From: Odiellus spinosus | Taxonomy: Eukaryota; Arthropoda; Arachnida; Opiliones; Phalangiidae | Direction: 5' to 3' | Length of the DNA: 64,000 nt | Assembly: GCA_963920705.1 (NCBI GenBank) | Contig: OY987228.1 | Location: forward strand, 18,546,565-18,610,564 | Part shown: one piece after another, positions 1 through 64,000 of the stretch | Layout: every line of letters starts with the position of its first letter | Numbering within the stretch: the stretch's first letter is position 1 | Made by a program: the position numbers and the translations under genes | The notes under the pieces: model-generated | The model's database searches: none | Seen by the model: only the letters and a program-made list of their open reading frames with translations | What the model was told of the DNA's origin: nothing

Positions 1-2450
1 ATTCTTGGAAAGAAAAAAAAGTACGAAATAAAAAACCAAAAACAACTTTTGGCCCATCAAGCAAATTAATTAAAATTTTCCGCGAGTACTTATAGAACGT
101 CCCCCCTTACTTACGAGTGGTGGTGTATATAATAAGGGATGGCCTGTAGCAGGATATACCGGGAATTAGAATCGCGGTGGTCCATTCTTTAAAAAACGTT
201 TTTTTTTATTTTATTTTTGTTGGATCTCCATCCCCTCCTTATATACCCCCGAGACGCTAGTTACGTTAACGTATATAGAGCTATAGCCAAAAGGAGCAAA
301 CTCCAAAATTGCAGCGTGACAAAAAACTAACAATTTATAACTATGGTCAGATCGTCAATGCTTAGCAGGATGCGGCAGAAGGGCAAATGGGAGGAATAAT
401 ACGAGAACGGATCGGGATAGTCGGCTATAGAACTCGGGGAAAAAATAGAAGACGGAAGATTGTTTCGGAACGCGTGGTAGAACTTTCCGAGTAGAATCCA
501 TCTTAACTTGATAACGGCGTTCGAAGTAGGGGAACGAAAGGAACGAACTAATTACCGAAGGCTGTAGACTCTCTCGTGGTAAGTTGACCCTGAGGATGTG
601 GATATTCATCTATCATCCTGCTGGAAAATAATTTCTCGTTTTGGCGAAAGATAGGAGGCGAACCTTCGCGGGCGCCGGGACCCCGTGACGGACTACACCC
701 CGTTGTAGTAACAAATGGTGATTAGGGTAAATAATCGTGATTTACCGTCGGTAATCGAGAATATATTTTTCTATTCCAAATAGACCGTCGAGTATAGACG
801 GACGTAAGATGAGATTTGCCAACGGCAAAATAATAACCTCGCGCTAACAGGGTGTACGTGTGTCCGAGCGTGTGTGTCGAATTTGGACAAACGAAGCGTG
901 TCAATGCCGAAATAGAAATTAGTACGATATAACCTCTTTGCTATAGCGCCGCCTACACTTTGCTTCGCACACTCAAGAGTAAGGTCAGAGTCCCTTTAAC
1001 CCACGCACTCTAAGTCAAAAATCATTATCCGATGAGAATTGACTTTTATTGAAGATATTTTTATCTCCTTGAATTATCATCCTAAATGTTTTTAAATTTA
1101 TAACAAAATACGCAACCAAGAACAGTACATGGCTACTTAGCCAGAATTGCCTGGTGGTGTCTGCATCACATTACACAATTAAAAACTAATATTCTTGTCT
1201 TTCGTAACAAACTTCGCGTATTGCTCGATGGAAAGAGCAAAGACCATATATATTTTTAGACGTTACGGGCGCTAATACACCCTGTATACATTCAGTAACA
1301 TCGGTACTGAGCGAGGAAAAGATTATGTTTACAAATGATGATTCCAGCTTTTGCGCGCGGGGGTGGATGCTAGAGTGGAGATGCTTGTAAAGATTCTAGA
1401 TGTTGGTTTTTGCTTTAGTTCGGGGAGACTAAGCTCTATCTACCTTGTCTATCGGTACTGTACTTAGACGCCTATCGCGCGACTCCCCCATTACTGGCGA
1501 GGGCGAAATGATTATGTCCTAAGATGGGTCCAAATGATACACCTCGGGCTTGAAATGGCCCCCTTTTCTTCATTCTTGCTAGGTTTTTTCCGAGAAAAGC
1601 ACGCGTTTGTAGCACGCCCATAATTTGCTCGCGTACTAGGTTCGAGAGGAAATAATGTGTTAAGTGAATATATAGTGTAGCGGAGAAACACTCTAAATAG
1701 ATACGAGTTCCTTTACGAGTTTAAGAATTTTCGATAAGAGTTTCGCGGATACATAATATGTTAGAATATAAACTATGCTGAAATGGCATAAAAATGAGTA
1801 TAGGAATTTTTCAAGAATGTTACATTTGAGAACTCTTCGCGCTATATCAAACATGAACACAAGAGTTTGCACTGTCAAAACTGAACTTGTGTGAACTTAG
1901 ATGTACAAACAATTCAAGAAAGACGTCACCCCTCGGTAAAAACCATATTTTTTAAGGCAATTTAAGAAATAAATTCATTATTTAGGTTTAGCACTTACAA
2001 CGCTGTTCAAAACCATTTTTTCAATTAAACCTTAATTCTGGTCATTAATTTGGGCATGCGCAATTGATTGATATAGTTTAAAAGCTTCTTTCACAAAATT
2101 TTGAAACATTTATTATAGTGGGACTATATTTTTTAATAAGAAAGCAGTCTTTAAGTAAAACATATCGAACAGATCTATATAACTAATGACAAAGGTTATT
2201 CGGGACATTTTGGGGATGAAAACTGCATGGGAGTTGATTCACTTTCGAAGCTTAGGAGAATCATAAAGTATCTACTTCCTGAATCTAAGCTAAAACTTAC
2301 TTATTCCTAAAAAAAAGGGGACCCGAAAGGGAAAAGAGTGGGGGGTTGAAATTTCGTGAAAATATTTCAACTTAAAAGAAAAGACGTAAGAAAAAAAAAA
2401 TTGGTATTATTTATGATTCTACGAAAGATTCTTTCTAAACTAGGATGTAA
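1..2450. other. AT-rich DNA, no gene seen
   Basis: Only short ORFs of 60-84 codons occur here, with no domain I recognise and no pattern of linked splice sites. I see no tandem array and no inverted-repeat element. It is best read as low-copy intergenic or intronic DNA. Isolated exons shorter than about 100 bases cannot be excluded by eye. Confidence 0.6.
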
Positions 2451-2473
2451 TTTTTTTTTTTTTTTTTTTTTTT
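2451..2473. repeat. Poly(T) tract, 23 bp
   Basis: Uninterrupted run of 23 T. It could be a poly(A) tail of a minus-strand retroposed sequence, but no body of a retroposon is recognisable beside it, so a simple homopolymer is the safer call. Confidence 0.9.
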
Positions 2474-2891
2474 CAGTATAAAATGAGCTGTGGAAAAATC
2501 TTGGGAGATATTAATAAAACGTTGAAGCGAACAAGAATCTTTTTTGACTTTTATAAATGAACGTTTTCATTTCGAGAAAGAATTCTTGCGAAACTTTTGT
2601 ATCTGTTTTATAACAAAGTTTAGATCAAATTTCCTAGCGAGCTTCTATACAATAGATAAATTTGACGTATAAAGCTATAATTTCAAAATGCATCCTTGGA
2701 AGATTAAAAGTTGCAAAGTATAACGGTAAATTTAATTAGCTTCACTCAATTTCACTAATTAAAAACAAACGCATATCAAAATATATTTTAACATAAATTT
2801 TGTATAAATGAAATACAATATAAAATATAATAAGCGAGGCTTTTTGGTAATAAACATAAAACTGTATTAATTATCAAATAATATTATTTAA

Positions 2892-4039
2892 AGGGAAAAT
2901 GCAACCCGACGAGAAGTTATTTTCTGTCTATTCCTTATCGTTAAAATATGCCTAATATACTAGAAAGAAAAATGGACAAATAAGGATAGAAATCAATTTT
3001 TAACTTATTCGAATTTAGGAAAGTAGGCTTAACAGCTAGGGATACGTTTGATATCTCGTAGTTAATGGGAAGATGAAAAGGAAAATGAAGTAAGTTTTTA
3101 TTGAATCTGCACGCTTCTAAAAAGAGATGTTTGCGTTATAGCAAGAATCCATTCAGGTTACATAAAATATGGGAGCATAGCTTTAGTCTCAGGTACCATC
3201 ATCCCAAACTTTGTAACAAAAGTTCGTCTGCAATTTTCGCAAAAAAAGTACGCTTAGATATTTTTTCGGTCGGCTCCATTTTTATTACTCAAAATATTAT
3301 GTCAAGGTCGTTAGTGGCGCGGGTTAATAATAGATGTCAGGAGCGATTTACTTGAAAAATCGATTCGAAGCAGACAAACTTTCGCTACAAAGATTGGGAG
3401 GATGGTTATTGAATCGCGGCCCTCCCATATTCTTATGGAACCTGAATGAATTCTTGGTTATAGTAAAACATTCGGAAAGTGTCTCTTCATTGTATGGAAA
3501 ACCTTCTGGTTTTACCATTAAATTAAATTGAGAGCCTCCGACTAAGAGGCAACCCAGTGGGCCTATAATTCCTATAAAATCCTATATTTTCAAATATGTC
3601 CTACATTATCCTGTAATTCCTTGAAATATATTATAAAATAGTATAATTTTGAGTTCTAGATTTCGTGAGCATGAGCACCCTAAAGAGGTGGGGGGATCTA
3701 AACCAAATTCTTAACAGTTTCGCGCAATTTAAATACCTAAACAAATCACCTGAACCACGTGTATAGCGTTTGCGAAGAAGCAGTTCCCGGCCGTATAACT
3801 TGAAAATAAAATTTCATATTTTTAAAGATATTTTTGCCGAAATAAACCCTTAAAATACTTTATTTGGGATAATATTTGTCCTATATTATCCTATAAAACT
3901 AAATTTTGTATCCTGTATAATCCTATAAGGAATTGAAATTTATGTGTGGACTCCCTGGACTACAATCAAAAAACGCCACATCTTTAAACGATAAGACTTC
4001 AATAAAAAAAATCGCATCTTGTCGGGTTGCATTTTCACT
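2892..4039. mobile_element. Long TTAA-flanked element, D-type ends (D2)
   Basis: The left end reads AGGGAAAATGCAACCCGAC and the reverse complement of the right end reads AGTGAAAATGCAACCCGAC. Each end is flanked outside by TTAA (2888-2891 and 4040-4043). The ends match the palindromic D family (AGGGAGGATGCAACC), but the 1.15-kb interior differs and encodes no recognisable transposase; its ORFs at 3101-3355 and 3334-3531 look random. The TTAA duplication fits Kolobok or piggyBac type transposition. A second, nested element seems to occupy about 3556-3962. Confidence 0.7.
3556..3962. mobile_element. Nested element with TCCTATA-type internal repeats
   Basis: Two blocks (about 3565-3660 and 3868-3945) are built of repeated words such as ATCCTATA and AATTCCTATA. 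The same words, on the other strand, fill the TA-flanked element at 21422-21795. The right end (CTCCCTGGAC) resembles the CAGGG-type end of that element, and the left end (CCAGTGGGCC) is a poor match. No clear target duplication was found, so the borders are approximate. Probably a degraded relative inserted in the D2 element. Confidence 0.4.
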
Positions 4040-4894
4040 TTAAATAATAACGACTCTCAGTATCGTTAATTAATTTAAATTGTAAATTTAAATTCGCCCT
4101 GAAGACATATTTCGAAGTATCCATATTTAAACTGAGGGAACTTTTCATTGGGAATTAAATTTAAAAATAAAAATAATAAAATAAAGATACGGGAAAAAAA
4201 TATTCGCTTGAGTACCGAAATTTTAAAGAAATATTTGAAAATTAGCATTTTACTATACTTGACTATAATATAGTCGCATAAAAATCGACAGGCATTATTT
4301 AAAAAGTTAAATGGGGGAAATATAGGCGGGATTTTAATATAATTCCTCCCGAAAACAGCGCGGTTATAACCTATAATTTGCATTGTTCGTCGCTAGAAAA
4401 AGAAAAAAAATTGGAAATAAAAGGAAGCTTTAGTTAAGCCTAACTAGAAACGAAAATCGTTGAAGCAACCGATTACCGGAGATGGGGCAAACAAACAGAC
4501 GTTTATTATATTATTATTCTCCAAATTGAATTATTATATACTTCGTCACACGGAGACATATTATTGGCAACCCAGCGTTTACACGGGAGCTCGAGCAAAT
4601 TCATAAAAATTCATGAAGATTGAAATTAAGTCATTTCCTTCTGCACTCACTCACTAGGTATAGTATTAATAAAGGGGGAGGGATGAGATATTATATGTCG
4701 AACCTATGGACATATTCAATTTCATATTTAAAATAAAAAATATATATAAAATGGGGAAGAATAGTAACACGGTCCTTTGCTTCTGACTATTTTGTGACTT
4801 CATCCTTAATCCATTGTTAGATTGGCTCAATTTTATAGTAAATTAACTATTCAATTTGGTTTTTATAAGGGGAAAATTATTTTTTTTCTCTAAA
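4040..4894. other. AT-rich DNA, no gene seen
   Basis: The 102-codon minus-strand ORF at 4075-4383 is rich in F, L, I, K and N, as expected from random AT-rich DNA, and matches nothing I know. No repeat was recognised. Confidence 0.55.
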
Positions 4895-5130
4895 GCTACG
4901 GTCACACTAACATTTCTTAATGAGTTTGGAATCACCGGGAATAGTTTTCACTCATTATCTATATAAATCGATTTATCGTAGCTTCATTTATCGGTTGCTA
5001 AAATCGAATCGGTATGAAAATGGTTCCCGAAGCAGTTTTGGGAAATCGAACCAAATATATTCGAGAATACTCTAGCGAAACGTTTTGAAAAGGTTTAAAT
5101 CGATTCCAAGGCCTAGTATGAACGAGGCTT
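4895..5130 (+). mobile_element. Family J MITE, copy 1
   Basis: One of three copies. Imperfect terminal inverted repeats: the left end GCTACGGTCACACTA pairs with the right end, whose reverse complement is GCCTCGTTCATACTA. The core carries the near-palindromic word ATCGATTTATCG. Outside, TAAA lies on the left and TTAA on the right, compatible with a decayed TTAA duplication. Other copies lie at 14960-15195 and 49905-50152 (inverted). No ORF of note. Confidence 0.65.
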
Positions 5131-5329
5131 AACTGACGCCATTTCGATTATTTTACCCTTTGTCTATTTAATTCGGAGTTTTCTATGTATGTCTCCCTTC
5201 GCGGTATATTTTTACCTGATTGTAACTATACAACTGAATATAAATTAACAGTGACCTCGAATTATGAGACCTTAATTTTTATGACTTTGAAACGCATTTT
5301 GATTGGTTTGTGGTATATTTCCCAAGATT

Positions 5330-5358
5330 AATAATAATGATGATGATGATGATGATGC
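5330..5358. repeat. (GAT)n / (AAT)n microsatellite
   Basis: A short AAT run passes directly into about six GAT units. Confidence 0.9.
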
Positions 5359-5545
5359 TGAATGAACAATTATTAAGATACTTGCATGTATGGACTCATT
5401 TAAGGAGTATGGGATAATATATGGTCTCCACGAGGCCGTATGTTAAATTAAATAACTTGAAATTGGTTAGTTTTAAACAAGGGGTATTTTCACTAGGCCT
5501 ACTTGTTATTAAAGATAAACTTGGAGCAATAAATGGAACAGCCTT

Positions 5546-5932
5546 TGAATTTATTTTCGGTATCCTCATGTCTAAAAACGTATTCGAGAATTATTTCGGA
5601 ATTTTTAGACGCGTTTTTGGTGATTAAATTAATTTACGAAGTTTGGCAAAATTTGAAAAAAGTAAATATAAATTCGGGCCAATCATCTTATTTTTGCAGC
5701 CTTTAACAGCGCTTGTAACGTCCTAACATAAAAATAATAGGTCGGCGTATGATGCCTAAGACCTTGGGTATCAAACAAGCGCTGCTATAGGCTCAAATAA
5801 TATGATTGGCCCGAATTTATATTTGCTTTTTTCAAAGTTTACCAAATTTAAACCCCCAAAAAGTGTCTAAAAATTCATAAAAATTTCTCGAATACATTTT
5901 TGGTATTCTGTTGACTCCGAAAATAAATTAAA
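5546..5932. repeat. Long imperfect palindrome (foldback), about 390 bp
   Basis: Two arms of about 190 bp are reverse complements with scattered mismatches. Landmarks are AATTTATTTTCGG near 5549 against CCGAAAATAAATT near 5918, GTATTCGAGAA against TTCTCGAATAC, and the innermost AAATTCGGGCCAATCAT against ATGATTGGCCCGAATTT. The centre lies near 5737. No matching copy is seen in the window and no target duplication is obvious, so transposon origin is inferred from shape only. Its left arm overlaps a 68-codon ORF (5421-5627) that I do not consider a gene. Confidence 0.75.
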
Positions 5933-6055
5933 ATTAAAAGTTTCATTTTGATTTCTTATTACAATTAGAAATTTCTAGTCATATTTGTAATCTAGTTATA
6001 TTTGAAAAGTTTTACTTCAAATATGTAAAAATTGATATATGAGAAAACAATTTAA

Positions 6056-6488
6056 AGGGAGGATGCAACCTAACAACAAGTGATTTTTTATCGATTCCTT
6101 ATTGTTTAAATAGGCCTAATCCACTATTTAAAAAATTTACAAACAAATATTAAACTAGAAATAAATTTAAAACTTACCCTGAAAATAGGCTTAGTGGGAT
6201 TCATGGAGCTCCTGATTTCCTCGCGTGTAAGGTCTAGCGACCAATCGCACGCGACGTAAGTCTCGTGGAGATCTCGCGTGAACGACGGGCCTTTACTCAT
6301 TGGTCGCTAGACCTTACACGGACGCGATTCAGGATCTCCATGAATCCCGCTAAGCCTATTTTCTGGGTAAGTTTTAAATTTATTTCTAGTTTAATATTTG
6401 TATTGTAAACTTTTTATCGGTGGATTAGGCCTATTTAAATGATAAGGAATCGATAAAAAATCACTTGTAATTAGGTTGCATTCTCCCT
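6056..6488. mobile_element. Family D palindromic MITE, complete copy (D1)
   Basis: Ends AGGGAGGATGCAACC and GGTTGCATTCTCCCT, flanked on both sides by TTAA (6052-6055, 6489-6492). Almost the whole 433 bp folds on itself in arms of about 200 bp, with a short unpaired centre near 6265. Shared D words are ATAGGCTTAG, GGTCTAGCGACCAATCG and TTAAACTAGAAATAAATTT. Related copies or fragments lie at 27779-28088, 29270-29529, 38053-38394 and 46446-46555. Non-coding; the TTAA duplication points to Kolobok or piggyBac type mobilisation. Confidence 0.85.
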
Positions 6489-6510
6489 TTAAAGACTTTT
6501 TAGGCCACCA

Positions 6511-6534
6511 TTTTTTTTTTTTTTTTTTTTTTTT
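6511..6534. repeat. Poly(T) tract, 24 bp
   Basis: Uninterrupted T run about 20 bp outside the right end of the D1 element. Confidence 0.9.
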
Positions 6535-7316
6535 GAGGGAAAAAAATCTCTAGACGGTGTAAAGTTAGAAAATTTGACCAATTCTCCTTTATCTCATTGA
6601 AATAGGGAGTTAACGGCGGCCTCCTGTCGACAATAGCGGGCAAAAAATGATATAGCTTCATTTTTATAACTTTATTAAAACTCCGGAATACTCAATTTCA
6701 AGTTTTTCACTAATGAAGTTGGAAAGGCGAAGTGTTGAAATTAGAAACGGACCAATCAGTACCGAGTAATTAATTATGGAAAAAAAGCTTTTTCATATAT
6801 AATTTAATAATAAGAGGGAGACAATGGGAATATTTTTGTCAAGGCACGAGGGGAAAACCGCCTCGAGGACGTCAGTTTATAATAGGAGTGTTCTTCGGGG
6901 CGGGGGGGGGGGGGAGGATAATAGATTAATAAAGGTTATAAGCCCTTCCTTTTGTGGCTACGACTATTTGATATGACTTTCTCGTAGAAAACACCGCGCT
7001 AAAAGTCATAAATAAAAGTCCTATTCGTGGTTCTAGAGTTCTGCCCCCGAAATTTAGCGTCATATCTAGAAAGTAGTAAATTGATTGTGCCATCTCAATT
7101 TAGATTCTTTCAAATATTACGAGCACGTATAAAACTCGAGTACCAAAAATTATATTACATTTAAATTTAGTCAAAAAGAGGCTTAGCTACCTTATAATAG
7201 CGATATAGTGCAGCGGGGGTTAAAGGACGTAAACTTATATAAACGCCTCGTTAAAGAGAGCGTGAAATTGAAAATTCTAAATATTTTAATGAATTATTTC
7301 CAACCAAAGTCTATCA
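6535..7316. other. No gene seen; includes a G13 run
   Basis: Low-copy sequence with a run of 13 G at 6902-6914. No ORF, domain or inverted repeat worth reporting. Confidence 0.5.
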
Positions 7317-7323
7317 CTTAACC

Positions 7324-7659
7324 CAGAAGCCGATGAAACCCTCCTTTGAAGTCTACTACTACAATGTTCCATATAGCGCTCCTCTCTGTATGGGTAAAAT
7401 TCCCAATTTTACGAGTTAGAAGGGGTCTACTTCATCCCCCCTGTCTACGGAAAATTGGAAATTCTCTCTCTTCACAAACGACGACGTTTTTTGGACGAAC
7501 TCCAAGGCTGCTAGAGATATTCGCTCGACAAGCTCCCGCTCCGAAAACATCTACCGTTAGGAGGCGTACGAATCGAGCCTTTTGAGAATAACCCATACAG
7601 AGAGGGGTAGACAAGACCCGGGAGTAATAGACTTCAAAGGAGGGTTTCATCGGCTTCTG
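7324..7659 (+). mobile_element. Family A MITE, copy A1
   Basis: 336 bp beginning CAGAAGCCGATGAAACCC and ending with its exact inverse. The outer inverted repeat is about 32 bp, and a second inner pair (CTCTCTGTATGGGT / ACCCATACAGAG) lies inside it. The target duplication CTTAACC (7317-7323 and 7660-7666) is exact and 7 bp. ORFs of 72-79 codons on both strands are the same reading-frame accident in every copy; no coding function is supported. Confidence 0.93.
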
Positions 7660-7683
7660 CTTAACCCTATAAAAGTAAACAAC

Positions 7684-7835
7684 GCAAAGGGCCAGGTAAA
7701 CGTACTACCCCAACACTTAAAACTAGCCAAAAAAATCATCACTCCTGTCTGGCTCGTGTGATTTGGACTCGATATTTTGAGTAAGGAGAGAGGGACGGGA
7801 TTTAGGCGGGCCGCGCTTGGCTAATATTGTCTTGG
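7684..7835 (+). repeat. Dispersed repeat I, copy 1
   Basis: About 150 bp shared with 31448-31556 (same strand) and 53391-53515 (opposite strand). Shared words include GTGATTTGGACTC, ATATTTTGAGTA, GCGGGCCGCGCTTG and GCAAAGGGCC. The outer limits are uncertain. It begins only about 20 bp after MITE A1. Class unknown: it could be a SINE or a MITE remnant, and no tRNA-like promoter boxes were convincing. Confidence 0.6.
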
Positions 7836-8386
7836 TTTAAAAAAATTCCATTCAGTGGTACATTTTGAAAGGAGCTATAGGAAGCGAAGTTTTCCAATTC
7901 ACCCTCTCTTTGAAGAAAACATTAAGTTGTTTTATGTTTTTGTTTATTTTTTGATTAATGGAAGGCTAAAATTTTCTAATTTTGTGAAAACTCAAATGAA
8001 ATAAAACTATATATAAAAGCATGAAAAATACGTGGGTGGGAGAGATACGAAGGTTATAGACTCTCATTAAACACAATTGCCTCTATAGAAGGTGAAACAC
8101 GTTTACAAGAGACAAATAGAAAAGAAATGAAATGGTACCCCTATGGGCTAGCACAAACATGGCATCGGTTTCAAAATTTTTCTATAGAAATTTCTGCCTT
8201 GGAAGAGATTGATTCTGGTGGGCCGTGATAGGCTGTGTATTTTACCCAAGATGCCCTCGACTATCTAACCGCTATGCATGCCGGTAAATTTACACTGCCA
8301 AGTCTAATATCTACTTTTCATAACGTATTTTCCAACGTTTAAAGCCAAAAGAACGGGAAGAAAGAGAAATTTCACAAATAATGTGA
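7836..8386. other. No gene seen
   Basis: Unremarkable AT-rich sequence between repeat I and the B1 element. No supported ORF. Confidence 0.5.
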
Positions 8387-8393
8387 TTAATAT

Positions 8394-8812
8394 CAGAGGT
8401 TTATAATAACCCCCTTCGGGGGGAAGTATGAAAGGTAGGCAAAATCGACGAACAACAAGTGCCCGGCGTAAATCGCGGCGGATCGACACACCGCTTTACT
8501 CCCAAAAAATAATTACACCATTTTGAACCTCACTAAATTTTCCCTACGCACACTTCCGGAACTCGCGAGCTGAAGTCAACCTTCGACTCCATTTTAACAG
8601 ACAGCCTGACTCCTGAGATAGGAAGTTCTAAACACAAATCGAGCCGTCTTGTTTATACAAAGACCATTTACTAGAGTAGCGACATTGAGAAGTCCAGCGC
8701 GAGCTAGTGGCCTAGATAGTCAGCAGCGGGCTCTTGTTGTTCGTGACTTTTAGCATTGGTAGTATAGGGGCTTTCATACTTCCCCCCGAAAGGGGGTTAT
8801 TATATACCTCTG
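8394..8812 (+). mobile_element. Family B MITE, copy B1
   Basis: 419 bp with ends CAGAGGTTTATAATAACC and its near inverse. The target duplication TTAATAT (8387-8393, 8813-8819) is exact and 7 bp. Each terminal repeat contains its own small hairpin (CCCCCTTCGGGGGG at the left, CCCCCCGAAAGGGGG at the right). The interior is not palindromic and is GC-richer than the flanks. Copy B2 (39501-39918) differs at only five positions, so both inserted recently. Non-coding. Confidence 0.92.
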
Positions 8813-8819
8813 TTAATAT

Positions 8820-10864
8820 TAAAAAAAAAACGAGATTTATCATTTTTTAAAGTCCGTCATTTTTGACGAGAAATAGCTAGTCTTTGATAATCCTAAACTT
8901 CAATTCAATTGGTAAAGATAAAATATTTGATGTTTATCACGGGGGTGCAGGCTAATTTTTAAGGTATGTACGATGTCGCCGTATATCACACATTATCTTT
9001 AAAATACAGACTTATAATTTTAACTGGTCATTATAGAACACCAACTCAGCCTGTAGACAAAAAAGAAAGGTGATTTGCCAAAAGAATAAAAGCCCATACC
9101 ACGCATAGACTATAATAAAAAATCATGGGGGAGTTTTGCGGGTATTATAACAAGGTTTCGAATGCCAGCGAGGTCCCCACCCATTCATTTTTAATAGTTA
9201 TATAGTCTAACATTACCTTTTCTTCACAAACTATATAGGTACGTATTCAATTCTATATACGTTTTTTTCTAAAGTTCTCAACTAGAGTCGTAAAAAACAC
9301 AAGATAATCGCCAGTCTCGTTATATAAAAGTATACGAGAAAAAAAGATATTCTTAACGTGTTATTGCTAGTTTTTTTACGAGGGGATATTCTTAGTTAGT
9401 TAGCTTAGCCCCCAAATGACAAAATCAAGTAACTCGAAAATTTAATATTGGGAAAATTAAAATTGAAGTTCATATATTTCCTACTAAGTTAATTAAATTA
9501 ATTTAGGGATAGCACCCTTGATGGATTAAAATCTTGATTGCAAATTAATATCATACCTTCCAATGCGCATGGCTTGTATTTTAATTAAATTAAATTAGTC
9601 TGATTAAATCGTTACTCTGAAACAAAGTGATCCGCGCCCCTCAGGTTGATATTAGTGAGAAAAAAGATTATGTTTGATAGTTTGAAAGATTTCAGAGAAA
9701 TTAAAATATCAAATAATATTTTTAGTATTTTTTAAAAAAAAAAAATTATGGGTTTCAGTGACTTTACTTGCAATTAGTGTTACCTAAGATCACTAGTTAA
9801 AGTCTTAAGCGGTCTTATTTTAAATTGACTGGTATAGGTTTATGTTAATATTTGACTGAATTTCAAAGATCTAAAACAAAGAAGTAAATATCTCTGGTAT
9901 ATAAAATATCGTGCTAAAATGTAGTTACAATATTTTGGCATTTAAGCTTAATCCCAGTTTTCTCTATACAGATACGCGCAAGGTATACCTACAATCAAAA
10001 AACGCCTCGCTCTTTTTAAGTGCGGGTTTTATGTCGAGAAATATACACTCTGATTTCATTAGGCGTCATGGCTACACCCGCCCACCTGATCATTTATATT
10101 TTCAGATGGATAGTGGAGAGCTTCGCAGCCAAATAGAAACAGAGAAAGAGAGAGATAGTGAGAATAATAATGCCAAGCTTGGAAAAGTTTTGTTTGACAA
10201 AGAAAATACAATATACATATATTTTTTTTTCTTACGATCGTGGAGAAATAATTCGCGGGTTTGGGAAACTTATCAGATGATAGCGGCGCATTTTGTGAAT
10301 CGATCAACGTCAAATTGTTTGTGGTTATTATTATTAAAAAGAAAATTATAAGTTTCGTTTGAACCTATCTGTTTTCAAAAATCTCGTAAATTGATAAAAT
10401 AATAAATTATAATTAAGGTTATTTGTAAATATTATTATTGATTAAACCTTTCAATAATTTTAATTTATTCATTGTTTATAATTATATTTTACTATATGGA
10501 ATAGCCGTGTGACTTTCGGGTTTAAAACTCGGTAATTATGATATAGTTATATCTAGTGAATTTACTTAACCATGGAGTGTTACTGCATTTAATGTTCTTA
10601 AAACCACCTCTAAACAACAGGTTGTAATTATTCAAATATATGGTTTAGTATTTAGTTAAAAAGAAAATGAGAGGAAATGCTCTGGAAACTATTATAAATA
10701 TTATATCAACTGTTTACCAATAGAGCTCAGATACAAAACTCATTGAAATCTTCCAAAATATTAATCTATTCTTGGACTATTTTGAAAGTCGAGCTAGAAA
10801 TCTAATTCCTATTCAAAGTTATTTTTTGAGGTTGTCATAACAATCGAAAGGGTGTCGGCTACCA
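8820..10864. other. AT-rich DNA with one weak ORF (9911-10351)
   Basis: The longest non-repetitive ORF of the window, 146 codons on the plus strand, lies at 9911-10351. I do not recognise it. Its middle contains a plausible 3' splice site (ATTTATATTTTCAG at about 10092-10105) before a Glu/Lys/Arg-rich stretch, but the downstream part is AT-biased and Leu/Lys/Phe-rich, and the opposite strand is also open at 10059-10313. Probably non-coding. The rest shows no repeat or gene. Confidence 0.35.
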
Positions 10865-13800
10865 TCAAAGAGGACATATACTTCCTTCTAGATACGGTAC
10901 GCGCCAAATCTCGTGACTATTAAGAAGACACCGAATTCCGCGAGGAACCAAAGCGAAAGACGCGAGGTTTCGGGTATCCCTATTAAAATCTGGGACAGAA
11001 GGGCGACAGTGGCGCGGCGGGAGTTCTCTTTTCCACTTAAAAAAGAAGGTTCCTCGATGGCGATGCCGCGGGACCCTTCCAGGCGACTGATTTCTCGGTT
11101 TGTTTTCGTCGATAGCAACCTGTCCGATGAACCAGAATGCATTGTCACCACGCGTGAAAATATAGCTCAACATGTCCCCGACTTATTCGGAACAGACAGC
11201 TAAGGTCTTTGACGGGCCCCCGGTAAGCGCCATAGACGCGAAAGACCGCGGGAGGGGAGTGGAACGAATATACTGGGCACCAAGGCACGGCTCGGTAGAG
11301 TCCTTAGAAATTGGTGCGAGGGCTTCTTTTCCCCTTGGAAGAAAACGGAGATAAGATTTAGTTTAAAAAGGGAATATTATTTTCCAGGAAAACCGGGCAT
11401 TCGCCTCATTAGTTTCGGCCAAGGTGGCGACCTTTTGTTTCGTGTATTTCGAGAAAAACGGTTTTAAAAACGCGTGGCATGATAGAAAATGTAGAAATAT
11501 GGCCTACGGATAAGTGGCCTGTTTGCACCGGCGGAAATACTTCGTTGGAAAGAAGCTACTTATATAAAGAGCCCTATTTCCAAAGAATGTTTCTAAAACG
11601 CGTGAGATAAAATGGGTCTTGAATAAAATATCGAAGAATCCTCTCATTACGGATCTATTCAAGTATTGAACCATTGATCGGCAGATTAATGATTGCTATT
11701 GAAAGGGAAATCAAATATATTCCCATCGTGCGAACGCGTCACCTATCAAACCTCCTTCCCTTTTGGAAAATATAGTGGATAATTCTTCCGCGGCTTTAAC
11801 TAGCTAGGCCTTTCCGAATTCAACTGCGCATTGGCGCCAAGACCAGGACAGTTCTCAATCAAATAGGGGCTATATAGTAGTCCTCACCGTCTTCCCCCCC
11901 TCTCTCAACCATCCCCCAACACCGAGTTCACCCCGCGAAACTTCAGCTTCTTCAGTTATTCCTCTAGAGTCTACGTCACGGATGGCGACGACTTGGCGGC
12001 AGCGAGTGGTCTGACCTCCGGTGGCGAACGTCCAAAGCATCGCTCGGCTCTTCTTCCTTCCTTCAGGGTGGTTGATGGGGTGGTGAGGGTTCAGCGGGGT
12101 TAAGAAGGTAGATGAGGAGGACTGGAGGAAAGAGAAGGGGACTATATCGTCCCGCGAAACGCGCGGAGGAAAAAGGAATAGAAAGGGAGATCATGTTGGA
12201 GCGCCTTCCGCGGGGAGTCTCGTCAATTCCCCTACAATCCCATCGTATCCGATCCTCTTCTTCATTTCGAGGCACGAGGTATCATCTCGAAATTCGCCCA
12301 GTATCAGAGGCAGAGCAAACAGTAGGCGCGTGAGCTTATAGGGGATGGGGAGGCTTATTTCGGACGCGACGAGACGCTATCGCGTGTCGTATAAAACGCT
12401 TGATTGACTGTCAGCCAATATTCCCGCCGTTTTTATTTGCATTCGTCCAGAGTTTTACAGTTAGGCAAACCCTCGACCAAAGCTAATACCGTTGAAATAA
12501 ACGCGGCTGCGGGAGATACCGGGAATTTTCTCGAGTGTAATAAAGAAGAAGGAACCGAGATGAGCCGATAATAATACGCTCCCCATCTTCTCTTCGACCC
12601 CCGAGATTCTTTCCCATCGAATCCAATTCGGATTTTTCCTTCAGGTTGACAGGTTGAAGAAGGTTCGACCGGATTCCTCTTCTCCGAGGCTCCGTAATAA
12701 TCAAAAATTAAAATCATAAACTAATTCCTTCAAGAGGAGTTACTCGAGAGGGACTACTTTTTTTCCAATAAGGTTAAACATTGTACGCGAATCCGCCTTG
12801 GCTTTTAGAATTTTGCCAATTACGCTAGATGTAAAACTACGCTCGTTCTCGCTCTTAATGGAATGGGTGGTGATTTCCCTTAAATCGGTCACGTTTTATT
12901 CCAATTTAATGGGTCTTCGTCAAAATTCCAAAAAAGGGAAATTCGCGTAAAATTGTTTACCCCTCGTGAAGTTAAATCAATAGAAAATTGATCTCTCCCA
13001 TCCTTTACCATCATACGATTTATGACGGAGAATGTGTTTAGTTTTAGCGCAATATTACGCGTGTAAGACGAGGGGGAATGAGAAGATCGATACTCTTTTC
13101 GTTGGGGTAAATATTTATGTACCTCCTACGACGTTTTTCCCGGGAATCGTGGTTTGGGCTCTCACCGTTCGTGTCTAACTAAGGTAACTGCCGTAATGAA
13201 GACAATCGTGGGTTTACAGCGTCCGCGATACCCGACTATCGAGGCACCCGAGTCTCGCGCGGGGTGAAAACTTAAACCCAGAGTATCTAGTTAGCCCCGG
13301 AGGGTATCGAGAACACCCTCTTACACCCTACTATCGCGAGCCACTATAGGCGAGGGCGCCAATTATTCGATGGCCGATAGCTCGATCTTGGCAGTCGTGG
13401 CACGGGGCGGAACCCGGCCGCCAGCACCATCTACGGTATACCCCCTCACCTCCCAGCCTAGACGTTGAAGATTTCCGAGAACGGCCCGGAGCTGACGAAA
13501 AGTGGCGCCAGACTCTGTCCCCCTAGTCTTTCCCCCGAAAATTATTCCTGGCGCGTAGTTTCGCGATGCTCCTCTTCTTTTCAAAACGCTAAAAAGAATG
13601 GTCCACCTTTGGGGGTGGCGGAGAAATTATGTCCCAATTCTTTTCCCTCGAAAGAAGAAGAAGAAAAAAAAAAGAAAGCCACGAGAGGGGCTTCGAAATT
13701 CATCGCCGTAGCTCCGGAGAATTGATGAAATGAAAACGTATTGTTTCCGAGGCGCGGTTCGTGACGACGCTATCAGGATAAGCTGACTTCGAGACCGTTT

Positions 13801-14900
13801 TACCGATAAGGATTTTCGGCCCAGGGAAGCTCTGGTTCGAGTCCTGATGGATATACGCGAGGGGAAGTGATCTGTAGTGGGAACTTGACAAGAAACGCGA
13901 TTTTCAGCGCACGATAGCGTCGAAGAATGTATCCAAGAATCTCTAAAAACCTTTTCTAGTTGGAAGAAGATTTGTATAACTTCGTTGCGAAAACTAAACT
14001 GCGCGAATTTAAAATGAAGACTATATACTTGCGAACGAAAACGAGACTGCCATCTAGTAGAGGGGGAGGCAAACCAGAATTGGAATGACTACCTTTCCCC
14101 CGGTAATAGTCTATCCAACCGCGAAATAATTATAGTTTTGAGGATAAAGACGCTAAGGGTACTTATCACGGTGTAGATATCTCGAAGAGAGAGAAGGAAG
14201 CGAATTGAAGAAAAATATGAAAAAACAATAATAATTTTCTGCCAAAAGTCGAGGCGTGAACTGTTTGTTTATTCTCGGTTCTCTCTCTCACCTGCTGTTT
14301 GGCGCTCCGAAGATTGATAGACACGATAAAGGAGATGGAGAGAGAGTGTGTGTGTATTTGAGATTTTCCCAAAAAAAAAAAAGTAACACGTTTCGTTTTA
14401 ATAGGCCAATAAGATCACGAATCTCGCTGAAGAAGAAGAAACTCGAGAAGTTGCGAAGGAAGAAAAACATCTGGGAATTGGAAACTCGCGATTAGGTTTT
14501 TTTTTTTTCGACTATAAAAAAAAAAGATTCGAAGCATACACGAGCGGAGCGTGCAAGGGGGTTCAATATCGGGGTGGCGAGCGAGAAATAATAATCGCCT
14601 AGTCTTAAGTTTTAGACACCTTCCATTTCAACCGCGGGATTCCAGTAGGAAATCAGATTGGGTTGCGGTGGACGCCTTCGCGTCACGTTGGGCCTTCAAC
14701 GCTCTTTTAATATCTCGAGCTTTAGTCCCTGACTCGAATCGTGACGCTATCTATCAGCGTCAAAATTCTGGCCGGAAACCAAATCTCCCCTCTCCATCCC
14801 CCTCTTAAAATCATTTAATATAAATTTCTATCGCCTCGATGGAATCTCGTGCGTAGTAAAAAAGGGTACTTGCACACAATACAATTAACATCAATTTTAA
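10865..14900. other. GC- and CpG-richer tract, possible regulatory or exon-bearing region
   Basis: Composition shifts clearly: CG dinucleotides and purine/pyrimidine tracts are frequent. Overlapping ORFs of 60-102 codons occur on both strands (for example 10913-11203 plus, 10865-11173 minus, 12433-12717 minus, 14551-14808 plus), as expected of random GC-richer DNA. None has a domain I know. Candidate promoter words lie at about 11872 (CTATATAG) and 12390. No splice-linked gene model could be built by eye; an unannotated 5' exon, enhancer cluster or simply a compositional domain are all possible. Confidence 0.4.
12390..12443 (+). promoter_or_regulatory. Weak candidate core promoter with octamer
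   Basis: TATAAAA at 12390-12396 is followed by an initiator-like TCAG at 12411. The spacing, about 23 bp from TATA to the initiator A, is shorter than the usual 28-31. An exact octamer ATTTGCAT (POU-type site) follows at 12436-12443. The surrounding tract is CpG-rich. No coding exon is identified downstream, so this is only a motif-level suggestion. Confidence 0.15.
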
Positions 14901-14959
14901 AATAATTGATCAGCGAGATGTCAATTTCAGGAATAAAAATATATCACAATGAACTTTTG

Positions 14960-15195
14960 ACATATTCATAATCGTTTTAAGCATCACGTGTTCACGCATT
15001 ATCTTTATAAATCGATTTATCGTAGCTTCATCTATCGGTTGTTGAAACCGAATCGGTAAAAAAATGGTTCCGGAAGCAGTTTCGAGAAATCGAATCAAAT
15101 CGATTCGAGAAAAGACGATTTCCCTTTCACACGACTCCAGCGAAACGTTTTGAAACTGTTTAAATAGAGTCTAAGGCCTTGTATGAATGCACTAA
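14960..15195 (+). mobile_element. Family J MITE, copy 2
   Basis: Shares the J core (TATAAATCGATTTATCGTAG, TCGGTTG, AAATGGTTCCGGAAGCAG) and the right end GTATGAATGCA with the copies at 4895 and 49905. The left end is degraded, so the start is approximate. It includes the J-family E-box CACGTG at about 14986. Confidence 0.6.
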
Positions 15196-17160
15196 AAAAT
15201 TACCGTACGTATTTAGCATTGCCAAAGGCAATAAACAGTTAAGTGCATACAGATTTTAAGAAAGTGGTTAATCCCTCGAATTTGGTGGCGAGACTTTCGA
15301 CGCAACTTCAGGGTTCTCATCAACTCTCATCAATTTGATAACTTAACGAATAAAAGGAGATAGTCCCTCCCGATTCCGTCCGTATTTACGAGTATGTTCG
15401 CGCCACGAGATAAAGCGCGGTGCCATTCGTATCAACAACTCGTCAAAATAAAGTTTCTAGGGAAAAATATTTGCGAAAATAAAAGCTTAAGAGCTTTCCT
15501 GGTAATATAGGCTTATACGAGAAGGGTCTTTATCACCTCTTAAAAAGGGCAACGTTTTCATTTCTTTTTACGTTCGCGCTCCCACGAGTCCCACCCACGG
15601 TTATCGTAAAAACGGATCCTCGATAGTCAGCTATTTCACACGCGGTGGCGACAATGTTTTGGTAGTTCTACCACGTTTTTATCTACGCTCTCATTTGTTT
15701 ACGAATACCCGGCGAAGAGATATACTCGTACGTACGTAGACATTCACTACCGAGTTAAGTCGAGGCCATTATACCACGAGCGGAGTATCGCCGTTTTTAT
15801 ACGCGGCGTAAACAAATAAATTATCTTCTAGGCTCCCGACGCGTTACCGCGAGGTTATCGTCTACAAACTAAAACACTTTTCGTGTCGCGCGGTTCGCGA
15901 TAGGGACACTGCCGAGCAATCGTGGAGAAGATAGCGCGACTCGAGCATTTTAAACGATCGCGAAACAACGAACTACTCTTTTTCGCTCGTACGCCTCGTT
16001 CAGATAGCTAGGCTAATGAAAAACATCGAAAAACAGTCGAATAAGAAAACAAGATAGGAACGCGTGTAGAAAATGCAAAAACACCGATATACAAACACCC
16101 CTCCCGCGCCTTATCATAGTATCAGTTCCTATTAACTTATTAAGTTAACAAAGACAAGGATATTCGAGAATTTAGCGTCACTAAGGAGTGGCCCCATCTT
16201 CAAAAACTATCGCGCAGTTTAAAGAAATCGTAATTCAACGTAATCGTAAGTTTCTTGGCTCGCGAAAAGTCAAAAACCACCCACACGTAATACGAAGAAT
16301 TTAAAATTTTCTTCGCCAGATAAAAAGATGGGTGCTTTTCTTCTGACTGGCCAACCTTATCTCACGTTGCGTGAAGAAATATATTCGTATATTTTATATA
16401 TTTTTTTCGCTTATATTTTAGAAGTTTTTGGAAGAATATTTTTTGAAAGGTGGTAGACGTCTATTTGAAAAGAAAAAGATCGAAAGGATGGCGAGTGAGA
16501 AACGGCGGGAAAGACCAGTGGCGCCAAGAAAACTAAAGAAGGCTAGGAGAAACTAGTAGGGGAAGGTTGAGGAGGGTGGGAAAAGGGTCGGTTACTCCTC
16601 CCCCCGCCCGCCGCCACTACGCGTACATAAAGTACACCGTAGTCGAAGGATGGGATGCGGATGACCACCCCGAGTGGATAATGTTCTAGCTGCGTGGCAA
16701 GATCCTCTCTCTTTTCCTCGAGATCGCCTTCTCCTTATCAGCGCTGTCATATCGTAAACAAGCACGAAATGGCCGCGAGAAAGAATGTTCTCCTTTTTAA
16801 AGCCCTTAAAACATCCTTATACAATTTTCAAGTTTCTCGCACTGAGGGATGAAACTATATTTACGTAGTATTATGGAAATATGGCGGATACTAACGCAAT
16901 TCTTATTAAATTATTAAAATTTTAAATTAGAAAATTCATAGTTATCGAAGATCTTACAACTTTGGACTATAACGCTCCCCCTTCTCATCCCATCTTGAGA
17001 CTGGAGGTCACGTGTGTGACGGGTGCGTATTTGGTTAAAACTAAAAACGTAGAATTTGAAATCTTGAGCTTGATTACCCATTTTGTTAAATCTATGGTAC
17101 CAGCTTTTGATGCGAATAAGAGTAGAACTATGGGTCTTTAAACCGATCATCCCCGCCACC
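15196..17160. other. Continuation of CpG-rich tract, no gene seen
   Basis: CG-rich words (CGCG, TCGCGA) persist to about 16.8 kb, with purine-rich blocks at 16490-16600. Only short ORFs are present and nothing is recognisable. Composition returns to AT-rich near 16.8 kb. Confidence 0.4.
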
Positions 17161-17177
17161 AGTTTCTAAAAGTCACT

Positions 17178-17193
17178 CCCCCCCCCCCCCCCC
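17178..17193. repeat. Poly(C) tract, 16 bp
   Basis: Uninterrupted C run, unusual in this AT-rich window; another long G/C run is the G13 at 6902-6914. Confidence 0.9.
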
Positions 17194-19600
17194 AAAGACG
17201 CGTATCTCCATAGCGAAAAGTTGATAGTAATGACCATTTGAAACTCCCAAGAGTAATCTACGAATCGGATTACGACTTTTCCAGCCACGAAACTTTAATT
17301 GCCTGGACTATCTTGTTTAAGTTTCCAATTCGAGCGCGGTTACCAAGAGATTAAGATGACGGGCCACTCGTTTCACTCGTTCGACGTGCTTAGACCAAAA
17401 TTGGTCTGGCGTTAAAAACAAAACAAAACTCCCTATCAACGCCTCAATAGTTTCTCCTAAATTACACCCATAATTCTTCTCGTTCTCGTATATAAATCGA
17501 AAAAAAAAAAAAAAAAACTCCCCGAAAAAAAGAAAGAGGAAATGATTCATTAGTAAATCTGGATACAAAATGTCCGTTATATCGTCGCTAAGGTACCATT
17601 CATTTGCATATTCCGGCTTTGTGTTTTGAAAAACGAGAGTATATATAATGAATCTCTAATAAAGTCGTTAAATTTAAACTCAGCGGGAAAAAATAACGAC
17701 ATCATATTTCATTGACCAGATTAGGTGAAAGTAAAGTTGACATTTGACAATGTTCGGATTATGGTAAAACTTTACTATAAATACAATATAACCTTTTCTA
17801 TCTTTCCACGCTTAATTTATTTCGTAAGTACGTGGGCCTAACCACTCACGGAATCTTCGCAGCTTATATGATTATGGACAACGCAGAATAAATTTGCAAC
17901 CGAATTAAAATATTAAGCGTAATCGTCAGTTACCTGTCATTAGTCGCGACTGAGTGATCTTTGTAAGAAATTATTCTTTCGGCCATTCGTGACCATATAA
18001 GAAGGCAACTTTCGTCCTAACACATTGTATTGACAGATCCATTTATGAAACAGGCAAAGAACCTTTTACAGGGCCGCACCCATTGTAGGTTGAATTTTAG
18101 TCGAAATGGGTAATCTTAGAGGGAGGCATCGGTCGGCGGAGGGGTGAGGGAGGACTCAATGAAGAGAGATACGTGAAGGAGCACCATCTACATTCGTTTT
18201 ATTTCCTCAGGGTTATTATTAAGTAGTATAGCGGAGTGAAGACTCCCCTGAGATATTTTCTCTGTAGAGAATTTTGGAATCTGTCTATAATATCACATGT
18301 ATGGTGCAAAGAAGGAAAAATGATAGGCTGAGATCAGATGTAATTGCCTAAAATCTCTGGCAAAAATCGAAGTCTCAAATATAGTAATATGTTCTAAATA
18401 TAAATTGTTTAATTCCTTCTAAATTTGTATAAAATCTCGGAATCTCAAAAACTTGAACACCAAAGTGGTAAATGTCAACGTAGAGGAAACCCGTAAAACC
18501 ACACGATTCGCATGAAATTGGTCCCACGTTGAAATATAAAGTTATCACTCGGTCGAAGGTCAAAGTTACTATGATACCTTCACGTTTTAACCGTAAAACC
18601 AATTCAGGATGCGCCGTTTTTACGAGACAAAAGTCGTCATTCCTAGATCAACTTTTAATTAAACGTTATCGGCCCCAATCCGCGTTCCAAGGATGGACTA
18701 AGTCTGGAAGTTAAGAATTTCCGTCGGGAGCATTCTACGCATCATAGACTCTATTCTTGGCAAAGGCTTAGACTCGGGACACGTAAACACGGAGTCAGTT
18801 ATGTAATCCCGCGAGACTTTGGAGGGAGATAGAATTTATAAAAAAAAAAATCTTGTAAAAAAGGAGTCGAAAACCGGTTTTTCGACACCTGCCCGCGCTG
18901 GAAGTAATGGCTCTCTCTCGCCTTTCGCGAGATTCTCTTCGCAGATCAAAATTCCAAACACGAACTAAAGAACTTTCTCTATGCTTGAATTGGTGCGGTT
19001 GAACTATCAGAATGATTATGGATCTTTAACTGATATTATGAGCCAATAGCGATGGCTCGTGAGTAAGCAACGCTGAATTGAGAAAGTTAACGGATTTAGT
19101 GACTCCAATTAGGTAACATTAGATGTTGTTTCATTTTACGCCTCCAGGTGTTAAAAGATTTGATTCTCTTTGTATTTAGAAATTATGATATTTTAACGCA
19201 AGCTATTCTAAGATAATAACGCAGATTCTAGTGTACTGTACTATGTTGAGAGGGCAGACTACAAAAGCTGAAGATTTTGTTCGATGGATTCAGATTTCAA
19301 ATCATCGCACTACATTTAACATGAACTCGATTCAGAACTCAATGGACAGTAGAAGATGATTGAATGAATTTAGCTCTTTGAATTATAAAATATGACTTCG
19401 AATGATTCAGAACTACAAGCACTGACTAAGTTGATTTAGTAAATTTAGCTATTTTCAGTAACAAAATATGAATTCTCAATTGAGTGATTGAAGGATTCCG
19501 TACTAAATGCACAGTTTTATAATCACGATAAAACTAATATCCCCACAACAAAAAACACAAACATGGAATTTATAAAACACTCACCAGTTTGAAGGTCTGC
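17194..19600. other. AT-rich DNA, no gene seen
   Basis: Short ORFs only. It includes an A-run inside a minus-strand ORF at 17317-17568. No dispersed repeat was recognised in this stretch. Confidence 0.5.
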
Positions 19601-19609
19601 GATGAATGC

Positions 19610-19885
19610 TGTTTGAGTTTATAATATCCAAAATAACGCCCGTTAATATGTCAGGAATGTTCACACTTCACGCGATTCGGAAAAAAAATACACGCGCACA
19701 ACGCGAAAAGTTCACAATCGTGAATCAACACACTCGTTAAGCCTTTTAAGGCAGTAGAGCTCGTTGGTAACCTTTGTCCTACTACAGATCAGTGTATAGG
19801 GTTGAATATTTTACGCAGATTGTCTTTCAGGCGCGTTTCAGCTTGCTTCATCAGCGTCGGCCACTCGCGGGCTTTTTCACGTCGA
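19610..19885 (-). repeat. Possible Penelope-like or LTR-type element end
   Basis: The minus strand reads GCTGATGAAGCAAGCTGAAA followed by CGCG at about 19832-19856. This resembles the GATGAAG...GAAACGCG signature common at termini of Penelope-like retroelements. A TATA-like GTGTATAGG lies at about 19793-19801, and CG-rich words are denser here than in the flanks. There is no second copy in the window and no reverse transcriptase, so this would be a solo or truncated end. The assignment rests on motif memory only. Confidence 0.25.
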
Positions 19886-20018
19886 TACTGGATGAGTCAA
19901 TTATTTCATTGTTCGTTTACCTAAGAAAAATTTAAAATAATTAATGCCTTTTTAAAATATTTAAAAAATCCAATTTTACATTTTGTAAAGCTTAAAATAG
20001 CGGTATTTCTTGTAATAC

Positions 20019-20355
20019 CAGAAGCCGATGAAACCCTCCTTTGAAGTCTACTACTCTAATGGTCCATATAGCGCTCCTCTCTGTATGGGTAAAATTCACA
20101 ATTTTACGAGATCGGAGGGGTCCTACTTCATACCCCCTGTCTACGCAAAATTGGAAATTCTCTCTCCACAAACGACGACGTTTTTTTTTGACGAACTCCA
20201 AGGCTGCTAGAGATATTCGCTCGACGAACTCCCGCTCCGAAAATATCTACCGTTAGGAGGCGTACGAATCGCGCTTTTTGAAACTAACCCATACAGAGAG
20301 GGGTAGACAAGACCAGGGAATAATAGACTTCAAAGGAGGGTTTCATCGGCTTCTG
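20019..20355 (+). mobile_element. Family A MITE, copy A2
   Basis: 337 bp, same orientation as A1, with the full CAGAAG...CTTCTG ends. Exact 7-bp duplication GTAATAC (20012-20018, 20356-20362). It is somewhat more diverged than the others: an AT-richer inner part, and a T-run in the region corresponding to TTTTTTGGACG. Non-coding. Confidence 0.93.
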
Positions 20356-20460
20356 GTAATACGAATACAAATAATTGTTTTTCTCGGATAATTAAAGTAT
20401 TAAATTGTAATTTCGAGATTAGCGTCCACGTGATTAGTCCTAGATAAAACCTAATCTAAT

Positions 20461-20716
20461 CATGGGCCAAGAAACGATAAATCCAGGACATGACTCTACC
20501 GTCTATTAAAAGAAACAGGCTACGTCATCACCGTACCGTGATGACGCGTTTTTTTGGGGTCAAGTTTGTACAGTCAAAGCTATGGCGTTTTGGGAGCAAA
20601 GTGACGTCATATGACGTCACAAGCTGTACGAAGGCTGTTTGTTTTGGCCGACCGAGAATTTTATTCCCTCAAACAGGGAAGACTCACGTCCTGGATTTAT
20701 CGTTTCTTGGCCCATG
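20461..20716. mobile_element. Family E MITE (7-bp duplication)
   Basis: 256 bp with inverted ends CATGGGCCAAGAAACGATAA and its inverse, about 32 bp with one mismatch. Flanked by an exact 7-bp duplication ATCTAAT (20454-20460, 20717-20723). The interior holds two secondary palindromes: an imperfect one near 20523-20546 (CATCACCGTACCGTGATG) and a perfect 20-bp palindrome at 20601-20620. Single copy in this window. A 75-codon ORF spanning it is incidental. Confidence 0.85.
20601..20620. promoter_or_regulatory. Perfect palindrome with two CRE words
   Basis: GTGACGTCATATGACGTCAC is its own reverse complement and contains the full CRE octamer TGACGTCA twice. It could bind CREB/ATF-type bZIP factors. 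It sits inside the E family MITE, so it would be spread by transposition; function is inferred from the motif only. Confidence 0.5.
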
Positions 20717-20723
20717 ATCTAAT

Positions 20724-21421
20724 TAACCTATATTAAGGAAGCGTTAAGCCTTGTCTTATAAAATAAAACAAATGTTCAAAGTTCAATGCCGGCACCCGAG
20801 GTAGGCTGAGTAGGCTATAGCCTACGTGTAAATATCTAAGGGACCTTGAAAACAAACTAAACCCTTTCAAAATTGGCAAAAACTCAGCTCCGACGAAAAT
20901 GAGGGCCTCTAAAAATTATCAGCCTACGTGTAAAAAATCCTGGTGTTGTAACCAAGAGGAGGTACATAGTGCAAAATTGGTTCGCTTACTCACTGGGATA
21001 TTGTTATTCGCTCACGAAAGCATTATCACGCGTATAAACTTCGTTCTTCAATCAAAAACCAACAAGGGCCGTTTAAGAGAAAGGGCGGGCGGAATATTAC
21101 GCGATTGTGTCTATAAGGCGCTGAGGATGAGTTCACACTTCGTTTTTTTTTTTTTTTTTTTTTTTTTTTCCGGTATCTCTATACTTAATCTGAAAGAACG
21201 GGGTGGCTTAAAGTTTCCAGCTCATCCGACTCAACGACGGAAACAATTCCACGGCCCTAAACCTTCTAATATTCGTCCGGGCCAAAGCGTATCCTTATTT
21301 TTTTCTTACCAAATTGACATTGATTGATTATCTTTTGGCGATAGCAATTAGGGACTAAAGGAAAATTTAGAAAAATGGCTTCGGTAATTGGAGGATTTCG
21401 CTTAAATATAAATATATAATA
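20724..21421. other. No gene seen; contains a T27 run
   Basis: A 142-codon plus-strand ORF (20899-21327) crosses a run of 27 T (21143-21169), which gives it a poly-Phe block. I recognise no domain and regard it as chance. Confidence 0.5.
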
Positions 21422-21795
21422 CAGGGTGACCAGGGAAAAACATTTTATAGGAAAAATAGGAAATTTAAAGGCGAATTATAGGAGAAAATAGGAATGAAAT
21501 TTTAAAATTATAGGAAATATAGGATAAATAACAGCGCATTTATAGGAAAAAATATGATATCTTTTAATACGCCGTTGATTTAACATTTTTACCACATATT
21601 TATCGTTTTTTGATTTTCTTTAAAATCTTAATCTCTTATGTTTTTGACTCGATGCCTTTGGTGGGAATTTTTAATTTTTGATAAATTTTAAATTATACTT
21701 ATTTGAATAACCTGATAACCGAAAAAGTGAAAAAATAGGAATATATAAGAGAAAACCTTCAATTATAGGAAAAGATTTGAAGTCTGGTCACCCTG
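21422..21795. mobile_element. TA-flanked MITE, mariner/Tc1-like (Q1)
   Basis: Ends CAGGGTGACCAG and CTGGTCACCCTG are exact inverses, and TA flanks both sides (21420-21421, 21796-21797), as for IS630/Tc1/mariner insertions. The interior is filled with words such as TATAGGAAAAA and AATAGGAA, and is non-coding. A degraded right half occurs at 23370-23535, and relatives of the internal repeats lie in the element at 3556-3962. Confidence 0.8.
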
Positions 21796-22055
21796 TAATT
21801 GTACCCTAATTATAATTATATTAGATAGTTTTACCAATATTAAAATAATTGTATCATAATTACTACTATATATATTGAAATATTAAATTTAAATTAATTA
21901 TTAATATAGTAGTAGATATTGATACATTAAAATAGTTATATTATTAAAAATAAATAGGCCCATAGGGAATATCCAACATCCTGCATTTGCCTGTATTAAT
22001 TGGAATACGGGAAACAACATGGTCTGTCAACTCCCTATATATTTATTTAATAACT

Positions 22056-22441
22056 AAAATTTATCATTTAAAAACTAAAATTTATCATTTAAAAACTAAA
22101 ATTTATCATTTAAAAACTAAAATTTATCATTTAAAAACTAAAATTTATCATTTAAAAACTAAAATTTATCATTTAAAAACTAAAATTTATCATTTAAAAA
22201 CTAAAATTTATCATTTAAAAACTAAAATTTATCATTTAAAAACTAAAATTTATCATTTAAAAACTAAAATTTATCATTTAAAAACTAAAATTTATCATTT
22301 AAAAACTAAAATTTATCATTTAAAAACTAAAATTTTTCATTTAAAAACTATAATTTATCATTTAAAAACTATAATTTATCATATAAAAACTAAAATTTAT
22401 CATATAAAAACTAAAATTTATCATATAAAAACTAAAATTAT
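22056..22441. repeat. 21-bp minisatellite, about 18 units
   Basis: Head-to-tail unit AAAATTTATCATTTAAAAACT. The first 13 or so units are essentially identical; the last five drift (TTTTCATTT, TATAATTT, ATATAAAA variants), a normal edge effect of unequal exchange. Because 21 is a multiple of three, one frame stays open for 153 codons and reads as a repeated KIYHLKT heptad. No start context, splice signal or homology supports translation. Confidence 0.97.
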
Positions 22442-23369
22442 ATCATAATTATGTCCTTACATCTAGGTGATTAAGTCCCCCAGACCCCCGCGACATTATA
22501 ATCCATTTTTAGTAAAAATTGGGAGCTTTTTGAATCAACTCGTTGAAAATTAAGAAGCCCTAAAACGTATCTTGAGCGTTACCCGCATACCCCCGCGAAA
22601 AGCAGTCATCGGTAAGCATCGCTCCCCCCCCGTAGATCGCCGAAGTCAAAGATCGTAATCATCAATAAGGCACCCATCACTTACCCCTAAAAAAATCAAA
22701 TTTCTGAAACTCACCGAATTTGGGGGGACCAAAAGAGATTACATCCCAAATTCCTGATAGTTTAGACATCCTTTGCTCACGTATTACAAGGATTAACGAT
22801 ATTTTAAACGCGAATTAAACCGAATTTAATTTTAGTAAAACACCAGCGTACCGTTACTGTTAGGAGCCATATTACTCTAGACGGGGAAGAAGGGGGAGGC
22901 CCGAGGGGGGGGGGCGTAACGAGAGGGCATGACTGGAAATAAGCAAAAATATTCTAGAGTTGCATTATGAGTGGCAATTCGAACTAATAAAAATAAATAA
23001 ATATGCAAAATTATGAATAATTAAAACATTTTTAAGTGTTTTAAAGCTAAACTAAGGTTGAAAATAATTATAATAGTTTTAAAATTTAACCTGACTCACG
23101 TCAATTGTTATAAAATGTTTCAAGATTGATAAAAATTAATTGAAAACGAATATTAAACAAATAATTAGGGTACCCATGGAGTAATAACACTAATAGCTAT
23201 AGGAGTAAAAGGTATAAAAAGTTGTAATATTAAATTTAAATTAATTATTTTTGTAGTTTTTAAAGTGAGGCTAATAATAGACACTTTCACGAGAGACTCC
23301 TTGGATTCGAGGCTAAACGCTAAAAGGCTTAACTTATGAACAAACTTATCCTACCACGGCGACAATCTC
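22442..23369. other. No gene seen
   Basis: AT-rich sequence with a G-rich patch near 22890-22920. No ORF or inverted repeat was recognised. Confidence 0.5.
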
Positions 23370-23535
23370 TTCCGTTTTTGACTTTATTGAGAAATTTTTA
23401 ATTATACCGTTATTTGAAAATGAATAACCAGATAACCGAAAAAAGTGAAAAAATAAGAAAATATAGGAGAAAACCGTCAATTACAGGAATTTATAGGATG
23501 GCACTGAAAATATGGGAAGTCTGGTGAACCTGATA
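23370..23535 (+). repeat. Degraded Q-family fragment
   Basis: Aligns by eye to the right half of the element at 21422-21795: shared GATAACCGAAAAA, GTGAAAAAATA and ATATAGGAGAAAACC, ending GTCTGGTGAACCTG where the intact copy has GTCTGGTCACCCTG. No left end was identified. Confidence 0.65.
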
Positions 23536-23582
23536 ATATAATAAAATAATTTCTTCGGGAGTGTGAATGAAACTGTTACACC

Positions 23583-23786
23583 TCAAGAGGTAATCTTTCG
23601 CAAAAATAAAACTAAGAAAAGGACACAATTTAAAAATCGCTGAAGCAAAGACAAATAAACTCCACCATCCACCACGCGATTAAACAAACCCCGTAATTCT
23701 TTGACCCTGACACCTAAAGTTAAAAGACCTCCTGCGCAAACTACCCAACTATAGAAGGTTACACTCTGAATAGGCAGCACGCTCAA
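23583..23786 (-). other. Unremarkable short ORF between repeats
   Basis: A 67-codon minus-strand frame with Val/Leu-rich ends. There is no signal peptide or domain I can argue for. Listed only because it fills the gap between two repeats; probably not a gene. Confidence 0.1.
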
Positions 23787-23820
23787 ATCTTGGCTATCAG
23801 TTATATTCAGGTTCTGTTAA

Positions 23821-24415
23821 AAGGACCAGCAAACCTGTGGGTTCGAGAATTTTGAGTTGAAAGTGTTCAAATGATAGAAAATACCGTAGAAAATTGATAA
23901 AATATCAATTTTCGTCATAAATAATTTGTGTGATTTACGAAACAAAGATAAATTGTCATAATTTTGAAAAGCAACTCAATAGGCAATCACGGAACAGGAT
24001 TAGTCACATGACCTTAAAAAACTATCAAAAGGTCACTTAAACCAATTAATTTATAGATATTTAATTATAAATAAGCAATAACCATTATAAAATCACTTAC
24101 CGAAGCGAAAACGATATTATTCTAGCTTTTATCTATAAAACTCTTCACTTTTACACTCGAAAAGCTCCTTCTTTTTGATTTTTACGCTAAGCCTAATTTG
24201 GGACAAACTCCGTCCGAGCGTTGCCATGGCGATACACTCTGATGGCGCGAGCGTTGCCATGGTTACACTCTGATTGCGCGGGCGCCTCGAGCGCGCGAGA
24301 ATCTTTCATTGGCTTCAAACTCAGTTTTAACGGTGATTAGTCATTGAATTGCTTGGAAATTTAAATAGTTTTGAGATTTGTTTTTATTGATTTTGAGGTG
24401 TAAATATTAATGTTT
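23821..24415. mobile_element. Family K TTAA element carrying X-box words (K2)
   Basis: The left end AAGGACCAGCAAACCTG follows TTAA at 23817-23820 and matches the end of K1 (40516-41200). Much of the body aligns to K1 in inverse orientation (for example ATCACGGAACA, TACGCTAAGCCTAATTTG, GAATTGCTT). The right end is lost or diverged after about 24415. Two near-X-box words lie at 24220-24235 and 24253-24266 in a local tandem duplication of about 33 bp. Confidence 0.6.
24220..24266. promoter_or_regulatory. Tandem X-box-like sites
   Basis: GTTGCCATGGCGATAC and GTTGCCATGGTTAC resemble the RFX-factor X-box (GTNRCC...RGYAAC), with an imperfect right half in both. They sit in a 33-bp tandem duplication with GAGCGTTGCCATGG repeated. 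The related element K1 has an exact X-box at the corresponding place. Confidence 0.45.
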
Positions 24416-25030
24416 CGAACTAAGATGTGAAGATTTGTTTCAACTACTAAATTAAGTAGTTTTAGTAATTAACAAAACATCGTGTGTGGTTGCTATGGAA
24501 AGAGAATAGGCAGACACGCAAGTGGTTTTGTTAGTTCCTACTTTCACCACTGTTTGCCGTTAGAGGACGCTTATAAACCCCATGTTTAGTTATTTCTCTT
24601 TATCTATTAGTTAATAGTCTTAGTTGAAACTAAACAATGCCACGAGGATTCTCTACTACTCCGAATATTTAAGAATATTAATATATCTATGGTTTTCTGG
24701 TGGAAAGCCCAACATTTTACGTCCGAGGGTTTAACTCTAGGCGATTATAGGTAATATACAAGTACTAATAGAAGGTAAATCCGTATATCCCCGCCTAAAG
24801 AGCACAATGAACGGAAGTCACTCCATCACGCGACAGTAATTCGCGTCGCCGAATTCGGCCACCCATTTAACGATTACTTTTTCGCCTAAAAATGAGAAAT
24901 AACGCGGTTCAAGTGTTATAATAAGGAAGAAAAAAAATCCAAGGTTCGTCACCTCACTTATACTTTATTATTCTTATATCGAGAGTTAAAATTGAAAACC
25001 ACACCTTTTCCTATAATGCAGGGAACTTGG

Positions 25031-25064
<34 letters not shown>

Positions 25065-26990
25065 AGGGAGGGATGGAGGAGGTTTACGCCACCACAACAT
25101 GCCATTAGTAAAAACGTGAAACAACCAACGCTTTGGGACTTTTAACGTTTAATTTCCTGACTCGAAAAGTATTTGCGTTTATCGAGAATAAGTAGCCGAT
25201 AATTTAAGGGAACCCTTCATAGTGCAGACTGAATACCATGTTTAGTAATATAAACGCTTGAAATACACTGCTGGTGCAAGATTTGGGCTTTCGTCGTTAG
25301 GTGTAAAATTCGGCACACGATCTTTAGTACCACTGAAACACCTCTTTGACGATCTTCCATAAAAGGTCACAACCGAGACCCACTTTACGGTATAAATCGC
25401 TTTCAATATCTAGCGAACCATTTTACAGGAACTCCTGTCAAAGAATTATGAGAAACGTGTGCAACGCACCTTAGGATAAACATTAGGAGGGGGTAGTATT
25501 ACTTTTCTAATTGTTCGCGCCGGAACCTCTCGAGCTCCACCTAGCGGATAAAAAAATCCGTAAAGGAATAGGCGAAAAAGTCAAATCGACTTGACGGAAA
25601 AGAGCATCACTCCTAATTACAACTTCTATCGAGCGAGAGAGAGAGAGAGAAAAAATAGTCGGGCTCATTAGGGCCAGAATTTATTAGCGAGGAGGTTCAA
25701 TGGTCGTTTGGCGAAACACCGCCCCGTATATAAATAATGACGCTGCCTTTTGTCTATTAACCATTGTAAAAAGGAGAAATTTATGGTCCATTATTATTAA
25801 AGTTGGGACAAAACGCCGGGACACGAGCAAAATCGTTATTTATCGTGAGGATTTAATATCAGCTACGTCTGACCACGACAACGATGATGATCCTACGTTA
25901 TTAACGCTGCTATACCTATAACAGGCCTCCGCTATTCCACAATCCGGTAAAATAGTAATTAGGGGTACTAAATAGCGTGTTATTGGGTAATAAGAAAAGA
26001 CATCAGAAGAGTTATAGTTTCCCTCGAATAATTAAACAACAAAATTAAAATAAATAACTTCCAACTATAGATTTTAAATATTACTTTGAAATTAAAATAC
26101 TCTCTATATTACGTAAGGAAAATATTACAATATCATACCAATTTACTCGTTATACACTCGTAAACACCGAGAAAAATTACAAAGGGAGAACCAGACTTGA
26201 GAAAGAAGGTGATTTAAAAGAGGCAAAATCTGCTGTTAAACATAATTTATCGATATACGTCTGCTTTGGAAACCCCGAAAAAGTTTACAATTCAATACTA
26301 AATCTCACTGATTGACTGTAGCTTTCAATTTTCTTTGCTCGAAATTTGATTAAAATTAAATGGATATTTGATACTTAAAACATACCTCCGTAAAATTGAA
26401 AAAAATTGCCGAAAGTGGCAAAAAACTACACAACTGATTAGGTGTCAAAAATATCAATATTGCCAAAAATTTTAACGAACGACTGAAGAAGGGACCATGG
26501 TTCAAAACATCTCGTTTTAAAATAAAGTTTTCTTTAAATACCAAAGAACAAAACTTAAATAACTATTATTATGAAGTTATTTTACCCATTTATATAAGAC
26601 TCGAAATTGTTAAAAACAAATTAGTTATTGACTTCATTTCCCCTTTAACGAAAGAAAATTGACTTTCCACGGTAAAGGTGTCCGTTTTATCATTAAACAC
26701 GTCTGGTATTACTCTCCGTCTGTTTTCACGCGTGAACTTAATTGAAACGTGAAAAATTAAAGAGGATACATTGAAAACTCGTAAAAATTAACGCGACAAT
26801 TTTTGGACCTTACAGCGAAAAAACGAACTATCATCTATATGGAAGATTAAATATTTTACGCGCCACTAGTTTTGAAGGAAATATTATAATGGAATATTTA
26901 GATAATAAAAAAAATTATAGATAAAACGACTGGCTTAATGGAAGAGATAAAAGAGGATGTATGTGCTCTGTGTTTCGTGTTTTGTGTGTG
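24416..26990. other. AT-rich DNA, no gene seen; A31 tract inside
   Basis: Contains a run of 31 A (25031-25061) followed by GAGAGGGAGGG, and a GA microsatellite at about 25633-25650. The 73-codon ORF at 25700-25921 and the 62-codon ORF at 26356-26544 are unrecognised. No dispersed repeat was identified. Confidence 0.5.
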
Positions 26991-26994
26991 TGTG

Positions 26995-27103
26995 TAGCGC
27001 TTTTTGGGTGCCATCCCAGTCCTGTCACCTTGTTCGTGGACTGCGACACCATCTCGCCGGAAACGTAGACACGGCGTCCACGCAGTGATGGCCACGCTGC
27101 TGA
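26995..27103 (-). other. GC-rich islet: candidate small exon or SINE core
   Basis: About 110 bp of distinctly GC-richer sequence lies in AT-rich DNA. On the minus strand a 71-nt block (27099 down to 27029) is bounded by TTGTTATTTTATCAG upstream and AAG/GTGACA downstream, matching consensus splice sites, and one frame reads GRRVYVSGEMVSQSTNK with GC-ending codons. I do not recognise the peptide. On the plus strand the islet is also open from a TG-repeat/TAG boundary to TAA. A CA/TG microsatellite flanks it (26986-26997), a common feature of SINE tails, so a retroposon core is an alternative. Confidence 0.25.
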
Positions 27104-27201
27104 TAAAATAACAATTTCTCTCGAATATAAAAGATATAGATTTAAAAGTTTCACGATATCGCGTGTCGTTCGGAATCGCTCGACTACCTTCTTTCAAACG
27201 T

Positions 27202-27203
<2 letters not shown>

Positions 27204-27235
<32 letters not shown>
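27204..27235. repeat. Poly(A) tract, 32 bp
   Basis: Uninterrupted run of 32 A, followed by AAT units. Confidence 0.9.
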
Positions 27236-27237
<2 letters not shown>

Positions 27238-27245
27238 ATAATAAT

Positions 27246-27778
27246 AAAAAAATAGAAACGCTATAGGTTTTTGTAGTGTACGCGTAAACTAAATTACTGT
27301 ACTAGATTAAATATAGAGATCGTTCTTTATTGTATTAAATCATACGTTACACCGCGAGTTGTCGACTGGCGACTATGTGTTTGTAATACACAAGGTAAGC
27401 TAAAAAACATTATGTCTACTAGGTCTACTGATAAGATTTATACATGATAAAACTACTGATAACGATTGCATATACAACAGTTTTAAAACCAACGTTATTT
27501 GTTTCAGTCTCAAATACAAATACGAAACTTTAGGTATATACCATAAGTCTATGATTATAATATCCATAATAGCCTCATTTAATATTCAACATTAAATATA
27601 TCCCAATATATTCTGATAGCGTAGCTATCGACATCTAGTGACGTTTTTAAGAAACTCAGCCGCGATAGCCCTGTTGATGTTGGAGATAAAATGATCCTGA
27701 ATTTACCCTACGCTGAATTTCAAACTTAATCCAACTTCAGAAAACAAATTTAGGGCTAAAATGTCGCCTAAAACTTGT
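27246..27778. other. No gene seen
   Basis: AT-rich, without ORFs over 60 codons or recognised repeats. Confidence 0.5.
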
Positions 27779-28088
27779 GGAAATAGGCTTAGCTAGATTA
27801 ATGGAGATCCTGATTTCTTCCCGCTACAAGGTCTAGCGACCAATCGAATGCGATTGTAAGTCTCGTGGAGATCTCGCGTGAACGACGGCAATTTGGTCAT
27901 TGGTCGCTAGACCTTACACGGAGGCAATACAGGATCTCCATGAATCCCGCTAAGCCTATTTTCCGGGTAAGTTTTAAATTTATTTCTAGTTTAATATTTG
28001 TTTTGTAAAGTTTTTATGGGTGGATTAGACTTTTTTAAACGATAAGGAATTGACAAAAAATAACTTGTTATTAGGTTGCATTCTCCCT
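27779..28088. mobile_element. Family D MITE, left-truncated copy (D3)
   Basis: Carries the D centre (GGTCTAGCGACCAATCG, CGTGGAGATCTCGCGTGAAC) and the full right arm ending GGTTGCATTCTCCCT, then TTAA at 28089-28092. Most of the left arm is missing. The centre and right arm are very close to D1 (6056-6488). Confidence 0.8.
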
Positions 28089-28221
28089 TTAAGAATGTTT
28101 TCCAAAATTAACTGGGGATTGCCAAATTTTTATATTTTCACAGTCCAAATTAATTAAAAATAATTATTTTTCAGAGTATGTTATCATATTTTAATAGAGT
28201 TAGAAAACCAAAACCTCTGAA

Positions 28222-28388
28222 TAGAGATCGGGGTTTGGACAAAATAATCCACAACTATCAGTTAATCAGTTCATCATAAAAATAATCGGAAAATTACATT
28301 GGATTTATCATAGACTTTCCTCGAAAAATTTTAAGTTATGAATAAAGATAAAATAATCAGAAATTTCTTGTCCAAACCCCGATCTCTA
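28222..28388. mobile_element. hAT-type MITE (family F)
   Basis: 167 bp with ends TAGAGATCGGGGTTTGGACA and the exact inverse, about 21 bp. The target duplication CCTCTGAA is exact and 8 bp (28214-28221, 28389-28396). TAG...CTA ends with an 8-bp duplication are typical of hAT non-autonomous elements. Single copy in this window; AT-rich, non-coding interior. Confidence 0.85.
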
Positions 28389-28396
28389 CCTCTGAA

Positions 28397-29269
28397 ATTT
28401 TATAGATATCTATAAGTATTCAAGGTTCCTTCAAAATATAATATCGAGCAGGTGCATTAATAAAATGGTCATCCGCTTTAAATACATTGGCACCTTTCCA
28501 CACGTCCCCTTAATTTTCTTATTAAAAACACGATGTCCGTGTGAAATTAGAAAATTGTTATAAAACTTTCATAATCGACAGCACGCAACACTTCATTAAA
28601 ATCATGATTTACGAGCTATTCTGACAGTTTAATGAGGACGAGAGGATGAGAGAAAAAAAAAAAGGCGTTTTTACCTATTATATAGCTTTTTCTAATTAGA
28701 AATCTAAGGCCAATTTATATTTGTCAAATAAAAAGAAGCTTTAAAAGCCCGGATAACTTTCATAATCATAAAATATGTTCCTTGTTACATTAACGAGAAA
28801 AAAATAATTATATAATCTTTATGAAAGAAGCTATATAAAAAAAAAAAAGAAGGGATATTTATTATGGTTATAAATAAAGAAAAATTCCATCTTAATATTT
28901 GAATTTCTATAAAATTGCCCTGAAGTATATAATGAATGAAATATAATTTTAATTGTTTTTTTTTAAAGTGAGGATGGCATAGATTCTTCAATATTAGAAA
29001 TGGAATAGATAGAGCTCTCTGTGATAGCTTAAAAATAAAACCAACTATTCCAAAACTGGTTCAGTAATAAGAAAGATATTAACTTTCATGGTTTCGTTTT
29101 ACTATTGAGAATCTATTATGTCCAAAACTTCAAGATTCGTCTTCTTAAAGGGGGTTTCCCAAAGTAACTCGCGCCGGTTTCAGAGAAAATTTTGTTAGGC
29201 GTAGTGGCAGGAATGTCAAATTTTAGCATCTACCTTAAGCCAGAGCTCTAATCTTCCTTTAAGAGGCTC
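28397..29269. other. No gene seen
   Basis: AT-rich sequence with a 68-codon Phe/Ile-rich minus-strand frame (28785-28991) typical of chance AT-rich ORFs. Confidence 0.5.
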
Positions 29270-29529
29270 TAAATGGGCTTAGATGGATTCATAGAGATAT
29301 CCTGAACTAGCTATCATGGAGATCCTGCATTTACCATATAAGAGCCATCAATATCATTGGTCGCTAGTCCTTAAGTGATCTCCACGAATCCAGCTAAGCC
29401 TATTTTGATGGTACGTTTTAAATTTATTTCTAGATTAATATTTGTTTCTAAAAAAATTTTACAGTTGGATTAGGCTTATTTAAACAACAAGAAATCGATA
29501 AAAAGTTGTTTTTGGGCTGCATTCTACCT
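29270..29529. mobile_element. Family D MITE, degraded copy (D4)
   Basis: Recognisable by TGGGCTTAGATGGATTCATAG, CATTGGTCGCTAG, TTTAAATTTATTTCTAG and GGCTGCATTCTACCT, then TTAA (29530-29533). Left end deleted, centre shortened, many substitutions: an old copy. Confidence 0.7.
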
Positions 29530-29533
29530 TTAA

Positions 29534-31447
29534 CAGCTCACCGCTAAGAGACGCGTGATAGATATGTTCTAAATTATGAATTTATGATTAGTAGGATTTA
29601 AATAATCACTATGATACATTTCTTAGGGCACAGGCATACTGAACGTTCTGGGTGATATAGATTTTAAGAGTATTTGTCCAAGCGTATCCCGTACAGCCCA
29701 CTTATTATCCGTTAAGCTCTCTGGAGAAAAATCTTCGAAAAAGTCAGAAAAGTATATAAATAGGGGGGCAAGGGATATAGATAGAGAGATAGAAAGATAG
29801 CTCAGACACACGGAGGAGTAAAAGACTTCATTAAATACGAAACACGTGCTCGCTTTTTCAAAACCGAGTGCCAAAATAAAGAGAATGAGCGACCAAGCAA
29901 AACGTCGAGTCCCAAAAACTGTCGCCCTTACAATGGAAATTAAACGAGAGGGTGTTAACTCGAACATCAAAAAAAAGTTCGTATCTTTTGTGTAAACCGG
30001 TTTTTATTTATTCAGCGAGGTAACTCCCCGATCTAATCATTTCGTGACCGGAGGGCCGGTGTGGGGGAGAACTTGGATTAAGATTCTATTTGGATATACG
30101 AAGAAGAGATTTATTATCTGGTTAATATCCGAGGGGGTGCACGCTGCTAGCGTAGTTGAGATTCATTGGCGAGTAAAATATTTAGACACTATTATTCATT
30201 CATAATCAGATGATGGAAATTTTATAAAGATAGTACACAAGCATAATTCTCTTCAATAACGAAACACTTAGAACCGAGTTTTATCCCTGCTGAAATTTAG
30301 AACGATTGTAATTTTCTGATTGGATCTCCTACTGATATTATCAATAAAACAAAAGGCAGGAAGATATATTTGGAGGACAAATTTTGGACACAATTTGAGA
30401 ACAAAACACTTTGCTCTTTTTTGATCTTAAAGCGATTATTCCCGTTTGTAGAGCCCCCTTTAAAGTTTGCTTAGCAGACGACGTTGGTACAGCCCAAATC
30501 GCTTAGAGGCAAAAAGGGAGGATTTTCTAACAATTTAATTTTTGACCGATGCATTCAATAATAAGGGAAACTTTGAACACGATTGTATTTTTTGGAGAGC
30601 ACAACTAGATGTGAAGTTTGCGAAGAATTATAATTAAAAATGTTACGAAGATGAAGCACTTTTGCAGGGGCAGAATTGATATGCTCCTTTGTTTTCAACC
30701 TGGTCACAATTAAAAATAACTTGTACTAAAACATAGGTCATAAATTGTCGCTATTTAAATTTTGTGCATGCTATCGCGCCATCCCGGGCGGAAAACTTAA
30801 ATATTAATGAGATAATTGTCCGGAAATTACACTGAAGTTTCCCTACATATACTCGCTCAAAGTAGATTGGTCTCGAGAGCCTTAAACTGACACGAAATTG
30901 TAGCTAAGTAAATTACTATAGACGTAAAATAGCTAGCCTGGAGTTTGGTTGAAAGCTATAATTCGGTACATTAGCAACACCTATTCTTCTTTCTGTGCCC
31001 CTTTGATAATTGGAGACCGATCTATCAAGCAACAATCCAATAACAAAAGGATTACCATATAAACACTAGCTCCTCTTTCGCACTTCATGGGAAAGGAATA
31101 AACTACGCTTGAACAAAAAAGGTATTAGCGTGCGCTTTCGTAACATTTCGCTGCATGGCAATGGCCAAGTTAGTGGAGTGACCCTTACGAGCTATATCGC
31201 GTGACTCCGAACAAAAAAAAACAAAAAAAAACGAAGGGTGTGAGAGAAAGAGAAATCCACGAAGGTTTGGAAACACGAATAAACGTATGGTTGAATCAAC
31301 TTTCAGCGAACTAAAGATTAAACACGAGATTAATACAAGACGAACCGAAAACGGATTGATTTACTTAATTCAGCTCGCCACGCGCGTTTCGAATTTGAAA
31401 CCACGCAGTTTCAACAAAATGTATTCTAATTATTCCATCAGAAACTC
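29534..31447. other. No gene seen; unrecognised 115-codon ORF
   Basis: The minus-strand ORF at 29623-29970 has hydrophobic and Ser-rich runs (partly from an ATAG/GATA-like simple repeat at 29775-29800) and no domain I know. The rest is low-copy AT-rich DNA. A 16-bp word TTAGCAGACGACGTTG near 30471 is shared with the MITE at 50248-50451. Confidence 0.4.
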
Positions 31448-31556
31448 AACTAATATCACCCCTATCAGCCTCGAGTGATTTGGACTCTTCCTCGACATTT
31501 TGAGTCAGGAGAAAGGGAAAGGTCAATTTAGGCGGGCCGCGCTTGCCTATCGTCTT
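31448..31556 (+). repeat. Dispersed repeat I, copy 2
   Basis: Shares CTCGAGTGATTTGGACTC, ATTTTGAGTCAGGAGA and GGCGGGCCGCGCTTGCC with the copy at 7684. The word CCTTTGCTGATAG further downstream (about 31667-31679) recurs at the edge of copy 3 (53503-53515), suggesting the full unit reaches there. Confidence 0.6.
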
Positions 31557-32393
31557 CCCCCCAACTTCGGAATTTCTCCAAAGAGTAGCGCTTCCGATTT
31601 CACTATTTACACCGACTGCTGCCGCTAGAGTGTCTCGAATCAGAATTTGCCGGTACATTTCCCTAAGCCTTTGCTGATAGCGCAACTAGATTTTGGGGCT
31701 GCTAAAACATTAACGATTTTTCGAATTTAAAAAATCTAAACAGAGATTAAAAAATTTATACTCTACATTTGCAATGTAATATAGCAACGCTAGCACGATG
31801 TATATATTACAGAATATCCCACCTTGAGTTGACCGCGAGTGCAAGGCTAGGTTACTTGTTATTTGAATGATATTATGATAAGTGGAGCCTAGTTTCACGC
31901 GTACTGCCAATAAGAAATGTAATAAATTCGACATTGCTTCGTATAAATTGTATATTAAACTATAAACAAACGGATTAACATTTATTTTCTCTCTTTCTAA
32001 CCGATTTATAGGAAATAAATTGTATTTAAAATTTTATACGCCGTAGAATCAATTTAAAATATAATTTAAATCCGGACTTGTAACCTTTTTGCCAAACAAA
32101 ATCCGGTATTGGGATATGTATGGGCTGAAATTTTGCGAGGTATAATTTAAAACAGAAGAGGGGGAGATTTAAAAAAAGAAGTATCTACGCGTGAGGTCTT
32201 TGGTGCACGAGTTTGCATCGTTTATGAAAACATACTTTTTCGCATCGAAAAAACACGCATTTTTATATAGCTACCACAAGGGTCAAGATATGTGTCCGTT
32301 TTAAAGATTAACTTATATCTTAAACAGTCGCGTAAAACCGCGTAGACGACGCCTATTAAAATTATGTTTCTCGCGACTCTGTTTTAAAGGGAG
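31557..32393. other. No gene seen
   Basis: ORFs of 74-79 codons on the minus strand (31446-31685, 31710-31934) are unrecognised; the first overlaps repeat I. Confidence 0.45.
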
Positions 32394-32425
32394 AGTGAAG
32401 CTACATAAATGATTTTTTTATCGAA
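32394..32425 (+). repeat. Solo TTAA-type terminus
   Basis: TTAA (32394-32397) followed by AGGGAGAGTGAAG matches the AGGGAG ends of the TTAA families, especially that at 57494-57596. No partner end was found nearby, so it may be a remnant. Confidence 0.3.
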
Positions 32426-34732
32426 CCTACGTTGCTGCTAATTTAGAAATGAAATCAATATAAAATGTCGAACCCTAAAATGATCGAAGACACGCGACGA
32501 AACGCTAAAGAAACGGGATCATGAGCACTGAGTAGTAGCTTTTTAATTGGCTAGAATATAACTCTATCAGATCGGAGCTCAAAACGATGGTTGATCTTGA
32601 GGAAGAACGAATTTTAAATAATGTTTTGTTGTTATTAAACTCTTTTGGATGGTGGGTCGTAAGAAATCCAAAGATTTCGTTAAGGCATATTGCGCTCTAT
32701 TTTATTCAAACTCCATTTAAGTCAAATATGGGTCGTCTTTTTATTGGTAGAAAGAGTTGTTACCAAAATCTAAAACTTTTAATTTTTGGTAATATACAGA
32801 AACACTTCCTGAATTTTTAATTTAGTAAAAAATCCCATCTTTAGCAGTGCTGCATTAAAGGTTTCGGGGTTCCTCTATATCATGGAGGATGGGATCCCCT
32901 AAAATATGGGGCCCCAGCCTGGACCTATTGGGTCCATACGCTAATATGGCCCTGATCTTAAGTACTAGAATTTCTAAAATGTTGGAATTCATTACCACTT
33001 TGATAATAAGCAATACGTGATTATTTCGACATCTTTAGTTTTATAGGGTGTATATAATACTTAATGGCCTCTAGTCAAATTTTATTGGTAAAATTTGTCC
33101 CGAATTTCAATCGATGCCCCCCTCGTTAAATCGGCCCAACATTTTTGTCTTCGGGGTATAAAAATTACAGCAAAATTATATCCACAATTCGTAACAGGGA
33201 AGGGCGACGCTACGTAGGGTGTTAGGTGAAATTAAGCTAGTTAATGAGGCCAATAATAAATTTGTTATATAAAAGTGGATATTAGACAAGGTGTCAAATA
33301 TTAAGTTCTTGGAAAAAAAAATGATCATTAAAGTTTTACTTAATCTTCCAATATATATATATTTTTTTTCAGGGTTCACCTATAGCACATCATCATCACA
33401 CGAGAATTTGGTTGCAAATAACATAGTTAAAATCATAATGGTCATAATATGAATTGATGTCGTCAGAAAGCGATAAAAAATTTAAAAGTGCACCCACAAA
33501 AATCCTCGGGAAATATAATAATTTTTTTTATATTATTTTAAGGTACTGGTAAAAAATTCCAGAGAAAAAATTTATTCTAAACATATTTTAAAATTCTGAG
33601 ATTCTGTAAGAAAATTCTTTCACATCACTCAAATACATATTTTAGCTTTTCTCAGGACCATGAAAAGTTTGAGACGAATTTAATGTTTGCGTACATAAAT
33701 TATTGTCAAATCATCGAGACAATCAAAGAAAATTTTGATTGATATGAAAATTATGCGCATCTAAAATCAGCTCCACGAAAAGAATTTATTTAAAGGATAT
33801 ACGTCACGCGAAACCAAATAAATTTCTTCGAAAAATATTAAAATAGGTGTAATATTGTCAAATAAAATGCCTATATAATTTTTTTAAATCATATTAATTT
33901 AATATTAAGTGAGTTTCTAAATACCTTCGACAGATGGCGAGATCGAGATCGTTCTAATATGTAAATAATAAGTCTTTATCTGATTGGTTAAATTTTACCT
34001 CAATAAAACACAAACCCAATCTTTATAAATTTTAAAGAAAATGAATCCGATAAAAAAAAAAAAATCCACAGTTAATTCCGAAAAATATAACAAAAATTGT
34101 AGTTGCAATTTTAAGTCCTATTTTCCCTTTATTTTGAACTATTTTTCTTAAACAGAATCTCTCATCCGTGTATTTTAAAACACTCGACCAATTCAATGGT
34201 CGAGGTCTAACGCGAGAAGAGAAACATTCATTAATGTAATTTTTATGGCGCCAATTATTTATAATTTAAATTACCAGCGTACTTAAAATTGAGGTAAATG
34301 TATAACCCATCGCGTCATCCATCAACTTCTATATAGAATGACACATTGAAGAAATAAGGCGAGCTGCGTGCTAGAGTTCAAACTTGTCAACAAAATAACG
34401 AGTTTTGATTTATCACTTTTACGGATCAGCGAACGTAATCGCGTTTCGAATTAACTAATTTTAAATTAAGTCGATAGATTACAATCTCAAGTTTCGTCTC
34501 AAGAAACACACTCGGTACTTAATAACGACACAAATTTACTTGTCATCGCGTAAAATGTTTGTAGAGCGATGATTGAGATTGACAAGCGTCATTATTTTCA
34601 ACGGGTTATCGGGTTATTATCATCAATTTTATCGAGAATTAATTTAATTCTGATTCAGAAAGAATTACATTCGTATATTGTACGGTCGTAAGTAGGTTCA
34701 ATTTTAACCCTTCACTCTTGTCTAAAGATTCC
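32426..34732. other. AT-rich DNA, no gene seen
   Basis: A 77-codon ORF at 32587-32820 begins MVDLEEERILNNVLLLLNSF and lacks a domain I recognise. A-runs and TA-runs are present. No MITE was recognised. Confidence 0.45.
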
Positions 34733-34739
34733 CCATGTG

Positions 34740-35075
34740 CAGAAGCCGATGAAACCCTCCTTTGAAGTCTATTACTCCCGGGTCTTGTCTACCCCTCTCT
34801 GTATGGGTTATTCTCAAAAGGCGCGATTCGTACGCCTCCTAACGGTAGATGTTTTCGGAGCGGGAGTTCGTCGAGCGAATATCTCTAGCAGCCTTGGAGT
34901 TCGTCCAAAAACGTCGTCGTTTGTGGAGAGAGAGAATTTCCAATTTTCCGTGGACCGGGGGGATGAAGTAGGACCCCTTCTAACTCGTAAAATTGGGAAT
35001 TTTACCCATACAGAGAGGAGCGCTATATGGAACATTGGAGTAGTAGACTTCAAAGGAGGGTTTCATCGGCTTCTG
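34740..35075 (-). mobile_element. Family A MITE, copy A3
   Basis: 336 bp, inverted relative to A1. Exact 7-bp duplication CCATGTG (34733-34739, 35076-35082). Both terminal and subterminal inverted repeats are intact. A 117-codon plus-strand ORF crosses the whole copy; it reads the same antisense frame seen in other copies and is not conserved as protein. Confidence 0.93.
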
Positions 35076-35102
35076 CCATGTGTTATATAAGGATTTCTGC
35101 CT

Positions 35103-35209
35103 GTCACCTGCCTGTTTCACTGGAAGTGGGCTCACCTTCTGAGCTTCCCCTTGGGTAGCGAGGCAAGAGAAAGCCTGTAAGGTGAGTTTGGTTCCAGGGT
35201 GACACACAG
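35103..35209. repeat. Small foldback, about 107 bp
   Basis: TGTCACC and CTCACCTT in the left arm pair with AAGGTGAG and GGTGACA in the right arm, with CTGGAA/TTCCAG also paired; the arms differ by insertions of about 10 bp. It starts 20 bp outside the duplication of A3. No target duplication or second copy was found. Confidence 0.4.
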
Positions 35210-38048
35210 AAGTAATATTTGACAATATTAAAGATAGGAACAAATTCCGAATAAATTATTTCAAATTTGGAAGTATATTTAGATAAAAGTGGGTTAGTAG
35301 AGCGTATAGTAATTAAGAAGTGGCAGAAATCACTGTCTATTGACCATAATGAGCTAGATATCGTTTATTACAATCTATGCACAATTCAATTGTACAAATT
35401 TCACAAGCCACAGAGTGACATGTCCACCGTTTACGCGCAAAAAAATTCGAGCATGAACGCGATAAATATTTTATATTGCTGACGTTTTTTGCACGAGACT
35501 AATTCCATCCTGACTGGACATTTGCGACTTGAGATTGGAACCCTGTGCCCACTTTTAATTATATACTTGAGATCAGGGTCCAACAGGCATTTGCGCAAAG
35601 CTAGTACAGCGTTTATCGTAACCCTATTCATTGTCCCACTCATCATTGACCAGCATACTAGTAGATAAGGGAGTTTAATTGTAATTGGAGAAGTTGATGA
35701 CCTGTCTATATGGAATGGACGGAGGTAGTTAACAGGAGACCTATTGTAATTCGTTAAGTAGACAAATACACGATGTGGCAGTGTTAAAAAGAAATAATTA
35801 CTAAAATAGTAAAATATCAGCGACTAAGATACCGAGAATATGGTGGACTACTCTCATGGTAAATAAGAAGACTTAAAAATGAATAAATCTATCCCATCCA
35901 CTCTCGAAACATATTGATATAATCGCGTAACTGTACCTTAAATTCCAGAATCATTGACCCATAGATTAGATTAACGTCCTTGTCTGAGGTAACTTTACTT
36001 ATTTAAAGTAATAATAACACGCACCACGCATACTATATACTAGGAAAGTTGTTAAAAAACATTTTTTCCCCTGGATTATCTCTCGTATTATAGTTGAGAG
36101 AATACGCGGTATTCGATTCTAAACTTCTCGCGTGTAGAAGTGTAAAATTATAGACAAGATTACTAATATTATTTTGCATATAGGTACCAATACGAAATAG
36201 CGCATGCATGGGGAGCTAGAGGCGTTCGCGAGTTTTGGTAAAAAGCGTCGACTGACACGCTATGGCCTGGCAAATGTATATTCTTTTTCAATTTTATTTT
36301 TATTGTAAAAAATTGAAAGTATATTCTTTAAATAATTAAGATTTACCAGACCGAGACTAAGTGTCAGACGTAACAATGGCATCCACGCCGAATAAAATAA
36401 AAATTGAAAACTTTTATAGAGGTGACGGAATTCGGCGCGTATTAACCGGAAAGAAATAAAAAAAAACATCGGCGCATCAGTTCCTCCCGCACGGGCCATC
36501 TTTAAAACAATTTTTTGACGAATTCGTGCTTGGAATACCGTAAATTTTAAATTCCGTGAGAGAAATTCATGGGCCGAATATAACAATTCGGACGCACGCC
36601 ATTCTCAACAGACCATCCATGCAGTTTCGAAGAAGCAACGCTTCCGAAGTTATCCATTCCTCGTTATCCGCACGAAAAGTTTAACACTATTCAAAGTTGG
36701 ATTCAATTTAAATTTTCACCGGTGAGACAAAATATCATTTTATTTTGACGTGGCGCCAAGACAAATATCAAAATTATTTAAATAAACCCAAAATTTACTT
36801 AGGATAAACTATTTTTTGGATAATTTGTTTCAAAAAGAAAAAAAAAAAAAAAAAAAAACGAAACCATCTTAATGTTTGTTGTTTATATAATTGCACGATC
36901 ATAATGACAAGATAAAAATAATGGTACAATTTTGGGAGTTGCGCAAATGATGTTTTTATTCGACGCGTTAGGCGTGCCCTAAAAACTTAAATTTTGCCCA
37001 AAGTTAAATGAATTTAATCATGTTTTTCAGGACTAGATATATTTACAGTAATTGTTCAATATCATTCGGATCATAAATTAATTACGAATTAACCCAAAAC
37101 ACAAAATTGTTACTTTGAAAAAAATTATTTTTCCACGAACTACATCCTTTTTTTGAAACATAACTTATTAAGCGGAAGTTAAGGCGGATTAATACACAAT
37201 CTTATAAAAATATAGGGAAAAAGTAGTTTTCGTTAATTACTCTCTCGTATTGTATTGAATGTTTTACGAGGTTACGTAAATATTAGGATGATATAAAAAT
37301 TTACATTAGGTGTATTTTTATTGACTTATGGGTCTCGTGAAAGGTAGTAATTATAAAAAAGAAAGATCCTTATTAGATATGGTAATAACAGATGGCTTTT
37401 ATACGCAACTGGGAGTTATTTAGCCCAGAGACATTTACACAGCGTAAAGAGAGAGATAAAAAAAAAAAAATTGTTAATTATCTTTAGATTTTTCAAACAC
37501 CATTAAGAGTCTTGTTTCGAATAAAATATATATTTATGACGAAAAAAAAAGAAGAGAGAGAGAGAGAAGAAACTGAATGAAATGTATAACGCCTCGAATA
37601 AAGTCGTCAAACGTTAATAACGTGGAATACGAACATTTCCCCAAAAATATAGCCCTTATAAAAATATTAGTTTAGGGAAAAATGGCGGGAATTAATAATT
37701 TATTATTTCATGGCTATTTCCCCACGGACGGTGGATGTGGTTCAGCTGGCTTTACATCTATCCTCACGCGATTTTTTGGTATTTTTTTTTAAACTCAAGA
37801 CATATCTAGATAGACAGAATCAGCTTGCATTCACAGAACGAACAAATTAAGTTAAAGATTATTTTAAAACCCTATATTTATGTTTTTCTAATAAACCAAA
37901 TATAAGATATTTATGTAAAGAGAACTGACTTTAAACAAACGCAGTAGTATTTAATAACAATACTATATTATCTATTCCTTCACCTTTATAATGGAATTAG
38001 AATCGCAAACAGATTATAGACCAAAATGTTTATGATTAATTTTGTTTA
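35210..38048. other. AT-rich DNA, no gene seen
   Basis: Contains an A21 run (36838-36858) and GA microsatellite (37551-37568). ORFs of 71-108 codons (35267-35482 plus; 35431-35646 and 36260-36586 minus) are unrecognised. Confidence 0.45.
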
Positions 38049-38052
38049 TTTA

Positions 38053-38394
38053 AAGGTAATGGGGTTGTCTAACCTAACATCATGTTATTTCTTATCGATT
38101 CCTTATCTTTTAAATAGGTCTAATCCACCATTAAATGTTTTACAAACAAATATTAAACTAGAAATAAATTTAATAACTTAATCGGAAAATAGGCTTAGCT
38201 GGTTTCATGGATATCCTGAATTTCTTCGCATTGAAGAGTCAGCAACCAATCAAATGTTATTAAAAGTCTAATAGAGATCTCGCCTTAACGAGGGGCCTTC
38301 GTTTATTATTCGCTGAACCCATCAATTTTAAAAATTTCAAGATATCCATGAATCCAGCTAAGCCTGGTGGATTAGGCTCTCTCTTTAAAAAAAT
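38053..38394. mobile_element. Family D MITE, internally deleted copy (D5)
   Basis: Left end AGGTAATGGGGTTG after TTAA (38049-38052), right end CTCTCT before TTAA (38395-38398). The left arm is complete and recognisable (TTAAACTAGAAATAAATTT, AATAGGCTTAGC). The right arm lacks most of the sequence between AAGCCT and GGTGGATTAGGC. Substituted throughout, so older than D1 and D3. Confidence 0.75.
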
Positions 38395-38885
38395 GAAGGG
38401 GTGATGAATAGAACTCAGGTGTACAACAAAACTTCGTGTCTACCCACTCTTAACTTATTACAGCCTTTGGTAATACTAAATACGTACTCCGATACGTAAT
38501 CACAACACGCTTATACATACCGATAACGTGGAGTAATCGATCATTCGATTCCTTAAATTTAAAAGACATACAATAAATCCGTTCAATAAGCCTGTATATA
38601 CTTTTAAAATTCGCTCTGATCATGAGAAAATTAAAAAAAGTTCCGAATTTTCTAGACGTAATAAAAAGAGCTGTTATCAAATCCACACCTCACGCACTCT
38701 TCCAGTCTTTCTCTATAAAAACGAAAAGTATTTCCAAATGGAAAACTTATAAATTTAATCTCCGTTCTGCGTGCCTAAGGAATATTTGCTTCGACCCGTA
38801 AAAAATAAGTGAATTTTCCAATAATAACAGAATTGTAGTATCGTCTTAGCGCGTAAAACTTCTATTTCACTTGGATAGAACAGTT
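38395..38885. other. No gene seen
   Basis: A 78-codon minus-strand frame (38450-38686) is unrecognised. Confidence 0.45.
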
Positions 38886-38888
38886 TAT

Positions 38889-39005
38889 TTCATCTCGAGT
38901 TGGTAGCGAGCGATCAAGTTAGAATTCATTTACCTCCAAATAAACAAATCCTATAAAGATAACGGTATACCTAGCTTTTTCGATCGCTGCCAACTCGAGG
39001 TGAAT
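38889..39005. repeat. Foldback, about 115 bp
   Basis: TTCATCTCGAGTTGGTAGCG at the left pairs with CGCTGCCAACTCGAGGTGAA at the right, with GCGATC/GATCGC continuing the stem around an AT-rich loop of about 60 bp. No target duplication was seen. It could be a very short MITE; the stem length would also suit a hairpin RNA, without other support. Confidence 0.55.
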
Positions 39006-39493
39006 TGATTATATAGTTAAGCCAGAAAAACTAACACGACCCCGAGTCATTCTTAAATACTATAATTTGTCCACGGTTGTTTGTATAGTAGTTTGGAACG
39101 GGGCTGGATTATATACCTCGGATATAATCGTCTTATTTGGCTTTACGTACTCCTCAAGGACGAGCGGCCATTTTTCACTCACACCATTTTATTCTCGACT
39201 TGGCCAAGGCCTCGAAATTATAACTATTAAACTTTATAACTTTCACCAGAACGCGTTAAGGCTGTTACATCTCTTTCACGCGCTTTTTTATCAACGATAC
39301 TTTACACGATGGTATAGAGAGGATCTTAAAGTAAATACGCAACCGCTGATTCGATTCGGTCCCTTGTCAAATTCATTTCGCGCCAAAATCGCGAATTTAA
39401 ATCGCAAGAAATTCAACAATTTTCCCGTCAATTGCCAATTCTATAAGTGGAATAAGCCAATTTGACGGAAGAAAAGGAGGTAGGCATCCTTCA
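39006..39493. other. No supported gene; 132-codon ORF
   Basis: The plus-strand ORF at 39067-39465 is unrecognised. It includes Leu/Phe-rich stretches and no clear start context. Its end lies near the B2 insertion. I give it low probability of being coding. Confidence 0.3.
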
Positions 39494-39500
39494 GTATCAG

Positions 39501-39918
39501 CAGAGGTATATAATAACCCCCTTCGGGGGGAAGTATGAAAGGTAGGCAAAATCGACGAACAACAAGTGCCCGGCGTAAATCGCGGCGGATCGACACACCG
39601 CTTTACTCCCAAAAAATAATTACACCATTTTGAACCTCACTAAATTTTCCCTACGCACACTTCCGGAACTCGCGAGCTGAAGTCAACCTTCGACTCCATT
39701 TTAACAGACAGCCTGACTCCTGAGACAGGAAGTTCTAAACACAAATCGAGCCGTCTTGTTTATACAAAGACCATTTACTAGAGTAGCGACATTGAGAAGT
39801 CCAGCGCGAGCTAGTGGCCTAGATAGTCAGCAGCGGGCTCTTGTTGTTCGTGATTTTTAGCATTGGTAGTATAGGGGCTTTCATGCTTCCCCCCGAAGGG
39901 GGTTATTATATACCTCTG
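39501..39918 (+). mobile_element. Family B MITE, copy B2
   Basis: 418 bp, same orientation as B1 and differing from it at five positions by eye (four substitutions and one deleted A). Exact 7-bp duplication GTATCAG (39494-39500, 39919-39925). Terminal repeats contain the CCCCCTTCGGGGGG hairpin. A 71-codon minus-strand ORF overlapping the left end is incidental. Confidence 0.93.
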
Positions 39919-39925
39919 GTATCAG

Positions 39926-40515
39926 GCATACAAAGGGAGATGATCAAAAAGCTTTACTGGTCAAAAAAAAGTTCATCAATTGCAAAAATATAGGGTATAT
40001 TTTAAGGCAAGTAGTTAAGCCTCGGTTATTGTAGAGATCACTGGTCCTGAGGACTATAGTTTACAGAGATTACTTTCTTCTATGTGCTTCAGCATTGTAT
40101 ATCAATCCGCCTAAGTTTTTTCCATTACTAGAACTTATTTTGAACAAATGTATAGTCAAGTTACCGCGTTATATTTCACCGAATATTCTATATGTATTAG
40201 ATAATTTAACTCAACATCACGTGCATTTGGTTTGATTGTGTTGTATATCCTCTTAAAATATATGATGACGGGGAAAAAGAAATTAAATGTGGTGCAGTCG
40301 ATGGCGAAAGATTAATTCGTTTCACGTCAGCCTCGTTTAAACGGGAGGGGAAATGTCAAGACAGCGTTCGCATCGAGTGACGTTATAATTAACCATTCCT
40401 TTTATCGAGTTCGATTAAAAAAAGGCGACCCTCGATAAAGGAAATTTTATTTCTATATACGATATAACATCCTCTGCGGTAATCGCGTCTCTTCGTTTTA
40501 ACAGAATCAACCTCA
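39926..40515. other. No gene seen
   Basis: Low-copy AT-rich sequence with no ORF above 60 codons. Confidence 0.5.
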
Positions 40516-41200
40516 AGGGACCAGGAAACCTGTTTTCAAAATGGCTAATTTTTCTAAATTTATATGGGCCAGGTCATTTGAAAAAAATCTATAAATATTA
40601 ATTTAAAAATATCAATATTTACCCCCAAAACATAACTCCAAACGATTTAAATTTCTGTTCAAAGCAATTCAACAACCAATCATGATTAAAATCGAGTTTG
40701 AAGCCAATAAAATATTCTCGCGCTCTTTATGGCGCATGCTCCATCAGATTGTAACCATGGCAACTCTCGCGCCAAAAGCGCGTGCCTCTATAACCTTCTT
40801 TACTTTAAAACTGAATTAGTCTCAAATTAGGCTTAGCGTAAAATCAACCAGAAATATATATTTCGAGTGTAAAAGGGAAATATTTTATCGGTAACAGCTA
40901 CAATAATATATTTTACTAGTCATTTTATTATTGTTATTGTTTGTTTTTAATTAAACAAACTACAAATTAACTGTCCATCAGTGACTTTTTGAGCACTCGT
41001 TAAGCTCAGGTGACTAGCCTTGTTCCGTGATTGGCTATTGAATTACTGATCCAAACTATACCTTTATTTGGAGGCCACTTTTGGACACCAAGTATAGGTC
41101 CAGTTATGACCAAAATTGATATTTTATCAAATTTTTACGCTATTTTCAACCCTAAAAACAGTTGGGTATAAATTCTCCAATTCAGGTTTCCTGTTTCCCT
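40516..41200. mobile_element. Family K TTAA element (K1)
   Basis: Ends AGGGACCAGGAAACCTG and CAGGTTTCCTGTTTCCCT. TTAA follows on the right (41201-41204); the left flank reads CTCA, so that side has mutated or the duplication is imperfect. 685 bp, non-coding, largely alignable in inverse orientation to K2 at 23821. It carries an exact X-box at 40751-40764 and TTCCGTGATTGGCTATTGAA near 41025. Confidence 0.7.
40751..40764. promoter_or_regulatory. Consensus X-box (RFX site)
   Basis: GTAACCATGGCAAC satisfies both half-sites of the RFX X-box (GTNRCC and RGYAAC with a 2-bp centre). RFX factors bind such sites upstream of ciliary and other genes. This one is inside a transposon, so any role is inferred. 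Confidence 0.5.
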
Positions 41201-41204
41201 TTAA

Positions 41205-42786
41205 GAAGAAATGGAGCACATGTCAGAGTGTTTCCGAATTAAGCATTTGGACGAAAAACGAAGATTTAAGAAAACTATATACCTTCTAGCGAGATCATTA
41301 TTTTAACACCAGGATAGAAAAACAAAAAAAAAAAAACGAAAAGACGTAGCAATTTTTACGTATTGGGTGTGGAAATTCTCACCTTTAAACCATTTGTCAT
41401 TATTTGCTCTCCCCTTTTTCCCCCCCGTTCGCTAATATTTATAGAGTATTTGCCTTATACTTGTGCTTCGAGACTCACCAGGGGCATCGGCAGTCATTCC
41501 GTAACCTGTCATTAAAAATACGTTTCTTTCCTTATTCATTTTTTAGGGCCGGGAGCCATAATTCCATAGACGGCTATAAGAGAGAGCCAAATAGCAACAG
41601 TTATATATAATATCGAAACCCATAGTGATGTTGAGGCGATAATGTCGTTCGCATGCAGTCCTGGTGCGGACAAATAGTTCAAGTTGAAACAAGAATGGGC
41701 CCTTATCTCGCACGCTCTACGAACGAGGCCTTCATGAATGAAGTCGTTGAATAAAAGAGAATACTACATGGGCTTTTGCCCCCTTAAAGCCTTCAACCCT
41801 ATTCAAAGTCACTACGCGAATATATATTATTTAAGAAACGCGATGATTTCGTATAATCATTACGTTGATATTTTAAATCGGTTTTCAACACCAGTTGTTA
41901 AACTCTAGTTAAATCCGAAAAAAAAAAAAAAAATGTAAATGATATCTAAAAAAATTGCCTCCAGCCATCGTTTTCTTTTAACACCTCTTTCACGGTGTAA
42001 ATTACATATTGCATATACTTGGTATAAAATGGAACTGTTCTTTACTGGAAGAGTATCTCGAAATTTGGCATGATTTGAAAAAGAAACTTTAAACCACAAA
42101 CCTATCATTAAGGGGACTCGACAAACAAACTTTAACAGGCCATAATAGACACGTCTACCATAACTAAATCGCCTCGAGCATTTCGTAGCTTTTGCTCGTA
42201 GGATCGCGAATCAGATACACCGTGTGGAGTCCTGGCGCGGTTGCTACGTGTCTATTTCGTAATATGGAATTGAATCAATCTACGAAACTATATTTAGTTC
42301 CAGTTCCAGGAAAAGATAGGTCGAAAAAAACGCGATAACAAATCTATACGGTGATGGTATAAATACGTCCAAAATTGCCATCAGTTCCAAAAAGAGAAAG
42401 AAAAAAAGAAAAAACTGTAGCTTTCTAGGTTAGGAGGTGTGAAAACCATTTCGACGCCATGCTTCCAAATTATATAGCACTCTCAGTTATCGAGAACGGA
42501 GAAAAGTGGATTGAGAAGAAGGCCAACGTTTACCGAGAAAAGATACCCTTAAGACTATACGCGAAATAAGATTGAATGAAACTACGTTAAGAAAGTAAGA
42601 TAAATCCGTTGACACGACGCTTATAGGTAGATACCATCTAGAACCATTCTTTATATTCAACTTTTATTCGCGAATATAATGTATAGAGAAGGTGGATCGG
42701 TAGAAGATGGAGCGCAGCGCGAGCTGAGCTTTCTGATGGAGGTTTATCGATGGTACATCATTGCGGGGTAGGTCTAAGTAAGTAGA
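41205..42786. other. No gene seen
   Basis: ORFs at 41404-41610 and 41905-42108 (67-68 codons) are unrecognised; the second contains a poly-Phe run from an A tract. Confidence 0.45.
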
Positions 42787-42789
42787 GGC

Positions 42790-42816
42790 GAGACTGACTG
42801 ACTGACTGACTGACTA
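42790..42816. repeat. (ACTG)n microsatellite
   Basis: About six consecutive ACTG units. Confidence 0.9.
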
Positions 42817-45640
42817 AGAGAGAGGTATAGTCTATCCTGGCCAGAAAAAAAAGGACACGCGTTAATGGCAACTTGACGGCTGCTAAAAAGCCACTGATTA
42901 TCACCTGTCACTTCTGTTAGTTTTAGAAAAACGGCGATCTAGAAATAAAAAAAAAAGAGGAAGGAACGGAAAAAAAAAGATCTCATCGGACAAAAAGGTG
43001 GCATCCTGTTTGTTCAAGAGCAATACCAATCGTAGTTTGCCTTTTTACTGATATAGTACGTTTTGCGTGTATAAATTGGGTTTAAAATCTAAGGATTTAG
43101 GGTTAACTGTATACGATTGACATCTTGGAAGTTGAAACTTGGAACAATGACTGTGAAAACATTTTTAATAACGTTGCATGAATCAAAAACGCCCGTTTTC
43201 AATTAAGGGTTTTCAAGCTTAAAATTGCTTTTGACAACCTTACATAAAATTCATTTCACTTCAAGCTTGTTAACGTGGATTACACGAAAAGCTTGATTAA
43301 GTTTCACCTTTGTTTGGATGCAAAAGTTTCCGTAAAAAATGCGTTTTTACACGGTTATATCGTGACTTTCATTGATTGTGTTGTTTTTCCAATTGAAACA
43401 TGAAAGCGCCAAACTAAAGCAAAGTATAGGAGAGTATATTCTAAGGTCGGTCTGGTGTATTGGGTTAGATGTTTGAGAGCACGAAACTGAGTCAATCGAA
43501 GTAGGCAGGCTATAATGATACCACGAGCTCGATTCCGAGAAAGAGAAAGAAAAAAAAAAAACCAACTAGCTATAGCTCGCAGCCAAGGGGGCACTTAAGA
43601 AAGTGGCGTGCAGACTATCATTTCCGCCTTAAGGCTCAAAAAACCAAGAGTGTCAATTTTATCGCGATTAATCACAGTCTTGTTAGCATTAAGAGTTCTT
43701 TTTTTCTCTATATATATTTCTACAGCTATATATGTGGCTGGCTTTGGACTATTTCCAAACAGACAAAACGCGCGAAATGTAAAAAAGGGGGATTTCGTTA
43801 TTTAACCCCTCTGGCTATCTAGTAACTGTATAATAGGCTATTTAACATTAGTGCGCGGTTAAAAAAATGTAGAAAAAACAAGTTGAGTAAGTAAGAGTGA
43901 TAAAGACGTGGGAAAACTGGTACAAAACAGTGGGTTTTTCAATGTGATATGTTTGATGTTATTTATTTAAAATGAAATAATAAATTAAATATGTGAAAGA
44001 TTTAAAATAAACAAAAAAGTCTGGGAAAGACATCTTATAAAGTCAGCCAATAAAAACTTTCCCCTACAATATCATGGTATGGCAGAGCGAAGAAAAACGG
44101 TATCTCTTCTCTTCGCACCCCCCAGACACGAACTATTTGGGAGCTCTACATGGATACTACTTCGTTGCTATTCCGGTAAATATGCAAGGGGATGCAACGA
44201 ACAAAGGCAAGGTGCAAAAGAAAGTTAATAAATGAAAGGTGACAAAGGGAATGCAGGCGTTTTTCAAACGTCAGAGGTGTACCTATTGTATGGGCTTGAC
44301 CATATTGCTTTAATTTATTTTTGGAAAGCTGTCACAACATGATGATAACACCACAATACGCAACAACTCTTTCGTGCCATCCTACCGTAAAAGATCATTT
44401 CAATATACCTTGGATTAATAAACTAAAAAATACCAGTTTAAAATCCCGTACGAAGGTCATGATTTCTTTTTCTTTCATTCCAGATTTTTAATTACCGCGT
44501 AGGTAATAAAAACCTCGATATAACAAGTATGCCCCAGTACTAGAATGCTATAGTTGAATTATTAAAACAACCAGGATGAGCCAATCAGTTCAATACCGGT
44601 TTTTTTTTGGCTTTATTTTTTATTTAACCCCAAATGGGAGGGAGACGAACATAATTACAACGCCTTAAATACGCGCGAGTTATTACGGATAACAAGGTGA
44701 AGATTTTTACCAAGGAAAAAGATTTCAAGATGCTTACTAAATACCATTGCTATCCAATGAATGCAAATTACGAGAAGAAAAAAAAAATCCAATCTTTATG
44801 AGAGGGAAGTTCGTTTATGACTAGAGGGAGAATTGAGGGGGCAAAATATTCGTATAATATCTCAATCTCAAATATAATCATACGCGAAATAACGACACTA
44901 GCTAACTCGAATTCGTGACGGTGCGTTGAAGATAAGAACCGAAAAATATTTATATATATATATATATTTCGGGTTCCGTGGTGTAACGAAAAGCGACTAG
45001 GGTGGGCCAATTTTTATTCGTTTTTGCCCGCTTTTCTTCCCATAAGTACCCCTTTTGGTGAAGAAGTAAAAAAAAATATTTAAGATTTAGTCGAAAGCCT
45101 CGCGGGGTTCCCGCGCAGGAAAAAAAATATATATATCAGCGTGCGAAGGGTGTTTTAAGATTCAAAAAAGAAAGAAGTTATAGTTACGCCCCCTATCAGT
45201 AAATAGGGCACTGACACCGAATATACTTGTGACGTTGACGTCAAATTTCGTGACAAGAAAATATCAAGATTTTGAAATAAGATATATTTCGATCAAATAC
45301 GTTTTTAATTTTCGGAATAAATTATAAAATATTATTCAGAAATGATTTAATTATACTTTACAGAGAATCACCTAGTGTCCAGTTTGACCCTTACAATGGG
45401 AGGAGCAATATAGGAAGCGGTATTATTATAATAAGCCATAGGTTGGATTTATCTGTGTGTTCCGGATCCGGTGGCTGATTATTGCCTCCAAATTTTAAGC
45501 GATGACGTTATTTCAAAGTTCACGCGTTTGCTATGATGTCAGAGGTATCCAGCAATTATGCGAACGCCGAAACAGTTTGAAACGCTTCCAAGCTTAAACA
45601 GCCTTCTAATACTTTTGTATATCGGTTATATGGTTTTGTT
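42817..45640. other. AT-rich DNA, no gene seen
   Basis: Unrecognised ORFs of 65-80 codons; a TA microsatellite at about 44949-44967. The word CTCTGGCTATCTAGTAACTGTAT at 43808 is split here as CTCTGGCTATCTAG plus TAACTGTAT and resembles miR-9 only superficially. No dispersed repeat was identified. Confidence 0.45.
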
Positions 45641-45836
45641 TCTCAGCTGCATAATTCGTCACGTTTGGAATTTCGCGTCACGATGACGTAAAATTAGGAG
45701 CCAAAAAGATACCGGATTGATTTTTAAAATGGTACGAGAGCATTAGGAAAGATATGGAAGAAAGTTTAAAAACCTTCTAAAATTTGGTAGTAATTCTCTC
45801 CGAATTAGAATTAAATCAATTCTTGACATTATTATC
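45641..45836 (+). repeat. Dispersed repeat M, copy 1
   Basis: About 190 bp alignable to 51872-52036 in direct orientation: TCTCAGCTG, a CGTCA...GCGTCACGA pair, AAGATAC, then TTCTCTC, GAATTAGA and AATTCTTGACATTATTAT. The 3' end is sharpest. Class unknown. Interestingly both M copies lie close to A elements (A4 starts about 105 bp downstream; A6 ends about 150 bp upstream of M2). Confidence 0.6.
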
Positions 45837-45941
45837 CTTCTTTCCTAATTTCTATTGTATATACCCTATAATTATATTTATAAATGAACTTATAAATTTA
45901 TATTTATAAATGAACTGAAATTTTCGGATATTTCTGACTAA

Positions 45942-46279
45942 CAGAAGCCGATGAAACCATCCTTTGAAGTCTATTACTCCCAGGTCTTGTCTACACCTTT
46001 CTGTATGGGTTAGTTTCAAAAAGCGCGATTTTTACGCCTCCTAACGGTAGATATTTTCGGAGCGGGAGTTCGTCGAGCGAATATCTCTAGCAGCCTTGGA
46101 GTTCGTCCATAAAAACGTCGTCGTTTGTCGAGAGAGAGAATTTCCAATTTTCCGTAGACAGGGGGTATGAAGTAGGACCCCTCCGATCTCGTAAAATCGG
46201 GAATTTTACCCATACAGAGAGGCGCGCTATAAGGAACATTAGAGTAGTAGACTTCAAAGGAGGGTTTCATCGGCTTCTG
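45942..46279 (-). mobile_element. Family A MITE, copy A4
   Basis: 338 bp, inverted relative to A1. Exact 7-bp duplication TGACTAA (45935-45941, 46280-46286). Slightly diverged (CCATCC for CCCTCC at the left terminal repeat). Non-coding. Confidence 0.92.
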
Positions 46280-46445
46280 TGACTAATTATATAAACACAA
46301 GCAGCCCCAAAATTTAATAAGCGCCTGCAGAAATGTTTTACCCGCTATGCTTGCTCTTTCGAGGAAAAGATGCCACACAGGGTGTGCTATATAGTGCTTC
46401 AAGCCTTAGAGTAAAAACCGGTTCTCTACGGAAATTTTTAATCTA

Positions 46446-46555
46446 AGCAAGATTGAGGTTTAAATTTATTTCTAGTTTAATATTAATTTTTTTACTGGTG
46501 GATTAGACCTAAATTTAAATCCCAAGGAATCAATAAAAAAAAATCGCTACTTTTT
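46446..46555. repeat. Family D fragment (D6)
   Basis: Contains TTTAAATTTATTTCTAG, TTTAATATTAATT, GGTGGATTAGACCTA and CAAGGAATCAATAAAAAA, all from the right arm of the D element. No termini remain. Confidence 0.6.
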
Positions 46556-47555
46556 TAACTATAAAATATATATTCCGTTAACTCGAATCTAAATAAATAC
46601 GGTTCTAAATAAATCAAAAACTTTATTACGAGATTTAATTGCCTATGAAAAATTACGGTAGAATTTGTGAACCGGAAACGAAAAAACATAAAAGATTATG
46701 GATATATAAAATAGCGTGAGTAGCGACTATTAAGGCGTTATATTTTGGTAGCTGATGTCCATATAGATGAAACCACGATTCACGCAGTGAGAAAGATGGA
46801 GACGAATGAACTTACGTGTTGCAGTGAATTTGACAACTTAATTTAACCAACGAGAATTAATAATCCCAAAAACGTCTTCATTTGTTCAGTATATAAAAGT
46901 GGGCCTCCCGATGACGTCACCCCATTCCCCTTAATATTCGATTGTGTTTGGCTAATGGGAAAGAGAGCGGCGATACTACGATTAACCCTTCAACTTTGAT
47001 ATATAAATTCGAATGAGGGAATGAAAAATATTAAAGGTAAAAGATACCTTATAAGACCAATAGCTTAATCTAGGATAATTTTAATTATTATTTCCAAAAG
47101 TTCGAAACTAAAAATTGTTTAAAAGAAATGGAGTGTAATACGAGATAACCTAATTTTTAGTTTTTTAGACCCTAAATTAAGATATTTATTAATAAAATTC
47201 AATGTATATAAAATAGTTTATTGGCAGAAACGGTATTAAAATAAGCATACGTTTAATTTTCGTACTTCCAGGTCGAAAAACATTTGAATCCCGCTCTGAG
47301 AGAAGTACATGCAAGCCAATCAAATCTCTTTTTTAGGCAGTTATATGCCAGCATTATTAAATTGTTTGCAACAGATTTTTAGGCAAACTAGTCGGCTTTG
47401 ATATATTATTTGGGCATGGTTTGCAAAAATATGTTTGGCAAACTAATTAAACCCTAGCGTCCAACTTATCGTAGAATTCCTCGAAAGAACTACACATCAC
47501 CACTAGGCAGCTAGATTTAGTATCTAATTAATTGTCTCAAATAGAAAAATATGTA
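46556..47555. other. No gene seen
   Basis: AT-rich sequence with no ORF above 60 codons outside the next MITE. Confidence 0.5.
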
Positions 47556-47562
47556 GTTTTAT

Positions 47563-47899
47563 CAGAAGCCGATGAAACCCTCCTTTGCAGTCTACTACTC
47601 CAATGTTCCATATAGCGCTCCTCTCTGTATGGGTAAAATTCCCAATTTTACGAGTTAGAAGGGGTAATATTTCATCCCCCCTGTCTACGGAAAATTGGAA
47701 ATTCTCTCTCTCCACAAACGACGACGTTTTTTGGACGAACTCCAAGGCTGCTAGAGATATTCGCTCGAAGAGCTCCCGCTCCGAAAACATCTACCGTTAG
47801 GAGGCGTACGAATCGCGCCTTTTGAAACTAACCCATACAGAGAGGGGTAGACAACACCCGGGAGTAATAGACTTCAAAGGAGGGTTTCATCGGCTTCTG
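47563..47899 (+). mobile_element. Family A MITE, copy A5
   Basis: 337 bp, same orientation as A1. Exact 7-bp duplication GTTTTAT (47556-47562, 47900-47906). Terminal repeats intact apart from one change (GCAGTCTA for GAAGTCTA). Non-coding. Confidence 0.93.
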
Positions 47900-47906
47900 G
47901 TTTTAT

Positions 47907-48727
47907 TAATATCTATAGCGATGAAATATACTAGCGATGAAAAAAGCGTCTTTTTCCTTTAAATAAATGATTAAAGAGGCTCTACGAGCGATGTTTAAAG
48001 AGCCGGAACCAAATCATCCAAAACGGGTATAATTTACACTTTCCCGATAGCCGCGCGATGGTGATTAAGTTCGGAGGTACTAAAAAAAATAAAAAAGAGA
48101 ATTTTAAAGAGGAAATAAAAATCGGTGAAAATGTTTGCGATTGGAAAACGCGCTCGGAATACTTAAGGTCGAGAAAAAAATAAATTTTTTCGCTTTTTTA
48201 CGAGGCGAGGCGTCTGTTATCTAGTTCGAGTTGATAACTCTCGAATATAAAAATCTTTTTCTTTCTTTCTCTCGCTCGCTCTCAACAGATGATAGCTTTA
48301 ATTGGGATTTTAAAAAGTATAAAGAGGATTGCAGGGGCGAGCTCTAAAACCTTTTCCATGATTTATTATTCGTACGCAAATAGAGTCATTAAAAATGAGA
48401 GAAAACTGTTGGGATGCGAAGATTATCTTATTACGAACTTTTTTCTTTTAAATTAAACCATTTTAATTGGATTATTTATGCTATTCCTCTTAAATTAGGC
48501 TTATCCAAATCTTCATAATTATAAAATATAATATTTTTCTCATATACGACAGAGTTTAAATTTGAGGACCTGGCTACTCTTGAACTTTAAAATGAAACTT
48601 TATCATAAGTTTAATAATAGATGTTAGTATGACAATTAAAAACCTAGTTATTTGTTATGTTAAGTACAGTATTACATCAACCAAGATGCATTTGTTACTT
48701 ATGATATTACTATTTGATATACTAATT
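47907..48727. other. No gene seen
   Basis: AT-rich DNA with a CT-rich patch at about 48253-48285. No ORF above 60 codons. Confidence 0.5.
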
Positions 48728-48731
48728 TTAA

Positions 48732-49210
48732 AGGGAGAATGAAAGGCCAAAACAACCTATTTTTAATCGATTAAGAATGTTAAAATAATGAGAAAAACAA
48801 TAATATAACTCACCAAAAATATTTCGTTATTTTTTAATCAATTTCCAAAGTTCCGAAACTTGCAGATGCTAAGCCTTGGCTTCCTAGCTCGGCGAACTAG
48901 GCGAACACGAGCCGTTTTTTCTTTAATATTCTCGTCTGATCTAGTCGCCAATTACGAGCGAGTACGCGTATTTTTAAAATACGCGTACTCGCTCGTGATT
49001 GGCGACAAGAACAGCCTAGAATATTAAAATAAAAATACAGGTCGTGCTAGCCTAGTTCACCGAGCTAGGCAGCCTAGGCTTAGCATCGGAACTTTGGAAA
49101 TTGATTATAAAATAACGAAATATTTTTGGTGAGTTATATTATTGTTTTTCTCATTATTTTAGCATTCTTAATCGATTAAAAATAGGTTGTTTCGGCCTTT
49201 CATTCTCCCT
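48732..49210. mobile_element. TTAA-flanked palindromic MITE (family O)
   Basis: Ends AGGGAGAATGAAAGGCC and its inverse, flanked by TTAA (48728-48731, 49211-49214). Almost the entire 479 bp is one inverted repeat with arms of about 240 bp and few mismatches. The centre contains a perfect palindrome at 48956-48993 (GAGCGAGTACGCGTATTTT and its inverse) with essentially no loop. Termini resemble family D (AGGGAG), so the same transposase could act on both; interiors are unrelated. Single copy here. Confidence 0.9.
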
Positions 49211-49214
49211 TTAA

Positions 49215-49900
49215 ATATATGTGGGGATGTTATTAACAATGAAGGTTTTCCCCTCTAATTAATTTAAATTAATTTCCAACGTGTAATGTCATTATAATAT
49301 AAAAATTATGTATGATAAATGCATAATAAAAAAAACCAATTATTATCATTTTTTTTTTCAAAGTAATAAGGATTTCGAAATTAAACAATTAATATAATAC
49401 ACGCTTATATTTAGTTCAAGGAAGGATAATTACGCAACAGCAATTATCAATTCAAATTATATAACTGTTACCTCTAGAAAATTGTGAATTTTCACTATTT
49501 TAAAAGAATTTAGGTAACATTTAATATATGTTTTAATAATTAAGGCTTTGCCATTATATTAATTTTCACGGAATAAATTACTGTTTTTTTTAAATAGATC
49601 TCGAACCCAAAAAAAGAAAGGTATACTCGATAATTATATTAATGAAGAAGTGCGTCGTATTTAGCACACTCCGAATAGCAATCATCGCCCCGGAACGCGG
49701 GAGCGAATATTTATCAGCAACCCATCAACAAGAAAAAAACTAAGATAAATTCGAGATAAAACAAGATGTTGAATACGACTAGTTCGGGTTTCACCGAAAA
49801 TTGCTTAACTGTTACATCGAGTTGATTAAAATACCATAATAAACTGAAACTTTCGTAATAAAATAACTCCTATTATCTAATCGGATATAATTCACTTTAA
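49215..49900. other. No gene seen
   Basis: AT-rich low-copy sequence. Confidence 0.5.
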
Positions 49901-49904
49901 GCTG

Positions 49905-50152
49905 CGTTCATACTAGACCTTGGAATCGATTTAAAACTTTTCAAGTCGATTTGATTCGATTTCTCGAAACTGCTCCGGGAAGCATTTTCGTACCGATTTG
50001 GTTTCCGCAACCGATAAATGAAGCTACGATAAATCGATTTATAAAGATAATGAGTGAACACGTGAGGCTTAAAACGATTCCTGGCGATTTTAATATCGAT
50101 TTGATTACGTACCGTTTCAAATCGATTAATAAATGCAAGTGTGACCGTACTA
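49905..50152 (-). mobile_element. Family J MITE, copy 3
   Basis: Inverted relative to the copy at 4895. One end reads GCTGCGTTCATACTAGACC after TTAA (49897-49900 region), the other ends AAGTGTGACCGTAC before TAAA. The core ATAAATCGATTTATAAAG and the E-box CACGTG are present. ORFs of 75-83 codons on both strands are incidental. Confidence 0.7.
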
Positions 50153-50247
50153 AAATTAAAAAGAACAATTCGATCCCTACATCATCTTCGACGATTCAAT
50201 AACTGATCGAACCATTTTTTAGGCCTAATTTTCACCTTTGCTGGAAT

Positions 50248-50451
50248 CAGAGAGAATTTAGAAAGGGAGTGGAAGGTGGGGCTTGTAATGTAGCGCAACG
50301 TCGTCTGCTAAACTTATCTGGCCAGGCCGATTTCCGGCATGATGCGTTTGTAGGCTATCGAAACCGGAAACTCGCCTGACTTTTTGGGCGTCATCACGTT
50401 TAGTAGAGTGAAAGGGGGGGGACTTTCCACTCCCTTTCTAAATTCTCTCTG
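50248..50451. mobile_element. Family G MITE (7-bp duplication)
   Basis: 204 bp with ends CAGAGAGAATTTAGAAAGGG and its inverse (about 27 bp). Flanked by CTGGAAT on both sides (50241-50247, 50452-50458). An 8-bp reading (GCTGGAAT) is possible if the last G is assigned to the flank, but then the ends are asymmetric. GC-richer interior, single copy here; it shares a 16-bp word with 30471. Confidence 0.8.
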
Positions 50452-50458
50452 CTGGAAT

Positions 50459-51378
50459 ATATCTCTTGCCAGGAAGAATCTCTTGATACTACACGTGGAA
50501 CAATTTCAGTATCTTTACTATTATATTTGTTATAAGGCGTAACCAAAATTAATTCAGGGACTCGTTTTAGTATTCCGAGAGTTATAAGAAACCTTAACCC
50601 AAGGCTGAGAATATATTAAAAAAAATACATAAAAAATAACAACTGTAGTTTTCTTTCCCCCTTAGAGTGGCTGGTGAAAAAAAAAGGTAACCTAAAATTA
50701 ATGATGAAAAAATAAAGAGAGCTAGTCTTGATCGTGATCAATATACATAGGGTTCTGCCCACGGAATAAGCGATATTGACATATGATAATTTCTAATTTC
50801 AACAAAAAACATTACTTAAGGGGAAAGATTCCCTCCCCAATTTAAACCTCCCCTTTTGCCCGCTGAAACATTTTTGATATCATTAATCATACGAAACATT
50901 TAGTAAAAAGGAAAAGCCTTGTCTATATAGTCTCAATAGCGTATGAGTTTGTCAGATTTTTATTTTATCCCTCGAATCTCCTATACCACATTCTAACCAT
51001 TTAAATATTAAAAACCTTCTCCCCGAAGTATTATATCCAGTCTCGTTGCTTAATTTTAGAATATGAAAGGGGAGAGAATCATTCGTGCGTGGAAATTATT
51101 CTGGATAGAGTTGTAAAATCGAAATTATTTCGGGAATTGTTAAAGGGGAGGACCGGGGAGAAAAATACCAAATCGCTTTTGTCAGGTAAAGGTTTCGATT
51201 GAGATAACAGAGAGAATTTTAAACTTGACTATTTTCATTGTTTTAATAAAAATGGTTCAAAAGAATTCATTTCCATAAGATACCCCCTTTCCCGTACTTC
51301 GTTTCAAACGCCTTCAAATTTAATACAATATATAAAAGGTCTGGCTTTTTTAAAAATAAAAATTTTGAATTTGTATAA
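50459..51378. other. No gene seen
   Basis: AT-rich low-copy sequence with no ORF above 60 codons. Confidence 0.5.
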
Positions 51379-51385
51379 ATACAAG

Positions 51386-51722
51386 CAGAAGCCGATGAAA
51401 CCCTCCTTTGAAGTCTACTACTCCAATGTTCCATATAGCGCTCCTCTCTGTATGGGTAAAATTCCCATTTTTACGAGTTAGAAGGGGTCCTACTTCATCC
51501 CCCCTGTCTACGGAAAATTGGAAATTCTCTCTCTCCACAAACGACGACGTTTTTTGGACGAACTCCAAGGCTGCTAGAGATATTCGCTCGACGAGCTCCC
51601 GCTCCGAAAACATCTACCTTTAGGAGGCGTACGAATCGCGCCTTTTGAGAATAACCCATACAGAAAGGGGTAGACAAGACCCGGGAGTAATAGACTTCAA
51701 AGGAGGGTTTCATCGGCTTCTG
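51386..51722 (+). mobile_element. Family A MITE, copy A6
   Basis: 337 bp, same orientation as A1. Exact 7-bp duplication ATACAAG (51379-51385, 51723-51729). Open frames of 71-107 codons on both strands match those of the other copies and are incidental. Confidence 0.93.
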
Positions 51723-51871
51723 ATACAAGTACTTGAAAATGTACTTAACGAACATAGTGGCCAATTTAACTATCACGAGGTTTAAAGTAATTAGAACATT
51801 GATACCTTCAGGGCGCACGTCTCGTTTACCCCCTTCCTAGATGGGGAGGAAAAATAGGATTTGGTCTTATT

Positions 51872-52036
51872 TCTCAGCTGTATTTATGTTTCGTCATTCG
51901 CGTCACGACGATCTAAATTGGGGCAACCAATAAGATACGAAGGCGATTTAAAGGGCATGAAAGGAAGGGAGGCGGAAAAAATGCACAGTATAGTTCTCTC
52001 TGAATTAGATTTAAATTAATTCTTGACATTATTATT
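51872..52036 (+). repeat. Dispersed repeat M, copy 2
   Basis: Aligns in direct orientation to 45641-45836, with the clearest match at its end (TCTCTCTGAATTAGA, AATTCTTGACATTATTAT). Confidence 0.6.
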
Positions 52037-53390
52037 TTAAATATTAAGCTACGTTTTTTTATTAAAATTGTTATTTCTAATAGATTCGTAATAAAATTAT
52101 TCTTCGCATTGCATCCTCGCTTTACTGTACATTCTTATACGATTTAAAATATTAAGGTTTTCAAGCTACCATGGAGGAATATATGGGAGCCAACTGGGCC
52201 CTTTTTTCCAGTAAAGTGACTGTTGGGTCTGTTCATGACTTCAGCGATCCTGGTTGTCATATATATAGGAAAAAACAACATGGCGGCGCCCTATTTTTGT
52301 TCTATTTTCATTGTGAAAAAGGTAGAGACGACCAGCATCGACCTTTTTTACAGTGAAACCGAGCCAGTCGCTCTTCCAAAACAGCCTTACACCTTTCAAA
52401 TGCGGAGTTGGCTCTCCATATTTTCCTTCACGCGAGTATATCGTGTTGATATTCCTTATTCGTGAATTTAAAACTAGCCAGGTCGTCTCACGTACTGTAC
52501 ATAGTAGGACGAGTAATATCGGTCTCTTTTGTAAAGCATCAAAGTTCAAAAATCGTCCGTCAAACCTCCGACATCTGGTAAAGCCATTGAAGGGATAAGG
52601 ATCGGGGATATCTTTATCCGTCGCCGCGTGTACCGCGAACTAGAGGGCACCCTTTCTGTTTCTTCATTGTTTGTCGGGGGCGGAATCCCGGGTAAACAGG
52701 ACAAAGGGGGAAGGGGTCGAACAACCCGACGGTCCTTGTCCATTGAAAAGGGATCTTCTTTATTAGGGAGGTGGAACAAAACAAAATATAGCGAGGGAGG
52801 TTAGGATAGAGACTACACGCTGTACCAGATGTCCTAGTCATTTATTTGCGAATTTCCCAAAACCTATATAGTTCGCCAAAAAAAATCCGAAAGGGTCTGA
52901 AGAGTTCCTGGTGCGTGAACTTCATATACGCCTTTCCCATAAAGGTCACGCGAGACAGTGGCTTTAATTAGAGGCGATTATCTTTCTTATGGCTTGAAAT
53001 GCTTCGTAAATTTCCTCGAATTCTACGGGTTTATGGATATTAGCTTAATAATTCGTTTCATACCATCGTGATTTTTGAAAATATCAAACTAGATCGTAAT
53101 GAAATGCGGTTCGTTAAATTTTTACGGCTTATTCCGTATATTTATCCCAGTTACTAAACTTCTCGGCCTCTATAAAAGATCTTAATTCCAGCGCGGATAA
53201 ACCAAATTGGAACCACGAAAAACGCGTAAAACTTTTAGAAATGAATGCCAATGTAAAACGTAAACAAGAATGACGCGTACCATAATAAATAGACCACACA
53301 TTGTTGAATATCTTTAAATGCGGGAAGGAAACAATTAGTCTCTTACGAAGGAGGTAGACTAGATATATGGAGAAGGTAGACTATATAGCC
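52037..53390. other. GC-richer tract with overlapping short ORFs
   Basis: Overlapping frames of 61-102 codons occur on both strands at 52171-52841. None has a recognisable domain, and composition alone explains them. No splice-linked model was evident. Confidence 0.35.
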
Positions 53391-53515
53391 ATCCCTCTCT
53401 TCCTACTCAAAATATCGAGGAAGAGTCCAAATCACTCGAGTCAGACAGGGGCGATGACTTTTGTGATTAGTTATAAGTTATAAGCTAGTACATTTACACG
53501 GCCCTTTGCTGATAG
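53391..53515 (-). repeat. Dispersed repeat I, copy 3
   Basis: On the minus strand: CTATCAGCAAAGGGCC, GTGTAAATGTACTAGC, CCTGTCTGACTCGAGTGATTT and GATATTTTGAGTAGGAAGAG in order, matching the copy at 7684. Confidence 0.6.
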
Positions 53516-54269
53516 TATTAAGCTACGGGCCACTGTTTATTTTTATGAAATGAAGTGATGGACTTTTGATTTTGTGGAAAAAGGGAGATCAAGTCAATTC
53601 CAATTGGCAGCACTCGTTAGATGCGGCGAAAGGAGACTATACTACAACATGGGGAAAGTAAGACTATGGGGACGGAAGGGATATTTGGGAATGCAGACAA
53701 CCAAGCGGTTTCAAGAACACAAAATAGTATTTTCAGTCAAATGAATCGTTCGAAGCTAAAACCTGAATATTTACGATCATAAATTCTACAAGCGAGTCTC
53801 GTAAAAGAGTTGACGGTGACGAATAAACATTTAACGAGAATGTCCTTTTTACAGGAACAAAGACCGATTAAAAGATTAAACTGCAATTAAAAAAAATATT
53901 AAATCTTAAAGTTTCACGACTTTTACTAAAATTTTCACATTTAAAATTTTCTCGCGCGAAAAAAATAAAACGAGTGGTCCCTCGTGTCTAGGCTTATCCA
54001 TCCTGGCTCATCACGAACCATCGATTGAAAGTTAAAACTAGCCAAAGATAAAACCATAGAATAGAATCCATTTTATGACAGGATAGTTTGCTCGTAACTC
54101 AAAAACTGCGGAAAAAAATTCAACGTGGGGGATTTTTTTTTTCTGGGTAGAGAAACAGGTTTCGCTGTAAGGGTATTTTTGGTCGAACGAAATAATAAGC
54201 GAGGAGCTTTTGGGAAAATACTCATTTATTAAAGACGAAAAGGCGTTTAAGTTAAGTTTCCCCCGTTCG
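53516..54269. other. No gene seen
   Basis: Mixed composition. The 107-codon minus-strand ORF (54038-54361) crosses the neighbouring A tract and is therefore spurious. Confidence 0.45.

Positions 54270-54298
<29 letters not shown>
54270..54298. repeat. Poly(A) tract, 29 bp
   Basis: Uninterrupted run of 29 A. Confidence 0.9.
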
Positions 54299-54301
<3 letters not shown>

Positions 54302-57300
54302 CCGCATTCCGGAGGTTAAATTTTTCTTGGTCAAAAACGGGCAATTAACGGCGCAAATCAAGGCGTTCCCTTCACTAACGAGACTAAAATGTCTTACTTG
54401 GAGATCGTGGAAAGAAGCGTCGCGCTAACTGGGATACGAGGGGCCTCTAGCGACTACGAGAGAAACGAAATATTACCCCCCAAAAATTTCAAACGCTACA
54501 AGGCGAGAGCTTAGACGAGCTTTTAATTGGTTATAAACACCCCCAAATAGTATATATATATTTATATCCTTGAAGCGAAATTTAAAAGGCACTTTTCCAG
54601 AATAAATAGCGAGAAACGTGGCAAACGTGGATACGTATAAGGTCATAATTAAACCAGTATCGGAATTCCCCATGCCGTAATCGAATTTATTTACTTAGCC
54701 CACCAGGAGTGATGGGAAAACCTGACGAAAATTCATTAACAATTAGAAGAAATTTACGATTTTGTTACTCGTGTCTTATTAGAAGAATTTGCCCGAGGTC
54801 ATGATGTTGGCGTTAGTATAATATAGCGTATAACATTAACCATGTTGCGCACGGTGCTACTTCTAATTAGGATTCACGACACGCTAAATTGAATTAGAAT
54901 TTTAAATGGCTTTAAACAAACACAGTCAAATATGGACGGTCACGGAGAAGCACTTAAAGAGTGATTTAATGTTTCGGATATGTCTTTGGACAAACAAGAC
55001 GAGAAAGAAGCGACACAAATATCAAAAGGGAACTGTCGCGCCATCGTTCTCGTTGTGGCTTTCTTTTCAGCGTAATACGTCCATGATACAGGCTCTGGGA
55101 GAACAGGCAAAGGTCCCCATTTAGGAGCTACCCCACCGCTATCTTCCTCGTATAGCGTTTACTGACAGATTGTGTCCGCGACCAGCAGATTTTCCTTTAG
55201 AAGGAACAAATGACAATGACGAATTCTATATAGCGAAGGCGAAACATTTCACGCGAATCCATTCGGCGTGAAACCCCTAGTCGTTTCTCCCTTACGTATA
55301 AAGTTTTATCGAAGTGGTCCGAATCTTCTCGAAGGTGTCCGAATAAAGAAACCGTCCCTGTTGCGTCTGACAATAGGAAGCGTCCCTTTCGGAAGGCAGC
55401 GAGACTATCGAAGGTGTTCGGGTCTCGTCACCTTTTATTCACCGTGAGAATTTCGAGCCTCGGACAAAGAGCCCTTAACGCCAGGGTGTATTTAAAGTAT
55501 TTTGAAGAAGGGAACCGGCTGTCCATTGTGACACCTAAGCCGTGAAATGTATACCATTCGTTACAATGGGTAAAAAGGCGCCGAAAACCGACGGTCCAAA
55601 GGGCTTTTCGTATATAAGCATGCGTAGAAAGAGTATAAAATCACGGGACAGACACCCAACGCCCGACAAAACCGTAATACACTTTTCGGACAAAGAAAAA
55701 AGAGAACGTTTGGATAAGTGTGTTGAGTCCCGTTTCCATCCCCGAAAGGGAGGTTTTCGAGACGTATTAGTTTGATAAATCGCGGCTGGATGTAAACCTC
55801 GAGGAATCTATAAATCCTTTCAATTTCAACCGGTTCCCTTTTTAGACGCCATAACGAAGCGAATCGCGTTTCGTCGAGACAAGGAATTTTAAAACAGTCG
55901 CCGTTAAATAGAAAGAGCGGAGAGATAACATTCCAAGGGCCCGAATCTTCACGCGCATTTAAAATTTTAAAAGTTTCAGCTCGAAGAATTCTAGCAAAAG
56001 CTTCGAGGGGTGGGGGAAGGGAACGAGAGTGTCTTATCTATAGAATAAACCGGCGCGGGAAAAACTAACTCGGCGATGTTGTCAACTAGAGAAATAATTT
56101 ATACGGAGATAGATTCAGCCGTTTAAAAAAAAAGGTTTTGGAGGAAAAAGGAGGGCTTTGAAGAGATTTTAGAGAACTGATGCTTAGGAAAATACACTAT
56201 CTTCGTACGATCCGGCGCACGATTTTCGGGTTCTCTTGCCAAGGGTGTCACAACTGTGGTTCGCTACGCCGTAAGTCCTCGGTTTTTCGGGGTAGACGTC
56301 ACGTGAAAGAAAAAATACTCCTAAACAGAGGGAAAGCTATATAGGAAGGAGGGGAAAAGCGGGGGTATATCGAGAGTCGAAGCAGTCCGTTGATTAATGG
56401 GATGAGATCGCGAAGAGAGATTTTGGCCGAATGCCGCTGCCAGAAGAAGACGACACGCTGCTGGTAAACCTAGCGAGTCCGTCTGGCGTACGGCGCGGCC
56501 GGACCAATGAGGCGTACCAAAGCCAGGGTTTAAAAGAAAAGGGCTTTCTCGTGGGTTTGAAGGCTAATCAATAGCAAAGGGGGGAGGGTGAGGAATCATA
56601 CCCTCGTACGAAGGTCGAGTTCGAATTAGAACGCCGGATAATACCAATCTATAGTACCTAATGACTCGTTTCTCTATTTATAGCTCGGGCCTATAAAATA
56701 ATTCCGAAGTTAATAATATAGTAGTATATAAATAGCGTTATCAAACTGCCGCGAAGAAAAGATATTATTCAACACTCGCCCTATCGGAACCAGAGTCTCC
56801 TTCTTTGGGTTTTTTTTTCCTCCGTGTAAAGAATTATCGGATTGGGCTTGTTTTTTGGTAGCCGTGACAAGGACGAAATTCTTATCGAGTGATATGCGAA
56901 CATTCTCGTTTCGGTCACAGGTCGTTGGGAAAAAGTGGAAGACGCGAAAAAGTTATCGTCTTCTGCCGCCGCCGCTGTTTGGATCGGGACACGCTAAATA
57001 CGCGCCCAGAAGAGACGGCAATAAAAGTAAGATCCGCGCGCAACTACGATAAGAATCTACCCCAGCACCGAAGAAGGAGAAACGAGGACGTTTCTTTCGT
57101 GGTACTTGCGCGGGAAAGATAATGGGCAAACGATGGGAAATACTCGGAAAAGAAAAAAAAAACCTAGTAATTCCACACCCCTGGGCGATGAGACTCCATG
57201 CTACGTCTCGCCTTCGATACAAGAGAAACGCGCCATACTTCTAAGTTTCACCCGTTGGAGCTAGTCCCATCCAACTCGATAACCCTATCTGAACCGAATC

Positions 57301-57489
57301 ATATAACCACGCATATACGTGTCGCGAAAAAGAAATCTGTACTTATTCGGAATCAAGTTAGATAAACAAGAACTGGTTTGTTAAATTTGCCGATTAAGGA
57401 ACGTCACCACGAACCGTACAATAACTCACGGTGATTAAATCTTTGCAAATCTTAGCTTAATTTACTGACTTAACAAGTTAAATCCAGCT
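54299..57489. other. CpG-richer tract, no recognisable gene
   Basis: CG-rich sequence resembling the 10.9-16.8 kb tract. Unrecognised short ORFs at 54906-55124, 55542-55775, 56855-57122 (two frames) and 56953-57222 (minus). Basic-residue-rich translations are the expected product of purine-rich, CG-rich DNA. An inverted pair AAGGGAACCGG (about 55507) / CCGGTTCCCTT (about 55830) brackets about 330 bp, with no further support for an element. Confidence 0.35.
56431..56574 (+). other. 47-codon ORF in CpG-rich DNA
   Basis: ATG at 56431 to TAG at 56574. The first part has GC-ending codons (start MPLPEEDDTLLVNLASPSGV). CTATATAG at 56337-56344 and GTATAT at 56365 lie upstream, but neither is spaced properly from an initiator. 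CTG/GTAAAC at about 56461 could be a 5' splice site of a short first exon. I do not recognise the peptide; chance is the likelier explanation. Confidence 0.12.
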
Positions 57490-57493
57490 TAAA

Positions 57494-57596
57494 GGGAGCC
57501 TGAAGGAAAAATCAAAAGCCCTAGCTATTTTTTTGATAAAACTGATACAAAAGTAAAAAATAAATCCTTTCCTCCAGTCAAATACTTTCACTCCCT
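57494..57596. mobile_element. Short TTAA-flanked MITE (family L)
   Basis: 103 bp from AGGGAGCCTGAAGG to CTTTCACTCCCT, flanked by TTAA on both sides (57490-57493, 57597-57600). Only the outer 14 bp or so are inverted, imperfectly. Ends resemble those of families D and O. Confidence 0.6.
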
Positions 57597-57600
57597 TTAA

Positions 57601-60600
57601 TTACGACAAAATTAAGTTTTAAAGACGACGTTTTAGCCCCAGACTTATTTAAATCGTCCACCATTTTGTTCCATGACGTAGCCATGATTGTTTGATTCGA
57701 ATTTAGATGAAGCCACGGTCTCTTGTTTCAAAAAAATGGTTTTTAGACTAATTGGCGTTAAAAACATTCAGCGTTTCCTGTCGTCATACGCAATATCAGA
57801 ATTTTCATTTTCATCCATGAGATCTGCATAATTTGCTAAAAGTGGTTTGTGTTTATTTTTTATGACAAATGTGGCGCCACCTTTTATGGTCCTGTATAAT
57901 TTGGTATACAGCTGCCTAAAAAGACGAGATTTGATTGGCTCGCATGCCCTTCTCCCAGAATTGGATTCAAAATGGTGGACGACCTAAAGTGGGATATTTA
58001 TAAAAGTTTGATAGACGTTGAGGACCAGAAGTCAGAGTACAGTAAGGCGATAAATACAATATTCCTTGTATAATTATTGACCAATCCCTGGTTTAAGAAT
58101 CAGAATTTGTATAGTTATAGAGTTTCTACCAAATTATCTCGAGATGACCCAACAATAAAAACCTTAAGCATGAAAGGAAGAATTTTTTTCTTTTCGAAAA
58201 TATACGAGACAGGTGGTGACAAGTTTCCAAAGTGTCTGATAGGGCGTTTGTCACGAGTTCTTTTTTTTATTGACTTTAAAAATAATAAAAATAAGAAACT
58301 TCTTTAGTTATGGTTCTACAAAGTTCTTTTGGGAGAGATGAGACTAAGATTTTTCCTCTATAGTTTCTTTTTTTAGTGCCAGCTAAGATTCATTAACGTC
58401 GATAAAAAAAGCATCCTTCGGGAGTACAATTTCTCGTTCCCCTTAAAAAGAAGTCAAAAGTTTCAAGGCGGAAAATAACCTCGGTAGTAACGCTTATAGG
58501 TACACCGTATACAAGAACGAACGAAGCGTCCTGGTTATCAGTTCTTTGGGTTTGTTACCACGTTTGTAGTCGGCGAACGAGCGGGGATAACGAAAAATCG
58601 TCCCGGATTGCCAAAAACGATAACATTCTTCAGTAAAAAAAACGGTATACTCGTTTGTTTTCTTCCACCTCAAATTGGATGTTTTTCGCCCTACAATATA
58701 TGCCTATGCCTACCCAGACACGAAAATAAGGAAAACTAGCTTTCCAAAAAAGCAACACTGTCTTAAATCTTTTTAAAGGTCAGGTGAAACGAATAACAAG
58801 AAGATAATTAAAGGATAACAAGCTGCAAATATATTTCGTCTAAACCAATTGAAATATGGGTGTATAGTCTTGTTTTAAAAACAGCTACAAATTTTAACCT
58901 GAAAAATATTCAACACTTTTTTTGCAAATATGATTAGAAAAATCTAATTTTGGTTTAGAGAGAGAAACTTGAATTTTTCATGGAGCTTTCGATATAAAAT
59001 ATTTTGGGTTTCTTGACATTTTATAAGATAAAAACTAATTTTAAATGTTTACGTTATTCTTTCAATTTCTTTTGAGCATAAAATATTTTTTATTTTCCCA
59101 CTTTGTCATACTTTAATAATTTATAGCCCAAAGAAACGAGAAATAACTAAACCCTTTCGAGGTTAGCTTTCAAGGCAAACAAATATGAGATATTAAAATT
59201 ATGAAATCATGTATATTCAGTGTAGATATTTCAGTAATTTTGAAAGAATGTTCGTTGGTAAGCCCAAATTTTAAGAGAAGCCCCGAGAAAAAAGCTTTTA
59301 AAGTGAGGCTGTCACTGAACTACAAATGGAAATTGAGTATCATTTTCGGAAAGATCGTTAAAAAACGATTCAAAATATATATACATACGTCATAGAGAAA
59401 ATTACCGTGACAGTAAAAATACCGATTTTCGAAATTTTTAAAATTTAAATTCTCTGCAATACTACGTCATCATTATTGTCGCGTGGCTATTGTATTTGAG
59501 CCTACAGTTGATTATCGCGTGGGATAAGGTTTTTGAATGTGTTACTAATAGTATGATCTTCCAAAAAATACGTGACACCCTTACTTTAACTAAGAAATAT
59601 AGTTCTGAAGATAAATTTGGTTCATTTAAACTAACTATTTATATAATTGTAAGACATTCCTTTTAACCTACAGCTAAAACTAATCTGTACTTTTTTCCCC
59701 ACTCAAAACTTCAGTGAATATTGTTATATTTAACAATTGCACACTCGTACTCCGAGCGAGAAACGCGGTTTCATTTAGAAACATTAAAAAAATGCTTTTC
59801 TTAAACCCCCAAAATATTGTGGTAAAAATAAAGCAAGGATAAAAAAAATATATTGATTATAATTTAGTTCGGTTTCAACTCAACAGATGGCGAGAGATTT
59901 TCTAAATGGATTATTTATAAACTATAAACGTATACTTATAAAAACCGATAATGACTATTAGGTTCTTTTTAGATTATTTCGAATAAAAATAAAATAGTCA
60001 AAGCCATAAACGACGAAATAAAAAAACTTCCCGTCACAATCTGATGGCAATAAAAACGATTTTAACGAGTATAATCGTAAAAGATTCCCCAAAAATCGTT
60101 ACATTTTACTTTTAAAAGCTACGGATTGCTACGCTATATCGGTTGAATATAAAAAGCGACTTGGCCCTAATGACCAGAAATTCTTCAACCCAAAAAGAGA
60201 CATCGATCAATTAGAAAAATAGAGAGATCAATACGATCATTTTGGGAAGAGGTAGAAGTAGAAGAGAGAGAGAGAGAGATAGACACGCGGATAGAATGGG
60301 GGCCAAGGAAGAAGGGGTCGTTTTTGTTAACAAAAGGAATTAATGATTGAAAGCGCGCAGAAAGGCAGGGAAAAAAGGGCCTTAGGGGGAAACCAGCGCT
60401 TGGCGCTCAGCGCTAGCACTTAGCCCGAGAGTTCGTCGCGAGGTTAAAAGTTCGATCGGCGAGAAGTAGAAGTCTAAAGAGAGAGAGAGAGAGCCAAAAG
60501 AGGGGCTCGCCAATTCTCCCTTAGGACCACTCCTGTCTCGTGTCTTTCGGCGAGGGGGGCCTGCCGAGGACCCTTGTTTTTTGTAATTGCCCGTGGAACT

Positions 60601-62580
60601 TTTTATATCAATCCCGGGAGCCCTTGTTGGAGACGGAGTTTTTTTTTTCGTATTTTTTGGTATTCCTTCTCACCGCTCTCTACAGACCGTCCGATTCATT
60701 CGAGTTAATACGTACGTAACGAGTAGGGATGGTTTTCTCCTAGTACCAAACCTAGTTCGACCTAATTCTTCGCGTTATTTGAAATATCGCGAACGGACTG
60801 TAGTTTTTTCTCTCCAGAACTTCGGAAGAGTTTTTCCCTTTTTCCTCTAAAAAAAATCTACGTTGAATTATTCATCCTTTTCCGTGCACTTAAGCTATAT
60901 GAGAGGAAAAAGCGGACAGAGACGATTTTTTACATCATCCGCTAGGGGTCCCCCTTTTTTTTTACGTAACCGCGGATGATCATCCTAATGGAGCGAATCC
61001 CAGTAGGGCGGGGTTTGGCTTTGACGTTAGTATACGAATTTTTCTAACATCACTCGAAGTTTTAATAAGAAAAGACAGTCTAACTTTAGACCGTATCGTA
61101 AGGTACGAAATATAGTTATTTGAATTTGGAGTATTTCTTTTTTTGGTGTATTCTAGGAAGACGATGATTACTGGCGGCGTACGGATCGTGTTTTCCTTCG
61201 GATCTCGTCACACGAAAAGTACTCGGAGAAAGACCGGGTCCCTCTTTCACGAGTATACCGAAAAAGAACTGTTATACGTATTTATATACACGACATTGTT
61301 AGGAATTAAAATCCGGGTTGAAGTATAGCGCACGGCAGAGGTCAAACATCCACCGTAAAAGAGGAAATGGTATACGGCTCTATTATATCATCAGTTCATT
61401 TCAATTCGAGTTGAGCCTATTTGCTCAATATATCTTAGGGGTTTAAACAGTTTATAGTAACGTACACTCAACTTGGGACGCGATAGTAATAGAAACACGT
61501 AAAAACGTGACAAAGTTTCTGTTCCATTTCTATGACAATTTTAGTCTTCGTTAGTTACGAGGCTGTAAGGTATAGAGGGTAAGAGAGGTTTAGTTTTTGA
61601 AGGGAAAATGAATAACCAATTTATTTTAAATTATTACGTTATTTAAATTAGCCTATCATATGTTATTCGATAAACTTTATCAGTCTGTTTAAAATATCAG
61701 CTACCCTTGAAGCATCTTTTAAAACCTCGTGCACTATGACTAATTTTTGCCAATAATTGTTTCTAATTTTCGCGCTAAAATATATAAATAAAATTATTTT
61801 ATTTCCTGTATCATGACCATAAATCTGTAATGTGAATATCTAATGGTTCAACTCTTTCTCTAGAACCTAAATTATTATCATTAACGAAATTTAAAATCAA
61901 AAGCTGAATTAAAATTGAGTATTTCAACCAAAAGTAATTCTTGATTTCTCTTTTCACCCTCTATTTATCACAGTTCATCACGTCCAAAATACAACTCAAA
62001 AGGAAACCGCCCATTTCCCCCAGCATAACGGGGAAAGAATCACAATTTTCGCTATTAAAACTTAACATAGAACACGACCATTTGGGTTACATGTAAGAAG
62101 AAAGCTACAAAAACAGCTGTTATACAAATTTGGGGAGAAGATATTTACTTCGAGCCATATTGTTTAAGAACAATTTGAATCCAAGTTCTACTTTTATCGC
62201 CATAAGGTTTTAAATTGCGTATTCGTCCGCTACAGATTCTCGAAATTGTACCAAACTGTGATTGAACCAAAGTACAATCCATTCAACTTTCATAAAATAA
62301 CAATACTGAAAAGCCGTAGAGAGAATATATTTTACATAGAAACTATCTCGACACGTTACTCCCAGTATTACTCCTTCCTCTAACATCCCTTCGCTATCAT
62401 CTCCAAGTTGAATTGATATATAACATATAATTTTTAACTCTGTAGTGCTGCATATACAAAAACCGAACTGTCACTCACAGTCAAAAAAACTTTTCATTCT
62501 CCTCTATTACTAACATCACAAGTAACATATAAAGACAAGTGTAACACCTTGGATGGATAATAAAAGCTTTCGCTTTCATA
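57601..62580. other. AT-rich DNA with GAGA tracts, no gene seen
   Basis: Contains GA microsatellites at about 60263-60280 and 60477-60494 within a GC-richer stretch (60.2-61.4 kb). ORFs of 61-87 codons (58077-58307, 59201-59395, 60587-60850, 61143-61328) are unrecognised. No MITE was identified. Confidence 0.4.
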
Positions 62581-62583
62581 ATA

Positions 62584-62828
62584 TGACACTCTAGCCTTCA
62601 GGAAGAGTGGAAGACATTCGATTTCGGCTCTCAAAACCACTCGTGAGGGAAAGGGGGGTTTCACGACTTCCTGTAAAAGTGTTACGGGTTACGGTTAACG
62701 CGGCGCGTGCGCGAGTTTTTAGCCAATCAGGATTCGTGAAAAAAAAAAGTGTTTCCCTTTAATCCGGATGATTCCACATTATAACACTACGCGCATTGGA
62801 TTTTGTACGCGATTTTAAGAGAGTGTCA
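62584..62828. mobile_element. TA-flanked MITE candidate (family R)
   Basis: Ends TGACACTCT and AGAGTGTCA are inverse, with TA (extending to ATA...ATAT) outside both. 245 bp, CG-rich, non-palindromic interior. The inverted repeat is short (9-12 bp), so the call is weaker than for the others; TA flanks suggest mariner/Tc1-type mobilisation. Confidence 0.5.
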
Positions 62829-64000
62829 TATTCTGACACATATCTTTATCTCTTATTGATTTTCTGACAAAATATTGACGTCAATGACTATCATCAACAT
62901 GTAGTTTTACCTATGTACGTATAAATTGAAGTTTTCAAAATTATCTTAGAAAAAAGATAAATGGCGGCTCGAATGGTTTCGTAAAATAAACGTTTTCGTT
63001 CAATTCAAATACTTATGGTTCTTGATACTTATGGTAATATTGAAAGAAATGAAAAAATTCAAAACATACGTCCATCTAGGCGCATGATCGGAGGAGGGAG
63101 ATTTATCATCGAAGTATTATTAAACTTAAAAAATATTGTATGGTGAAAAATTACACTCTCTTTTGACTGCTATTTGGAGTGTAAACGGTCGAGGGGGAAA
63201 TAAAAATTCTTACGTATGAAAAAGCTGACAAAGCGGTGGCTGGTGGCTAGCTTTTCATTCCAGCTCGTTGGCTCGCGAGCCGAAGATTCCCCAATTTTTC
63301 CCGCGGTTTAATCCTAGCCGAGCATCCATCCTCGGATAAAATGGAGAGAGAGAGAGAGATATAGAAAGAGGGAGAGAGAGAGAGAGTCGAAAAGGAGAGT
63401 AGAGTGAGAGCCGCGTATTACACGCTTTTAACAAGGGCCTCTTCGTGTCGTTAGATTTTAGCGCTCGCGCCGCAGCGAGGCCTAACTTGTACTTGGTCGT
63501 GTCAAGAGCTCACCCATGAAATATGGAAAGTTATTACGACCCGCGGAAGCACAGTCCCGTTAGATGAAGCATCGGGTTCCTTTGTCCCGACGACGTATTA
63601 CGCGTTTCGCCTCTCCTCCCATCCCATTCAAGGATTACTAAGCGAAAGAACGAGATGTAGAACGCGTGTTAAATTAAAAAGCGAAAGCGTAATAAAATAA
63701 TCCCTCCCTTCTGTATAGTTTTCATATAGGCTTAGGAAAACGACATTTTTATATCAATATTAGCTTTCGCGAGGAAAAGTTTGGAGGAAATTTTTCAAAG
63801 CTATATCTCCTGTTTTTATTATTAAAGTCCTTAAACGGATACTTAAACGATAGTATTTTATATTTCCACCTAATCACTTTTTTCACTTGAGATCTGAATT
63901 TTTACAGTTTAAACTTTTGGAAAATGTCGAATTAAATGTCTTAACAATCACGCCTAGAAAAAATTATTTAATCTGAAGCTTTTAATCGCCACGTACGCCG
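62829..64000. other. No gene seen; GA-rich and CpG-rich block
   Basis: A (GA)n-rich block at 63341-63388 precedes a CG-richer stretch to about 63700. GAGAG words are GAGA-factor-type sites in insects, but no promoter or exon could be linked to them. Confidence 0.4.

Follow-up and report, generated by a model that had tools for sequence, protein, structure and literature searches.

A 64-kb stretch of the Odiellus spinosus genome, referred to here as the window (all 64,000 nucleotides analyzed), carries several families of miniature elements (MITEs) that are flanked by direct duplications of 7 bp. Which kind of transposase moved these elements is the question raised by this locus. A preliminary description had listed ten 7-bp duplications in four families (six in A, two in B, and one each in E and G), and all ten were present at the places it gave. 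The CA...TG termini that it reported were also common to families A, B, E, and G. An additional family, H, was absent from that description and supplied an eleventh element; thus, 11 elements in the window combined CA...TG inverted repeats with a perfect 7-bp duplication. These elements, with the lengths of the terminal inverted repeats (TIRs), are as follows:

3142..3456, no strand assigned, family H MITE, duplication GTTATAG, TIR about 35 bp (91%), TIR CAAGAATCCATTCA
7324..7659, no strand assigned, family A MITE, duplication CTTAACC on both flanks
8394..8812, no strand assigned, family B MITE, duplication TTAATAT
20019..20355, no strand assigned, family A MITE, duplication GTAATAC
20461..20716, no strand assigned, family E MITE, duplication ATCTAAT, TIR 29 bp (exact)
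34740..35075, no strand assigned, family A MITE, duplication CCATGTG
39501..39918, no strand assigned, family B MITE, duplication GTATCAG, TIR 41 bp (98%)
45942..46279, no strand assigned, family A MITE, duplication TGACTAA
47563..47899, no strand assigned, family A MITE, duplication GTTTTAT, TIR about 39 bp (95%)
50248..50451, no strand assigned, family G MITE, duplication CTGGAAT, TIR 27 bp (exact)
51386..51722, no strand assigned, family A MITE, duplication ATACAAG

To place the 7-bp length against other lengths, the window was scanned for exact duplications next to a 14-nt TIR (12 or more matches) over a span of no more than 3 kb, and 20 second-order Markov sequences served as the control. 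For 7 bp, 11 cases were observed versus a simulated mean of 0.1 and a maximum of 1 in the 20 simulations. The observed numbers and simulated means for the other lengths were 6 versus 1.3 (5 bp), 11 versus 0.55 (6 bp), 4 versus 0.05 (8 bp), and 1 versus 0 (10 bp), and no 9-bp case was observed. In a 6-kb version of the scan, most of the 6-bp cases and three of the four 8-bp cases lay within large palindromes (about 6044-6500 and 48727-49215) or were sub-readings of the same elements. The remaining 8-bp case, at 28222-28388 with the duplication CCTCTGAA, resembled an ordinary insertion of another kind.

Three other features of the window were observed during this work. The insertion at 28222-28388 is a 167-bp element with the TIR TAGAGATCGGGGTTTGGACAA and its 8-bp duplication contrasts with the 7-bp set; it is perhaps a hAT-like MITE. 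The long palindromic elements at 6057-6487 and 48733-49209 have the ends GGGAGAATG or GGGAGGATG within TTTAAA, a setting that would fit a TTAA target of the Kolobok or piggyBac kind. At 21940-22527, a 21-bp unit forms an array in which one frame is open (KIYHLKT repeats).

The genome assembly (443 Mb, 286 contigs) was searched for additional copies. Specifically, 20 copies were taken for family A (346 candidates, 40 scored), 20 for family E (324 candidates, 40 scored), and 20 for family G (46 candidates, 40 scored, picked for near-full-length matches), and the window copies of these families were added; 18 of the 20 G copies had CA...TG ends. For family B, 25 of 26 candidates had long matches and 22 had both ends, including the window's own two, and family H was represented by the window copy only (n = 1). 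Three truncated B copies and the two G copies without CA...TG ends were left out of the counts. The copies sampled were those most like the query; hence, intact copies are over-represented. In the case of family B, the 26 candidates are a small share of the family and lie close to the query, because 4743 B termini (2385 + 2358, with up to 2 mismatches) were found genome-wide, versus 20 for a backwards control. Among the 100 places listed of the 4743, B termini were often paired about 400 bp apart.

Tabulating duplication lengths across these copies, a check that the preliminary description had proposed, yielded an exact 7-bp duplication in 70 of the 89 both-ended copies of A, B, E, G, and H, window included. 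By family, the fractions were 24/26 for A, 20/22 for B, 15/21 for E, 10/19 for G, and 1/1 for H. Ten further copies matched at six of seven positions (one in B, four in E, five in G, and none in A or H), and the remaining nine showed no clear duplication. None of the 89 copies had an exact 8-bp duplication at the same ends. When one end was moved by a base, 22 of the 70 exact copies could also be read as 8 bp, versus about 23 expected by chance. Within the window, an eighth base had been said to fail in nine of the ten cases; by our reading it failed in eight, and the A copy at 7324 allows 8 bp, as G does. Two G copies without a duplication (L119 and L120) appeared by eye to have flanks that were swapped and reverse-complemented, indicative of a duplicated or inverted segment. 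In one E copy (L151), the right end runs directly into the opening 12 bases of an A terminus, and A perhaps inserted exactly at the E end.

The sites at which these copies are inserted were varied, AT-rich, and palindromic. Across 47 sites, the fraction of complementary positions was 0.447 versus 0.268 for random sites, and the highest of 2000 random draws was 0.390. The second base of the duplication was enriched for T and the sixth for A (T2/A6) at the A, B, E, and G sites, as well as at the P-element sites described below, with matching half-sites in 34/48 (A), 36/40 (B), 24/30 (E), 16/20 (G), and 8/10 (P). A T/A preference three bases outside the duplication was strong in A (39/48) and B (33/40) and weaker in E (18/30); neither the G sites (8/20) nor the five P sites (5/10) were significant in this respect.

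At least 150 matches to the P transposase RNase H domain (PF21787; 386 candidates, 150 scored) and at least 150 to the hAT domain PF05699 (220 candidates, 150 scored) were found in the assembly. Both superfamilies were therefore candidates, and examples of each were delimited. Seven P-coding stretches were extended, and six could be delimited with paired TIRs:

P39, duplication GTCTGTC, 7 bp
P57, G000:C1:7167009-7170785, start CG, duplication TTTGAAG, 7 bp
P44, G000:C1:507640-512220, start CG, duplication GTTTATA, 7 bp
P52, duplication ATCCGAC, 7 bp
P48, duplication GTTAAAC, 7 bp
P30, duplication GTTATAAC, 8 bp

Thus, five of the six delimited P elements had 7-bp duplications with symmetric ends; extension of the seventh stretch, P45, gave no paired ends or duplication. 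Only P52 and P57 allow 7 bp alone, because P39, P44, and P48 admit an 8-bp reading when one end is shifted (three of five, versus 1.7 expected). The proteins of P39 and P57 contain THAP, RNase H, and GTP-binding-insertion domains. RNase H is also present in a 334-aa piece from P30, together with the Tnp_P_element HTH domain; of the three scanned proteins, this was the only one with this HTH. Two minor features were also seen among the P elements. P57, P44, and P52 share, by eye, an AGGCC motif about 20 bases inside, and about 600 bp of one P locus (L033, approximately 174-788) match L034 and L036 in both orientations, which suggests that a P-transposase gene has a near-palindrome next to it.

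Of three hAT elements that were tried, two could be delimited, and both had 8-bp duplications (CTTTTAGC and TTCTGTTT) and TIRs of just 15 bp; the ends of the third (C17) were not delimited. The termini of the two delimited elements (CAGTAGCGCC and CAGTGGCGCC) differ from those of A, B, E, G, and H. In the small samples from this genome, then, 7-bp duplications accompany P, and 8-bp duplications accompany hAT and one P lineage. The TIRs of the five MITE families (27-41 bp) are also nearer in length to those of the P elements (about 37-51 bp) than to those of the hAT elements. CA...TG ends do not discriminate between the two superfamilies, because both hAT elements begin CAGT.

These results suggested that A, B, E, G, and H are probably non-autonomous P-superfamily MITEs that are moved in trans by THAP-domain P transposases of the 7-bp kind. 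Duplication length, ends, the palindromic target, and the presence in this genome of P-coding elements with 7-bp duplications are direct observations; the route from transposase to MITE is our proposal. A P-type transposase would bind the 27-41-bp inverted repeats, excise the MITE, and insert it into a palindromic, AT-rich target (T2 and A6) whose strands are cut 7 bases apart. Repair of the gaps would then generate the 7-bp duplication, and the 7-bp P transposases of the same genome would move all five families. The preliminary description had inferred one transposase lineage with a 7-bp stagger. At the superfamily level this holds, with A, B, E, and G sharing length, CA...TG ends, and the T2/A6 preference; between families, the similarity of internal sequences and TIRs was limited to short words.

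The closest published systems belong to the P superfamily. The element 1360 of Drosophila melanogaster has a modal duplication of 7 bp with the consensus GTTNAAC, and the P element and hobo have duplications of 8 bp (PMC3276498). The Drosophila element Galileo is described as having 7-bp duplications, a few of 8 bp, the consensus GTANTAC, and a 15-bp palindromic target (PMC2775673, PMC4168063). The MITEs resemble both in duplication length, and their symmetrized sites match the published consensus sequences: E sites are GTTNAAC-like, as in 1360 (a comparison by duplication and target), and B sites are GTANTAC-like, as in Galileo. Unlike 1360, small copies are very numerous here, as the 4743 B termini indicate. 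Galileo differs in that its TIRs are long (tabulated as 10 to 610 bp, compared to 27-41 bp here) and in its outer motif, given as AANGT...ACNTT, where A and B have an outer T/A. The P-MITEs of Anopheles gambiae derive from P elements and share the duplication length of their parents (PMC1562414), which is the relationship that we propose here; however, that length is 8 bp, and their parent elements were found, whereas none was found in the small part of this genome that was searched. The statement in the preliminary description that P gives 8 bp is incomplete and does not hold in general: 1360 and Galileo give 7 bp (PMC3276498, PMC2775673, PMC4168063), as do five of the six P elements here. 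We consider it most likely that the MITEs are new families of the known 1360/Galileo-like kind and not a new mechanism.

The origins that the preliminary description had favored were a variant hAT or a Dada-like element. A hAT lineage with a 7- instead of an 8-base stagger has several points in its favor: hAT proteins are abundant in this genome, the hAT elements begin CAGT, and the CAGAG ends of B and G resemble hAT ends. Palindromic targets are another likeness to hAT MITEs, and the targets of hobo (NTNNNNAN; PMC3276498) likewise have T second and A second last. There may also be 7-bp hAT families, inasmuch as PMC4455052 gives "hAT" with "7-bp TSD" as an example query; a literature search for a 7-bp target site duplication together with MITE and hAT found nothing. 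Against this origin, hAT MITEs have 8-bp duplications, as did both delimited hAT elements with their 15-bp TIRs, and none of the 89 MITE copies had, at the same ends, the exact 8-bp duplication expected of hAT. Neither of the two delimited hAT elements had 7 bp, and P elements of the same genome do. The variant hAT is therefore unsupported, and we regard a hAT origin as unlikely.

Dada is a much poorer candidate. Its duplications are given as 6-7 bp, which would fit, but the published account describes Dada as lacking TIRs and as inserted in multicopy small-RNA genes (U6, U1, or tRNA genes; PMC3706591). The MITEs here have TIRs of 27-41 bp and varied, AT-rich target sites, and in the 64-kb window no tRNA was detected and no Rfam family matched at gathering thresholds. 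On these published features the Dada identity was rejected, and we hold it to be highly improbable. It is also very unlikely, if somewhat less so, that the families come from different superfamilies and reached 7 bp independently. Their likeness only in short words would be expected under independent origins, but the agreement of A, B, E, and G in length, ends, and T2/A6 preference argues against them.

If the MITEs are P-superfamily elements, a 7-bp duplication at CA...TG ends should lead annotators to suspect the P superfamily (1360/Galileo-like) before Dada or an odd hAT; CAGAG-type ends alone might place B and G under hAT. A broader idea, which we put forward tentatively and with some leaning against it, is that staggers of 7 bases prevail in the P superfamily here, in divergent lineages that begin with CA or even CG, and that an 8-base stagger marks the canonical P clade alone. 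Among the three scanned proteins, that of P30, the 8-bp element, was the only one with the Tnp_P_element HTH. If the idea is true, the length of the stagger would distinguish clades of P transposases. Because P elements of both 7 bp and 8 bp seem to occur in it, this genome would be well suited to finding the part of the P transposase that sets the stagger.

Several observations weigh against the preferred P origin: the 8-bp duplication of P30, the shifted 8-bp readings of P39, P44, and P48, the CG starts of P44 and P57, the lack of significance of the outer T/A in G and at the P sites, and the results of the search for a parent element. The seven extended P stretches included no transposase gene flanked by A, B, E, G, or H termini, and none of these termini occurred in 10 further P 5' flanks (best match, 14 of 20 bases). 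A B-like 17-mer (15/17) at the edge of the P30 locus was considered as a shared terminus and rejected; it was internal, and the true ends of P30 lie elsewhere. An A terminus sits 341 bp outside P44, with no second A end and no recognized transposase within 1.6 kb beyond it, and it was provisionally treated as a truncated copy. Among the 100 listed of the 4743 B-terminus places, all on one contig, 23 were picked as unpaired (one of these, at 1902889, was in fact paired), and all 23 were more than 10 kb away from the P and hAT places listed. The same 100 places were unevenly distributed along this contig (G000:C1), with most in the first 3.1 Mb and few from there until 16 Mb.
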